NCBI GenBank assembly: GCA_017477555.1
Contig: JAFUVK010000180.1
Location: forward strand, 1-48,613
From: Muribaculaceae bacterium
GTDB lineage: Bacteria > Bacteroidota > Bacteroidia > Bacteroidales > Muribaculaceae
Length of the DNA: 48,613 bases
Direction of reading: 5' to 3'
Numbering within the stretch: position 1 is the stretch's first letter; each line of letters starts with the position of its first letter. Shown here piece by piece: positions 1-48,613 of this stretch. The notes beneath the pieces were generated by a model. It was not told where the DNA came from, made no database searches, and saw only the letters and a program-made list of their open reading frames with translations. Both the position numbers and the translations under genes were made by a program.

Positions 1-66
1 CAAAATTACAATTTTTTGCCGGTACAGCCGCCATGAGCGGGCGAAAAATCAACCGAACAAATGCAA

Positions 67-91
67 AAAGTGAGCCACTTGGGCTCACTTT
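67..91 (-). terminator. Rho-independent terminator of the PepSY-like gene
   Basis: A perfect 10-bp inverted repeat (AAAGTGAGCC / GGCTCACTTT) with a 5-nt loop lies 35 bp beyond the stop codon of the minus-strand PepSY-like gene. Read on the minus strand the stem is followed by a short T-rich tract, as expected of an intrinsic terminator. Confidence 0.75.
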
Positions 92-125
92 CTGCTATAT
101 AATGTTAAATTGCGACATATAGGCA

Positions 126-557
126 TCAGTGCATGGGCTTGAACTGACTGTCGAACTTAAGTACTGTGCCATCGTCCAGGGTTACTTCATAGTTACCCTT
201 CTTGTCCTTACACATGACCACCACGCGCCCTTTGATGCCCTGTTTTCCCAGATACATCTTGATGCGACCGTCCACCATGCGCTCAGGAATCTGTCCATCG
301 TTGGCATACACTCTGCTCCATTGCCCATGCTTGTCGAAGACAACCTTGACAGTATTATCGAGAACAACTGTATACTCATCCTTGATTTTCTTGGACTCTG
401 TATAAGCTTCTACCACTTGCACATCGGGGAAATAAGACTTAAGATTGCTCAATGCCAGGTGAGGCAATTTCTTCACCTCGACAGGGTTCTTCTCCTCCTG
501 GGCCCACAATGGAGTGGCACACAGCAATAAGGTGGCCACAATGATGATTTTCTTCAT
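126..557 (-). CDS. PepSY-like periplasmic protein (PF11396 type)
   Basis: A 143-aa protein with a signal peptide (MKKIIIVATLLLCATPLWAQ, cleavage after about residue 20). The mature part resembles the Bacteroidota PepSY-like family: an N-terminal helix, then the pattern IKDEYTVVLDNTVKVVFDKHGQW and a second, similar half ending YEVTLDDGTVLKFD, consistent with two small alpha/beta repeats. Members are secreted or periplasmic and have no established enzymatic role; a beta-lactamase-inhibitor-like fold is known for relatives. It follows the ECF sigma gene on the same strand after about 46 bp and may be co-transcribed with it. Function is not assigned beyond the family. Confidence 0.8.
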   Translation of the reverse strand: MKKIIIVATLLLCATPLWAQEEKNPVEVKKLPHLALSNLKSYFPDVQVVEAYTESKKIKDEYTVVLDNTVKVVFDKHGQWSRVYANDGQIPERMVDGRIKMYLGKQGIKGRVVVMCKDKKGNYEVTLDDGTVLKFDSQFKPMH

Positions 558-603
558 GTCATTAAATCATTTGGTGTTAATAAATTTTAACAACTCGACG
601 GTT

Positions 604-1194
604 TTAGACGGTGAGCACGATATTGTGTTCGTCGGCAATGCGCCGCATGTTGAGAATAGCATACCGCATACGTCCCAACGCCGTGTTGATACTGACCTGC
701 GTACGTTCGGCAATCTCCTTGAAACTCATGTTCTTGTAGTATCGCATCAGCAGTACTTCGCGCTGCGACTGCGGCAATGCCTTGATGAGCCGACGTATGT
801 CTCGGTGGATTTGCTGCGTGACCATAGAGTCTTCCACAGTCATGTCGGCAAGTTCCTTGCGATTGAGCACGTTGTACTCGGTGTCGTCGGTCGATTGTAT
901 GCTCACCGCCCTGGTCTGTCTGAAATGGTCGATAATCAGGTTGTGGGCAATACGCGAAATCCATGCCAAGAAGTGTCCGTTCTCGACATACCGACCTTGC
1001 TTGAGTGTGACAATAGCTTTGACGAATGTCTCCTGAAAGATATCGTCGGCAAGCTCATCGTTCTTTACCGAATGGAAAATATAGGAATAGAGTCGGTCTT
1101 TGTGACGCTCAATCAGAGTATCGAAAGCCTCGTTTACTCCATCGACATATAAAGCGACCAACTGATCATCGCTTTTGTCCTGATACATTCTCAT
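604..1194 (-). CDS. RNA polymerase ECF-type sigma-70 factor
   Basis: A 196-aa sigma factor with the two-domain ECF layout. Region 2 covers roughly residues 20-95 (DQLVALYVDGVNEAFDTLI, then DELADDIFQETFVKAI, the core-binding and -10 recognition part). Region 4 covers about 125-185 (LPQSQREVLLMRYYKNMSF, then EIAERTQVSINTALGRMRYA, the -35-binding helix-turn-helix). The start is the ATG one codon inside a GTG-initiated frame; a further ATG two codons on is also possible. No anti-sigma factor gene is adjacent, so it may be controlled transcriptionally or by an anti-sigma factor elsewhere. Its neighbours are envelope-type small proteins, which suggests but does not prove an envelope-stress regulon. 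Confidence 0.93.
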   Translation of the reverse strand: MRMYQDKSDDQLVALYVDGVNEAFDTLIERHKDRLYSYIFHSVKNDELADDIFQETFVKAIVTLKQGRYVENGHFLAWISRIAHNLIIDHFRQTRAVSIQSTDDTEYNVLNRKELADMTVEDSMVTQQIHRDIRRLIKALPQSQREVLLMRYYKNMSFKEIAERTQVSINTALGRMRYAILNMRRIADEHNIVLTV

Positions 1195-1293
1195 CACATT
1201 CTTATTTTATAGTTTCTAATGAGTAATGTTTCGTCGATAGGCAGTTTTGCTTTAGTTAATAATCAAAGTTTATTTTGCTAGGAAAAGTGCTGG

Positions 1294-1324
1294 CAAATTT
1301 ACAAATAAAATTTTACAACACAAG
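1294..1324 (-). promoter_or_regulatory. Predicted Bacteroidota promoter for the ECF sigma gene
   Basis: On the minus strand CTTG is followed after 19 bp by TAAATTTG, matching the Bacteroidota consensus (TTTG, 19-21 bp, TAnnTTTG). It leaves a leader of about 90 nt before the sigma-factor ATG. The surrounding 213-bp gap holds no other recognisable feature. Confidence 0.6.
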
Positions 1325-1407
1325 AAAAATCAGAAAAAAAATGTCACTTTTGTTGATTTTTTGATGTTTTGTGTTATTAGTAGCCGTTATTCCAAGCAGC
1401 CGTGGTT

Positions 1408-1704
1408 TCACCTAGTACGGCGCCGAGCCTTGACCAGGAGCTGAGCAACCTTCCAGCCCAGAAACACATAGTCGGCAGCCTTGAGGCGGCCTATGGTCTT
1501 GTTGCTGAACATGAGTCCACGCAGACCATTGTCGCTGACCCGCGTGCGCATGCCGTCAATGACGGTGTTGATTCTTACCTTTCCCACCTCGCGCCGCAGC
1601 AGTGCCTTGGCTCTGAGCATGCGCAACTGCTCTAGTGTGAATCCATTCCACTGGCTATCGCCCACGGGCTGGGTGCTGTTGGCATCTTGTTGCATATCAG
1701 TCAT
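1408..1704 (-). CDS. Conserved hypothetical 98-aa protein in YtxH/holin-like cluster
   Basis: A 98-aa basic, soluble protein that I do not recognise as a named domain. It has a polar N-terminus (MTDMQQDANSTQPVGDSQ), a helical middle rich in Arg/Lys (LEQLRMLRAKALLRREVGKV) and a basic C-terminal tail (LLVKARRRTR). Its ATG overlaps the stop codon of the holin-like gene by 4 nt, so the two are almost certainly translationally coupled. A membrane-associated partner of that protein is a reasonable inference from this coupling and from the hydrophobic segment YVFLGWKVAQLLV near its end. No catalytic motif is visible. Confidence 0.7.
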   Translation of the reverse strand: MTDMQQDANSTQPVGDSQWNGFTLEQLRMLRAKALLRREVGKVRINTVIDGMRTRVSDNGLRGLMFSNKTIGRLKAADYVFLGWKVAQLLVKARRRTR

Positions 1705-2048
1705 TGGTCATCGTTAGGGTTAAGGAAAAGTTTAGTAATGAATCGTGTGATGGGGTCGACGATGAGCTGCTGTCGCAGTGCGGCAACCACAGCAATCATT
1801 ATCAGCAGCACAAGCACAACAATGAGGTTGGCTCCCCACAGTCCCACCCACTGTTCGAGCACATGAACGACAGTGGACACCAAGAAGAACAGTGCGAACG
1901 CTCCGATGACGGCCACGACTGCCACAAAAGCAATGGCCGACAGCAGAACTGACATCTTTTCTACAGCGGTAAGCTTACCATACCTTATTTCGAGGCCCAG
2001 ATACTCCCTGCCCTCGTCGATGAGTTTCTTGTAATCCGGTTCGTCCAT
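1701..2048 (-). CDS. Phage-holin-superfamily-like (YqjE/Holin-X type) membrane protein
   Basis: A 115-aa protein with a cytoplasmic N-terminus (MDEPDYKKLIDEGREYLGLE), two strong transmembrane helices (about residues 34-60, VLLSAIAFVAVVAVIGAFALF, and 72-93, ANLIVVLVLLIMIAVVAAL) and a charged tail. This matches the chromosomal holin-superfamily-III/YqjE-like proteins found beside YtxH genes, not a lytic phage holin; no phage genes are nearby. The ATG start gives the typical N-terminus; a GTG seven codons upstream is less likely. The gene is the third of a minus-strand run YtxH-YtxH-holin-like-98 aa and probably shares one transcript with them. Confidence 0.8.
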   Translation of the reverse strand: MDEPDYKKLIDEGREYLGLEIRYGKLTAVEKMSVLLSAIAFVAVVAVIGAFALFFLVSTVVHVLEQWVGLWGANLIVVLVLLIMIAVVAALRQQLIVDPITRFITKLFLNPNDDQ

Positions 2049-2135
2049 GAGTTTGATTGATAAGGACACCGCCCCACCCCGTTACATGGCACGGGGTGTG
2101 GGGTGTCGGGGTGTCGTTCTCGCCTTGTGGCGACG

Positions 2136-2336
2136 TTATTCCTCGATTTGCGCACTGATTTGCTTGACGAGCTGCTCGACCTCGTCGTCACTGAAATCGA
2201 TGCCCTTCTTTTTGAGCAGCTCCTTGATGCGCGAACGCAGGTCAGCGCCCTTCTCGGGAGCGAAGAGCACGGCTGCCGTGCAGCCCACCACTGCCCCACC
2301 GAGGAAAGCGTAGAGAATGCCTAAAGCTTTGTTCAT
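2136..2336 (-). CDS. YtxH domain protein (second copy)
   Basis: A 66-aa protein of the YtxH family (PF12732). A glycine-rich transmembrane segment (residues 5-24, LGILYAFLGGAVVGCTAAVL) is followed by the hallmark LFAPEKGADLRSRIKELL and an acidic amphipathic tail. Family members are small membrane-anchored proteins linked to general stress in Firmicutes; the molecular role is unknown. It is a paralogue of the adjacent upstream gene: both have a GG-rich helix, FAPEKG, and a KKGI/EKGI turn. The two genes are 34 bp apart. Confidence 0.85.
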   Translation of the reverse strand: MNKALGILYAFLGGAVVGCTAAVLFAPEKGADLRSRIKELLKKKGIDFSDDEVEQLVKQISAQIEE

Positions 2337-2370
2337 AGTTTTGTGTCGTTAAGTGTTGTTGATGAGTGTG

Positions 2371-2568
2371 TTAATCCTTAATCTCGCCAGCAATCTCGTC
2401 AGCAAGTTCTTCCATCTTGTCTTTCTTGAGCGTGATGCCTTTCTCTCGCAGGATGTCAACAATCTTGTTGCGCGTTTGCTCGCCCTTCTCGGGTGCGAAG
2501 AGCAGTCCAACGGCAGCGCCGGCTATGGCGCCACCCACTACAGCCAGAATAATGTTAAGCGGTTTCAT
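2371..2568 (-). CDS. YtxH domain protein (first copy)
   Basis: A 65-aa YtxH-family protein: N-terminal transmembrane helix (LNIILAVVGGAIAGAAVGLLF, residues 4-24 approximately) leading directly into FAPEKGEQTRNKIVDILREKG and an acidic C-terminal helix. It is the first gene of the minus-strand cluster and is preceded by a very AT-rich leader made of short TAATATT-type words. The tandem pair looks like a local duplication. Stress association is family knowledge only; nothing in the window shows what induces it. Confidence 0.85.
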   Translation of the reverse strand: MKPLNIILAVVGGAIAGAAVGLLFAPEKGEQTRNKIVDILREKGITLKKDKMEELADEIAGEIKD

Positions 2569-2950
2569 AATTAATTTATTATTTACTATTTAATATTTAA
2601 TATTAATAATGAGTGAACCTGCGCGGAGCGCGTTCTACCAACGTATAAAGCAAAAATGGTGCCAACGCATGCATTCGTACCAGAAGCGAGAAGCAAGACA
2701 CCAATAAGACTTCAGTTTTTTGCCCTTAGTCGTGGCGAGCTCTGCCAGGCAGTCAATGTGCATTGCGCATGATGGCTACAGCTCGATTCTTGTCTCTCGA
2801 TTCTTGTCTCCGAAAAGTGGTGTAAAGGTATACCTTTTTTTTGGTTCTGACAAATCTTTTGCCAAAAAAATGTCTTTTATGACAATTTGGCCAGTTTGGT
2901 CGTGTGCCGAAAAAGTAGTAATTTTGCAGTCTCATTACAGCCTACACTAT
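2569..2950. other. 382-bp divergent intergenic region (YtxH cluster / uvrA)
   Basis: This gap separates two divergent transcripts. The left end is an AT-rich leader of repeated TTTAATATT words upstream of the YtxH cluster. The right end holds the uvrA promoter. The open frame running leftward from uvrA has no alignable uvrA sequence in this part, so I treat it as non-coding. No RNA gene is evident. Confidence 0.6.
2895..2926 (+). promoter_or_regulatory. Predicted Bacteroidota promoter for uvrA
   Basis: TTTG at 2895-2898 and TAATTTTG at 2919-2926, separated by 20 bp, match the Bacteroidota housekeeping consensus very well. It places transcription start roughly 20 nt before the uvrA ATG at 2951 and supports that start over the longer open frame. 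Confidence 0.7.
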
Positions 2951-5716
2951 ATGTCAAGAAGCGATATCATCATCAAGGGCGCACGGGTCAATAACCTGAA
3001 GAACATCGATGTGACCATACCGCGTGGCAGTCTTGTGGTCATCACAGGAATGTCGGGGTCGGGCAAGTCGTCGCTGTCGTTCGACACACATTATGCCGAG
3101 GGTCAGCGCCGCTATGTCGAGTCGCTATCGTCTTATGCCCGCCAGTTCTTAGGCCGTATGTCCAAACCCGAATGCGACTTTATCCGCGGTCTGCCGCCTG
3201 CCATTGCCATAGAGCAGAAGGTGAACACGCGCAACTCGCGCAGCACGGTGGGCACCTCGACCGAGATTTACGACTACTTGCGGTTGTTATTCTCGCGCAT
3301 CGGTCGCACCTATTCGCCAGTGAGCGGCATGCAGGTCAAGAAGCACACCGCCAACGATGTCGTCTCCACCATTAACCGATATCCCGATGGCACACGCTTT
3401 GCGCTAGTGGCTCCTATCATCGTACCCGATGGCCGCGACCTGGCATCGCAACTGTCCATCCTGGCCAAGGGGGGCTACTCACGCCTCGAGCAGCACGGCC
3501 AGTTTCTGCCTATAGCCGATGCCGACCCTACCCAGAACAACTACCGACTGCTGGTCGATCGAATGAGCGTGACGCACGACAAGGCCGATGAGATGCGTCT
3601 GCTCGACTCGTTGCAGACGGCCTTCTACGAGGGCCACGACCAGTGCGTGCTGCTGGTGTGGGATGGCGATGGTCAGCTGCACGAGCACGCTTTCAGCAAG
3701 CGCTTTGAGGCCGATGGCATCACCTTTGCCGAGCCCACCGACCTGATGTTCAACTTCAACAACCCCATCGGGGCTTGCCCCACGTGCGAGGGCTTTGGCC
3801 GCGTGGTGGGTGTGGACGAGAGTTTGGTGGTGCCCGACAAGTCGCTGTCGGTGTATGACGATGCCGTGGTGTGCTGGCGCGGGCAGGCAATGAGCGAGTG
3901 GAAGCGAGAGTTTATTCATGTTGCCACGCGCCATGACTTTCCCATCCATCGCCCCTACTTCGAGCTGACCCATGAACAACTCGACCTGTTGTGGCACGGC
4001 AACAGCGAGTTTCCAGGCATCGACGGCTTCTTCGAGTATGTCAAGAGTAACTCCTACAAGATACAGTATCGCGTGATGATGGCACGCTATCGTGGCAAGA
4101 CGGTGTGCCCCACCTGCCATGGGTCACGTCTCAAGCCCGAGGCATCCTATGTGCGTGTGTGTGGCAAGACCATCAGTGAGCTGGTATCGATGCCAGTGAG
4201 CGATTTAGCGCAGTGGTTCGGGCAAATCAAGCTCGACGAGCATGACGAGATGGTGGCCCAGCGCCTACTGGCCGAGGTCAATAGCCGGCTGTCGTTTCTG
4301 CTCGACGTGGGCCTTGGCTACCTGACCCTCGACAGGTTGTCGTCATCGCTGTCGGGTGGCGAGAGCCAGCGCATCAACTTGGCCACATCGCTGGGAAGCT
4401 CGCTGGTGGGATCAATCTACATTCTGGATGAGCCTAGCATTGGCCTTCACTCGCGCGACACCGACCGACTGGTACAGGTGTTGCTCAAGCTCAAGACACT
4501 GGGAAACACAGTGGTCGTGGTCGAGCACGACGAGGACATAATGCGCAGTGCCGACTATATCATCGACATCGGCCCCGAGGCTGGCCGCCTGGGTGGCGAG
4601 GTGGTGTATCAGGGACCCTTCGACCGCCTGGCCGAGGCCACACGCAGCTACACAGCACGCTATCTGACAGGCGCACTCAGTATCCCCATACCCAAGCATC
4701 GTCGCAAGTCCAACAACTATATCAAGGTTTGTGGTGCCGCCGCCAACAACCTGCGCGCCATCGATGTCGCATTCCCACTGGGGGTAATGACTGTGGTGAC
4801 TGGAGTGAGCGGCAGCGGCAAGAGCACGCTGGTTACCGACATCCTTTATCGCTCGCTGGCACGACACCTCGACATCAGTGCCGAGGCACCCGGGTCGCAC
4901 TCGCGACTTGAGGGCGAACTCGACCGTATCGGTCATGTCGAGCTTGTGGATCAGAACCCTATCGGCAAGTCAACACGCAGCAATCCCGCCACCTACCTAA
5001 AAGCATTCGATGAGATACGCCACATCTTCAGCGAGCAGCAACTGAGCAAACAGATGGGATATGGACCGGGGTTCTTCTCGTTTAACTCACCCGGAGGACG
5101 CTGTGAAGAGTGCAAGGGCGAGGGCACCATCACCATCGAGATGCAGTTCATGGCCGACATTACCCTACCCTGCGAGGCATGTCATGGCAAACGATTCAGT
5201 CGCAATGCCCTGGACGTGGTCTACCACGACAAGACCATCTGCGACGTGCTCGACATGACGGTCAACCAAGCCGTTGAGTTCTTCACATCGACAGGCGACA
5301 ACAAGGTGGTGCGTCGGCTCAAACCCCTGCAAGACGTGGGTCTAGGCTACATCAAGCTGGGGCAGTCATCAAGCACGTTGTCGGGTGGCGAGAACCAACG
5401 AGTGAAACTCGCCTACTACCTGAGCACCGAGAAGCAGACCCCTACCCTATTTATCTTCGACGAGCCAACCACCGGTCTGCACTTCCACGACATCAACACC
5501 CTACTCAAGGCATTCAACCAGCTGATTGACCGTGGCCACACCATTGTCATCATCGAACACAACATGGACGTGATCAAATGCGCCGACCACATCATCGACC
5601 TCGGACCTGAGGGCGGTGCCAGCGGCGGCCAGGTTGTCGCCACCGGCACCCCCGAACAGGTAGCCCAATGTAGCGAGAGCTATACCGGTCACTTCCTGAA
5701 AGCCAAGCTGGCATAA
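2951..5716 (+). CDS. uvrA: UvrA-family excinuclease ABC ATPase (variant with half of zinc site 1)
   Basis: A 921-aa DNA-damage recognition ATPase of nucleotide excision repair. Two ABC modules are complete: Walker [12 protein letters not shown] (about 31-41) and [11 protein letters not shown], signatures LSGGESQR and LSGGENQR, Walker [12 protein letters not shown] and [11 protein letters not shown]. The C-terminal zinc site is intact (CEECKGEG then CEACHGKR), as is [12 protein letters not shown]. In the first zinc region only CPTCEGFG is present; the preceding CxxC of E. coli UvrA is absent. That, together with [20 protein letters not shown], points to a divergent Bacteroidota UvrA paralogue; whether it pairs with UvrB is uncertain. 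The ATG at 2951 begins the conserved [18 protein letters not shown]. The gene ends at a strong hairpin. Confidence 0.93.
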
Positions 5717-5726
5717 ACAGCAACAA

Positions 5727-5772
5727 AATAGCGAGCAAGCGGTGGACACTGGCCTATCGCTTGCTCGCTATT
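5727..5772. terminator. Bidirectional terminator between uvrA and the DUF4293 gene
   Basis: A perfect 15-bp inverted repeat (AATAGCGAGCAAGCG and its complement) with a 16-nt loop sits between two convergent genes, 10 bp after uvrA and 21 bp from the DUF4293 stop codon. It can act for both. Confidence 0.8.
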
Positions 5773-5793
5773 CAATAAATTGTAACCTGATTA

Positions 5794-6231
5794 TCAGCGG
5801 ATTCGCTCGCTGTCGCTGAGCAACTTGCGGTCGGCCTTGATACGACCACTTGCCCACATGGTGAAAAACAGTGCCACAAAGGGCAGAGCCACCCAGGGGG
5901 TAAGCACAGCTATGGCTTGTCCACGTTGCATGAGCCACATCACGGCAATAGTCATTATCAGCGCCACAGTAAGCAAGATGTTTACCTTGCACAGTCGCTG
6001 CTGCAGCTTGAGGTCACGGTACTTGAAGATGGTGACCAGCAACATGACCACAATGAGGCAGTCAAGAGTGAGCAACAGATAACTGCACACTCCATTCTCG
6101 CCGCAACCTAGGGCACTGAGCGATATGTTGCCGTCATCGGCGATTAGCCCCATGACGGGCATAAATGTGAACACAGCCATAGCAATGGCCGCCAAAAACA
6201 GGAAAACGCTTTGCCAACGTTGTAGAACCAT
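5794..6231 (-). CDS. DUF4293 family membrane protein
   Basis: A 145-aa Bacteroidota-specific integral membrane protein. Four hydrophobic helices can be seen (about residues 7-28, 50-68, 82-101 and 109-127). The N-terminal MVLQRWQSVFLFLAAI and the C-terminal basic tail RKLLSDSERIR are characteristic of DUF4293 (PF14126). The function is unknown. Its leader contains four 18-bp repeats ending 8 bp upstream of the ATG, and a mirrored promoter element lies further upstream. Confidence 0.85.
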   Translation of the reverse strand: MVLQRWQSVFLFLAAIAMAVFTFMPVMGLIADDGNISLSALGCGENGVCSYLLLTLDCLIVVMLLVTIFKYRDLKLQQRLCKVNILLTVALIMTIAVMWLMQRGQAIAVLTPWVALPFVALFFTMWASGRIKADRKLLSDSERIR

Positions 6232-6238
6232 AATTTAA

Positions 6239-6309
6239 GTAGTTAAAGGGAGTTAAGTAGTTAAAGGAAGTTATGTAGTTTAGGGAGTTAAGTAGTTAAA
6301 GGGAGTTAA
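6239..6309. repeat. Four 18-bp direct repeats in the DUF4293 leader
   Basis: The unit AGTAGTTAAAGGGAGTTA occurs at 6239, 6257 and 6292, with a shortened variant at 6275. A related 9-bp repeat lies in the cinA leader. Both arrays are immediately upstream of start codons on the minus strand. Confidence 0.85.
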
Positions 6310-6358
6310 GACATAGGCTTTTGCCCACTCCTTGTCGACATTGTTGCCGCAAAGATGA

Positions 6359-6390
6359 TGCAAAGGTAGTGATTTTTTTGTACCTTTGCA
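6359..6390. promoter_or_regulatory. Mirrored TACCTTTG elements, predicted divergent promoters
   Basis: TGCAAAGGTA (6359-6368) and TACCTTTGCA (6381-6390) form a perfect inverted repeat with a 12-nt spacer. Each arm is a strong Bacteroidota -7 element (TAnnTTTG) facing outward: one toward the DUF4293 gene, one toward prfA. Neither has a convincing TTTG at the ideal distance. A regulator binding the dyad is the alternative. Confidence 0.55.
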
Positions 6391-6405
6391 CAAAATTTCT
6401 TGAAA

Positions 6406-6659
6406 ATTAGTGCAAGTTGAGCGCAATGATGCTTGCATCAATTGCCGAGACGCAGCCTAATTTATCTAAAATTAGTGCAAGTTGAGCGCAATGATGCTTG
6501 CATCAATTGCCGAGACGCAGCCTAATTTATCTAAAATTAGTGCAAGTTGAGCGCAATGATGCTTGCGTCAATTGCCGAGACGCAGCCTAATTTATCTATA
6601 ATTAGTGCGTGTTGAGCGCAATGATGCTTGCATCAATTGCCGAGACGCAGCCTATCTAA
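6406..6659. repeat. Four tandem copies of a 65-bp hairpin-bearing repeat
   Basis: Copies start at 6406, 6471, 6536 and 6601, exactly 65 bp apart and nearly identical. Each holds a stem TGATG-CTTG-CATCA, flanked by TTGAGCGCAA and GCCGAGACGCAGCC. Copy 3 has one change in the stem that keeps a G-U pair; copy 4 has CGTG for CAAG and a shortened end. A related single copy is at 30956-31020 in the opposite orientation. Confidence 0.9.
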
Positions 6660-6675
6660 AATAAGACTGATTTTT

Positions 6676-7785
6676 ATGGCCGATTCACCCTTATTGCAGC
6701 GTTTGGAGGGACTGGATGCACGGTTCGATGAGATTGGTACGCTCATCACCGACCCCAGCGTGATAGCCGACCAACGCCGCTATGTCAAACTGACCAAAGA
6801 ATACAAGAGCCTGGAGACCTTGCTGCAGGCCGCTAATCACTACCGAAAATTGCTCACCGACATCGAGCAGGCTAAGGAATTGCTGGCCATCGAGAGCGAC
6901 GAGGAACTGCGGGCCATGGCCCGCGAGGAGATTGACCAGAACACCGCCGAACTGCCCAAGATGGAAGAGCACATCAAGCTGCTGCTCATCCCCGAGGATC
7001 CCGAGGACAGCAAGAACGTGGTGCTAGAGATTCGTGGCGGCACGGGAGGCGACGAGGCCGCCCTGTTTGCCGGCGACCTGGCACGAATGTACACCCGTTA
7101 TTGCGAGCGCAAGGGTTGGGGCGTGCAGGTGTCCAGCTACAGCGAGGGTGCCGCAGGCGGCTACAAGGAGATTATCTTCAGCATCACAGGCGACAATGTC
7201 TACGGCACGCTGAAGTATGAGTCGGGCGTGCACCGGGTGCAACGCGTGCCGGTGACCGAAACACAGGGGCGTGTGCACACTTCGGCAGCCAGTGTGGCAG
7301 TGTTGCCTGAGGCCGAGCCCTTCGATGTACACATCAACGAGGGCGAAATACGTTGGGACTACTTCCGCAGCAGTGGCGCTGGCGGACAGAATGTGAACAA
7401 GGTGAACTCGGGTGTGCGCCTGCGTTACATGTGGACCAACCCTGTGACTAACGAGCAGCAAGAAATCCTCATCGAGTGCACCGAGACGCGCGACCAACCC
7501 AAGAACAAGGAGCGCGCACTGGCTCGCTTGCGCACATTTATTTACGACCACGAGCATCAGAAGTATATGGACGATATCGCTAGCCGCCGCAAGACCCTTG
7601 TCTCTACAGGCGACCGTTCGGCCAAAATCCGCACCTATAATTTTCCACAGGGACGCATCACCGACCATCGCATCGGCTACACCATCTACAACCTGCCGGC
7701 ATTTATGGATGGCGACATCCAGGACTGCATCGACCACCTCATTGTGGCCGAGAATGCCGAGAAGCTCAAGGAAGCAGCCCTCTAA
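6676..7785 (+). CDS. prfA: Peptide chain release factor 1
   Basis: A 369-aa class I release factor that ends translation at UAA and UAG. The GGQ motif that enters the peptidyl-transferase centre is at residues 236-238 (SSGAGGQNVNK). The codon-recognition tripeptide is PVT at 192-194 (RVPVTETQGRVHTSAA), the PxT form of RF1, not the SPF of RF2. The start is the ATG before ADSPLLQRLEGLDARF; the longer frame extends into the 65-bp repeats. pyrF follows after 33 bp on the same strand, so the two are probably co-transcribed. Confidence 0.97.
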   Translation: MADSPLLQRLEGLDARFDEIGTLITDPSVIADQRRYVKLTKEYKSLETLLQAANHYRKLLTDIEQAKELLAIESDEELRAMAREEIDQNTAELPKMEEHIKLLLIPEDPEDSKNVVLEIRGGTGGDEAALFAGDLARMYTRYCERKGWGVQVSSYSEGAAGGYKEIIFSITGDNVYGTLKYESGVHRVQRVPVTETQGRVHTSAASVAVLPEAEPFDVHINEGEIRWDYFRSSGAGGQNVNKVNSGVRLRYMWTNPVTNEQQEILIECTETRDQPKNKERALARLRTFIYDHEHQKYMDDIASRRKTLVSTGDRSAKIRTYNFPQGRITDHRIGYTIYNLPAFMDGDIQDCIDHLIVAENAEKLKEAAL

Positions 7786-7818
7786 TAGTTGATAGTTGAT
7801 AATTGATAATTAAATAAT

Positions 7819-8625
7819 ATGACTCGCGACCAACTGTATGCCAATATGCTGCGCAAACGCAGCTTTCTGTGTGTTGGGCTCGACCCCGACCCCAGCAAGA
7901 TGCCTGCCTCGCTAGGCGGCGACTTGCTCTCGTTCAACAAAGCCATCATCGACGCCACCGCCGACTATGCTATCGCCTTCAAACCCAATCTGGCCTTTTA
8001 CGAGGCCCAAGGTCCAGCCGGCTACGAGGCTTTCGAACAAACGGTGCGCTATCTGCGTCAGCACTATCCTGATCAGATGATTATTGCCGACGCCATGCGC
8101 GGCGACCTAGGTAACACTAGCAAAGCCTATGCCCGCAGCTTCTTCGAAACACTTGACGTGGACGCACTGACCGTGGCACCCTATATGGGCGAGGATAGTG
8201 TGACACCCTTTCTGGGCTATGAGGGCAAATGGGTCATTGTGCTGGCTCTGACTAGCAACAAAGGCTCGATGGATTTTCAGATGCTGCGCGACAGCGAGGG
8301 CACACCGCTCTACGAGCATGTGCTGCGCAAAGCCGCACAATGGGGCACTGCCGACAACATGATGTTTGTGGCCGGCGCCACACGTGGCCAGATGCTGCAA
8401 GACGTGCGCCGCATCGTCCCCGACCACTTCCTGCTTGTGCCCGGTGTGGGCGCTCAGGGCGGCTCGCTCGATGAGGTGGCACACTATGCGATGAACGCGC
8501 AATGCGGCATCATCGTCAACTCGTCGCGAGGCATCATCCATGCCAGCAGTGGCGACGACTTTGCCCAGATGGCACGCGCCAAGGCTGCCGCCATGCAGGC
8601 CCAGATGGCACAGTTGCTGGGTTAG
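7819..8625 (+). CDS. pyrF: Orotidine 5'-phosphate decarboxylase, catalytic Lys replaced by Met
   Basis: A 268-aa subfamily-2 OMP decarboxylase, which makes UMP in the last step of de novo pyrimidine synthesis. Family blocks are clear: [10 protein letters not shown] (about 16-25), FKPNLAFYE (54-62), [39 protein letters not shown] and IVNSSRGI. The active-site segment, normally DAKRGDxGNT, reads [10 protein letters not shown]: the lysine of the Asp-x-Lys-x-x-Asp catalytic array is Met93 (codon ATG at 8095-8097). Aspartates 91 and 96 and Lys55 are present. A lysine codon AAG differs by one base. Everything else looks under selection. It is either an error in the read, a recent inactivating change, or a real variant. 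Confidence 0.93.
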
Positions 8626-8688
8626 TTGTTAGTTAGACTTTAGTTTTTGGCCGGGCAACAACTAACACTACTAAAAACTAAAGTCTAA
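8621..8688. terminator. Interleaved inverted repeats between pyrF and the CotH gene
   Basis: A perfect 16-bp inverted repeat (8633-8648 with 8673-8688) with T- and A-rich inner ends lies between convergent genes and can serve as terminator. A second 10-bp repeat (GTTAGTTGTT at 8621-8630 with 8657-8666) is interleaved with it, so the two stems would form a pseudoknot or exclude each other. Confidence 0.6.
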
Positions 8689-8695
8689 CGTCTAG

Positions 8696-10159
8696 TCACT
8701 TCACTGCGCCAAGCATCAGATTGATGACTTGATTGATGTCGGCAATGTCAACATGGCCGTCAGCATTGACATCACATGCTGCTTCTATAACCTTTTCATC
8801 ATCACGGTTGAGCATACAGTTGATGACAGTATTCACATCAACTACATCGACACTGCCATCGATGTTGGCATCGCCAGGTAAGTGGATTTTGGCAACAAGC
8901 TTGTTAAGAAATGGCAGCCGCCGACCATACCATTCGGCACGTTGCGACAGGATTGACGAGTACACAACATGTGAGTTCCACCGTAGGTTGTTATAGGTGG
9001 TCGAGTAGTACAGTCCCCAAAACTGACTGGACTCTTTGAAATCATTAAGACGATTACACATCTCGGTTTCGAGCGCCCTGCATACTGTGAGCCACAACCT
9101 GATATAATGCAATTTGAATGCAGGATTGCAGTTGTTAAACAAGCGCGTGAAATGCTCGGTATGGCACCTTGACCAATTGGTTATCGTGGTCTCGTTCGAA
9201 TCAAAATCCCAAAGGCAAGGCATCACCATCAGCGACTCGGGCCGGCGATCGTAACGCACGTAATATCGATTAGTGCCTCCCGAATCCCAAGATCCCAGAA
9301 TGTCTTGAGCCAGGCACCATAATGCAAAAGAGTTCAAGTCGATGTACTGCTCATAGTTGTCGCATGTCAACGACTGCTCAAATCTGGCAAGATAATCGGT
9401 GAAGTACGCAACATCCGCATCACTCAACCGCTCGGAATCAGGATACTTGAATGTGAATCCATAATGCGAGTCGAGCAGCGACTTGATATAGAAGTCCTCG
9501 TTCCACCAGTAAGCATCGCCCTCGATCAGCATCCCCTGGCCTGAGACATTGATTCGGCAATTGGTGTTACGTTTCACCGACTCAATGAGCATGTACACCC
9601 CTCGATAATTGTTGTTAATCACCAGATTAACATACATGAAATGAGGTGTCCACGGCATACCTAAGACTTTACTCAGAGTCAGCCCTGAGAGAACATTCAG
9701 CTCCTCATCGGTGATGAGCAACCAGTCGCGGTCCATGCACAAGACATCGTTGCGCAGCAGCAAATCGTCCGATGTTGCGAGTTTGATTTTAAATGGTTTC
9801 TTATCTTGATAAGCACTGGTGTTGCCTCTTATCTTAATAGTCATCCCGTGACTGTGCTCATCATATTCACCGCTATCGTAGACTGGCGAATCGGAGTTCT
9901 GATAGATGCGCAATCGTCCAGGCACTTTTGTGGCCTGCGTGATCGACATCCCCCATGCGCCAGGAGGAGCCGTGACATATTGGCAGGCTGGCTCCTCGCC
10001 GTTGACAGTGACGACATCAACCAACGGCAACCCGGTGCCTATAAGTAGTGACTGTGACACTGTCACGCCATCGCGAATCACGATTTGCGCATCAGCCATC
10101 TGGCAATGCACCATCAAGAGTGCCACGACAAGCAAATAATATGGTATCTTTCTTTTCAT
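8696..10159 (-). CDS. Secreted CotH-family protein with C-terminal dockerin-like repeats
   Basis: A 487-aa secreted protein. A signal peptide (MKRKIPYYLLVVALLMVHC, cleavage near ADAQ) precedes a CotH kinase-like domain covering about residues 85-400: GMTIKIRGNTSAYQDKKPFK, then RGVYMLIESVKR, GDAYWWNEDFYI and CLWDFDSNET. CotH proteins in spores are atypical protein kinases; in Bacteroidales they are common surface or secreted proteins of unknown substrate. The C-terminus (last 60 residues) holds two calcium-binding dockerin type I-like repeats, GDANIDGSVDVVDVNTVINC and CDVNADGHVDIADINQVINL. The ATG is chosen over a TTG seven codons upstream. A TATCTTTG element lies 19 bp before the start. Confidence 0.88.
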   Translation of the reverse strand: MKRKIPYYLLVVALLMVHCQMADAQIVIRDGVTVSQSLLIGTGLPLVDVVTVNGEEPACQYVTAPPGAWGMSITQATKVPGRLRIYQNSDSPVYDSGEYDEHSHGMTIKIRGNTSAYQDKKPFKIKLATSDDLLLRNDVLCMDRDWLLITDEELNVLSGLTLSKVLGMPWTPHFMYVNLVINNNYRGVYMLIESVKRNTNCRINVSGQGMLIEGDAYWWNEDFYIKSLLDSHYGFTFKYPDSERLSDADVAYFTDYLARFEQSLTCDNYEQYIDLNSFALWCLAQDILGSWDSGGTNRYYVRYDRRPESLMVMPCLWDFDSNETTITNWSRCHTEHFTRLFNNCNPAFKLHYIRLWLTVCRALETEMCNRLNDFKESSQFWGLYYSTTYNNLRWNSHVVYSSILSQRAEWYGRRLPFLNKLVAKIHLPGDANIDGSVDVVDVNTVINCMLNRDDEKVIEAACDVNADGHVDIADINQVINLMLGAVK

Positions 10160-10177
10160 TGTCAGATTATTTGGTGA

Positions 10178-10185
10178 CAAAGATA
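10178..10185 (-). promoter_or_regulatory. Predicted -7 element for the CotH-dockerin gene
   Basis: TATCTTTG on the minus strand matches TAnnTTTG. A -33 element is weak (TCTG about 20 bp upstream). The match is close enough to the ATG to give a very short leader. Confidence 0.4.
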
Positions 10186-10202
10186 CAAATTAATTATAAC
10201 AT

Positions 10203-10227
10203 TCAGAATAATATTAATATATTCTGA
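10203..10227. promoter_or_regulatory. AT-rich inverted repeat between divergent genes
   Basis: TCAGAATA and TATTCTGA flank a 9-nt AT spacer in the 85-bp gap between the divergent CotH and isomerase-like genes. Its central position suggests an operator, but no regulator is encoded nearby. Confidence 0.3.
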
Positions 10228-10244
10228 GCAAACAAATTAAAAAG

Positions 10245-11471
10245 ATGGATTCGAACACAATCTCAATTTACACACTGACCTCGGCATTGCACGACGAGCA
10301 AGCGGTGTCTTGCGCCACCCAACAATTTCTAAGCTCGTTGCTGATCGAGTATGCCTACAAGGGCGAGGACTACAGCGACTATGGCAAAGCCACACTCAAC
10401 CTGATTTTTGTGCGCACCGGGGGCACAGAAGGCATCTTCAAGACACTTCTGCCACAACTGCAGCGTCAATCTACCCACCCCATCTTCTTGCTCACTTCGG
10501 GCCAGAGCAACTCGCTGGCTGCCGCGATGGAGATTCTCTCCTACCTGCAGCAGCAAGGCATCAATGGAGAGATACTACACGGTACACCCCGGTATATCCG
10601 CCACCGCATCCACGGCTTGCTGCAAGTGCATCTGGCCTTGCGACGACTTTCCGGCATGCGGCTAGGGGTCATCGGCCAGCCCTCCGACTGGCTCATCTCC
10701 AGTCAAGCCGATGCCAGGGTGGTGAGGCAGAAATTGGGCATCGAGCTTGTTGACATCGACATTCGGGAGGTACTTGACAACTTCGCCGTCCAGCCTGCCA
10801 CCATCAGCGCCTCAGCATTGTCGCCCAGCACTCCACCCGAGCCCAAAGTCGCAGCCGCCCTACCCGATGCTGAAAGGTTACATGCCGCTCTGCGAGGCAT
10901 TGTCGAGCGCCATCATCTGTCTGGCATCACCATCCGTTGTTTCGACCTGCTCGCCACAATCCACAATACAGGATGCCTGGCCTTGGCCAGACTGAATGCC
11001 GATGGTGTGGTGGCAGGATGCGAGGGCGACGTACCGGCTGCCATTTCGATGATGATTGCCCAAGCCCTGCTGGGAGTAACCGGTTTTCAATGCAATCCAT
11101 CGGCCATCGACCCCGATAGCGGCATCATCACACTGGCCCACTGCACCATCCCGTTCAACCTTGTGACACGCTACGAGCTAGACACACACTATGAGTCGGG
11201 CATCGGCGTGGGCATCCGCGGCTATATGGCACCAGGACCGGTAACCATCTTCAAGGTCAGCGGCGACTTGACTCGTCATTTTGTAGCACAAGGCCAACTG
11301 ATTGACAAACCTTGCAGCCCCGACTTGTGCCGCACACAGTTGACGATTCGCCTGGACGATACCAAGCAGACGCGCTATTTTCTGACCCACCCCATCGGCA
11401 ACCATCACATCGTCGTGCCTGGTGAACATGCCCAGCTGATGTGCGAACTTCTTACAGCAATCTCCGATTAA
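10245..11471 (+). CDS. L-fucose/L-arabinose-isomerase-fold protein (COG2407-like)
   Basis: A 408-aa protein resembling the fucose/arabinose isomerase fold. The N-terminal half has Rossmann-like strands and a conserved NLIFVRTGGTEGIF. The C-terminal half contains GCLALARLNADG, then ACEGDVPAAISMM-type sequence (here GCEGDVPAAISMMIAQALLG) and HCTIPFNLV. This matches the metal/sugar site region of COG2407 sugar isomerases, in which Glu and Asp of CEGD are conserved. It ends with a beta domain (MAPGPVTIFKVSGD). The substrate is unknown, and no sugar kinase or transporter is adjacent, so a simple fucose pathway is not supported. It is a single gene divergent from the CotH gene. Confidence 0.7.
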   Translation: MDSNTISIYTLTSALHDEQAVSCATQQFLSSLLIEYAYKGEDYSDYGKATLNLIFVRTGGTEGIFKTLLPQLQRQSTHPIFLLTSGQSNSLAAAMEILSYLQQQGINGEILHGTPRYIRHRIHGLLQVHLALRRLSGMRLGVIGQPSDWLISSQADARVVRQKLGIELVDIDIREVLDNFAVQPATISASALSPSTPPEPKVAAALPDAERLHAALRGIVERHHLSGITIRCFDLLATIHNTGCLALARLNADGVVAGCEGDVPAAISMMIAQALLGVTGFQCNPSAIDPDSGIITLAHCTIPFNLVTRYELDTHYESGIGVGIRGYMAPGPVTIFKVSGDLTRHFVAQGQLIDKPCSPDLCRTQLTIRLDDTKQTRYFLTHPIGNHHIVVPGEHAQLMCELLTAISD

Positions 11472-11495
11472 TTAATGCATTGTGCATTATGCATT

Positions 11496-11526
11496 AAAAA
11501 ATGTCCCCACCACGAGTGGTAGGGAC
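11496..11526 (-). terminator. Terminator of the PPi-phosphofructokinase gene
   Basis: A hairpin GTCCC-x-ACCAC / GTGGT-x-GGGAC with a 2-nt loop and one mismatch lies about 77 bp beyond the minus-strand stop codon. On the minus strand it is followed by ATTTTTT. Confidence 0.7.
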
Positions 11527-11602
11527 GCAAGCTGTGAAAAAGGTTTATAAAAAGTAACACTGTTCAGTGTCCAGCCCTCGCAGGCCGGGCACTGCGCAGC
11601 TT

Positions 11603-13288
11603 TTAGGCCTCACTGTCGTCGTCGGGCATATGCTCGAGGATGAGGGTCTTGGTGGGCTGGTCAACGAGCTCGGCTGGGCCAAAGTACTGGATGGGACCAG
11701 GATACACATAGCACGTCTCCTTCGACCATGTGGCACGGTTGTTGGAGTACTCCAGGAACGGCCGGTCCTTCATGTCGACCAGTGCCTTGCGAATCACGGG
11801 CTTGTCCTCGCCGTTGCGCCGTTCGATATTCATCATCATGGTGATGGGAATGCCTCCACACACCCACTCCGACGAAGGCTTAATCAAATCGCGCACCGAT
11901 GACATATAGCCCGTGGCACCACAGTTGATGAGCTGCGCAGCATTGTATCCCAGCGCATAGCAGTAGTCAGCATCGAAGTTCGACGGAGCGGCGCAGCGTC
12001 CTTCATAGCCGAAGAAGTGGTGCATGGCCTTGAAGTTGACGTAGTCGGGGTCGGACTTCTGCTTGCCCTTGTTGATTTGCTTGAGTTTCTTCTTGACCAG
12101 TGTGCTCAGCAGTTTCTCGGTCTCGATGAGCGACACCTGGACATTGCCATGCGGGTCGCGGTCAAGCATTAGCTGGCGACCCAGCGTCTTGGGCAGGCTG
12201 TCGAGGGTGGCCAGGTTCTCCGGCTCAAGATGCTCGCGGATAAACACCACTTGCGCGTCGGGGTCGAGAGTCGACACCTCGGGCTTGAACTTGGCCATGA
12301 TTTCGTTGAGTTGCTCAATGAGTGCTTTGCACGACGGAATGAACTCAATGAGTCCCTCAGGCACGAGAATGGTGCCGAAATTCAGGCCGCGCCTAGCACG
12401 CTTGACCACGATGTTGGTGATACTGGTGACAATGTCGCTCAACTCCAGGCAGTACTCCTCCACCTCCTCACTGATGAGGCACAAGTTGGGCTGCGTCTGC
12501 AGGGCACACTCCAGTGCGATGTGCGAGGCCGAGCGCCCCATGAGCTTGATGAAGTGCCAGTATTTTCGTGCCGAGAAGCAGTCACGCTCCACGTTGCCGA
12601 TGAGCTCGCTGTAGACCTTGGTAGCGGTGTCGAAGCCGAACGATGCCTCGATAAACTCGTTCTTGAGGTCGCCGTCGATGGTCTTGGGGCATCCGATGAC
12701 CTGCACGGGTTCTCCGTGCGCTTTGTAGTACTCGGCCATGATGGCAGCGTTGGTGTTGCTGTCGTCGCCACCTATGATGACCACTGCCTTGAGGTCGAGT
12801 TCCCGAATGATTTCGAGCCCCTTCTCAAACTGTTCTTCCTTGTCGAGCTTGGTGCGCCCGGAGCCGATCATGTCAAACCCACCTGTATTGCGGTATTGGT
12901 CAATGATGTCGGCGGTTAGCTCCATATAGTTATGCTTAACCAACCCGTCAGGTCCCATCAGAAATCCAAACAGGCGACTGTCGGGATGAATGCGTTTGAT
13001 GCCATCAAAAATGCCGCTTATCACATTGTGCCCACCAGGAGCCTGACCGCCCGAGAGGATGACACCCACGTTGATGGGCTTACCCTTGGCTTTGGGGGCA
13101 TCGTCGCAGGGGACGAAAGTGATTTGCGGCATGCCATAGGTGGTGGGAAACTGTTGCTCAATCTGCTCCTGGTCGGCCACCGACTCGGTGGGCTCGCCCA
13201 TGACCATCTTCAGCTGGCCTTGCAGAGCCGTGGGCAACTTGGGTTGATAAGAAGCGCGTAACTGTTGCAGAACACTTGTTGTAGTCAT
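11603..13288 (-). CDS. pfp: Diphosphate--fructose-6-phosphate 1-phosphotransferase
   Basis: A 561-aa PPi-dependent phosphofructokinase of the long plant-beta-subunit/Bacteroidota type. It reversibly phosphorylates fructose 6-phosphate with pyrophosphate in glycolysis and gluconeogenesis. Diagnostic motifs: GVILSGGQAPGGHNV (74-88, PPi site), IIGGDDSNTNAA (171-182), where the second Asp of GGDD blocks ATP, PKTIDGDLKN (201-210) with the PPi-specific Lys and catalytic Asp, and MGRSASHIALE. The gene stands alone between converging and intergenic sequence. A TAATTTTG element lies at 13330-13337 upstream on the same strand, and a terminator follows. Confidence 0.96.
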   Translation of the reverse strand: MTTTSVLQQLRASYQPKLPTALQGQLKMVMGEPTESVADQEQIEQQFPTTYGMPQITFVPCDDAPKAKGKPINVGVILSGGQAPGGHNVISGIFDGIKRIHPDSRLFGFLMGPDGLVKHNYMELTADIIDQYRNTGGFDMIGSGRTKLDKEEQFEKGLEIIRELDLKAVVIIGGDDSNTNAAIMAEYYKAHGEPVQVIGCPKTIDGDLKNEFIEASFGFDTATKVYSELIGNVERDCFSARKYWHFIKLMGRSASHIALECALQTQPNLCLISEEVEEYCLELSDIVTSITNIVVKRARRGLNFGTILVPEGLIEFIPSCKALIEQLNEIMAKFKPEVSTLDPDAQVVFIREHLEPENLATLDSLPKTLGRQLMLDRDPHGNVQVSLIETEKLLSTLVKKKLKQINKGKQKSDPDYVNFKAMHHFFGYEGRCAAPSNFDADYCYALGYNAAQLINCGATGYMSSVRDLIKPSSEWVCGGIPITMMMNIERRNGEDKPVIRKALVDMKDRPFLEYSNNRATWSKETCYVYPGPIQYFGPAELVDQPTKTLILEHMPDDDSEA

Positions 13289-13681
13289 GTTAGTCTGAAA
13301 ATAAAGTCCCTATTTTTAATATCAGGCCACAAAATTACAAAAGAATGTGCGATAAGCAGGCAGAGCAGCTGCATTTTTCAGCCCTCTTTGTAATTTTTAA
13401 CTCAACAAAGTGGTTAAGTATCTATTCACCGATTGCGATAGGTTGTGTGCCTGTTGGTTGTCAGAGTTGTTAACAACTCCCCTCCTAAGATAGGACCAAT
13501 GGTGCGTCCGGGGTTGCGCTGGCGCTTCACCCTGGCCTGTGGTCTGCCGCCCTTTCAGGGCTTGTTCGTTTGTTACGTGGTTAAGGAGTTAAGGAATGGG
13601 GACAGTGTAGGGACGGCACCCTTACCCATTACCCCAACATTGTGGCTCCTTAATTCTTAATTCTGAATTATAAATTATGAA
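13289..13681. other. 393-bp intergenic region between pfp and the M16 gene
   Basis: The left end carries the likely pfp -7 element (TAATTTTG on the minus strand, 13330-13337). The middle has a fragment (CCGCCCTTTCAGGGC, near 13550) shared with the MITE-like family described below, and AGGGACGGCACC near 13612. The right end is a string of AATTATAAATT words next to the M16 stop codon. No gene is seen. Confidence 0.55.
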
Positions 13682-14980
13682 TTATAAATTATGAAGAGAT
13701 TTTTTGTCACCGGCCACCACAATGCGCCATCGGCTGTTGTCGAGATAGCGCTGGGCCACCTGCTGCAGTTGCTGTGGGGTGGCGTGCATGATGGTGTGAA
13801 TCTGTTGGTTGTAATACTCGGGATAGACACCGTAGAGCCATGTCGAAGCCACATAGCTTGCCAGGCTAAAGGGTGTGTCGAGGGTCTTGAGCTGCTCGCT
13901 GAGCATGTATTGCCGCACGACATTGAGCTCGTCCATCGCAATGGGCTGGTCGCGCAGTCGGTCAATTTCGCGCTTGACCTCTCCGACGACCTGCCAGGTG
14001 TGCCGTACATCGCACTCTGTGCTCACGCCCACAAATCCATCGTGTTGTCGCCCCGATAGAAATGCGCTGATGCCATAGGTATATCCCTTGTCTTCGCGGA
14101 TGTTGCTCATGAGCCGGCTACCGAAGTAGCCTCCCAATGCCGTGACCACCATGCGCAGCGGCAGATAGTCGGGATGCTCGCGTGGAACGGCTTGTAGGGC
14201 CATGGCCACAGCTGCCTGCACGGCACCGGGCTTATTGACTACCGTGAGCATTTGGTCGGATGGTGCGGTGTGCCACCGGTCATCGGGCATTGCCGCACTG
14301 TTCCCATCGGTCCATCCGCCCAGCACTCGGTCGGTGACGCTGAGCATGTGGTCGCTCACCTTGCCTGCCAGCACCACGCGACACCCCGCCGGGTGGTAAA
14401 AACACCGCCAGAAGCGCACCAGGTCTTCCCGTGACATGTGCAGCAAAGCCTCGGGGTCGGCATCGGCCACCAGTGGATGTCCGTCGCCATAATACTGCCG
14501 GCGCAACTCCACGGCTGCCAAATACTTTACACGGCCGCGCAAGGTAGCATAGGTAGCCGCAAGCCGACGGCGACAAATGTCCAGTTCTTCTTCGGGCAAC
14601 GTTGGTGCTTGTAAAGCATCGGCCATGATGGGCAGCAAGCGCTCGTAGTGCTCGTTGATGGTCGACAGCGACAACTGGCACATGGTATCGTGATTCTGGG
14701 CACTCTTCCATGCTCCGCAGTAGTCCAGCTCCTGGGCAATCTTGCGGGCATGATAGTGAGCCGACCCCTCAAGGCACAGTTGTGATGTGACTAGCGACTC
14801 GAGTGGTTGCGACTCATGCATTGTGCCCCCAGGCACATAGATATTGAGTGTGCACACTTGCTCATCGCCGCCATCAATCACCCAGATCGGGATGCCGCAC
14901 GACAGCTTGAGCTGCGACGGGAAATGGAGTGCGATATGGTCAAGCTGGGTAATCGGTGGATGTTGTTGGCGGTCGGTCAT
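13682..14980 (-). CDS. M16-family (insulinase-like) protein lacking the HxxEH site
   Basis: A 432-aa two-domain M16 peptidase homologue. The region that should carry HxxEH reads QLCLEGSAHYHARKIAQELD, so the zinc-binding histidines and glutamate are missing. The rest of the fold is preserved: LSLSTINEHYERLLPIMADAL, AGKVSDH at the domain junction, then PREHPDYLPLRMVVTALGG, FGSRLMSNIREDKGYTYGI (the substrate-binding R/Y motif) and a final helical region. In other organisms such subunits pair with a catalytic M16 subunit; none is encoded here. There is no signal peptide. Its ATG overlaps the kdsB stop by 4 nt, so the two genes are coupled. Confidence 0.88.
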   Translation of the reverse strand: MTDRQQHPPITQLDHIALHFPSQLKLSCGIPIWVIDGGDEQVCTLNIYVPGGTMHESQPLESLVTSQLCLEGSAHYHARKIAQELDYCGAWKSAQNHDTMCQLSLSTINEHYERLLPIMADALQAPTLPEEELDICRRRLAATYATLRGRVKYLAAVELRRQYYGDGHPLVADADPEALLHMSREDLVRFWRCFYHPAGCRVVLAGKVSDHMLSVTDRVLGGWTDGNSAAMPDDRWHTAPSDQMLTVVNKPGAVQAAVAMALQAVPREHPDYLPLRMVVTALGGYFGSRLMSNIREDKGYTYGISAFLSGRQHDGFVGVSTECDVRHTWQVVGEVKREIDRLRDQPIAMDELNVVRQYMLSEQLKTLDTPFSLASYVASTWLYGVYPEYYNQQIHTIMHATPQQLQQVAQRYLDNSRWRIVVAGDKKSLHNL

Positions 14981-15744
14981 TCTCCGATGCTTTTGAGATA
15001 TTGCTGGGCCCGTTGCAGGTCTTGCGGTGTATCGATTCCAATGTTATGCCCAGTGGTAGTGGCCACGCGAATGGTGAAGCCGTTCTCAAGCCAACGTAGC
15101 TGCTCGAGCGACTCGGCCACCTCAAGTGGCGTGGGGTCAAGCCGAGTGACCTTCTCCAAAACTTGAGCTCTAAATCCATACATGCCCACATGAGCATAGT
15201 ACTGATGCCGCTGGGGCCACTGCTCGGGGTCGACACCACGCAGATGGGGTATGACCGACCGCGAAAAGTAGAGCGCAGTCATGTCGCTGGCTACTACCAC
15301 CTTGGCCATGTTGGGATTGCGCAGCTCCTGGATGGTGGTATGTGGCGGCAAAGGTCGCACGAGTGTGGCGATTTGCGCCGACTCATGGTCGAAACAGGAA
15401 ATCAGGTCACTGATTTGCTTGGGCTGGACAAAGGGCTCATCGCCCTGGATGTTGATGACGATATCCTCGTTGCCACCATTGATGCAATAGGCCTCATAGC
15501 AGCGGTCGGTACCGGTGCGATGGTCGGCGCGTGTCATCACAGCCTTGCCTCCAAAGTCGGCGACAGCCTGGGCGATACGCTGATCGTCGGTGGCCACGAT
15601 GACCCGATCGATGACCTGAGTCACTTGCCGATACACCCGCTCGATGACGGTCATTTGGCCCAACTTGGCCAGTGGCTTGCCAGGAAATCGTGTCGAGGCA
15701 TAACGTGCCGGAATGATTCCAATGATATGATTGATGTCGGTCAT
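14977..15744 (-). CDS. kdsB: CMP-KDO synthetase (3-deoxy-manno-octulosonate cytidylyltransferase)
   Basis: A 255-aa cytoplasmic nucleotidyltransferase that activates KDO as CMP-KDO for lipid A/LPS core synthesis. Typical features: GIIPARYASTRFPGKPLAKL (9-28, nucleotide-binding loop), VIVATDD (48-54), RADHRTGTDR (71-80) and NIQGDEPFVQP (97-107), whose Asp is the metal ligand. Length is normal for the family. It is first in a two-gene unit with the M16 protein. Confidence 0.97.
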   Translation of the reverse strand: MTDINHIIGIIPARYASTRFPGKPLAKLGQMTVIERVYRQVTQVIDRVIVATDDQRIAQAVADFGGKAVMTRADHRTGTDRCYEAYCINGGNEDIVINIQGDEPFVQPKQISDLISCFDHESAQIATLVRPLPPHTTIQELRNPNMAKVVVASDMTALYFSRSVIPHLRGVDPEQWPQRHQYYAHVGMYGFRAQVLEKVTRLDPTPLEVAESLEQLRWLENGFTIRVATTTGHNIGIDTPQDLQRAQQYLKSIGE

Positions 15745-15810
15745 AAGATTTCAATTTAGACATTACACGCGGCACACAGTTTCACTGCTGCCACAACTAA
15801 CCACAAATTT

Positions 15811-15899
15811 TGGATAAATCTTGCTGCGCCTCAGCAAAAAAGATGAGAAACTTCGCTTTTCATCTTGTTTTGCGTTCGGCTTGCACAAATTTTTGGCAA
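15811..15899 (+). repeat. Promoter-proximal hairpin repeat, copy upstream of TPR gene
   Basis: Conserved left block GCTGCGCCTCAGCAAA, a central stem (AAGATGA with TCATCTT), then the conserved right block TTTTGCGTTCGGCTTGCAC followed by AAATTTTTG. The right block points toward the plus-strand TPR gene, whose -7 element lies about 50 bp further. Confidence 0.75.
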
Positions 15900-16009
15900 A
15901 ATTACTGTTTTATTTTCACATGTGTGCCGCTTGTGTGCAAAAATGTCAGTAACTTTGCGCATCGCACGACTTTTGCATACCTAAAAAACTAGATAACTAC
16001 TAAAATCAT

Positions 16010-16043
16010 CGGGCAATCGATGGCAGAATAGCTCGACTGCCCG
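16010..16043 (+). other. Leader hairpin in the TPR gene 5' UTR
   Basis: CGGGCA-x-TCGA pairs with TCGA-x-TGCCCG around a 12-nt loop, between the predicted promoter and the ATG. It could affect mRNA stability or translation. Confidence 0.35.
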
Positions 16044-16063
16044 ACTACTTATAACTGTTTGAC

Positions 16064-18274
16064 ATGACACCCACCGAAATCAATAACTATCGTGACCAGA
16101 TAGTGGCTGCAGTCGAACGCCAGGAGCTCACACGCGCCATCGGCAAGCTCTCGAGCCTGGCTGCACAACTGCCAGATGCCGCGTTGCGCGATAAGCTCGA
16201 CCAAGTGAAGACGAGCTACGACCTAATGCTTCACTACCTGTCGCAGGGCATATTAGATCCAGCTCGCGACCAGGTGCTGAACCACATCGTCAGGCAACTG
16301 CTCCAGCTCACCGACCAATGTGTGATTGCCATGCAAGAGAAAGACTCGCCCGAGGTGTTCTATGCACGTCGGCGCGAATTGCAGGCAGTGCCGTTGTCCG
16401 ACTTAGTGTCGCTCTATCGCACCGAGTGTGGAAAACTGTCGTTGTTACAGGGAGTTGACGAAGCGTCTAGTAACCGCCAGGTTCAGCTACAAGTGATGAA
16501 GTCGCGCGAACAATGCGAGACTCGCATATTCAACAAAGTGTGGAGCAGTTTCCCCACCACACAAGCCGATGCCGAAGTAATTGGGCAGTTTATTGCCGAC
16601 GACACACTGCCCGAACCAGCCCGATGCCTGATGGTAATGGCACTATTACTGGGACTCACCAAGTTCTACGATGAGAACAAGCTGGTGGCGCTGATTGACG
16701 CTTATACCTCAAGCAGCTCGAGTGAGGTGCAGTTGCGCGCCATCATAGGCACACTGCTGGCACTGAACACCCATCGGCGGCGCGCCGAGCTTTCACGCAC
16801 ACTGGCAAGCCACATCGCCGTCATGACCGAAGCCTCCACCTGGCGGGCCGATGTGGCCATGGTCATGTATCGGCTGATAGGCACCCGCAACACCGACCGT
16901 GTGACTCAGCGCGTGACGCAAGAAATCATGCCCGACATCATGAAGGCCAGCCCGGGCCTGATGCGTAAGATGATGAGGCCGGGCACCGAGATTGACCCCG
17001 ACGAGCTTGAGGGCAACCCTGAGTGGCAAGAGATGCTCGAGAACAGCGGTGTGGCCGCCAAGATGGAACAGTTCAGTCAGTTGCAGCAAGAGGGCAGCGA
17101 CGTGTTTATCAGCACCTTCTCAAGGCTCAAGACATTCCCTTTCTTCCACACATTGAGCAACTGGTTCATGCCCTTTCACAGCGACCACTCGGTAGTGCAA
17201 GAAGCATTCGACGAGAGCGACCACCTGCTGCGCGACATGGTGGTTCGTGCCCCATTCCTGTGCAATAGCGACCGCTACTCGTTCTGCCTGACACTGCGTA
17301 GCATGCCAGCCGGCCAGCGCGAGCTCATCAGGACACAGACCCAGCAACAAATGGCCGACCTCGACGAGATGCAAGCCGAGCGGGTGGTGCAACAGCGCAA
17401 TCTCAATCGCGACACCATAGCCACACGTTGCGTGCAAGACCTGTACAGATTCTTCAAACTATTCTCGCGGCGCCGCGAGTTCCTGGCAGTGATGGACACA
17501 GCCATGGACTTCACCGGCCTACCCTACCTATCGGCATACACCGACAGTGCTGAGACACTGCAGGTGGTGGCCGAGTTCTACCTGACCAACGAGTTTGACA
17601 ACGAGGCCGTACACTATTTCTCGCTCCTTCTCAAGGCACAAGAATCCACCGACCCCGTGGTGCTACAGAAACTAGGATTTGCCCACGAGCGACTGGGCAA
17701 CACACACGAGGCCCTAAAGCAATACCAGCGCTATGAGCTGGTACGCGACGATGATCTGTGGACATTGCGCCACATTGCCAGCTGCTACCGCACGCTGCAT
17801 AAGCCCGATAAGGCACTGGAGTACTACGAGCGCATCGACCGTCTGAAACCCGGCCTGGTCTCGACCACACTCAACATGGGGCATACCCTGCTCGAACAAG
17901 GACGCACCGACGAGGCTCTGCAATGCTATTTCAAGGCCGACCTGATGGACGAGCGCCGACACCGCGCATGGCGCCCTATCGCCTGGTGCTCGTTTGTGCT
18001 AGGCAATGACGAGCGCAGTTTGGACTACTACAATCGCATCATCCAAGCCGACAAACCGACGATGACCGACTACGTCAATCGCGGCCATGTGCACCTGTGC
18101 ACAGGCAATCTGGCCCAAGCTGTGTCCGACTATCGCCATGCCGTTCAGCTGGGCGATGCCGATGCCACGCGAGAGACCATCCTGACCGACCTGCCCCAGC
18201 TGCAGCGCCGCGGAGTCAGCGAGCAAGACGTGCGACTGGCCATTGATGCTGCATTTATTCAAATAGAGAAATGA
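16064..18274 (+). CDS. Large tetratricopeptide-repeat protein
   Basis: A 736-aa cytoplasmic protein without signal peptide or membrane helix. The N-terminal 500 residues are alpha-helical, of a Bacteroidota type without a named function (LSSLAAQLPDAALRDKL, SFPTTQADAEVIGQF, LRTFPFFH-like FSRLKTFPFFHTLSNWFMPF). From about residue 525 TPR units follow: VVLQKLGFAHERLGNTHEAL, LRHIASCYRTLHKPDKALEY, TLNMGHTLLEQGRTDEALQC, WCSFVLGNDERSLDYYNRI and NRGHVHLCTGNLAQAVSDYR. TPRs mediate protein-protein contacts, so a scaffold or chaperone-like role is plausible; nothing identifies the partner. It stands alone. Confidence 0.85.
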   Translation: MTPTEINNYRDQIVAAVERQELTRAIGKLSSLAAQLPDAALRDKLDQVKTSYDLMLHYLSQGILDPARDQVLNHIVRQLLQLTDQCVIAMQEKDSPEVFYARRRELQAVPLSDLVSLYRTECGKLSLLQGVDEASSNRQVQLQVMKSREQCETRIFNKVWSSFPTTQADAEVIGQFIADDTLPEPARCLMVMALLLGLTKFYDENKLVALIDAYTSSSSSEVQLRAIIGTLLALNTHRRRAELSRTLASHIAVMTEASTWRADVAMVMYRLIGTRNTDRVTQRVTQEIMPDIMKASPGLMRKMMRPGTEIDPDELEGNPEWQEMLENSGVAAKMEQFSQLQQEGSDVFISTFSRLKTFPFFHTLSNWFMPFHSDHSVVQEAFDESDHLLRDMVVRAPFLCNSDRYSFCLTLRSMPAGQRELIRTQTQQQMADLDEMQAERVVQQRNLNRDTIATRCVQDLYRFFKLFSRRREFLAVMDTAMDFTGLPYLSAYTDSAETLQVVAEFYLTNEFDNEAVHYFSLLLKAQESTDPVVLQKLGFAHERLGNTHEALKQYQRYELVRDDDLWTLRHIASCYRTLHKPDKALEYYERIDRLKPGLVSTTLNMGHTLLEQGRTDEALQCYFKADLMDERRHRAWRPIAWCSFVLGNDERSLDYYNRIIQADKPTMTDYVNRGHVHLCTGNLAQAVSDYRHAVQLGDADATRETILTDLPQLQRRGVSEQDVRLAIDAAFIQIEK

Positions 18275-18398
18275 GTATTTTAGCCTCGCCACGAGCTAAA
18301 GAACCGGAAGCGAGGTCAAACGTTGATGTGGCTGCAGCTGTGCTATGGGCGCAGTCCCACATCCAGCCACAACTAACAAAGTAAAGAAATATCACATT

Positions 18399-20426
18399 AT
18401 GTTCACAACCCCTTTCAACACTCCACATGGGCTAGTGCCGTTTGAGCATATCACTAACGACATGTATGAGCCGGCTATCAAACAAGCCATTGCACAGAGC
18501 GAAGCAGAGGTCGACCTGATAGCCAACAACCCCGAGGCGCCAACCTTTGAAAACACAGTAGTCAGGCTGGAACAGAGCGGTGAGATGTTGAGTCGTGTGC
18601 TGGGCGTATTCTACGCCATGCTCTCGGCCAACGCCGACGACCAACTGATGGAAATCTCACAGCGAATGGCTCCATTGCTGGCCGAACATAGCACAGCCAT
18701 CACACTGAACCGCAAGCTCTGGCAGCGCATCAAGCATGTGCATGACACATTCGACCGCCAAGCTCACGACCGAGAAGACTGGATGCTGCTCGACAAGACC
18801 CACCGGTCGTTTGTGCGCAGCGGCGCAGCCCTTGAAGGCGCCGATCGCGACCGTTATCGCGAGCTCACACGACGGCTCACCGAGGAGACTCTTCGGTTTG
18901 GGCAGAACCACCTGAAGGCCACTAATGCCTACGAATTGTGGCTGGGTGCCGACGACCTGGCCGGCTTGCCCGAGAGCACCATTGAGGCTGCCGCTCACGC
19001 CGCCAGCGAGCATGGCCGTACCGATGCCTATCTGGTGACGCTGCACGCACCCAGTTACATGGCATTCATGAAATACTCGAGCCGCCGCGACCTGCGACAA
19101 CAGCTATATATGGCCTATAACACCCAGTGCACTACAGGCGAGTATAGCAATATGGAACTATGCCGCAGCATCGCCAATACACGACTTGAGCTAGCCCGGC
19201 TGATGGGCTGCGATACATTTGCCCAATACCGGCTACAAAACTCCATGGCCCAGACTCCCCAAGCGGTGAATGAGATGCTTGAGCGACTGCGCGTGGCCTA
19301 TCAGCCTGCCATGGCACGTGAGATGGAGTCGCTCACACGGTTTGCCAGCGAGTTCGAGGGGCATCCCGTCGCGCTCGAGCCATGGGACTACAGCTACTAT
19401 GCCAACAAAGAGCGCGACAGCCTGTTTGGAGTCAACGACGAGCTCCTGCGCCCTTACTTCCCGCTCGACCGTGTGATAGAAGGAGTGCTGGGACTGGCCA
19501 CAAGGCTCTACGGGCTGCACTTCGCGCCCTGCACACAGGCCGAAGTGTTTGCCCCCGAGGTGAAGGTGTATGATGTGACTGACCGCGATGGCCAGTGGAT
19601 GGGTGCGTTATACACCGACTTCTTCCCACGGTCGACTAAAGAGAGCGGAGCTTGGATGACCGCTTTCCGCGAACAGTACCGCGACCTAAGTGGCGAAGAT
19701 GTGCGTCCTCTGGTGTCGCTGACAATGAACTTCACTCGCCCCACAGCCACCAAGCCATCATTACTCACCTTCGGCGAGGTGCGCACTTTCTTGCATGAGT
19801 TCGGGCACGGTCTGCACTGCCTGTTATCGCGCTGCCGCTACGAGTCGACCTCGGGAACCAACGTGTATCGCGACTTTGTGGAGTTACCCTCGCAGTTCCA
19901 TGAGAATTTCCTATTCGAGCGCGAGTTTCTCGACAGCTTTGCCCGTCACTATCAGACGGGCCAACGTATCCCGCAAGACCTCATCGACCGCATCATCGCT
20001 TCGTCGCAATACGGTGCGGCCTACTCCTGCATGCGCCAATTGTCGTTCGGCATGCTCGACATGGCCTGGCATAGCCTCACCCAGCCCTATCAGGGCGACA
20101 TCGCCACATTAGAGCACAATGCCATGCTTCCGGTGCAATGCTTTGCCCCGGTGCCTGGTTGCCTGATGTCGCCACAGTTCGGCCACCTCTTTTCGGGCGG
20201 CTATGCGGCAGGTTATTATGGTTATAAATGGGCCGAAATCTTGGATGCCGACGCCTTCGGCCGATTTCAGGAAGAGGGAATCTTCAACCCCGCCACGGCC
20301 CAACTGTGGCACGACTGCGTGATGTCACGTGGCAGCAGCGACATGCCCATGACGCTGTATGAGCAGTTCCGTGGCCGGGGGCCCAGCATCGACGCGCTGC
20401 TGCGCCGCGACGGCATTCAACCTTAG
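18399..20426 (+). CDS. dcp: M3-family metallopeptidase (dipeptidyl carboxypeptidase type)
   Basis: A 675-aa zinc oligopeptidase of the Dcp/oligopeptidase A group. The zinc motif HEFGH is at residues 466-470 (FLHEFGHGLHCLLS), with the downstream Glu in SGTNVYRDFVELPSQFHENF. The substrate-side motif near the C-terminus (HLFSGGYAAGYYGYKWAEIL) is conserved. There is no signal peptide, so it is probably cytoplasmic, degrading peptides. The ATG before FTTPFNTPHGLVPFEHI is chosen over an upstream GTG/ATG extension without homology. It converges on rlmD with a 4-nt overlap of the stop codons. Confidence 0.93.
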   Translation: MFTTPFNTPHGLVPFEHITNDMYEPAIKQAIAQSEAEVDLIANNPEAPTFENTVVRLEQSGEMLSRVLGVFYAMLSANADDQLMEISQRMAPLLAEHSTAITLNRKLWQRIKHVHDTFDRQAHDREDWMLLDKTHRSFVRSGAALEGADRDRYRELTRRLTEETLRFGQNHLKATNAYELWLGADDLAGLPESTIEAAAHAASEHGRTDAYLVTLHAPSYMAFMKYSSRRDLRQQLYMAYNTQCTTGEYSNMELCRSIANTRLELARLMGCDTFAQYRLQNSMAQTPQAVNEMLERLRVAYQPAMAREMESLTRFASEFEGHPVALEPWDYSYYANKERDSLFGVNDELLRPYFPLDRVIEGVLGLATRLYGLHFAPCTQAEVFAPEVKVYDVTDRDGQWMGALYTDFFPRSTKESGAWMTAFREQYRDLSGEDVRPLVSLTMNFTRPTATKPSLLTFGEVRTFLHEFGHGLHCLLSRCRYESTSGTNVYRDFVELPSQFHENFLFEREFLDSFARHYQTGQRIPQDLIDRIIASSQYGAAYSCMRQLSFGMLDMAWHSLTQPYQGDIATLEHNAMLPVQCFAPVPGCLMSPQFGHLFSGGYAAGYYGYKWAEILDADAFGRFQEEGIFNPATAQLWHDCVMSRGSSDMPMTLYEQFRGRGPSIDALLRRDGIQP

Positions 20427-21835
20427 GACTTGAGTTCGAGCTTCACCACATTCTCCACATGATGTGTGTGAGGGAACATGTCCACAGGTTGAATCTCAGT
20501 GACCATGTATCGGGCATCGAGCATAGCTAAGTCGCGCGCCTGCGTGGCCGGGTTGCAACTGACATAGACAATGCGCTGTGGCAGCGCACCCAGAATCACT
20601 CCCACCACATCAGGGTGCATGCCGGCACGGGGCGGGTCGATAATCATCACATCGGGCCGCCCATGTTGTGCCACAAACTCATCGGTGAGCACATGGCGCA
20701 TGTCACCCGCAAAGAATAGTGTATTGTCAATGCCATTGACGCGCGAGTTAAGCTTGGCATCCTCGATGGCATCGGGCACATACTCGATGCCGATGACCTG
20801 ACGAGCCTGACGCGCCACAAAGTTGGCAATGGTGCCTGTGCCGGTATATAGGTCATACACCAACTGCTGGCCGGTGAGGCCTGCCATGCGACGTGCCACC
20901 TTATATAGCTCGTAGGCCTGGAGTGAGTTGGTCTGATAGAACGATTTGGGCCCCACACGAAAACGCAGTCCTTCCATTTCCTCCTCGATGTAGTCTCGTC
21001 CGCTATGCAACACAATATCTTGGTCGGCAATCGAATCGTTGCATTTGAGATTGACCACATACATCAGACAGGTGATTTGCGGGAATTGCTGCGCAATAGC
21101 GTCCATCACATCATGAATAGCCGCTGGGTTGTCCTCGCCGAACACCACAACGAGCATAATCTCGCCGGTGCTGGCGGTACGCACCATGAGCGTTCGCATC
21201 AGCCCCTGGTTGTTGCGGATGTCGTAGAATGTATAGCCCCTGTGTATGGCATACTGGCGTATAAACAGTCGTATTTCATTGCTCACATCGGGCTGCAGCC
21301 AGCATTGCTTGATGTCGAGCACCTTGTCGAAGCTGCCGGGGATGTGGAACCCCAGGGCATTGCGGTCATCGAACACCTCGCCACTACTCATCTGCTCGGT
21401 AGTGAGCCAGCACTTGTTGCTAAATGTAAACTCAAGCTTATTGCGATAGTGCCGCGTCTGCGCCGAAGGGAAGATAGGATTGATGGGCGGAATAGGGACC
21501 TTGGCGATTCGCTCAAGGGCATCTACCACTTGCTGTTGCTTGTACTGCAGCTGACTCTGGTAAGGCAGGTGCTGCCACTTGCAGCCGCCGCAGATGCCAA
21601 AGTGCTGGCAGAACGGCTCTACTCGCTGTGCGGCGGGTGTTACCATACGCACAATCTGCCCCTCGGCAAAACTGTGCTTCTTGCGGGTGATTCTTAGGTC
21701 CACAATATCGCCCGGAGCGCCATATGGCACAAACACGACCAAGTCGTTCCATCGTCCCAGACTCTTGCCCTCGGCCGCCACACCCGTGATTTCAAAATTT
21801 TCTAGTGTTGGCAGATCTTTCTTTTTTCGTGACAT
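20423..21835 (-). CDS. rlmD: 23S rRNA (uracil-C5)-methyltransferase RlmD/RumA family
   Basis: A 470-aa SAM-dependent tRNA/rRNA m5U methyltransferase. An N-terminal TRAM domain (about 10-65; GVAAEGKSLGRWNDLVVFV) is followed by the [4Fe-4S] cysteines CQHFGICGGC (76, 82, 85) with a fourth in KQCWLQ. The catalytic domain has YDLYTGTGTIANFVA for SAM, MIIDPPRAGMH and the nucleophile Cys in YVSCNPATQARDL. The final residues HVENVVKLEL are the typical end. RumA, RumB and TrmA are similar; the iron-sulfur cysteines and TRAM favour RlmD, but several paralogues occur in Bacteroidota, so the exact target base is uncertain. Confidence 0.93.
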   Translation of the reverse strand: MSRKKKDLPTLENFEITGVAAEGKSLGRWNDLVVFVPYGAPGDIVDLRITRKKHSFAEGQIVRMVTPAAQRVEPFCQHFGICGGCKWQHLPYQSQLQYKQQQVVDALERIAKVPIPPINPIFPSAQTRHYRNKLEFTFSNKCWLTTEQMSSGEVFDDRNALGFHIPGSFDKVLDIKQCWLQPDVSNEIRLFIRQYAIHRGYTFYDIRNNQGLMRTLMVRTASTGEIMLVVVFGEDNPAAIHDVMDAIAQQFPQITCLMYVVNLKCNDSIADQDIVLHSGRDYIEEEMEGLRFRVGPKSFYQTNSLQAYELYKVARRMAGLTGQQLVYDLYTGTGTIANFVARQARQVIGIEYVPDAIEDAKLNSRVNGIDNTLFFAGDMRHVLTDEFVAQHGRPDVMIIDPPRAGMHPDVVGVILGALPQRIVYVSCNPATQARDLAMLDARYMVTEIQPVDMFPHTHHVENVVKLELKS

Positions 21836-21932
21836 CTATTTCAGTTGTTTGTTTTCAATTGATAGTTATGACTCGACGAGTTAATAGTTAACCAATAACC
21901 TTTAACCATTAGCATTTATCTGTTAACTATTA

Positions 21933-24002
21933 TCATTTGCCGAGCATGGCATTAATCAGGACATTAATGTCGGCCACATCGGCCTTACCGTCATCCGTAA
22001 CATCGCTTGCCGCTAGCAACTCGTCGCTCTCAACCCGTCCGAGCATGGCATTAATCACCACGTTGACATCGGCCACATCGAGCACCCCGTCGGCATTGAC
22101 ATCTAGCCGATTGAGACTTCGGAGCAAATAGTGCATTCCTGCCTCGACATCAAGTTTGCCACGTCCCCAGCAACGAGCCTCACCTTGTGTGACCCACTGG
22201 TCGCGCACAGCCGTGTGATCGAGAATGTCGCGGATGTCATCAGGCGAGAGGTCGGACTTGGCTTGCAACCACAGAGCGATGGCCCCGGTCATGACTGGGG
22301 CAGACATCGATGTGCCATAGCATGCTCCATAAGGATAGTCGATCCCCTCACTGTTCTGGAAGAACGAGAGGTTGCTGGCATTGACAATCGGCGAGACTGC
22401 GTCATATCTGCTTGCCGACGACACGGTGACCATGCCCGGAGCACAAATGTCGGGTCGCGATTTACCGCGCGTATCGGGTCCCCATGCCGTGAAATAGGCT
22501 ATGTCGTGCATCGGTGTAGCCCTAGGCGAGACAAACGTTCCGCCACTGGCTAGAGGGAACACCTGCTTGGTGATGTATGCCCCTACCGAAATAGCTTTCT
22601 CGCCCGTGGCCAAGTCGCTGATGGTGCCAGCCTTGGTGCCAGCCACCTGTCCGGGCAGCAACCCCCTGAAGAACACTCCACCGTTCACCCAGGCATGGAA
22701 GCTGGGATCCTCATCGGCCACCACCTTCAGACCAAGGCGATATCGCCCCGTGTCGCGCGGTTTGACATGAGAGACCAGTATTGAGTGGGCACGGTCATCT
22801 AGCTCAACGGCTGTGGCAAATTGCATCGTTCCCGTCACGTATTGACTCCACAGTGTGTCCGAGTCCATGTCTACGGTCAACACCGAGTCGGGGTCAAGCC
22901 CCACAAAATAAGGAGTTTCAAGCACAAGCCGTCGGTCTTTTTTGTCAATGAGCGTGAGCGCCACCTTATGGCGATGCCCCTGGCTCGACCAAAACGACAC
23001 CGTATTGTTGAACGAGCCCGAATAGAGGTCGAGCGTTGTACTCACGGTGTCGGCCCCGGTCGCAAAATTGTGGTTCAGATGCAAGGCGGCATAGCCCGAG
23101 TTGTGGGCCGACACCGACAGAATGCGACCCGGGCCCGAGATCTGATCGAAGACCTGGCACAGCGGTGACGTGCCGTCGTGAGGTCCATCGATTGAGGCGA
23201 AGCTCATATTGACCACCGCGGGCAAACCAACACTGTCGGCATAGTTAAATATGTAGGCCAGCGAGTTGGCAATGTCGGTATCATAGAGTAGTGGCATGGC
23301 GCAGACCACCAGTCGCGCGCCGGGTGCCACACCCTGAAAGCCATTGAAGCAACTGCCCGATGCTGTGCCTATGGTGTGCGTGCCGTGCGACGCTGTAGGG
23401 TCATCGGTGGTGAGCAATGCGATCTGTTCGGGTGTGTTGTAGTGGCTACCGGGCAGCGTGTCGCCATGGATCACCGGCGAAGTACCGGTGGAATCCTGTG
23501 GCAGATAAGCCGCCACTACCCTGCTCCGGCCCATGGAGTCGCACAAGTTAATGTGATTGAAGTCCACCCCTGTGTCAATCACTCCCACCACCACATCATG
23601 GCCAGTGTAGGGGATATTGAAACCCGTGCCTACAGCCACCGGCACAACGTGTGCATCGGCCATTGCCGAATCGTTGCACAACTGGCTGAGCTGCGCCACC
23701 GCCAGCTGACGCACACCGGCCATACGGCACACGCTGCCCACAAGCGACAGGGGCACTGTGGCGGTGACCATGTGGCCGAAGCACATGTGCACACTCACAC
23801 CCAGCTGACGCAGACGCTGGACTGCCGCAGGATCACTGACCGTGATGAAGGCGCGCAAGCTGGCCCTCTGCCCCGAAGTAGCACGTATCGCCTGCACATG
23901 GCTGGGCTGCATGGCCAACTTTGTGCCAGCCGTCAAATGTCCTTGCGCCATCACAGCTATTGACGTAAGAACAATGGTAAATAGTAATAACAATCGTCTC
24001 AT
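21933..24002 (-). CDS. Secreted subtilisin-like (S8) protease with dockerin-like repeats
   Basis: A 689-aa secreted serine protease. Signal peptide MRRLLLLFTIVLTSIAVMAQ; an N-terminal propeptide-like region; then the S8 catalytic triad Asp143 (VVGVIDTGVDFNH), His206 (SHGTHTIGTASG) and Ser565 (GTSMSAPVMTGAIALWLQ). A beta-rich insert (about 310-470) lies between His and Ser. The C-terminal 60 residues hold two dockerin-like calcium repeats, LDVNADGVLDVADVNVVINA and SDVTDDGKADVADINVLINA, like those of the CotH protein in this window. The start is the ATG of the signal peptide, 1 nt after the stop of the preceding 78-aa gene, so the two are translationally coupled. Confidence 0.93.
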   Translation of the reverse strand: MRRLLLLFTIVLTSIAVMAQGHLTAGTKLAMQPSHVQAIRATSGQRASLRAFITVSDPAAVQRLRQLGVSVHMCFGHMVTATVPLSLVGSVCRMAGVRQLAVAQLSQLCNDSAMADAHVVPVAVGTGFNIPYTGHDVVVGVIDTGVDFNHINLCDSMGRSRVVAAYLPQDSTGTSPVIHGDTLPGSHYNTPEQIALLTTDDPTASHGTHTIGTASGSCFNGFQGVAPGARLVVCAMPLLYDTDIANSLAYIFNYADSVGLPAVVNMSFASIDGPHDGTSPLCQVFDQISGPGRILSVSAHNSGYAALHLNHNFATGADTVSTTLDLYSGSFNNTVSFWSSQGHRHKVALTLIDKKDRRLVLETPYFVGLDPDSVLTVDMDSDTLWSQYVTGTMQFATAVELDDRAHSILVSHVKPRDTGRYRLGLKVVADEDPSFHAWVNGGVFFRGLLPGQVAGTKAGTISDLATGEKAISVGAYITKQVFPLASGGTFVSPRATPMHDIAYFTAWGPDTRGKSRPDICAPGMVTVSSASRYDAVSPIVNASNLSFFQNSEGIDYPYGACYGTSMSAPVMTGAIALWLQAKSDLSPDDIRDILDHTAVRDQWVTQGEARCWGRGKLDVEAGMHYLLRSLNRLDVNADGVLDVADVNVVINAMLGRVESDELLAASDVTDDGKADVADINVLINAMLGK

Positions 24003-24003
24003 C

Positions 24004-24240
24004 TTATCGTCGCATTCGGTCCTCGAGTTGGCGATTGCGATAGTAGTCGGTGCCCTTGACTTGTCTGTAGGCACGATACACACCATAGGCGGCTAAGATG
24101 GCGGCCATACCCAAGCGTATCATGCGCCACATGGCCGTATCATTCCACTCAAAGAAATTGACAATGAGCAGATAGGCCATGCCCAGATACACTATAATCA
24201 TCAACACGCCAAAGACGAGGCGCAGAGTTTTTGTTAACAT
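24004..24240 (-). CDS. Small two-helix membrane protein
   Basis: A 78-aa protein with two transmembrane helices (about 7-29, LVFGVLMIIVYLGMAYLLIVN, and 39-58, MIRLGMAAILAAYGVYRAY) and a short basic cytoplasmic tail (RNRQLEDRMRR). The pattern RLGM..ILAAYGVYRAYRQVKGTDYY resembles a conserved small Bacteroidales protein of unknown function. It sits between cinA (30 bp upstream) and the subtilase (1 nt downstream). Confidence 0.75.
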   Translation of the reverse strand: MLTKTLRLVFGVLMIIVYLGMAYLLIVNFFEWNDTAMWRMIRLGMAAILAAYGVYRAYRQVKGTDYYRNRQLEDRMRR

Positions 24241-24270
24241 TCTCGATAATAATTTCAGGAAACAAATATT

Positions 24271-25518
24271 CTATTCACTGTCAACCAAGAGCGAAAGCAG
24301 CAACAGCAGAGCATCGTTGGTGGCACGGGATATGACGCGGTCGCGGTGACCAGGTATGTGCCGGCACTGCGTGAGCATCCTCTCGCCACACCGGGCAGCC
24401 ATCCACACGGTGCCAACAGGTGTCTCGGGCGTACCTCCTCCCGGGCCGGCCACGCCGGTTGTCGACACAGCGCAGTCGGTGCCGAGCAGTCGGCAAACGC
24501 CTGTGGCCATCTGCTCGGCCACCGTTTGGCTCACCACACCATAGCGATCGATGTCGCTTGCCGACACCCCGAGCTGCCGTTGCTTAACCTGCCGGTGATA
24601 AGACACCACAGCACCAAGGAAATATTCACTGCTTCCGGCCACACGTGTCACCTCGTGGGCAATGTTTCCGCCCGTACAACTCTCGGCAGTGGCTAGAGTC
24701 AGGCCTCGCTGACGCAGCAGTCGCCCCACTATGGCAGCCAGCGGCAAATCCTCGTCGGCCACGATGTGCTTGCCCAGCCGATCATGCAGTTCGGCGGCCA
24801 AGCGGTCCATCTCGGCTTTGAGCCACTGAGCATCGGTCGACTGCCCGGTGAGACGCAAATGGATGATTCCGGGCTGCGGCAGGTAAGCCAGATGGATGCC
24901 TGGCGGCAGCGAGCGTTCCCACGAGTCAAGTTGCATGGCCAGGGCGCTCTCAATAATGCCCACCACCATCATGTGCCTGAACTCGATGTCGACGTGGTCG
25001 CTGAAGTGCGCCACAAGCTGCGGAATCACCTCACGCACCAGCATCGTCTCGGCCTCATAGGGCACACCGGGCATACTCACCAGCACCTTCCCGTCGCGCT
25101 CAAACCACATGAGCGGTGCAGTGCCGCACTGGTTCTGTATCACCCGACACGACGACGGCACCATGGCTTGAGCACGGGTGTAGTCGTTGAGCGGCAGATG
25201 CCTGCCCGCCACAATCTGCTCCACATTGCGAGCCGTGGGCGGGTCATAGACCAGCTCACCACCGAAGTATCGGCACAACGTGGGCTTGGTGATATCGTCT
25301 TTAGTTGGTCCCAGACCACCTGTCATGAGCACCACATCGCTGTGGGCAAAGGCATCATCGATGGCGTCAAAGATGGCTCCACTGTCGTCGGCCACAGCAC
25401 GAATGGTAGTGGCCTGCCAGCCATAGGGGGTCAGTTGCCGGGCAATAAAGCCTGAATTGGTATCTTGCACTTGGCCTATGAGAATCTCATCGCCAACGAC
25501 TAGAATTGAATAATCCAT
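24271..25518 (-). CDS. cinA: CinA-family nicotinamide-nucleotide amidohydrolase/pyrophosphatase
   Basis: A 415-aa protein with two CinA domains. The N-terminal MoCF/COG1058 part (about 1-170) has VVGDEILIGQVQDTNSGFIA and MTGGLGPTKDDITKPTL (ADP-ribose/NMN pyrophosphatase site). The C-terminal amidase part (about 250-412) has LATAESCTGGNIAHEVTRVAGSSEYFLGAVVSY and STTGVAGPGGGTPETPVGTVW, matching NMN deamidase with its catalytic serine in ESCTGG. It is thought to recycle NMN for NAD. The correct start is MDYSILVVGDEI; the apparent N-terminal LTP repeats upstream come from a 9-bp DNA repeat in the leader. tsaD is 126 bp upstream. Confidence 0.95.
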   Translation of the reverse strand: MDYSILVVGDEILIGQVQDTNSGFIARQLTPYGWQATTIRAVADDSGAIFDAIDDAFAHSDVVLMTGGLGPTKDDITKPTLCRYFGGELVYDPPTARNVEQIVAGRHLPLNDYTRAQAMVPSSCRVIQNQCGTAPLMWFERDGKVLVSMPGVPYEAETMLVREVIPQLVAHFSDHVDIEFRHMMVVGIIESALAMQLDSWERSLPPGIHLAYLPQPGIIHLRLTGQSTDAQWLKAEMDRLAAELHDRLGKHIVADEDLPLAAIVGRLLRQRGLTLATAESCTGGNIAHEVTRVAGSSEYFLGAVVSYHRQVKQRQLGVSASDIDRYGVVSQTVAEQMATGVCRLLGTDCAVSTTGVAGPGGGTPETPVGTVWMAARCGERMLTQCRHIPGHRDRVISRATNDALLLLLSLLVDSE

Positions 25519-25530
25519 TACACTTTTAGT

Positions 25531-25590
25531 AGTTAAGGGAGTTAAGGGAGTTAAGGGAGTTAAAGGAGTTAAAGGAGTCAAAGGAGTTAA
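25531..25590. repeat. 9-bp direct repeat array in the cinA leader
   Basis: About 6.5 copies of AGTTAAGGG / AGTTAAAGG, ending 13 bp upstream of the cinA ATG. The word is shared with the 18-bp array before the DUF4293 gene. Confidence 0.9.
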
Positions 25591-25644
25591 TACGAATCTC
25601 TTGCCGATGACAACTTTCAACTATAAACTTTCAACTATAAACTT

Positions 25645-26658
25645 TCATATCACTACCCGGGCAAACGGTGGCGCTGTGATGTCGCAGTACTGCCCATTGC
25701 GATATTTGAAGAAACCCGCCACGGCAATCATCGCTGCATTGTCGGTTGTGAACAGTCGCCGAGGAATGAACGCCCGCAGCCCTCGCCGGTCGGCATAAGT
25801 CTGTACTGCCTGGCGCATTCCCGAGTTGGCCGACACTCCCCCCCCGATGGCTATTGTACGTATGCCCGTGTCCTTGATGGCTCGCCCAAACTTGTCCATC
25901 AGTATGTCGATGATGGTCTTCTGCAACGATGCGGCTAAGTCGGCCTTGTTTTGCTCCACAAAATCGGGGTTAAGCTTGAGCTGGTCGCGCAGAGTGTAGA
26001 GGAACGAAGTCTTCAGCCCACTGAAGCTATAGTCATAGCCGGGGATGTGAGGCTTGGCAAACTTAAATCGTGTCGGGTCGCCCTGCTGAGCCAGCTGGTC
26101 GATCACAGGCCCTCCGGGATAGGGCAGTCCCATCGTTTTAGCACACTTGTCGAAAGCCTCACCCGCCGCGTCGTCGATGGTATGCCCCAGTATCTCCATG
26201 TCGTCGGGAGCATTGACACGAATGATCTGCGAATTGCCGCCCGAAATGAGCAAGCACAGATAGGGAAAATCGGGCACCGGAGCATCGGGCGCCTCCTGGA
26301 TGAAATGAGCCAGCACATGTCCATGCAGATGGTTGACATCGACCAACGGCACATTCAGCGCCAGTGCCAGCCCCTTGCTGAACGAGGTGCCCACATGTAG
26401 CGACCCCGGCAGCCCCGGCCCTCGCGTAAAGGCGACAGCATCAATGTCGCAGCGCTGAATACCTGCCTGCCTGATAGCCTCGCTCACCACGGGCACAATG
26501 TTCTGCTGGTGGGCCCGCGATGCCAATTCGGGCACCACACCCCCATATTGCTCATGCACCTTCTGGCTGGCGATGACGTTGCTCAACAGCAAAGTGTCGC
26601 GCACCACGGCTGCCGACGTGTCGTCGCACGATGATTCTATACCCAGAATGATACTCAC
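25645..26658 (-). CDS. tsaD: tRNA N6-adenosine threonylcarbamoyltransferase
   Basis: A 337-aa ASKHA-fold ATPase/metalloenzyme that transfers threonylcarbamoyl to A37 of ANN-decoding tRNAs with TsaB and TsaE. Hallmarks: ILGIESSCDDTSAAVV at the N-terminus, metal-binding histidines H110 and H114 (VNHLHGHVLAHF), CLLISGGNSQI (phosphate loop) and the C-terminal GGVSANSGMR and DNAAMIAVAGF. The start is a GTG just after AAAGAAAG; no in-frame ATG lies upstream. Length is normal. Confidence 0.96.
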   Translation of the reverse strand: MSIILGIESSCDDTSAAVVRDTLLLSNVIASQKVHEQYGGVVPELASRAHQQNIVPVVSEAIRQAGIQRCDIDAVAFTRGPGLPGSLHVGTSFSKGLALALNVPLVDVNHLHGHVLAHFIQEAPDAPVPDFPYLCLLISGGNSQIIRVNAPDDMEILGHTIDDAAGEAFDKCAKTMGLPYPGGPVIDQLAQQGDPTRFKFAKPHIPGYDYSFSGLKTSFLYTLRDQLKLNPDFVEQNKADLAASLQKTIIDILMDKFGRAIKDTGIRTIAIGGGVSANSGMRQAVQTYADRRGLRAFIPRRLFTTDNAAMIAVAGFFKYRNGQYCDITAPPFARVVI

Positions 26659-26697
26659 CTTTCTTTTAGTTTTAAGTTTAAAGTTTATAATTTAAGG

Positions 26698-26784
26698 AAC
26701 TATATACGAGTTGCCCCTTGATGGGTAGGGACGGCACCCCTGTGCCGTCGGCCAACGGGGCTGCCGACTACAGATATTTCCCTG
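26698..26784. mobile_element. MITE-like element, short copy between tsaD and the DUF486 gene
   Basis: The left end (GGAACTATATAC, then GTTGCCCCTTGATG) matches the left terminal repeat of the 32103 element. An internal hairpin GACGGCAC-CCCT-GTGCCGTC and GGGGCTGCCGAC follow. The right end ACAGATATTTCCC is a shortened terminal repeat. It carries no gene. Confidence 0.6.
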
Positions 26785-26805
26785 TTGCCTGTTCGTCGTT
26801 CGCTG

Positions 26806-27186
26806 TCAATCCACACGCAGAAAGGCGAAGTAGACCGCGGCAATGAGCAGGAAAAAAGCGACAAAGTGGTTCCAGTGCAGCTGTTCGCTCTTAAAAAAGA
26901 TGGTGACAAACACGGTGAAAACCGTAAGCGATATCACCTCTTGAATGACCTTGAGTTGCAACAGGCTGAACGGCCCGCCATTGTCGGCAAAGCCGATGCG
27001 GTTGGCAGGAACCATAAACATATACTCAAACAGCGCGATTCCCCAAGAGAAGAGAATCACAACAATCAACGGCCAGTGCGTGCTCACACCCACTTGCTGC
27101 AGCTTAAGGTGTCCGTACCAAGCAAAGGTCATCACGATGTTGCTCACCAGCAACAGTGCCAATGTGGCTATACCAGTCCAGTTCAA
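26806..27186 (-). CDS. DMT-superfamily DUF486 membrane protein
   Basis: A 126-aa protein with four transmembrane helices (about 6-24, 36-58, 76-95, 103-123). The motif SNIVMTFAWYGHLK and the following RIGFADNGGPFSLLQLKVIQEVI are characteristic of DUF486 (PF04342), a half-size member of the drug/metabolite transporter superfamily. The substrate is unknown. The start codon is TTG: an in-frame TGA lies two codons upstream, and the N-terminal helix before SNIVMTF is expected in the family, so an internal ATG start would remove it. Confidence 0.88.
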   Translation of the reverse strand: MNWTGIATLALLLVSNIVMTFAWYGHLKLQQVGVSTHWPLIVVILFSWGIALFEYMFMVPANRIGFADNGGPFSLLQLKVIQEVISLTVFTVFVTIFFKSEQLHWNHFVAFFLLIAAVYFAFLRVD

Positions 27187-27261
27187 TCTTAATCAAGTTA
27201 GGTGGGTCCTATAAACCGACCCATCACATTATATTTATATTATTAATGAATCCACCGCCGG

Positions 27262-28395
27262 TTAGTTCTTCGATTTCTTCGCGCACATCGATCGTCTGCG
27301 TGCCAGCTCGGCATAACCAGCCCTATAAGTCTCTATGTTCTTGCGCGTGAGCACCTGCACATAGCCCGTGCCCTCCTTGTTGTAGAGTTTTGACAGATTG
27401 ATGTAGTGCTGCCCGTTGCCGCGAGTGATGCTGAACACCTCGGCCTCGCGCTTGTTGACCAGGTCGCACTGCACCGAGTGCCGGCGCGATGTGGTGCCAC
27501 GGAGCACTTCGGGCACGCCCCCTTCACCAGTCCACACGGCAAACACCTCGGCGCAGGGGGGGTAGCCCAGAGCCGCCCACATCGTGGTCAGGCTCGGGTC
27601 CTCGCCCGGCAGCACACCCTCGATGACGATGGTGGCAGTGCTGATGCGGCGAGGAATGAAGTCCTGGTCCACTAGCCACTCCAGCCCACTGTCGTTGTAG
27701 TTGCGACGCATGCGGCTGTGATAGAACGTGCGCGAGAGCACCTCGGTAAACGTTGCCGGCGTTATGTTGCACTGCACCACGTAGGGGCGAAGCAGCTCAC
27801 GCTCATTGTCGTGCCTGATATATCCCATGCCCTGACCCTCACGGCCACTCACCGAGTAGTTGGTGCGCGTCAGTATGCCCGTTGGCTCATCGGCCAGGTC
27901 ATATTTGGTCCACTTGTAGTTGCCCGTCTCGAAGTAGGCGCCATGGCCCTGAGCATCGATAACCCCGAAGTTGGCCTCCACACCCAGAGGCTTAGGCAGC
28001 TGTTCGAGCACGCGCTCAAAGTCGTCGACCGTGGTGCAGCGCTCCAGCGCATAGCGCATCACCACACCCTCGCGGTCCATGTCGCGCTCAGGCACATTGT
28101 CGTCGTTCAGGTTATAGCTGGCAGTGTTCATGATCGCAAAGCCCCGCTCATTCATGCCCATCCACGCCGCCGTGTCGCGAGAGTCGCGCGCATCGAACAG
28201 CGCCACAAACTCCAGCAGACCGTCGTGCGCCTTGATGCGCTCAATGCGATTGTTCTGGTCGTTGGTGTCTCGGTTTTTCCACAGCAGCGGTCGGCCGTTG
28301 GCCGTAAGCCGTCCGCTCACTATCGCCGACGTGCAGCAGTCAGCCGCCAGGGCCACCACCGCCGCCAGCAAGATCAAGAGAGAGAAACGTTTCAT
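27262..28395 (-). CDS. Exported C45/choloylglycine-type Ntn hydrolase
   Basis: A 377-aa exported protein of the linear-amide hydrolase/acyltransferase (C45-like) group. A signal peptide (MKRFSLLILLAAVVALAA) ends just before Cys20-Cys21-Thr22; Cys21 would be the N-terminal nucleophile of the Ntn-hydrolase fold (CTSAIVSGRLTANGRPLLWKNRD). Other family blocks are GMNERGFAIMNTASYNL and FGVIDAQGHGAYFETGNYKW. Members cleave or transfer acyl groups on amides; the substrate cannot be inferred here. The ATG is taken one codon inside a GTG-initiated frame. Confidence 0.85.
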   Translation of the reverse strand: MKRFSLLILLAAVVALAADCCTSAIVSGRLTANGRPLLWKNRDTNDQNNRIERIKAHDGLLEFVALFDARDSRDTAAWMGMNERGFAIMNTASYNLNDDNVPERDMDREGVVMRYALERCTTVDDFERVLEQLPKPLGVEANFGVIDAQGHGAYFETGNYKWTKYDLADEPTGILTRTNYSVSGREGQGMGYIRHDNERELLRPYVVQCNITPATFTEVLSRTFYHSRMRRNYNDSGLEWLVDQDFIPRRISTATIVIEGVLPGEDPSLTTMWAALGYPPCAEVFAVWTGEGGVPEVLRGTTSRRHSVQCDLVNKREAEVFSITRGNGQHYINLSKLYNKEGTGYVQVLTRKNIETYRAGYAELARRRSMCAKKSKN

Positions 28396-28567
28396 CACAT
28401 AACTTATAATTAAATCATTATTTACTTACCCCTTCTGCAACCCTGTAGCGGCAGGACAGCGAGACCCTAAGGCCTGCACACGACCCTTGCGCCGCACGTG
28501 GCCACGCCGGGCCGCAACCCACCGGTGCCGCCGTGTTGCAGCCTACTACCCTACTATAGCAGCAAAT

Positions 28568-28894
28568 TTATCGATCGTAGTGCGGCATCTCGTCGGGCAG
28601 CACAATCGAGATTTCAACCATCCCTTTCACCTGACCATCGACCTTCCAGGGCGACTGAAATATCATCTTGCGCACCCCATTCTTGCTGATGGTGTAACAG
28701 TTAGTCGTGTCGCTCTCCATCATGTGGCGAATCATCTGACGCGAGCGCTCCTGGTGGCAGGGAAACAGATTCTGCCCCACCATCGACGCGCCATCCTTGC
28801 TGAAAGTCAGGCGCGAACGCTCGTTCATATAGATAATCGTACCCTCGTTGTCACACACCGTGATGGCACAGTGCAGTTGTTCAGCCCAGTCCAT
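28568..28894 (-). CDS. Stand-alone PAS-domain protein
   Basis: A 108-aa protein consisting of a single PAS fold: LHCAITVCDNEGTIIYMNERSRLTF, then GQNLFPCHQERSRQMIRHMM and a final pair of strands YTISKNGVRKMIFQSPW and GMVEISIVLPDEMP. There is no output domain. Similar short PAS proteins of Bacteroidales are presumed ligand sensors or adaptors. Histidine/cysteine-rich FPCHQER might bind a cofactor, but this is a guess. It is monocistronic and divergent from the thioesterase gene. Confidence 0.8.
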   Translation of the reverse strand: MDWAEQLHCAITVCDNEGTIIYMNERSRLTFSKDGASMVGQNLFPCHQERSRQMIRHMMESDTTNCYTISKNGVRKMIFQSPWKVDGQVKGMVEISIVLPDEMPHYDR

Positions 28895-29097
28895 TTGTTA
28901 TCAAGATTTAATCATTAAACATCTACAAGTTCAAAACAATCCTGCAAAAATAATGATTTTTTGCCACATGAGCCCTATCGACCAGCGAAATTTAGACGAA
29001 TTCACACTTTTTCCGCCACAACCCACCACAGCCGCGGCCACCCAACTCGCTCGCTGGCAGCGACGGCTACCCTGTGCCGTCCCTACAGCCTTGACAC

Positions 29098-29236
29098 AGC
29101 TACAAGAGCCATTTACCGCCCTGGAGGGGCGGCCGAGGGCGGTGTCTGTCAAACGGTTCGGCACGGGGGCTTCCGCCCCCGCCTGTAATCGGATAGCCCT
29201 TTCGAGGCGCCAAGGGGACAACGGGTATATAGTTCA
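29098..29236. mobile_element. MITE-like element, copy upstream of the dprA unit
   Basis: It shares with the 32103 element a run of GC hairpins (GGGGGCTTCCGCCCCC, then CCTGTAATCGGATAGCCC) and the right terminal repeat (CAAGGGGACAACGGGTATATAG). The left terminal repeat is missing and is replaced by a second hairpin block (CCGCCCTGGAGGGGCGG). Confidence 0.55.
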
Positions 29237-29241
29237 ATTTG

Positions 29242-29386
29242 TGGATAAAATGCTCACGCTCGGCAAAACTCGAGCGAGCTCGTTTTTGCTCTCGCTTAAT
29301 CGCATTTTTGGCTGCGTCTTGGCAAAAAAAAGGAGAAACTTCGTTTTTCATCGTGTTTTGCGCTCGGCTTGCACAATTTTTTTGTA
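29242..29386 (+). repeat. Promoter-proximal hairpin repeat, double copy before thioesterase
   Basis: Two degenerate units in a row. The second has left block GGCTGCGTCTTGGCAAA, stem GAGAAACTTCGTTTTTC and right block TTTTGCGCTCGGCTTGCAC, ending in a TAATTTTG element that overlaps its edge. It points toward the plus-strand thioesterase gene. Confidence 0.75.
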
Positions 29387-29415
29387 ATTTTGGGGCTTCA
29401 ATCACAACAACGCTG

Positions 29416-29823
29416 ATGCAACACTATATTTTCACACTGGCGATAGCGGTGCGCGACTATGAGCTCGACAGCGAGGGCATCGTCAACAACGCCCACTATC
29501 TGCACTATCTTGAGCACACGCGCCATGCCTGGGTCAAAAGCCGCGGCTGCTCGTTTGCCCACATGGCGGCCCAGGGCATTGTCCCCGTGGTCAGCCGCAT
29601 CGAGATTGACTACAAGTCGCCGCTACGCAGCGGCGACATCATCGACAGCCGCCTCTGGGTGGAGCGCCGCGGAGTGCGCTGCCTCTTCCATCAAGACATC
29701 TACAACCAGGCCACCGGGCAGCTGGTGGTGCGTGCCGTGGTGAGCATCGTGACGCTGGTTGGCGGCCAGCTGTCGCGCAGCGAGGAGCTGTGGCAACAAC
29801 TTGGGTTGGGCAATGAGCAATGA
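29416..29823 (+). CDS. Acyl-CoA thioesterase, 4-hydroxybenzoyl-CoA thioesterase/YbgC-like
   Basis: A 135-aa hot-dog-fold thioesterase. The active-site signature is present: RDYELDSEGIVNNAHYLHYL with Asp18 as catalytic residue, followed by EHTRHAW. SRIEIDYKSPLRSGD and a C-terminal beta strand VVSIVTLVGG complete the fold. The acyl substrate is unknown; such proteins often act on fatty or aromatic acyl-CoA. Its last 11 nt overlap the dprA start, so the two are translated from one transcript. Confidence 0.92.
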   Translation: MQHYIFTLAIAVRDYELDSEGIVNNAHYLHYLEHTRHAWVKSRGCSFAHMAAQGIVPVVSRIEIDYKSPLRSGDIIDSRLWVERRGVRCLFHQDIYNQATGQLVVRAVVSIVTLVGGQLSRSEELWQQLGLGNEQ

Positions 29824-30925
29824 CCTGCTGAAATATCGCATCGCCTTTGCCTCAATACGCGGCATGGGAGTGAAGCTGGCACGACAACTGCTGGAGGTTG
29901 CCGGCAACGAGCGCGCCTTCTTCGACATGAGCGAGCAAGAATTGCGGCAGCTCACCGGGGGCCACAGCAAGGTCTACACCCATTTCTACCGACAGCGGCA
30001 ACTCGAGCGAGCCGATCGCGAGCTGGACTTCATCGGGCAGAAGCGCATCGCCTGCACCTACTTCACCGACGACTCCTATCCGCGGCGCCTGCTCGAGGCC
30101 GACGATGCTCCCTGCATGCTCTACAGCACTGGGAGCTGCGACCTGAACAGCCGCCATGTGGTGAGCATGGTGGGCACACGCCACGCCACACAGTATGGCG
30201 TGAGCTTCTGCGACGCGTTTGTCCGCGACCTGGCAGCCGCCCTTCCCGACACGGTGGTGGTTAGTGGCCTGGCCTTTGGCATCGACATCGCATCACATCG
30301 CGCTTGCCTGAAGCACGGGTTGAGCACAGTGGCAGTGATGGCCCGCGGGCTGAACACCATCTACCCGGCCATGCACCGCAACGACGCCGCACAAATTGTG
30401 CGCAATCGTGGCATGGTGGTGACCGACTATCTGAGTAGCGACGAGCTCCATCGTGGCAACTTTCTGGCCCGCAACCGCATCATTGCCGCACTGAGCGACT
30501 GCACAATCATCGTTGAGAGCGCCGACCATGGCGGGTCGCTTGTGACGGCCTCGCTGGCTCAGAGCTACAACCGCGATGTCATGGCGGTGCCCGGTCGGGT
30601 GGGCGATGAGTTCTCACGAGGCTGCAACCGCATCATCCGCACCAACCTGGCAATGTCCATCACCGGGGCCGACGACATGATCCAGGCCATGGGCTGGGAC
30701 GACCGGCACAATCTGCAACAAGCGACACAGCTCGAGGTGTTTCCCCAGCTCAACGACGATGAGCAAGCCATTGTGGATGTGTTGCGGCAGCAAGGCGATG
30801 TTCACATCAACACCCTGGCCAATGAGCTGCAAGTACCCATCTATCGACTGATGAGCACACTGGTGGAGCTTGACTGCCGCGGCATCATCCTCACCAAGCC
30901 CGGCCCGATCTACTGCATGCGTTGA
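29813..30925 (+). CDS. dprA: DNA processing protein DprA
   Basis: A 370-aa protein that loads RecA on incoming single-stranded DNA during transformation. An N-terminal helical SAM-like region (LKYRIAFASIRGMGVKLARQ) is followed by the Rossmann domain: VSMVGTRHATQYG, VVSGLAFGIDIASHRACL, TVAVMARGLNTIYPAMHR, then GNFLARNRIIAALSDCTIIVESADHGGSLVTASLA and AVPGRVGDEFSRGCNRII. A C-terminal winged-helix part (VDVLRQQGDVHINTLANELQ) ends the protein. Many Bacteroidota encode DprA without known competence. Confidence 0.97.
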   Translation: MSNDLLKYRIAFASIRGMGVKLARQLLEVAGNERAFFDMSEQELRQLTGGHSKVYTHFYRQRQLERADRELDFIGQKRIACTYFTDDSYPRRLLEADDAPCMLYSTGSCDLNSRHVVSMVGTRHATQYGVSFCDAFVRDLAAALPDTVVVSGLAFGIDIASHRACLKHGLSTVAVMARGLNTIYPAMHRNDAAQIVRNRGMVVTDYLSSDELHRGNFLARNRIIAALSDCTIIVESADHGGSLVTASLAQSYNRDVMAVPGRVGDEFSRGCNRIIRTNLAMSITGADDMIQAMGWDDRHNLQQATQLEVFPQLNDDEQAIVDVLRQQGDVHINTLANELQVPIYRLMSTLVELDCRGIILTKPGPIYCMR

Positions 30926-30955
30926 CCAGGATAACTGCCGGCCAGCTTGATGACT

Positions 30956-31126
30956 TAAATTAGATAAATTAGGCTGCTACTCGGCAATTGATGCAAGCAT
31001 CATTGCACTCAACTTGCACTATGTTGAGGGCTAGCGCCCTCGAAATTAGGCGGCGTCTCGGAAATAAAAATCAAAAACTTTGTTTTTAATTTTGTATTTC
31101 GCTCAACTTGCACTAATTTTTGATAA
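30956..31126 (+). repeat. Promoter-proximal hairpin repeat, two units before the nucleoside phosphorylase
   Basis: Unit 1 (30956-31020) is nearly the reverse complement of the 65-bp unit near prfA. Unit 2 (31045-31126) keeps the flanks (CGGCGTCTCGGAAA and TTTCGCTCAACTTGCAC) but replaces the stem with AAAATCAAAAACTTTG and its partner. A small GAGGGC-TA-GCGCCCTC hairpin lies between them. The gap of 288 bp holds nothing else except the promoter. Confidence 0.8.
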
Positions 31127-31149
31127 ATTTGAGAAAATCGGGCCAAATG

Positions 31150-31180
31150 TTGCAAAAGTGAGAATTATTGAGTAATTTTG
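31150..31180 (+). promoter_or_regulatory. Predicted promoter of the nucleoside phosphorylase gene
   Basis: TTG at 31150-31152 and TAATTTTG at 31173-31180 are 20 bp apart. A second TAATTTTG follows immediately. The leader would be about 25 nt. Confidence 0.55.
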
Positions 31181-31213
31181 TAATTTTGTTTCACCGACAA
31201 AACTTATAAGTCT

Positions 31214-32098
31214 ATGGAAAAGAAATATATCCCCGACAGTGAACTGATTATCAATGACGACGGATCGGCCTTTCACATCCATGTGAAGCCCGAGCAGTTG
31301 TGTGACAATATCATTGTGTGTGGCGATCCCGGCCGCGTGACAATGATAGCCAACTATTTTGACACCCGGGAGTTTGAGGTGTCGAGCCGCGAGTTTCACA
31401 CTATCGGAGGCACGTTTAAGGGCAAGCCGGTGATGGCTCTGTCGCACGGCATCGGTGGTGACAACATCGACATAGTGATGACCGAGCTCGACGCACTGGC
31501 CAACGTCGACTTTAAGACCCGTCGGCCCAAAGACGTACACCGCACGCTCAACATTGTGCGCATCGGCACATCGGGTGGCCTGCAGACTTATGTCCCCGTG
31601 GGCACGCCAGTGATAGCCGCCAAGGCGCTGGGGTTTGACGGTGTGCTCAACTACTATGCCGACCGTAACCGCGTGAGCGACCTGGAGTTTGAAAAGGCTT
31701 TCTGCGAGTTTGTGCAATGGAACCCCCTGTTTGCCAAGCCCTATGTGGTGGATGCCGACCCATGGCTGATGGAGCGCATCGGGCGCGATGACATGGTGCG
31801 CGGCTACACCATCAGCGCGGTGGGGTTCTATGGGCCGCAGGGTCGAGAGGTGCGCGCCCGTCTGGCCGAGCCAGAGCTGAACCACCGCATCGAGGCGTTT
31901 GAATACGACGGTGGGCGCATCACCAACTATGAGATGGAGAGTGCGGCGCTACAGGGCCTAGCCCGGATACTGGGACACCGCGCAATAACCGTGTGCTCGA
32001 TTATAGCCAACCGCGTGGCCACCAACGCCAACACCAACTACAAAGGTGCGGTGAGCGACCTTGTTGGCACTGTGCTGGAGCGTTTGCTCAGCGATTAA
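31214..32098 (+). CDS. Nucleoside phosphorylase (uridine phosphorylase-like)
   Basis: A 294-aa NP-I superfamily phosphorylase that splits nucleosides to base and ribose-1-phosphate for salvage. Motifs: VCGDPGRVTMIA (phosphate-binding, about 36-47), SHGIGGDNIDIVMTEL, NIVRIGTSGGLQ, and ITNYEMESAALQGLARILGH, in which MES contacts the ribose. It resembles uridine phosphorylase, but substrate specificity is not certain from sequence. It is monocistronic; a MITE-like element begins within its stop region. Confidence 0.92.
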   Translation: MEKKYIPDSELIINDDGSAFHIHVKPEQLCDNIIVCGDPGRVTMIANYFDTREFEVSSREFHTIGGTFKGKPVMALSHGIGGDNIDIVMTELDALANVDFKTRRPKDVHRTLNIVRIGTSGGLQTYVPVGTPVIAAKALGFDGVLNYYADRNRVSDLEFEKAFCEFVQWNPLFAKPYVVDADPWLMERIGRDDMVRGYTISAVGFYGPQGREVRARLAEPELNHRIEAFEYDGGRITNYEMESAALQGLARILGHRAITVCSIIANRVATNANTNYKGAVSDLVGTVLERLLSD

Positions 32099-32287
32099 GT
32101 TAAGGAACTATATACGTGTTGTCCCTTGTGGTTAAGTAGCAGTGTTCCTTGATGTGTCTCTTGATGTAAAGAAGCACGGGCCCCGATGGGGCCGCCGACC
32201 ATAGGCGGGGGCGGAAGCCCCCGTCTATAATCGAATAGCCCTTTCAGGGCACCAAGCGCACAACAGATATATAATTTCCTTAAGTTA
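32095..32287. mobile_element. Full MITE-like element with candidate 8-bp target duplication
   Basis: Element body 32103-32279, flanked on both sides by TTAAGTTA (32095-32102 and 32280-32287). Imperfect terminal inverted repeats: AGGAACTATATAC then TGTTGTCCCTTG at the left, CAAGCGCACAACA then ATATATAATTTCC at the right. The core holds several GC hairpins, including GGGGGC-GGAA-GCCCCC and GCCCT-TTC-AGGGC. There is no reading frame for a transposase. The left duplication includes the stop codon of the nucleoside phosphorylase. Confidence 0.65.
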
Positions 32288-32338
32288 TGCACAATTCATA
32301 ATGCATAATTTGTAACTGCCTGTCCAATCGGCCCTACA

Positions 32339-32394
32339 ACTCTACCACCTCACTACCCTACTTCCTAAAAAGTAATGTAGTGAGGTGGTAGAGT
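32339..32394. repeat. 18-bp perfect inverted repeat
   Basis: Arms 32339-32356 and 32377-32394 (starting ACTCTACCACC) are fully complementary; the 20-nt loop has a further TACTT/AAGTA stem. No T-run follows, so a terminator role is doubtful. Confidence 0.75.
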
Positions 32395-32616
32395 AGTAAA
32401 GCCGTTATATGATTGCCGCGCTTCGCAATGTTGGGTCGAGAAACAATGGCCTTTGGCCACCGCGCGCAGCCACTATAATGTATCGCCTACTACTCTACTT
32501 CCCTACTACTTTACTTCCCCCAAAAGTAACGTCTTAACTGCATTTAACTACTTGACTACTTAACTACTAAAAAAGCAACTACTTTACCCTCAAAAAGTGT
32601 TGATTTAGGCATAGTT

Positions 32617-32640
32617 AAGGCTGCCTTGCGGGGCAGCCTT
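32617..32640 (-). terminator. Terminator of the 55-aa gene
   Basis: AAGGCTGCC / GGCAGCCTT, 9 bp with a 6-nt loop, 30 bp beyond the minus-strand stop codon of the small gene. Confidence 0.6.
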
Positions 32641-32669
32641 GTCAGTGGGTGAGTGTTGGAGAAGTGAGG

Positions 32670-32837
32670 TCAGTTGGCTATAAACGCGCCAAGTCCCGCC
32701 GGCATCATGCCGCTGAAGGCGTAAGCCCGAGCAAACTGCTTGATGAGCTCTACGGTTGCTTTCTTGGGTTTGATGACCATCACATCCCGTTCACTACCTC
32801 TCGTTGGTTTTGAAATTGAGGTAGAGGTTTTGTTCAT
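32670..32837 (-). CDS. Small 55-aa conserved-looking protein
   Basis: A 55-codon frame with ATG start: MNKTSTSISKPTRGSERDVM, then VIKPKKATVELIKQFARAYA and FSGMMPAGLGAFIAN, then TGA. A disordered polar N-terminus leads into a basic amphipathic helix (KKATVELIKQFARAY). I recall short Bacteroidota proteins with a similar KxxTxxxIxQFARxY core and a C-terminal AFIxN, but cannot name a family. Support for it being a gene: a terminator follows, an AT-rich leader and a promoter-proximal repeat edge precede it, and synonymous third positions are varied while the helix is amphipathic. Function unknown. Confidence 0.65.
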   Translation of the reverse strand: MNKTSTSISKPTRGSERDVMVIKPKKATVELIKQFARAYAFSGMMPAGLGAFIAN

Positions 32838-32921
32838 AGGCAGATGTGTTTGTTAAATCAATACAATTTTATAACGAGGCAATGCCACTATTATTATATG
32901 TAGTGTAACTAATTTGACCGA

Positions 32922-32947
32922 ATAATTTGTGCAAGCCGAATGAAATG
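32922..32947 (-). repeat. Right-end fragment of the promoter-proximal repeat
   Basis: Read on the minus strand, TTTCATTCGGCTTGCAC then AAATTATT matches the conserved right block of the family. It points toward the 55-aa gene and overlaps the -33 element of the cdsA promoter on the other strand. Confidence 0.55.
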
Positions 32948-32957
32948 ATTACTTTTG
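32926..32957 (+). promoter_or_regulatory. Predicted promoter of cdsA
   Basis: TTTG at 32926-32929 and TACTTTTG at 32950-32957, 20 bp apart, fit the Bacteroidota consensus. The leader to the ATG at 32977 would be about 12 nt. Confidence 0.65.
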
Positions 32958-32976
32958 TGCTTCAAAATTGAGAATT

Positions 32977-33813
32977 ATGGTGAAGAATATCGCAATCCGT
33001 GCCCTGTCGGGGACGGTGTATGTGGCTCTGATAGTGGCAGCTATTGTGCTGCTCGACCAGTCGCCGTTAAGCTATTTGGTGCTGTTCTCGGCCATGACTG
33101 TGCTGGGCATCAAGGAGGTATACAACATGCTGGGCACTGACGAGGCAGAATCGTGGCTTATTGTGCTTATCGACATGCTGGGAGGTGTTGGCATCCTGTT
33201 GTCGGTGTATATGGGCATGACCGGCGGGGTGTGGCCCCGTGTGTGGCTGCCCGTGGTGTGTCTGTATCTGCTGGCTCGCTGCGTGGTACAGCTCTACCGT
33301 CCGCACCAGCATGCCGTGCGCAGCCTGGAGCGTTCGTTCTTTGCGCTGTGCTATGTGGCTGTGCCGCTGTCGCTGCTGGGCTGCATCATCGCTTTAAGTA
33401 CACCCAAGTTGCTACTGGCGGTGTTTGTCTTTATATGGGTGAACGACACCGGCGCGTTCTGCTCGGGCATCACGCTGGGACGGCACAAGCTGTGGGAACG
33501 TATTTCGCCCAAGAAGTCGTGGGAGGGCTTCGTGGGTGGACTGCTGGCTTGTGTGCTCGCCGCTGTGGCCACCCATAAGTGGTGCGATGAGTTCTTTCAG
33601 GTTCCCGGGCTGGGCGTGTGGATAGGGCTGGCCATCGTGGTGTCGGTGGCCGCGACCTATGGCGACTTGACCGAGTCGCTGATCAAGCGTACCGTAGGGG
33701 TCAAGGACTCGGGGCATCTGATTCCGGGGCATGGTGGCATTCTCGACCGCATCGACAGCTTGCTGCTTGTGGCTCCGGCTGTGGTGCTCTACCTGATTTT
33801 GGTGAATTTGTGA
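32977..33813 (+). CDS. cdsA: Phosphatidate cytidylyltransferase (CDP-diacylglycerol synthase)
   Basis: A 278-aa integral membrane enzyme that makes CDP-diacylglycerol from phosphatidate and CTP for phospholipid synthesis. About eight hydrophobic helices are visible. The family signature is complete near the C-terminus: SLIKRTVGVKDSGHLIPGHG followed by GILDRIDS. WVNDTGAFCSGITLGRHKLW and SPKKSWEGFVGG are also conserved. The start is the ATG giving MVKNIAIRALSG; a TTG three codons upstream is less likely given the promoter position. Confidence 0.96.
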   Translation: MVKNIAIRALSGTVYVALIVAAIVLLDQSPLSYLVLFSAMTVLGIKEVYNMLGTDEAESWLIVLIDMLGGVGILLSVYMGMTGGVWPRVWLPVVCLYLLARCVVQLYRPHQHAVRSLERSFFALCYVAVPLSLLGCIIALSTPKLLLAVFVFIWVNDTGAFCSGITLGRHKLWERISPKKSWEGFVGGLLACVLAAVATHKWCDEFFQVPGLGVWIGLAIVVSVAATYGDLTESLIKRTVGVKDSGHLIPGHGGILDRIDSLLLVAPAVVLYLILVNL

Positions 33814-33927
33814 GTCCACACCGGTACATGCCACGATTTAGCTAGCAACCGGCCATTGGCAAGCGCCAAAACCACAAGAAACATTCGGTGTTAACATTAT
33901 ATATAACAGAAAAACAATAACTGAAAA

Positions 33928-35094
33928 ATGAGCAACCAACGATACGACCTGCGCGGCGTGTCGGCATCGAAAGACGATGTGCACAACGCCATCCGCAACA
34001 TCGACAAGGGTTTATATCCACACGCCTTCTGCAAAATCATCCCCGACTTGCTGGGCGGTGACCCTGAGTACTGCAACATCATGCATGCCGACGGCGCCGG
34101 CACAAAATCGACGCTGGCCTATGTGTACTGGCGCGAGACGGGTGACTTGAGCGTTTGGCGAGGCATTGCGCAAGATGCCATCGTTATGAACATCGACGAC
34201 CTGCTATGCGTGGGCGCCACCGACGGCATCTTACTGTCGTCGACCATCGGTCGCAACAAGAACCTGATACCCGGCGAGGTGATTGCCGCCATCATCGGTG
34301 GCACCGAGGACTTCCTGGCTGAGTTGCGCGAGATGGGCGTGAACATCGTGTCGACCGGCGGCGAAACAGCCGATGTGGGCGACCTCGTACGCACCATAGT
34401 GGTCGATAGCACGGTGACATGCCGCATGCGTCGTGCCGATGTCATCGACAATGCCCACATCGCCGGTGGCGATGTGATTGTTGGGCTGGCTTCGAGCGGC
34501 CAAGCCACCTACGAGCGGCAGTACAATGGCGGCATGGGCAGCAATGGGCTGACTTCAGCGCGCCACGACGTGTTTGCTCATTATCTGGCACAGCGTTATC
34601 CCGAGAGCTACGATGCCGCAGTGCCCGCCCAGCTGGTCTACTCAGGTGGCATGCGTCTGCTCGACCCAGTGGACGGCACCCCGCTCGATGCCGGCCGGCT
34701 GGTGCTCTCGCCTACTCGCACCTATGCCCCGGTAATCAAGCGCCTGCTCGATGAGATGCGGCCGCGCATCCATGGCATGGTACACTGCACAGGTGGTGCG
34801 CAAACCAAGGTGCTGCACTTTGTCGACAACAAGCACGTGGTGAAAGACAACATGATGCCCACTCCGCCACTGTTCACGCTCATACAACAGCAAAGCGGCA
34901 CCGACTGGAAGGAGATGTACCAAGTTTTCAACATGGGACACCGCATGGAGATTTACGTTGAGCCTAGCGATGCACAGGCGGTAATCGATGTGGCACGCTC
35001 GTTTGGCATCGAGGCACAAGTCATAGGCCATGTAGAGGATGCTCCGCACAATCGCCTGACTATCAGCAGCGAGCATGGCACGTTCGAGTACTAA
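33928..35094 (+). CDS. purM: Phosphoribosylformylglycinamidine cyclo-ligase (AIR synthetase)
   Basis: A 388-aa enzyme of purine synthesis that closes the imidazole ring using ATP. Motifs: HADGAGTKSTLAYVYWRETG (dimer/ATP loop), QDAIVMNIDDLLCVGA (Asp-rich metal site), VSTGGETADVGD and VGLASSGQATYERQYNGGMG, with a late HCTGGAQTK. It is the longer Bacteroidota version (usual E. coli PurM 345 aa). Its 3' end overlaps the next gene by 20 nt. Confidence 0.95.
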   Translation: MSNQRYDLRGVSASKDDVHNAIRNIDKGLYPHAFCKIIPDLLGGDPEYCNIMHADGAGTKSTLAYVYWRETGDLSVWRGIAQDAIVMNIDDLLCVGATDGILLSSTIGRNKNLIPGEVIAAIIGGTEDFLAELREMGVNIVSTGGETADVGDLVRTIVVDSTVTCRMRRADVIDNAHIAGGDVIVGLASSGQATYERQYNGGMGSNGLTSARHDVFAHYLAQRYPESYDAAVPAQLVYSGGMRLLDPVDGTPLDAGRLVLSPTRTYAPVIKRLLDEMRPRIHGMVHCTGGAQTKVLHFVDNKHVVKDNMMPTPPLFTLIQQQSGTDWKEMYQVFNMGHRMEIYVEPSDAQAVIDVARSFGIEAQVIGHVEDAPHNRLTISSEHGTFEY

Positions 35095-36460
35095 AATACT
35101 GGCTCTACTGGCATGTCTGGGACTACTGGGTACCTTGGTGGGGCCTTCGGGCTGCGGCCAAGTGGAAGAAAAGCACCCGCTGCCCACAACACTCACTGTG
35201 GGCACACTGTACAGTCCCACCAGTTTCTTCATGCTGCGTGGCGACACACTGGGGTACGACTACGACCGCATCACCGACTTTGCACGGGCCAAGGGCATCA
35301 AGCTGCGGTTTAAGGTTGCCCCAAACATGAACGCACTGATGCAGCTATTGGAGCAAGACTCGGTGCAGGTGCTGGCCTACGAGATACCGATGACGGCCGA
35401 ATACAAGGCGCGTGCACTGCACTGCGGCGCGGTCAACGAAACCTACCAAGTGCTGGTCCAGCCTACTGGCGACTCGCTATTGACCGATGTCACGCAACTG
35501 GTGGGCAAGGAGATATGGGTGGAGCGTGGCTCGAAGTACGAGTCGCGGCTGCGCAATCTGAACAACGAGACCGGTGGTGGCATAGTCATCCGCTATGTGG
35601 AGGGCGACACACTCATGCCCGACGACTTGATTGAGATGGTGAGCCGCCATGAGCTACCACTGACGGTGGTGGACAGCGACATCGCCATGCTCAACCACAC
35701 CTACTACGACAACATCGACATAGGGCTGACCATCAGTTTTGCACAACGCTCGTCATGGGCGGTGAGCAACCGCAACCCATGGCTGGCCGACAGCATCAAC
35801 GCCTGGGCGCAGTCGCTGGGAGCACGCACCTACTCTAAGAACGCACTGCGCCGCTACTTCGAGATTAGCCGCAGTGCCATGCCGCACGACACCATCGACC
35901 TGCACCCAGCCACACCACCGGGGTGCATCTCGCCATACGACAGCCTGTTTCGTGTCTATAGCCGGCAGGTGGGTTGGGACTGGCGCCTGCTAGCGGCTGT
36001 GAGCTACACCGAGTCGGCCTTCGACCGCACGGTGGTATCATGGGCCGGTGCACGGGGGATCATGCAACTCATGCCCAACACGGCCAAGGCCTATGGACTT
36101 GACATGGACCAAATCACCGACCCTGAGCTGAACATCCGGGCCGCCGTGGCCTGTATCGGCGACCTGCAACGAATGTTCAAGCCACTGGTGGCCGACACCA
36201 CCGAACGCGTGAAGTTTATCCTAGCCAGCTACAATGCCGGTGCCGGCCATGTGATCGATGCCATGGAACTGGCTCGGAAATACGAAAAAGAGCCTGAGGT
36301 GTGGGACGGCAATGTGGAGGAGACCATCCTGTGGAAGCAAAATCCACAGTTCTACAACGATTCTGTGTGCCGGTTCGGCTACTTCCGCGGCAAGCAGACC
36401 GTGGCCTATGTGGCCCATGTGGAGCAACAGTATTTATACTATAAGAACAAATATAAATAA
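35075..36460 (+). CDS. mltF: MltF-like lytic murein transglycosylase with solute-binding domain
   Basis: A 461-aa exported protein. A signal peptide (about 1-27, ending GPSGC, a possible but poor lipobox) precedes a bacterial extracellular solute-binding domain type 3 (about 38-260; LTVGTLYSPTSFF, GYDYDRITDFARAKGI, GKEIWVERGSKYE). The C-terminal SLT domain (about 300-440) has the catalytic Glu in LAAVSYTESAFDRTVVS, then GARGIMQLMPNTAKAYG and FILASYNAGAGHV. It cleaves peptidoglycan glycan strands, producing 1,6-anhydro ends. The gene starts inside purM, so the two are translationally coupled despite unrelated roles. Confidence 0.94.
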   Translation: MARSSTKILALLACLGLLGTLVGPSGCGQVEEKHPLPTTLTVGTLYSPTSFFMLRGDTLGYDYDRITDFARAKGIKLRFKVAPNMNALMQLLEQDSVQVLAYEIPMTAEYKARALHCGAVNETYQVLVQPTGDSLLTDVTQLVGKEIWVERGSKYESRLRNLNNETGGGIVIRYVEGDTLMPDDLIEMVSRHELPLTVVDSDIAMLNHTYYDNIDIGLTISFAQRSSWAVSNRNPWLADSINAWAQSLGARTYSKNALRRYFEISRSAMPHDTIDLHPATPPGCISPYDSLFRVYSRQVGWDWRLLAAVSYTESAFDRTVVSWAGARGIMQLMPNTAKAYGLDMDQITDPELNIRAAVACIGDLQRMFKPLVADTTERVKFILASYNAGAGHVIDAMELARKYEKEPEVWDGNVEETILWKQNPQFYNDSVCRFGYFRGKQTVAYVAHVEQQYLYYKNKYK

Positions 36461-36462
36461 GT

Positions 36463-36575
36463 GGCTATATACCAGTTGTCCCTTGATGCAAAGAAGCAAT
36501 GGCCTCAACGGGGCCGCCGCCTGTAATCGGACAGCCCTTTCAGGGCACCAAGCGGACAACAGATATATAGTTCCC
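36463..36575. mobile_element. MITE-like element, short copy after mltF
   Basis: The left terminal repeat (GGCTATATACC, GTTGTCCCTTGATG) and right repeat (CAAGCGGACAACA, GATATATAGTTCCC) face each other around a 60-bp core with GGCCTC-AAC-GGGGCC and GCCCTTTCAGGGC hairpins. It begins 3 nt after the mltF stop codon. No target duplication was found. Confidence 0.65.
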
Positions 36576-36619
36576 ATTATGAATTATAAATGTGATTCTC
36601 AAATAAAAACAAAGCAACA

Positions 36620-37168
36620 ATGAAAAAAACGTATCTTACAATTGCCGTAGTGCTTGCCCTGGGAGCATCACTCACATTGCAGTCATGTCTGGGCAGCTTC
36701 GCCCTGACCAACAAAGTGCTCAGCTGGAACCGACAGGTGGGCAACAAATTTGTTAACGAACTGGTGTTTGTAGCTTTCTGCATCCTGCCGGTCTATGAGC
36801 TTACCGCTCTGGCCGACATCTTGGTCATCAACTCGATTGAGTTCTGGTCGGGTGAGAACCCCGTTGTGGCTGAGACCAAGGTGGTCGAGGGCAAGGATGC
36901 CAAGTATCTGGTGCAGAGCGACAAGACGGGCTATACCATCACCAACCTGAGCGACCAGAGCCAGTACCGCTTTAACTTCGATGCCAGCGACCGCTCGTGG
37001 TCGATTGAGAAGGATGGCCAGGAGCACAAGTTCATGACCTTTGTCGATGACACGCACGTCAAGATGATCACCCCCGACGGTGACTTCCGCACCGTCGAGT
37101 TGAGTCAGCAGGGTGTGTATGCCTACGAGCAGATGGTGGGTGCCGGCAACTTCTATGCCGCTCGTTAA
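36620..37168 (+). CDS. DUF3332 family lipoprotein
   Basis: A 182-aa lipoprotein. The signal sequence MKKTYLTIAVVLALGASLTL ends with lipobox LQSC (Cys23). The mature protein begins GSFALTNKVLSWNRQVGNKF, then a short hydrophobic segment FVAFCILPVYELTALADILV and a beta-rich C-terminal domain. This order matches DUF3332 (PF11810). Function is unknown; it is likely attached to a membrane of the envelope. A 12-bp gap separates it from the DMT transporter gene, so they may share a transcript. Confidence 0.85.
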   Translation: MKKTYLTIAVVLALGASLTLQSCLGSFALTNKVLSWNRQVGNKFVNELVFVAFCILPVYELTALADILVINSIEFWSGENPVVAETKVVEGKDAKYLVQSDKTGYTITNLSDQSQYRFNFDASDRSWSIEKDGQEHKFMTFVDDTHVKMITPDGDFRTVELSQQGVYAYEQMVGAGNFYAAR

Positions 37169-37180
37169 CCTGCCACAGCC

Positions 37181-38074
37181 ATGAGAGGCGAAGCTATCAA
37201 AGGCCATGTGGCAGTGCTGCTGGCCAATGTAATCTTTGGTGTGGGGGTGCCAGTGACTGCCATCTTGCTCAACAAGTGGGTCACGCCCAACGGTTATATG
37301 CTCACGCGGTGCGCCGGTGCAGCCCTCATCTTCTGGATCATCCAGTGCTTCTTACCCAAGGAGCAGATGACGTTGCGCGACTGGATCACGATTGTGGTTG
37401 GCGGTTTGATTGGCATCGTGGTATCGCAACTGTTCACCGCTTGGTCACTCGTCTACACGACTCCCACCTACTACGCCATCCTGGCCACGCTTGTGCCTGT
37501 AGCCACCATGCTGGGGGCCGCTATCTTCCTGAAAGAGCGCATCACCGGCATGAAGATTGTGGGCGTGGTGCTGGCCATCATCGGTGCCTTGATCATCGTG
37601 CTGCACACGGGCCTGGGTGAGTCGCAGGGCAAGAACGACCTGCTGGGCATCGGTCTGGGGTTCCTCAGCCTGATCACATGGGTCATCTACCTGCTCATCA
37701 CCCGTAACGTGTCGGCCCGCTACAGCCCTGTCACCCAGATGAAGTGGGTGTTTCTGGCATCGGCCCTTGTGATGTTGCCCATGACTTGGGGCGAATTTGA
37801 CCAACAGACTCTCTACTCGCCTGCATGGCAGTGGAGCGGCGTGATTGCCATGGCATTCATCGTGATTTGCGCCACCGTGCTGGGCTACTTTGCCATTCCC
37901 TACGCCATGAAGCGACTGGATGCCACAACAGTGAGCACCTACACCAACTTGCAACCCATCGTGACTGCCCTGATTGCCATCAGCATCGGTCAGGACATCT
38001 TCACCTGGGACAAGCCAGTGGCCTTGATCATTGTGTTGGTCGGCGCCTACTTGGTGACGATGAAGAACGATTGA
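37181..38074 (+). CDS. DMT-family transporter with two EamA domains
   Basis: A 297-aa inner-membrane transporter with about ten helices in two EamA repeats. The first repeat includes NVIFGVGVPVTAILLNKWVT and FLKERITGMKIVGVVLAIIG; the second includes LITRNVSARYSPVTQMKWVF and VSTYTNLQPIVTALIAISIG. The ALIIVLHTG turn lies between. Substrate is unknown; related proteins export metabolites or amino acids. A strong terminator follows. Confidence 0.93.
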   Translation: MRGEAIKGHVAVLLANVIFGVGVPVTAILLNKWVTPNGYMLTRCAGAALIFWIIQCFLPKEQMTLRDWITIVVGGLIGIVVSQLFTAWSLVYTTPTYYAILATLVPVATMLGAAIFLKERITGMKIVGVVLAIIGALIIVLHTGLGESQGKNDLLGIGLGFLSLITWVIYLLITRNVSARYSPVTQMKWVFLASALVMLPMTWGEFDQQTLYSPAWQWSGVIAMAFIVICATVLGYFAIPYAMKRLDATTVSTYTNLQPIVTALIAISIGQDIFTWDKPVALIIVLVGAYLVTMKND

Positions 38075-38075
38075 T

Positions 38076-38112
38076 AAAGATTGGGGCACAGTTGATGTGT
38101 CCCAATCTTTTT
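38076..38112 (+). terminator. Terminator of the DMT transporter gene
   Basis: A 15-bp stem (AAAGATTGGGGCACA against TGTGTCCCAATCTTT, one wobble pair) with a 5-nt loop, followed by a run of T, begins directly after the stop codon. Confidence 0.85.
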
Positions 38113-38123
38113 GCAAAAAAATC

Positions 38124-38201
38124 ATGAAACGGTTCCTTGCAAGTTGCTACCCCGACCGAGACCAATTCATTAAGAACAACAAAGTGCAAATAACAACTTA
38201 A
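38124..38201 (+). pseudogene. Internally deleted remnant of the 283-aa membrane protein gene
   Basis: A 25-codon frame, MKRFLASCYPDRDQFIKNNK then VQITT. The first nine codons and 14 nt of leader are nearly identical (one mismatch in 43 nt) to the start of the gene at 39138. The rest (PDRDQFIKNNK) resembles the last residues of that protein (FPDRETYLNRHNK). The middle, about 265 codons, is gone. It lies upstream of the 288-aa gene, mirroring the intact copy downstream. Confidence 0.7.
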
Positions 38202-38222
38202 CAGATTAACAAAGAATAAGCG

Positions 38223-39089
38223 ATGAGAAAGATATTAATTACTATCTGCACGATTGCATCAATTGCTCATCTGTCTGCATCAGGCGCCGAAAAGTTACGA
38301 CTACCGAGTCTGGCAAAACTAGAGCAAATATCAGACAGCATTCTAGACGAAGGGCTTAGGCTTTATCTATATGAACATTTAGCCTGGGTATCATCTGACT
38401 CTCTGATGAAACATTGCCCTCTAGCACAAGAAGTCAATGGTAGCGGCATCTATGTGGATTCAACTATGGTAATGCGCTATTTCTATTCTCGGAATGACGA
38501 TGTTCTTTTCACTTATAACTTTGATACAACAAGAGGTGAGGAATGGTGGGATGCCACACCTCACAAGATGACGCAAGAGGAACAGGATGCCAAGAAAGAG
38601 AGAAGAGAATGTATTGATCTCGCTCTCAAAACATACGGTGACAGCATATATAATAACAGTGATGCAAAAGGTAAAATAAATGCTGAAGTCATCTGGGTGT
38701 CACCTGATTTAATTCGTGTATATTTTTTGCAGGGGACAACCCTTAATGTTGTCCCATTTGGCAATGACTATTCTGTAGATATCAATCGGAACAAAGATGT
38801 TGTCGGTTTTAGACGTTATCACCACTCATATATTCCCCTTCCCATAGATGTTGATGGTGAGAGAGTCAAGGCAATGTTTCATTCTCACACTTCTGACAAC
38901 CCTTACATTACCGCTACTGATATTTGCAATAGCCTTCTTTATGCTCGAGACTTTTTCGGAATGAGCACTCATTCTATACTGTCTACTGCTTTTGAAAAAA
39001 GAATTCTACAAATATTTGACATGCAAAACATTACATTGCAGTTCGTCGATTATGATGAGTTTTTAAAAACTAAAGAAACTCAACAATAA
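38223..39089 (+). CDS. Exported protein of unknown function with JAMM-like HxHx(10)D motif
   Basis: A 288-aa protein with a weak signal peptide (MRKILITICTIASIAHLSAS). I do not recognise a family. One segment, residues 218-236 (MFHSHTSDNPYITATDICN), matches the spacing of JAB/JAMM and RadC metal sites: His220-x-His222, seven residues, Thr230 (normally Ser), two residues, Asp233. Beta strands before it (VVGFRRYHHSYIPLPID) fit such a fold, but no obvious upstream glutamate is identified. The gene is visibly richer in A and T than its surroundings, with ATA, AGA and TTA codons, suggesting transfer. It lies between a gene remnant and an intact unknown membrane protein. Confidence 0.75.
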   Translation: MRKILITICTIASIAHLSASGAEKLRLPSLAKLEQISDSILDEGLRLYLYEHLAWVSSDSLMKHCPLAQEVNGSGIYVDSTMVMRYFYSRNDDVLFTYNFDTTRGEEWWDATPHKMTQEEQDAKKERRECIDLALKTYGDSIYNNSDAKGKINAEVIWVSPDLIRVYFLQGTTLNVVPFGNDYSVDINRNKDVVGFRRYHHSYIPLPIDVDGERVKAMFHSHTSDNPYITATDICNSLLYARDFFGMSTHSILSTAFEKRILQIFDMQNITLQFVDYDEFLKTKETQQ

Positions 39090-39137
39090 GGCAAAGAGCA
39101 TTAAATCTGACTAATTACATTATTTTGCAAAAAAATC

Positions 39138-39989
39138 ATGAAACGATTCCTTGCAAGTTGCTACCGAACGCTTGAGTACATTGTCATATTTGGCGTTACA
39201 CTGCTCATTGTGTACCATTATTGTAACGAATATGATCGCCTATATGACAGGGCATGCTACATTGATGACTGGGAGATGTTTTTGATTGGCATGTGCTATT
39301 TGTTTTTCATTAGTATTCCCATCGCGCTTGTGTATGCCATTTCGTTTTTTCGTGTCATTCCATTCCGCACAAACAGGCAAAAAATTGTTCTAGCCGGTCA
39401 TATTCTAAATATCGTTTTGTGGTTCACTTTTTACTTGTCCTTGCCACAAACTAAGCCCTGCACGGCTGCTGAGATGGAACAGTATTATGTCACTCATCAC
39501 CAAGCCATCAATGACATCATAGAATTCACAAGATGTAGTATGAAAGATTCGTGCGCTATTCAGATTACCAAAACACCCAAAGGTGCACTAGATGGCCTTA
39601 CTGTCCAACAAATAATCTACCAACAACGTAAATCGTTTATTCTTGACCCCGATAGAAGTTGTTCTGTTGACACTTTATTTGCGTTGAGTGGCATCACGCC
39701 GCCACAATTCAGGACAATCCAATCAATGATGGATGCAGCAGACATCTTGGCCATTGATATCAATAATGGCGATAAACATTTCAACCAATCATGGTTCACA
39801 TTACGGCACTATGGACGAACAGAGTATCAATTTGTCATCAATCACAATCCAAACGACTCAACATACTTAACGCCTGATGGTATTTTCATCAATGATAGCG
39901 TCAAAATTATTGCTTCGCACAATATGGTCGGTCACGATTTCCCTGACCGAGAGACATATCTGAATCGTCACAACAAGAACTTGCATTAA
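39138..39989 (+). CDS. Unknown membrane-anchored protein of the AT-rich island
   Basis: A 283-aa protein that I do not recognise. Three transmembrane helices (about 12-27, YIVIFGVTLLIVYHYC; 46-71, MFLIGMCYLFFISIPIALVY; 85-102, ILNIVLWFTFYLSL) are followed by a soluble C-terminal domain of about 175 residues with no visible catalytic motif. Base and codon use is AT-rich, like the preceding gene. Its leader and first codons are duplicated at 38109-38151. The spacing of 48 bp to the upstream gene and the shared composition suggest the two were acquired together. Confidence 0.75.
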   Translation: MKRFLASCYRTLEYIVIFGVTLLIVYHYCNEYDRLYDRACYIDDWEMFLIGMCYLFFISIPIALVYAISFFRVIPFRTNRQKIVLAGHILNIVLWFTFYLSLPQTKPCTAAEMEQYYVTHHQAINDIIEFTRCSMKDSCAIQITKTPKGALDGLTVQQIIYQQRKSFILDPDRSCSVDTLFALSGITPPQFRTIQSMMDAADILAIDINNGDKHFNQSWFTLRHYGRTEYQFVINHNPNDSTYLTPDGIFINDSVKIIASHNMVGHDFPDRETYLNRHNKNLH

Positions 39990-40019
39990 GTACAAGTATA
40001 ACTATAAACAATAAAACCA

Positions 40020-41363
40020 ATGATGAAGAAAATGATGATGCTGGTCACGTTGTTGGCAGTGTTGCTGACCTCGTGTGACCCGCAGAAGAACCAAAGCAAG
40101 ACCGAGAACAACTATGAGGTGCCTGACATTGCCGACATTGCCATGTATCAGGTGAATCCTCGCGTATTTGCCCCCGAGAAGTCGCTCAATGCCGTTGCGG
40201 CGCGCATCGACTCGATTCAGGCGCTGGGCGTGAACATGATTTGGGTGATGCCCATCTACCCCATCGGCATCGAAAAGGGCAAAAATTCGCCCTACTGCAT
40301 CAGCGACTACAAAGCCATTGCCCCCGAGTTTGGCACCATCGACGAATTCAAGAATTTGGTGAAGGTGTGCCACGAGCACGGCATGGGCATCATCCTGGAC
40401 TGGGTGGCCAACCACACCGCATGGGATCACCCTTGGGTCAAGGAGCACCCCGACTGGTACACGCACGACGAGAAGACCGACACCATCATCTCGCCTGCTG
40501 GGTTTGACTGGTATGATGTCGCTGACTTGAACTATGACAACACCGAGATGCGCAAGGCGATGATTGATGCGATGCGCTTCTGGATTGTGGACTGCGGCAT
40601 CGACGGATTTCGCTGCGATGTGGCCGATGGTGTGCCCGCCGACTTCTGGAAAGAGGCGATAGAAACGCTGCGCAAGGATGCCGGTCGCCGCATCGTCATG
40701 CTGGCCGAAGGCAAGCAGGTGGACAACTTCACAGTCGGTGGATTTGACATGAACTATGGTTGGGACTACAAGGATGTGCTCGTCAAGGTGTTCAACCAGG
40801 GCCAACCAGCATCCGACCTGATCGCCGCCGACTCGGCCGAGTACGCCCAACTGCCCGAGGGCAAGGTGAAGTTGCGCTTCACTACCAACCACGACCACTC
40901 GACCGAGGTGACACCCGTCAAGGAGTTCACCAACGCCCGTGGCTCAATGGCCGCCTACGTGGCTAGCATCTTCCCCCATGGTGGCGCGCTCATCTACGGT
41001 TCGCAAGAGGTGGGCTATGAAAATCCCATCAACTTCTTCAAGTATGTGCCCGTCGACTGGACCGCTAATGCCGCCTTGTATCAGGAGTATCAGCACTTGC
41101 TAAAACTCTACAATGAGCGTCCTGCCCTGCGCAAAGGCAAGATGAAAGCCTGGCCCGACAAGGACATTCTGCTCTTTGAGAAATCAGATGACCTGGGCAG
41201 CTACCTGATTGCAGTCAATGTGCGTAATGAGGCCCACGAAGTGGCAGTACCTGAAGATTGGAAAGAATCCATTGCAGTCAATACAGCCGATGACTCTGAC
41301 GTGGATTTGACAGACAAGCTGTCGCTCAAGCCCTTTGAGTACTTGATTATCCAGGCCAAGTAA
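40020..41363 (+). CDS. GH13 alpha-amylase-family lipoprotein
   Basis: A 447-aa glycoside hydrolase with lipoprotein signal (LLAVLLTSC, Cys19). The GH13 barrel motifs are present: LGVNMIWVMPIYPIG, IILDWVANHT, GIDGFRCDVADGVP (nucleophile Asp), IVMLAEGK (acid/base Glu) and FTTNHDHST (third Asp). A C-terminal beta domain (SYLIAVNVRNEAHEV) follows. It is probably a surface or periplasmic enzyme acting on alpha-glucans or oligosaccharides; no SusC/SusD genes are near, so it is not part of a local utilisation locus. It begins just after the AT-rich island. Confidence 0.93.
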   Translation: MMKKMMMLVTLLAVLLTSCDPQKNQSKTENNYEVPDIADIAMYQVNPRVFAPEKSLNAVAARIDSIQALGVNMIWVMPIYPIGIEKGKNSPYCISDYKAIAPEFGTIDEFKNLVKVCHEHGMGIILDWVANHTAWDHPWVKEHPDWYTHDEKTDTIISPAGFDWYDVADLNYDNTEMRKAMIDAMRFWIVDCGIDGFRCDVADGVPADFWKEAIETLRKDAGRRIVMLAEGKQVDNFTVGGFDMNYGWDYKDVLVKVFNQGQPASDLIAADSAEYAQLPEGKVKLRFTTNHDHSTEVTPVKEFTNARGSMAAYVASIFPHGGALIYGSQEVGYENPINFFKYVPVDWTANAALYQEYQHLLKLYNERPALRKGKMKAWPDKDILLFEKSDDLGSYLIAVNVRNEAHEVAVPEDWKESIAVNTADDSDVDLTDKLSLKPFEYLIIQAK

Positions 41364-41386
41364 GAAGACAAACACCTACACCTATT

Positions 41387-41429
41387 AATGGCTCAGCCCT
41401 TGGAGAATAGTTCCAAGGGCTGAGCCATT
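41387..41429. terminator. Bidirectional terminator between GH13 and GNAT genes
   Basis: An 18-bp perfect stem (41387-41404 with 41412-41429, containing GGCTCAGCCCTTGGA) with a 7-nt loop lies between convergent genes and ends 5 bp before the GNAT stop codon. Confidence 0.85.
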
Positions 41430-41434
41430 GTTTG

Positions 41435-41992
41435 TCACGTCGATATCACCAGATGCCGCATGGGGTGTCCCGCCCATGTGGTGTCGCCAACCCATGTGAA
41501 TCCCAACTGTCCATAAAGCCGCTCGGCATCGCGATTGCCCTTGTCGACCAGCAAACCGGCGAGAGGAATGCCCAACGAGCGTGCCCGGTCAATGCCCGCG
41601 CGGAGCAGCGCTGTGGCCACGCCACGATGCCGGCATTCGAGCTCGACGGCCATACTGTCGAGATAGAGTTCACCTGGCCCAGTCTCATCGTCCATGTCGG
41701 TGAAATCGCGGTCAAGATAGCGCTTGGCACAATCGACGAAGGCCTCACGAAGCTGACGCAGCAATGCCCCATCGTAACAGGTGAGGCTGCCCGCCAACGT
41801 GCCATCGAGCATAGCGACAAGGGTGTTGCGATAGCTATACTGACTGTGCTCCATCTCGACCAGATGAGTCATCATGCGGTAAAAATCGTCTAGCGTGTGC
41901 TGCGGCCCACAGAAGTGGCGACAGCAATCATCGCTCATGGCCATCATGATGAGTCGCGCTATGTGCGGTGCCTGGCTCCGCATGGCAGGCAT
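41435..41992 (-). CDS. GNAT-family N-acetyltransferase
   Basis: A 185-aa acetyl-CoA-dependent acetyltransferase. N-terminal MPAMRSQAPHIARLIMMAMS is followed by the acetyl-CoA loop region LYLDSMAVELECRHRGVATA (motif A, RxxGxA-type RHRGVA) and a C-terminal GLLVDKGNRDAERLYGQLGF. Substrate is unknown. The start lies 25 bp beyond the DUF4836 stop codon; an upstream start would run into that gene. Likely co-transcribed with it. Confidence 0.9.
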   Translation of the reverse strand: MPAMRSQAPHIARLIMMAMSDDCCRHFCGPQHTLDDFYRMMTHLVEMEHSQYSYRNTLVAMLDGTLAGSLTCYDGALLRQLREAFVDCAKRYLDRDFTDMDDETGPGELYLDSMAVELECRHRGVATALLRAGIDRARSLGIPLAGLLVDKGNRDAERLYGQLGFTWVGDTTWAGHPMRHLVIST

Positions 41993-42017
41993 GATGTTCA
42001 GACAGTCCACAGCTCGA

Positions 42018-43547
42018 TTACTCGACGGGTTTGAGTTGGTCGATGGCATTGCCCAATGTCGAGTTGACATCGTCCTCGTCGTCTATCATATCATCATAGG
42101 CTTGTGCAGGCTTGATGGAGCACAACACCTTGAGCAGCGCTTGGGCCGAGTGCACACCCTTCTCGGTGGGGATAAACTGCCCCTTGCCGCTGTAATGGTC
42201 GGTCATACCATAAGTGAGCGTACCTCCCTGGGTGACTTGAGGATTGACATAGAGGCCAATGTTACTCGTCTCGAACACCTTGCGCACAGCTTCAAGCTCG
42301 TAGGCATAGCCCTCAGTCTGCTCGTAATCAAGCATCTTGAGGTACAGCACACCGTCGACAACCCCGAGCTTAATCATCTTGTTTTCGTACTGATAGACAT
42401 ACTCACCATCATAAATCTCGGGTGCCTGCCCCATCGAAGTGGCAAACGTGCTGATTTGCCCCAAGATCATGTCGGGATTGGTTGTCTTTGCCGCTAGCAC
42501 GGCATTCCACTCACCCTGCAGGTGCGGGTCACGAGCCAGACCTACGGCAATGGGACCGTCAATGCTAGCCAAAATGCTCTCGAGGTCAATGCGCCCGATG
42601 TAGGGCAGGCGCTTGAACATCGCCACCAGCTGCTGAATCTGCTGCAGCTTGACAAAGTTGTTGCCCTTGACACTCATGGTGATGATATAGTCCATTGAGT
42701 TGGGGATGGCCTTGAGGAATGTTGCATCGGCTGGTGCCATGGTGGCTTCCAGGAGCTTGTTATAGTCACTGCCCTCATCGGCAATTATGCGTGTCGTGAT
42801 ATCGGCTCGATCCTCGGCGAGGCTAAGGTGGCACTCGTAGGCCTTGATGTCGCTCTCGGTGAAGATTTCGACCAGCGGCAATTTCTGTGCAATTTCTCGA
42901 TATGTTTTGCTTTTAGTGAGTATCAATTTCAGCCCGCCTTGCTGCAGATAGGCGTTGATATCGGCATCGGCATCAATGACTTGCTTAACCTGGCTGTTAT
43001 CCTGGATGCTCTTTCGCTGTTTATTGAGTATGATGGCCGCCTGCAGCGCCGCCTTGTTCACTTCCATGGCTCGGTTGACAGTGGCGATGAGCAGCACCTT
43101 GTCGGCCACGACATAGAGATTATCTTCGCGATAGATACAGTCGATTCCCTCAACTTGCTGGAAGTCAGCTCCCGTACGCCTTGCAATAGTCTTACGTGCC
43201 GCTTCCTCATCATTGAGCGAACACAAAATGACTCGGCCGAAAGTCTTGTCGGTGAAGTAGGCGAACGCCCGTGCGTCGGTGTTGAGACCCAGATAGGGCA
43301 GGTCGGTGAGTAAGGTGCACAGGGGCGAGGCGTCGTTCTGGTCGACGATGGGCCGTAGGGCCTCGGGCAGCTCGAGGCTGCCATCGTGACTGATGCCGGC
43401 CTTGCCGAGGATGTCGGGCAGGTTGACACTGACCACGCCCAGCGCATCATGGGGAATCATTTTCTCGAGGTTGTCGTTGACACTGCCACACGATGCCAGC
43501 AGGAGCATCGTCAGGAGCATGACATAAAGTCTTGATGATTTCATCAT
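42018..43547 (-). CDS. DUF4836 family lipoprotein
   Basis: A 509-aa lipoprotein: signal MMKSSRLYVMLLTMLLLASC with Cys20. The mature part starts NDNLEKMIPHDALGVVSVNL, the characteristic opening of the Bacteroidota DUF4836 family (PF16120), and continues with alternating helical and beta stretches (VLLIATVNRAMEVNKAALQ, YVYQYENKMIKLGVVDGVLY). The C-terminus is acidic (DDMIDDEDDVNSTL). Function unknown; presumably outer-membrane or periplasmic. The first ATG is preferred over an upstream GTG. Confidence 0.9.
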   Translation of the reverse strand: MMKSSRLYVMLLTMLLLASCGSVNDNLEKMIPHDALGVVSVNLPDILGKAGISHDGSLELPEALRPIVDQNDASPLCTLLTDLPYLGLNTDARAFAYFTDKTFGRVILCSLNDEEAARKTIARRTGADFQQVEGIDCIYREDNLYVVADKVLLIATVNRAMEVNKAALQAAIILNKQRKSIQDNSQVKQVIDADADINAYLQQGGLKLILTKSKTYREIAQKLPLVEIFTESDIKAYECHLSLAEDRADITTRIIADEGSDYNKLLEATMAPADATFLKAIPNSMDYIITMSVKGNNFVKLQQIQQLVAMFKRLPYIGRIDLESILASIDGPIAVGLARDPHLQGEWNAVLAAKTTNPDMILGQISTFATSMGQAPEIYDGEYVYQYENKMIKLGVVDGVLYLKMLDYEQTEGYAYELEAVRKVFETSNIGLYVNPQVTQGGTLTYGMTDHYSGKGQFIPTEKGVHSAQALLKVLCSIKPAQAYDDMIDDEDDVNSTLGNAIDQLKPVE

Positions 43548-43586
43548 CACAATTCGTTAAAAAGTGGTTGTACAAAAATAGTGACG

Positions 43587-43616
43587 CAAAAGTAGTAAAT
43601 TCTTGACAATTGCAAG
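43587..43616 (-). promoter_or_regulatory. Predicted promoter for the DUF4836 gene
   Basis: On the minus strand CTTG is followed after 18 bp by TACTTTTG, about 40 nt upstream of the ATG. The divergent 222-bp gap also has a TACATTTG on the plus strand (43725-43732) facing the 79-aa gene. Confidence 0.5.
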
Positions 43617-43769
43617 CTGGTTGCCAGCCATTATTTTTGGTTCAAACGGCATCTTGTGGCAAAAAGTTATTAACAAGCTATCATTTTTCATGCGATAATG
43701 TGTTCTTTTTTGAAAAAGAATGTCTACATTTGTTCCGAAAAAACGAACCTTTTAATTGAAACTTGACGC

Positions 43770-44009
43770 ATGAACGATATTTCTGACCTGCTACGGGAGT
43801 TGCTTGACCGATACAGCAACACCGGCGAACTGGACCGCGAGTTTCGGCGCATGCTTCGTGACGATCCTAACTTGCGTGATGAATATGAAGTGTGGTGCGA
43901 CGACCATGGCTACAAGACCAGCACAGGGTTCCGCGACTTCATCGACGAGATTGTAGAGTCGCAAGACTCGTTCTGGGACACTTATCATGAGTTTGGATAC
44001 AACATCTGA
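43770..44009 (+). CDS. Small acidic conserved hypothetical protein before aguA
   Basis: A 79-aa strongly acidic soluble protein (MNDISDLLRELLDRYSNTGE, then LDREFRRMLRDDPNLRDEYE and FRDFIDEIVESQDSFWDTYH). It is predicted all-alpha, without signal or catalytic motif, and I do not recognise a family. It is 11 bp upstream of aguA and likely shares its transcript. The promoter candidate TACATTTG is about 38 nt before the ATG. Real coding is supported by the tight spacing, the promoter and a compact composition. Confidence 0.75.
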   Translation: MNDISDLLRELLDRYSNTGELDREFRRMLRDDPNLRDEYEVWCDDHGYKTSTGFRDFIDEIVESQDSFWDTYHEFGYNI

Positions 44010-44020
44010 CTGATATAGAC

Positions 44021-45031
44021 ATGACACAACGACGTTTCATGGCCGAGTGGGAGCACCAGACTGGCGTTCTCATCGCTTGGCCACACGACGGCACCGACTG
44101 GGCGGCCACATTGCCTGCCACAGTGGCGTGCTATAAACAGCTGGCCAGCGCCATCACAGCCGACGAGCACTTGACCATCGTCACACCTGACCCCGACGCG
44201 GTGTATATGGCGCTCGACAACCAGGGACTGACCAACATTTCAATCTATCAATTGCCCACCAACGACACCTGGACGCGCGACTTCGGGCCGCTGACGGTGG
44301 AGGTCGATGGCGTCCCTACCCTGCTCGACTTCACGTTCAACGCATGGGGCATGAAATTTGCCGCCGACAAGGACAACTTGGTCACCTCGCGCATGGTGTG
44401 GCGCGGTGGACTGCACATGCCGGCCGAGAACCATCGCGACATGGTGCTCGAGGGCGGCTCGGTAGAGACCGACGGTCGCGGCACACTGCTCACCACCAGC
44501 CAGTGCCTGCTCTCGCCCAACCGCAACGCACACCTGAGCCGTGGACAGATTGAGCAGGAACTGAAAGGACGACTAGGGGTCACGAAAGTGCTGTGGCTTG
44601 ACCATGGCTATGTGCCGGGCGATGACACCGACTGCCACATCGACACCCTGGCACGACTGGCTCCGGCCAACACCATTGTACACATCACGGCCATGCCCGA
44701 CAGCGAGGAATACTCCGAAACGCAACAGATGATCAAACAACTGCAACTGATGACCAGTGCCGATGGCATAGCCTACAATCTAGTGGCCCTTCCGCCGGTG
44801 GCACCCATCTATGATGACGACGGACATCGACTGCCGGCCACCTATGCCAACTATCTGGTGACCAACCACCGAGTGCTGGTGCCCACCTATGGCCAACCCG
44901 ACAACGACCTACGCGCCATCGAGACCATCTCACGTGTGTTTCGCGGCCGAAAAGTGATGGGCATCGACTGCCGTCCACTGATCGAGCAGCATGGCTCGCT
45001 GCATTGCGCCACTATGCAGCTGCACAATTAG
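44021..45031 (+). CDS. aguA: Agmatine deiminase
   Basis: A 336-aa guanidino-group-modifying enzyme that converts agmatine to N-carbamoylputrescine. Family signatures: MAEWEHQTGVLIAWPHDGTDW, NDTWTRDFGPL, VLEGGSVETDGRGTLLTT, GDDTDCHIDTLARL (catalytic His and Asp) and the C-terminal nucleophile Cys329 in GSLHCATMQ. With aguB further down on the same strand it forms the agmatine route to putrescine; a repeat-rich gap separates them. Confidence 0.96.
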   Translation: MTQRRFMAEWEHQTGVLIAWPHDGTDWAATLPATVACYKQLASAITADEHLTIVTPDPDAVYMALDNQGLTNISIYQLPTNDTWTRDFGPLTVEVDGVPTLLDFTFNAWGMKFAADKDNLVTSRMVWRGGLHMPAENHRDMVLEGGSVETDGRGTLLTTSQCLLSPNRNAHLSRGQIEQELKGRLGVTKVLWLDHGYVPGDDTDCHIDTLARLAPANTIVHITAMPDSEEYSETQQMIKQLQLMTSADGIAYNLVALPPVAPIYDDDGHRLPATYANYLVTNHRVLVPTYGQPDNDLRAIETISRVFRGRKVMGIDCRPLIEQHGSLHCATMQLHN

Positions 45032-45418
45032 TAGCTTCTGGGGTAGTTTCAGTTTATAGTTAAAAGTTCCCATTATAAATGCTAAACTATTAACTTTCAA
45101 CTATTAACTATAAACTGCACTTCTTTTGTCCCTTGATGCAAAGTAGCTATGGCCCCAACGGGGCCGCCGACCACAGGCGGGGGCGGAAGCCCCCGTAACA
45201 AGAGCCATAAAGCCATTCACCGCCCTGAAGGGGCGGCCGAGGCTCGCACCCATTTTCAGTTTATAGTTAAAAGTTTATAGTTAAAAGTCCCCATTACGAA
45301 TGCTAAACTATAAACTATAAACTGTACTTAATTCCCCCGCCTGTAATCGGATAGCCCTTTCAGGGCACCGCGCGGACAACAAATATATAATTCCCTAACT
45401 TTTAACTAAGACCAAACA
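45032..45418. other. 387-bp repeat-rich gap between aguA and aguB
   Basis: Two blocks of TTTATAGTTAAAAG / ACTATAAACT words (about 45049-45117 and 45254-45331) surround and interrupt a MITE-like copy. No gene is present. The aguA-aguB operon is therefore split or read through this insertion. Confidence 0.6.
45119..45397. mobile_element. MITE-like element interrupted by an AT-rich block
   Basis: The left end (TTTTGTCCCTTGATG), core hairpins (GGCCCCAACGGGGCC, GGGGGCGGAAGCCCCC) and right end (GCGGACAACA, ATATATAATTCCC) are present, but an internal block of AT-rich TATAGTTAAAAG repeats and a second hairpin module (CCGCCCTGAAGGGGCGG) separate them. Confidence 0.55.
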
Positions 45419-46294
45419 ATGAAAATAGGAATCATACAACAACAGAACACAACCAGTGTCATCAACAACCGTGAAAGACTGATTGAAAAAATACATCGCT
45501 TGGCCCATGACGGAGCGCAACTGGTGGTATTGCAAGAGCTGCACGACTCGCTCTACTTCTGCCAAGTGGAGAGCGTCGATAACTTTGACCTAGCCACTGC
45601 CATCCCCGGCGAAGCCACCACAGCCTATTCGGCTGTAGCTCGCGAGTGCGGTATCGTGCTGGTGACCTCACTGTTTGAACGCCGCGCTCCGGGACTATAT
45701 CACAACACGGCTGTCGTGTTCGACACCGATGGTCGGATGGCGGGCCGCTACCGCAAGATGCACATCCCCGATGACCCGGCCTACTACGAGAAGTTCTACT
45801 TCACACCCGGCGACCTGGGCTTCGAACCCATCGACACCTCGCTGGGTCGCTTGGGCGTGCTCGTGTGTTGGGATCAGTGGTATCCCGAGGCCGCTCGGCT
45901 GATGACCCTACGGGGTGCTCAGCTGCTGATTTACCCTACTGCCATCGGCTTTGAAAGCAGTGATGTGGAGGCAGAGCAGCTGCGCCAGCGTGAGGCATGG
46001 ATGACCGTGCAGCGCGGCCATGCCGTGGCCAATGGCCTGCCAGTCGTTACTGTGAACCGCGTAGGTCACGAGCCAGACCCGTCAGGCCAGACCCGAGGCA
46101 TACAGTTCTGGGGCAGCAGCTTTGTGGCCGGGCCGCAAGGCGAATTGCTCTACACCGCGCCCACCGACCGTGAGGTAGAGCAAATTGTTGAGGTGGACTT
46201 GAGCCGAAGCGAGCAGGTGCGCCGCTGGTGGCCCTTCTTGCGCGACCGCCGCATCGATCACTACTCCGCTATCGCCAACCGCTATCTTGACTAG
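45419..46294 (+). CDS. aguB: N-carbamoylputrescine amidase
   Basis: A 291-aa carbon-nitrogen hydrolase that cleaves N-carbamoylputrescine to putrescine, CO2 and ammonia. The Glu-Lys-Cys catalytic triad is Glu40 (LVVLQELHDS), Lys113 (YRKMHIPDD) and Cys150 (VLVCWDQWYPEAAR). QFWGSSFVAGPQGEL and the length match the plant/bacterial AguB group. DUF3089 follows after 4 bp, so they are in one operon. Confidence 0.96.
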   Translation: MKIGIIQQQNTTSVINNRERLIEKIHRLAHDGAQLVVLQELHDSLYFCQVESVDNFDLATAIPGEATTAYSAVARECGIVLVTSLFERRAPGLYHNTAVVFDTDGRMAGRYRKMHIPDDPAYYEKFYFTPGDLGFEPIDTSLGRLGVLVCWDQWYPEAARLMTLRGAQLLIYPTAIGFESSDVEAEQLRQREAWMTVQRGHAVANGLPVVTVNRVGHEPDPSGQTRGIQFWGSSFVAGPQGELLYTAPTDREVEQIVEVDLSRSEQVRRWWPFLRDRRIDHYSAIANRYLD

Positions 46295-46298
46295 ACTC

Positions 46299-47288
46299 AT
46301 GACACCGACAATGCTTGTGAAGATGGTCGCGAGCATTCTGCTCGTGCTGCTAGTGACAGGGTGTCGCAACAGTGCCACCTCTGCAGGAGATGGGCTACCT
46401 GCTCAGCCCGACTACAACGACACCACACAATGGTATGTGAGCCATCGTGGGGCTAGGGCCGATGTGTTCTATGTAATATCGACCGAAACGGGCGACTATC
46501 AGTTGCCCGACGGCACCACTTGCCACTATGCCGACACCTACAGCGACAGCACGCGGCGCCCCATGCGTGCCGAGATGCTGGGAGTGGACACACTCATCAG
46601 CGGCACACTCAATTACTATTCGCCCTACTATAGGCAGTGCTCGCTGCAGTCGTTCGGCAGCGACAGTCTGGCTGTCCGATTCGATGTCGCGCTCCAGGAT
46701 GCCAGACGTGCATTTAAGTACTACCTGAAGCATCTAAACCAGGGCCGACCATTTGTGCTAGCGGGCTTCAGTCAGGGAGCCATGATCATCTTGGAGCTGC
46801 TTCGCGACATGGATGAGGCCACCTACAGCCGCATGATTGCAGCTTATGCCATAGGCACATCAATCACTCACGACATGATGGCCACCAATCGGCACATCGT
46901 CGCTGCCCGTGGAGCCGATGACACGGGTGTGACCATCTGCTACAACTCGGTGCGTGACACCGATTGTGCCATCATGGGGCGTGACAACGCCATCGCCATC
47001 AACCCCGTGAACTGGCGCACCGACGGCACCGCGGCCACCCTAATCACCGAGCCATCGCCACTGCGCCCCGTCAGCGATCAAAAGTGCGACACATTGAGTG
47101 TGCGACTTGATGCGGCTACTCGCCTGCTGCTGGTGGATGGTTACACAGCCAACGACTATGCGTTGCCGCTCATCGGCAAGGAAGGGTGCTATCATACGCG
47201 CGAAATCTGGCTCTACCGCCAGCAGCTACGCGACAACATCGCACTGCGCGCCAGTCGGGCTTTGAGCAATAGTTCCCCCCTAAAATAG
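46299..47288 (+). CDS. DUF3089 family alpha/beta-hydrolase-like lipoprotein
   Basis: A 329-aa exported protein: signal MTPTMLVKMVASILLVLLVT with lipobox VTGC (Cys22). The DUF3089 (PF11288) features are ADVFYVISTET near the N-terminus and the nucleophile elbow GFSQGAMIILELL (Ser in GFSQG), typical of alpha/beta hydrolases. Substrate unknown. It lies 4 bp after aguB; a link to polyamine metabolism is possible but not shown. The ATG is chosen over an in-frame TTG four codons upstream. Confidence 0.85.
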   Translation: MTPTMLVKMVASILLVLLVTGCRNSATSAGDGLPAQPDYNDTTQWYVSHRGARADVFYVISTETGDYQLPDGTTCHYADTYSDSTRRPMRAEMLGVDTLISGTLNYYSPYYRQCSLQSFGSDSLAVRFDVALQDARRAFKYYLKHLNQGRPFVLAGFSQGAMIILELLRDMDEATYSRMIAAYAIGTSITHDMMATNRHIVAARGADDTGVTICYNSVRDTDCAIMGRDNAIAINPVNWRTDGTAATLITEPSPLRPVSDQKCDTLSVRLDAATRLLLVDGYTANDYALPLIGKEGCYHTREIWLYRQQLRDNIALRASRALSNSSPLK

Positions 47289-47345
47289 GAGAGAGGTATG
47301 ACGTTAACCGCATAGAATATTGTCGCATTCAGCGATACTACAGTA

Positions 47346-47373
47346 ATCGGGAACAACAGGAATATAGTTCCCT
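47346..47373. mobile_element. Right-end fragment of a MITE-like element
   Basis: GGGAACAACAGGAATATAGTTCCC resembles the right terminal repeat of the family (ACAACA, GATATATAGTTCCC). No left end was found in the 167-bp gap. It may be a decayed copy or chance similarity. Confidence 0.35.
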
Positions 47374-47378
47374 AATAT

Positions 47379-47430
47379 ATTGGCTTCGCCTCAGCAGAAA
47401 ATTCCTTTCCCTGCCAGAGGCGAAGCCAAT
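47379..47430. terminator. Bidirectional terminator between DUF3089 and TPR/protease genes
   Basis: A perfect 14-bp stem (ATTGGCTTCGCCTC and its complement) around a 24-nt loop with a further GCAG/CTGC pairing. It is followed by TTTT on the plus strand and lies between convergent genes. Confidence 0.85.
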
Positions 47431-47455
47431 TTTTCCGACTTTTCGTGATTTGCGT

Positions 47456-48613
47456 CTACTGCTTGCGGTAGGTGAGACGCAACACGTTCTTGACGTTGTC
47501 GAGCTCCACAGTGCCCAGCTTCTGGAACACGCTCTGGCCCAACAACAATGGCGCACTGCTGCTGTTGGTTACCGTCGCCTGTACATTGGTGAGCACAGCC
47601 TCGCCCACCTGCACTTTGCGCAGGTTGATAATCGTGCCCACAGCAATCTCGCCCGTAGCTGTCGAGAAATACTGACTGCCACGAATGTCCTCCTTGGTCA
47701 GGTAGCCATTCTTGAACATGAAGGTTGCCTCAACACTCGAAATGCTTACCGCTGATGCTCCTGTGTCGAAAATAAACTGCAGTGGCAGGTCGTTGATGGC
47801 GCATTTGACCTTACACACACCGCCCTCGCGGGTAAAAGGCACCTCGGTGGTCACCATCTCAATATCGCGCACAGCAATCGCCGCAGAATCGTTGGCTTGG
47901 TCCATAAGGTCGGTGTAGTGCTCAATCAGTGCCTTATAGGCCGGAATATTGCGGATGTTGTCAAGGTCGCGGTCGTTGCTGAAATGCACGAAATATCGCT
48001 GACCGCTCTCCAGTGCCCGCTGCATATAGTGCAACGCCTTATCGGGCATCGCCATGAGTGAGTATAAGCAAGCCGCATTGTAGTATGTCCCGTCCAGGTC
48101 GGTCGTGTCGCCCCGGGCAATAGCTTTCTCCATAGCCTGCTCTATGGTTTGCCGGGCCGCATCGGGTTGACCCAAAAAATACAACGCGTAGGCTCGGTTG
48201 TCGGCAGAGTCGGTGTCTAGCTCCAGCAATCGCTCCAAGTCAGCACGTGCCTCATCGGTCCGCCCCATATTGCACAACAGACGTCCACGGTTCATCAACG
48301 CGTCTTCGTAGTCGGGGTTCAGCGTCAGAGCAGTATTATAATCGTCCAATGCCAGTTCCAAACGGTTGGAACTGTCATAAATCCACCCACGGTTGCGGTA
48401 GAATCCGGGAATAGACGGATATTTCTCAATCATCTGTCCCAACAATGAGATTGCCTCGTCGGTCTTACCGTCGTAATAGAGAAAGTCGGCCTTGTGTAAC
48501 ATGTCAATCACACGTGTAGTGTCCATCTCCAATGCTCGTGAGATATGCTCAACGGCCTGCCCGAACTGACCTAGTCTGCTATAGCATAAAGCCATCTGGC
48601 TCTGAATGGTAGG
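47456..48613 (-). CDS. TPR and retropepsin-like aspartic protease protein (5' end cut off)
   Basis: The reading frame is still open at the right window edge, so the N-terminus is missing; at least 385 codons are present. The visible N-terminal part is TPR repeats (FGQAVEHISRALEMD, RLELALDDYNTALTLNPDYE, ALYFLGQPDAARQTIEQAM). The C-terminal 130 residues are a clan AA aspartic protease domain: LQFIFDTGASAVSISSVEAT with the catalytic DTGAS, and a late LLLGQSVFQKLGTVELDN. Such TPR-retropepsin proteins occur in Bacteroidota; the role is unknown. It converges with the DUF3089 gene across a strong terminator. Confidence 0.88.
   Translation of the reverse strand, partial: PTIQSQMALCYSRLGQFGQAVEHISRALEMDTTRVIDMLHKADFLYYDGKTDEAISLLGQMIEKYPSIPGFYRNRGWIYDSSNRLELALDDYNTALTLNPDYEDALMNRGRLLCNMGRTDEARADLERLLELDTDSADNRAYALYFLGQPDAARQTIEQAMEKAIARGDTTDLDGTYYNAACLYSLMAMPDKALHYMQRALESGQRYFVHFSNDRDLDNIRNIPAYKALIEHYTDLMDQANDSAAIAVRDIEMVTTEVPFTREGGVCKVKCAINDLPLQFIFDTGASAVSISSVEATFMFKNGYLTKEDIRGSQYFSTATGEIAVGTIINLRKVQVGEAVLTNVQATVTNSSSAPLLLGQSVFQKLGTVELDNVKNVLRLTYRKQ

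Follow-up and report, generated by a model that had tools for sequence, protein, structure and literature searches.

A repeated bulged hairpin of Bacteroidales, probably a MITE-like mobile element

Results and Discussion

The repeats present in a 48,613-nt stretch of a Muribaculaceae genome (the window, meaning the whole stretch of DNA analysed) are best read, with moderate confidence, as copies of a non-autonomous, MITE-like mobile hairpin that inserts 3' of TTT in a fixed orientation. As is characteristic of MITEs, the element is short (about 60-90 nt), non-coding, bounded by inverted-repeat termini and present in many copies, and its insertion is precise, filled and empty sites having been paired for 9 of 50 queries and for all four window loci tested in G541, a genome of the same genus. 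Literature searches by sequence strings and by topic found no description of this repeat family. The original prediction of a structured, oriented, promoter-proximal and mobile repeat belonging to no named family is supported, with the orientation and promoter bias confined to one subfamily, subfamily I.

Copies in the window and their counterparts in related genomes

A covariance model (R1) identifies eight full copies in the window, and counts of the two conserved blocks agree. For the left block, with 3 mismatches or fewer, there are 9 matches where 0.59 are expected, and for the right block there are 12 where 2.57 are expected, neither count being reached in any of 100 shuffled sequences; 8 of the 9 left-block matches fall inside copies and 8 of the 12 right-block matches fall within copies or the fragment described below. 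Together, the model matches and block counts confirm the copy positions originally proposed. None of the four loci tested carries the element in G541, a genome roughly 70-85% identical in matched stretches, so that its junctions are approximate.

Four tandem copies of subfamily I, with a 65-bp period and arm CTAAT/ATTAG, occupy 6401..6660 on the minus strand (6401-6465, 6466-6530, 6531-6595 and 6596-6660; R1 scores 67.8, 67.1, 66.4 and 49.3 bits). This array is placed between prfA and its inferred promoter, antisense to prfA, whose start lies near the opposite end; it aims at a minus-strand gene 170 to 221 bp off, depending on the choice of start. The inferred prfA -7 box, TACCTTTG (6381..6388, plus strand), and a divergent box of the same sequence (6361-6368, minus strand) are both kept at the corresponding G541 locus, L351, which has no copy. 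A single plus-strand copy with divergent genes on either side (15814..15895, 66.6 bits) is missing from G541 L332, where the junction AAATTTTTGG is found once.

At 29302..29383 (plus strand, 58.9 bits) lies a single main-type copy, immediately preceded by a type-B hairpin with arms AAAATGC..GCATTTT (29244..29307, plus strand; its left pattern is found at 29244 and its right one at 29288). Of the copy proposed at 29242-29386, the part from 29302 therefore stands as a main-type copy, while the earlier part is this related second hairpin type. The -7 box TAATTTTG, exactly 10 nt past the right block (29385..29392, plus strand), occurs with its T tract, element-free, in G541 and in G538, the copy itself being missing from G541 L331 and G538 L342. 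The remaining full copies form a plus-strand pair, at 30964..31028 (40.8 bits) and 31041..31122 (66.0 bits), joined by a hairpin-bearing linker; the equivalent interval in G541 L331 measures 144 nt, about half the length, and is without a copy. A box at +10, TAAATTTG (31124..31131, plus strand), is unlikely to be the promoter conserved for the 31214 gene, judging from the G541 sequence, which has TACTTTTG near its gene instead.

The window also contains a minus-strand fragment, the right block alone with 3 mismatches (32929..32943), located by block search and without an R1 match. It faces away from the gene at 32977, contradicting the claim that every right block points to the 5' end of a gene. 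The TAnnTTTG element said to lie just beyond or overlapping the right block is strictly present at 29302 and 31041, and absent at 15814, 30964 and the four-copy array.

Structure and covariation of the stem

Every copy is built from an outer stem, a pair of conserved blocks whose bulges are fixed, and an inner hairpin that varies, the typical unit of the own genome being RG-ATAA-(arm A', 5 nt)-GCTGCGYCTCRGCAA-(variable hairpin)-TTGCGYTCRRCTTGCA-(arm A, 5 nt)-TTT. Most ATAA-headed copies have ATAA-A' and A-TTT as their ends, and 20 of 35 tandem junctions read TTT-NN-ATAA, as matched by a script pattern. The claim that stems vary yet remain self-complementary is borne out by compensatory changes: 86.4% of stem cells are paired compared with 72.4% on shuffling, the covariation score is 0.384 compared with 0.138, a value equalled by none of 500 shuffles, and the outer stem averages 5.25 bp compared with 1.79 for shuffled partners.

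Compensatory changes of such strength might mark a structured RNA, either a 5' UTR element or a small RNA, perhaps antisense, and some copies do lie downstream of a TAnnTTTG box. At outer stem positions 1-6 of 101 named copies there are 32 A.C mismatches compared with 8 G.T (19 and 7 among 63 distinct outer stems), and A.C corresponds to a G.U wobble on the opposite strand, an excess that leads us to rate the RNA explanation slightly higher. It is nevertheless very improbable: the A.C mismatches are common to related copies, distinct inner hairpins favour neither mismatch (G.T 6, A.C 9 among 678 pairs), one mid-stem pair has the opposite wobble (U.G in 11 of 68), and most of the element is upstream of the start site wherever the right arm constitutes the -7 box. 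Rfam models, at gathering scores, gave no match to the element in the window or in 18 loci.

The imperfect hairpin, conserved bulges of fixed polarity, variable tip and head-to-tail arrays also recall attC-like recombination sites, in which case a tyrosine recombinase would act on the folded single strand and the copies would be gene-less cassettes. However, the boxes of attC-type sites, GTTRRRY/RYYYAAC, were not noticed when the alignment was inspected by eye, the arms are variable, and no integrase is found among representatives of the 20 largest clusters of neighbouring proteins. This is a most improbable explanation.

Empty sites and the insertion target

Queries made by joining the flanks of filled sites gave junction-spanning matches in 13 of 50 cases, of which four proved to be array ends or element sequence and were dropped, leaving element-free relatives for 9. 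In these 9 pairs the element is mostly positioned exactly 3' of TTT, for example GGGGTTT-element-CGCTATCG compared with GGGGTTTCGCTATCG, or GGTCTTT-element-CG[AC]ACAAA compared with GGTCTTTCG[AC]ACAAA. Variation exists within these pairs: ATT stands at one empty site, variants with TTTT and TTA match one of the filled targets, and the right flank has changed in two pairs. More broadly, TTT is found 5 to 3 nt ahead of ATAA in 38 of 50 ATAA-headed arrays. Absence of the element can leave no scar, and the empty sites could be losses of it; letters resembling the arm are for the most part already present at three of the four sites found empty in G541. Longer direct repeats (9 or more matching letters in 10, counting the arm) flank 14 of 101 own arrays, compared with 2% for shuffled partners, and 20 of 95 named copies, compared with 6%, so that the boundary drawn here is provisional, as is any duplication.

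On the preferred reading of a MITE-like mobile hairpin, an enzyme acting in trans would recognise the conserved bulged hairpin, probably in single-stranded or extruded DNA. The terminal TTT of each copy would be the target for the next, tandem arrays arising because copies end in TTT. Promoters would be targeted because the -7 box (TAnnTTTG), or sometimes a preceding T tract, offers a sense-strand TTT, and insertions there may be tolerated because arm plus TTTG (e.g. CTATC+TTTG) remakes the -7 box or because a native downstream box remains intact. Subfamilies whose arms differ have no such bias towards promoters.

A more elaborate scheme makes arm A' the programmable guide of a Y1-free, single-hairpin DNA transposition, pairing with the target box, often a promoter -7 box, and with the element's right end; arm changes would then retarget the family, and insertion would rebuild the promoter at a set helical spacing. 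The GGTCTTT target above is a repeated one, occupied by copies with two different arms (CAAGA and CAAAT), which weakens guidance by the arm as the main reading, and we consider the scheme, pairing included, unlikely.

Orientation and promoter boxes

Subfamilies I, II and III were separated by plain text rules applied to the right arm, gene starts were taken from a codon-scored gene caller, and the box counts in 63 subfamily I arrays used only the right-most copy of each array. In subfamily I, 50 of 60 arrays face the 5' end of a gene (p about 2e-7), a figure that includes roughly ten arrays whose arms (GAGATT, TTTGTTT or the like) placed them in this subfamily and which mostly counter the bias. 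The corresponding figures of 9 of 25 for subfamily II and 7 of 16 for subfamily III reveal no bias, so that the predicted orientation towards gene starts holds for the first subfamily and fails for the others.

Of the 63 subfamily I arrays, 16 have TAnnTTTG exactly 0 nt past the right block and 19 have it at +10, where chance would give about 0.02 per position; one or other position is occupied in 35 of 107 own-genome arrays, about a third. An arm followed by TTTG can recreate the box at 0, and the fixed +10 spacing is partly explained by insertion. Among 58 promoter contexts away from copies, a TTT starts 4-8 nt ahead of the box in 17 (control spans, 5 and 7), and TTT at exactly 6 nt before the box, the place required for +10, is found in about 2%; a T-tract origin of the +10 spacing is thus weakly borne out. 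This weak result lowers our rating of the MITE-like reading and raises that of a regulatory one and, since the +10 spacing is just partly explained, part of the copies may later have been put to regulatory use.

A selected cis-regulatory element, whether promoter, insulator or factor platform, would have its hairpin sequester or present the -7 box, for instance through cruciform extrusion. The two box positions, one helical turn apart while native T tracts peak elsewhere, are in its favour, as are the facing of gene starts in subfamily I and the pairing of the outer stem with the box, variable letters included. Yet all four window sites are empty in the sister species, which retains both the promoter at 29416 and prfA, the stems of the unoriented subfamilies II and III are equally paired, and some genera of the family have no match in any sampled genome. 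We regard such an element as a less likely possibility. The empty sister sites, clade-specific copy number, unoriented subfamilies and lack of an Rfam match at gathering scores tell against the earlier suggestion of a selected factor platform or small-RNA module, though part of the copies may have a regulatory use.

Search for a partner enzyme

A Y1 partner was sought in the own genome, across the order using the own-genome protein, in 11 element-bearing genomes, and by contrasting 15 high-copy with 15 zero-copy genomes. PF01797 (Y1), at E 0.01, had no match in 8 of the 11 element-bearing genomes, six of these having 13 to 26 scored copies. The high-copy and zero-copy groups did not differ, each having matches over the cut-off in 8 of its 15 genomes, with no Y1 match whatever in the high-copy genomes G458, G463, G479, G517 and G533; several element-rich genomes without a Y1 transposase are near-complete. 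Among 64 Y1-gene loci scanned, copies are nearby only at L131, L365 and L369. Distinct loci from element-bearing genomes number 21, with copies at two (L131 and L369), and the arrangement at L369 resembles an IS placed within an array.

These results bear on REP/REPIN sequences moved by a RAYT (TnpA-REP, Y1), such as the Bacteroidetes subclass 2.6 with its 'atypical secondary structures'. The bulged hairpins, the many intergenic copies and a CGTC run in some left blocks are all reminiscent of REPs, and one own-genome copy starts at a Y1 gene's stop codon while G499 has a Y1 gene within an element array. That G499 gene, however, is bounded by inverted repeats of its own, RAYT genes are not flanked by the element in the manner expected, and the hairpin bears no terminal GTAG or CGTC tag, CGYC being found only inside the left block. 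Near-complete, element-rich genomes without Y1 and the equal division of the high- and zero-copy genomes led us to reject a Y1/RAYT partner as a present requirement; the need for one is largely refuted, a past, lost enzyme being possible, and the REP/RAYT explanation is improbable.

To assess recurrent neighbours, 982 proteins were clustered and a single representative from each of the 20 largest clusters was compared with Pfam. No transposase, recombinase or integrase was found among these representatives. They have ordinary cellular functions, among them an ABC transporter, Mg chelatase, sigma factor, peptidase and glycosyl transferase, and one is without a family. Some of the 16 loci in the top cluster overlap one another in the same genomes.

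Comparison with known elements

Elements of the IS200/IS605 type insert 3' of a short T-rich target without net loss and have hairpin ends of fixed polarity. The present element resembles them in all three respects, but has no required TnpA, is non-coding and has one hairpin rather than two.

The Porphyromonas gingivalis MITEs BrickBuilt and MITEPgRS are likewise short, non-coding, repeated and intergenic, and come from the Bacteroidales (PMC4596501). Some BrickBuilt copies had promoter activity, internal repeats of 23 nt or 41 nt occur in BrickBuilt and PgRS, and the TIRs (GAGACC..) match IS5-family elements (PMC4596501). Compared with these MITEs, the present element has other ends, a hairpin core and an order-wide spread, and no partner IS was found. 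REP/REPIN sequences with RAYTs, including subclass 2.6 in Bacteroidetes, are similarly bulged, intergenic and clustered (PMC6006769); the present element lacks a terminal tag and a required Y1 partner, and differs in its 60-90 nt length, conserved mid-stem blocks, variable tip and arms, and position 3' of TTT. CGTC-tagged REPs are also reported from Bacteroidetes and have 8-9 bp stems, 4-5 nt loops, a terminal CGTC and no known dedicated transposase (PMC3733652), whereas here CGTC is internal to a conserved block and often replaced by CGCC or CACT.

Distribution and significance

The own genome, assembled in 199 contigs, has at least 137 copies. Of 100 loci matching a strict motif, 99 belong to records whose titles name Bacteroidales groups, and the element is present in 43 of 99 genomes of the family, with from 0 to at least 50 copies per genome; copy number is clade-specific. 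Cultured relatives that carry copies include Palleniella muris and Prevotella sp. khp7, as their records are titled. With one copy (L040) as query, 7 of 50,697 phage records matched, all of them unannotated faecal contigs, and no plasmid carrier; the strict pattern matched 2 viral contigs.

Many Bacteroidales of gut and rumen carry the family. Its arrays probably break assemblies, since they sit at several contig ends. It offers a ready test case of a mobile element landing at promoters without destroying them, one that could rewire expression between strains, and it points to an enzyme that handles hairpin DNA.

Structure and base pairing of the element

Copies from many genomes follow a common plan, comprising an outer stem of 6-7 bp, a left block GCTGCGYCTCRGCAA, a variable inner hairpin and a right block TTGCGYTCRRCTTGCAC, with bulges whose polarity is fixed across the aligned copies. 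The 68 sequences aligned were 56 picked by strict block patterns and 12 copies from the own genome; conservation of the block letters is therefore partly a consequence of this choice, while the arms and inner hairpin are not so affected. Scored on the 23 pairs of the stated structure, the alignment was paired in 86.4% of cells, compared with 72.4% after shuffling, and 15 pairs were altered on both sides. The covariation score of 0.384 (0.138 when shuffled) was reached by none of 500 shuffles and was no more than 0.149 once the partner was slid by 1-3 columns. The original observation that stems vary yet stay self-complementary is borne out by compensatory changes. At the R:Y pair, 100 distinct copies have G-C (50), A-T (46) or A-C (4). 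Outer stems averaged 5.25 bp in 101 copies, against 1.79 (maximum 2.32) for shuffled partners, and inner hairpins (n=172) showed longer pairing than hairpins with swapped halves, at 5.59 compared with 4.39 (maximum 4.76).

Mismatches in the inner hairpin are G.T in 6 cases and A.C in 9; in the outer stem A.C outnumbers G.T by 32 to 8 (19 and 7 distinct stems, respectively). Read from the other strand, A.C becomes G.U. The excess may come from shared ancestry or, with low probability, from an antisense RNA; the mismatches as a whole do not single out RNA.

Copy number and taxonomic distribution

With up to three mismatches, the left block occurs 9 times in the window (0.59 expected) and the right block 12 times (2.57 expected), one and four of these, respectively, lying outside copies; none of 100 shuffles had as many of either. 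At up to two mismatches, the left block was found 57 times in the own genome (3.15 Mb in 199 contigs, 90% complete), a few of these being non-elements, compared with once for a reversed control. In the same genome the covariance model R1 gave at least 137 matches at E ≤0.1, from 150 scored of 2,099 candidates. Run on 86 own-genome sources, it gave 142 matches at E ≤0.05, forming 107 arrays (80 single, 21 double, 4 triple and 2 quadruple). Arrays sit at contig ends or close to them at L274, L276, L287 and L304 (own contigs C100, C105, C161 and C184) and, in the same-genus species G541, at L359 and L360; copy numbers are therefore probably underestimated, and arrays may break the assembly.

The strict two-block pattern was present in 100 stretches among genome contigs, several sharing a genome. 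All but one were in records titled as Bacteroidales groups: Muribaculaceae, Prevotella, Prevotellaceae, Alistipes, Rikenella, Rikenellaceae, Paludibacteraceae, Bacteroidaceae, Porphyromonadaceae, Tannerella, Palleniella and Bacteroidales without a finer name. One copy falls outside the order, at L121:1227-1300; its record bears the title Fibrobacter sp., and either a binning error or a genuine outlier could be the cause. Of 295 genomes sampled from the class at least 7 were positive: five belong to the order, counting the own genome, and two from outside the order have a single match apiece. Positive genomes numbered at least 15 of 149 in the order sample and at least 43 of 99 in the family. 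These are lower bounds from searches with stricter filters and a capped number of candidates scored. Within the family a few genera had high counts (g1, g303, g305 and g308), and several other genera had no copies among the genomes sampled. Element-like matches of 75-85% were also seen in MT839029.1, MT838739.1 and five more phage records, all unannotated faecal 'Bacteriophage sp.' contigs of 5-23 kb, which could be prophage, phage or bacterial carry-over.

Filled and empty sites

Four window loci are empty of the element in G541, which does carry copies elsewhere in its genome. The sequence upstream of 29416 is ATATTTTTGTAATTTTG in G541 and the element followed by CAATTTTTTTGTAATTTTG in the window; between 14977 and 16064 G541 has AAATTTTTGGCAAAGTTACTG once, and the window copy there has AAATTTTGG to its left and AAATTTTTGGCAAAATTACTG to its right. 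The G541 intervals upstream of 31214 and of prfA are short and element-free, and nine other species of the genus have no copies at the 31214 site either.

Own-genome copies were divided by right arm into subfamilies II (AAGATTT), III (CCATTGG) and I (others). The two flanks of each of 50 ATAA-headed own arrays were joined and compared with all retrieved sequence, from the own genome and others, and 13 arrays had a match across the junction. Four of these matches proved to be the array's own end or element sequence and were dropped; the remaining 9 arrays have element-free relatives of their site, mostly within other repeats. The clearest pairs have GGGGTTT before the element and CGCTATCG after it, or GGTCTTT before and CG[AC]ACAAA after. 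The GGTCTTT target makes up 4 of the 9 pairs. Different instances of it are occupied by copies with different arms, which means that each copy brings its arm with it. As exceptions, one of the nine empty sites has ATT for TTT and two have an altered right flank; relatives of the GGTCTTT site include TTTT and TTA variants. TTT stands at the insertion spot in 38 of the 50 arrays (I, 21/28; II, 17/22). Tandem junctions fit the script pattern TTT-NN-ATAA in 20 of 35 cases, and several of the other 15 contain a hairpin linker. A longer direct repeat including the arm accompanies 14/101 own arrays and 20/95 named copies; some of these appear to be what is left of an earlier tandem neighbour. These direct repeats are the least settled point here.

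Classification and candidate mover

No Rfam family matched the element, a literature search with the block strings found no paper on it, and topic searches, in literature that excludes most subscription journals, gave no title or abstract opening that fits it. Among described elements, the P. gingivalis MITEs (PMC4596501) come nearest; the likeness is one of kind, IS5-type ends being a feature of those MITEs. We file the element as a MITE-like hairpin family, provisionally as regards duplication length and a partner IS; the features that place it there are its size, its many copies, its inverted ends and the precision of its insertion.

Subclass 2.6 TnpA genes of Bacteroidetes are described as bordered by atypical structures that recur elsewhere (PMC6006769), which made Y1 transposases the first suspect. 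The own genome has two Y1 genes. One, of YIINQREHH type (L131:258-884, own contig C163), lies between inverted repeats (TGCCTCGAAGAGGAACTTTA), and an element copy begins at its stop codon; in genome G499 a Y1 gene with its own inverted repeats sits inside an element array. Six genomes (G226, G321, G359, G379, G398 and G199) gave no Y1 match at E 0.01 despite 13-26 scored copies. Within the family, such genes were above cut-off in 8/15 high-copy and equally 8/15 zero-copy genomes. A Y1 enzyme was largely rejected as a present requirement for movement. Among neighbouring proteins, the 20 largest clusters, judged by their representatives, are ordinary cellular proteins.

Neighbouring and nested repeats

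A second intergenic family in the window (TGTCCCTTGATGCAAAG..GGGGCCGCC..AGCCCTTTCAGGGCACCAAGCG..ATATATA) is seen, by sequence likeness, at 29175-29246, 32148-32288, 36458-36584 and 45108-45404, in pieces 61-84% alike, one directly ahead of the hairpin at 29244. That hairpin (29244-29307) is of type B (GATAAAATGCTCACGCTCGGC..GCTCTCGCTTAATCGCATTTTT), a divergent relative of the element also present at other own-genome loci; a main-type copy directly follows 13 of the 17 distinct examples. Low-complexity runs of AAGTAGTTAAGGGAGTTAA type occupy 6234-6309, 25506-25590 and 32526-32580, and a similar phrase bears an element elsewhere in the genome (L252). Subfamily III copies (L256, L279, L291 and others) are nested in a larger repeat with outer arms CCCCACCCC..GGGGAGGGG.

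Position relative to promoters and genes

TAnnTTTG is the -7 box deduced for B. fragilis, with TTTG near -33 (PMC7366714); TTT forms part of this box, a probable reason why promoters are hit. Divergent, back-to-back TACCTTTG boxes, kept in G541, occur at 6361-6388, between the 5794-6231 gene and prfA. Boxes were counted over a 70-nt stretch from the right-most copy of each array. Of the 63 subfamily I arrays, 16 carry a box at offset 0 and 19 carry one at +10, where chance would give about 0.02 at any one position; a further 8 boxes fall elsewhere in the stretch. The 27 arrays of subfamily II have 2 boxes between them and the 17 of subfamily III have none. Among 102 named copies the box is at 0 in 39 and at +10 in 2.

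Insertion of a CTATC-ended element before TTTG would create TATCTTTG, accounting for the boxes at offset 0. For the boxes at +10, a native T tract ahead of the box was proposed. In the 58 promoter contexts remaining after removal of those within 45 nt of a copy, TTT started 4-8 nt ahead of the box in 17, compared with 5 and 7 for two other spans of five positions; at exactly 6 nt it was found in about 2% of the 58, compared with 54% of 41 contexts near copies. The T tract is present in some promoters, yet its position alone does not explain the sharp +10 peak; selection for a spacing that works would be consistent with the peak, as would a phased contact with a protein. Insertion beside an existing, predicted promoter is directly seen at 29416, where box and T tract are present without the element in G541 and in genome G538.

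Every copy had been proposed to point toward the 5' end of a gene. With genes called by a purpose-written, uncurated codon-scored script, and omitting arrays within called genes or without a neighbour on the stretch (3, 2 and 1 for I, II and III), the right neighbour's 5' end faces the array in 50/60 cases for subfamily I (p ~2e-7), where a bias of this kind exists, and in 9/25 and 7/16 for II and III, where it is absent (I against II+III, Fisher p ~6e-6). The gene-start bias is real but limited to the subfamily with promoter-like ends.
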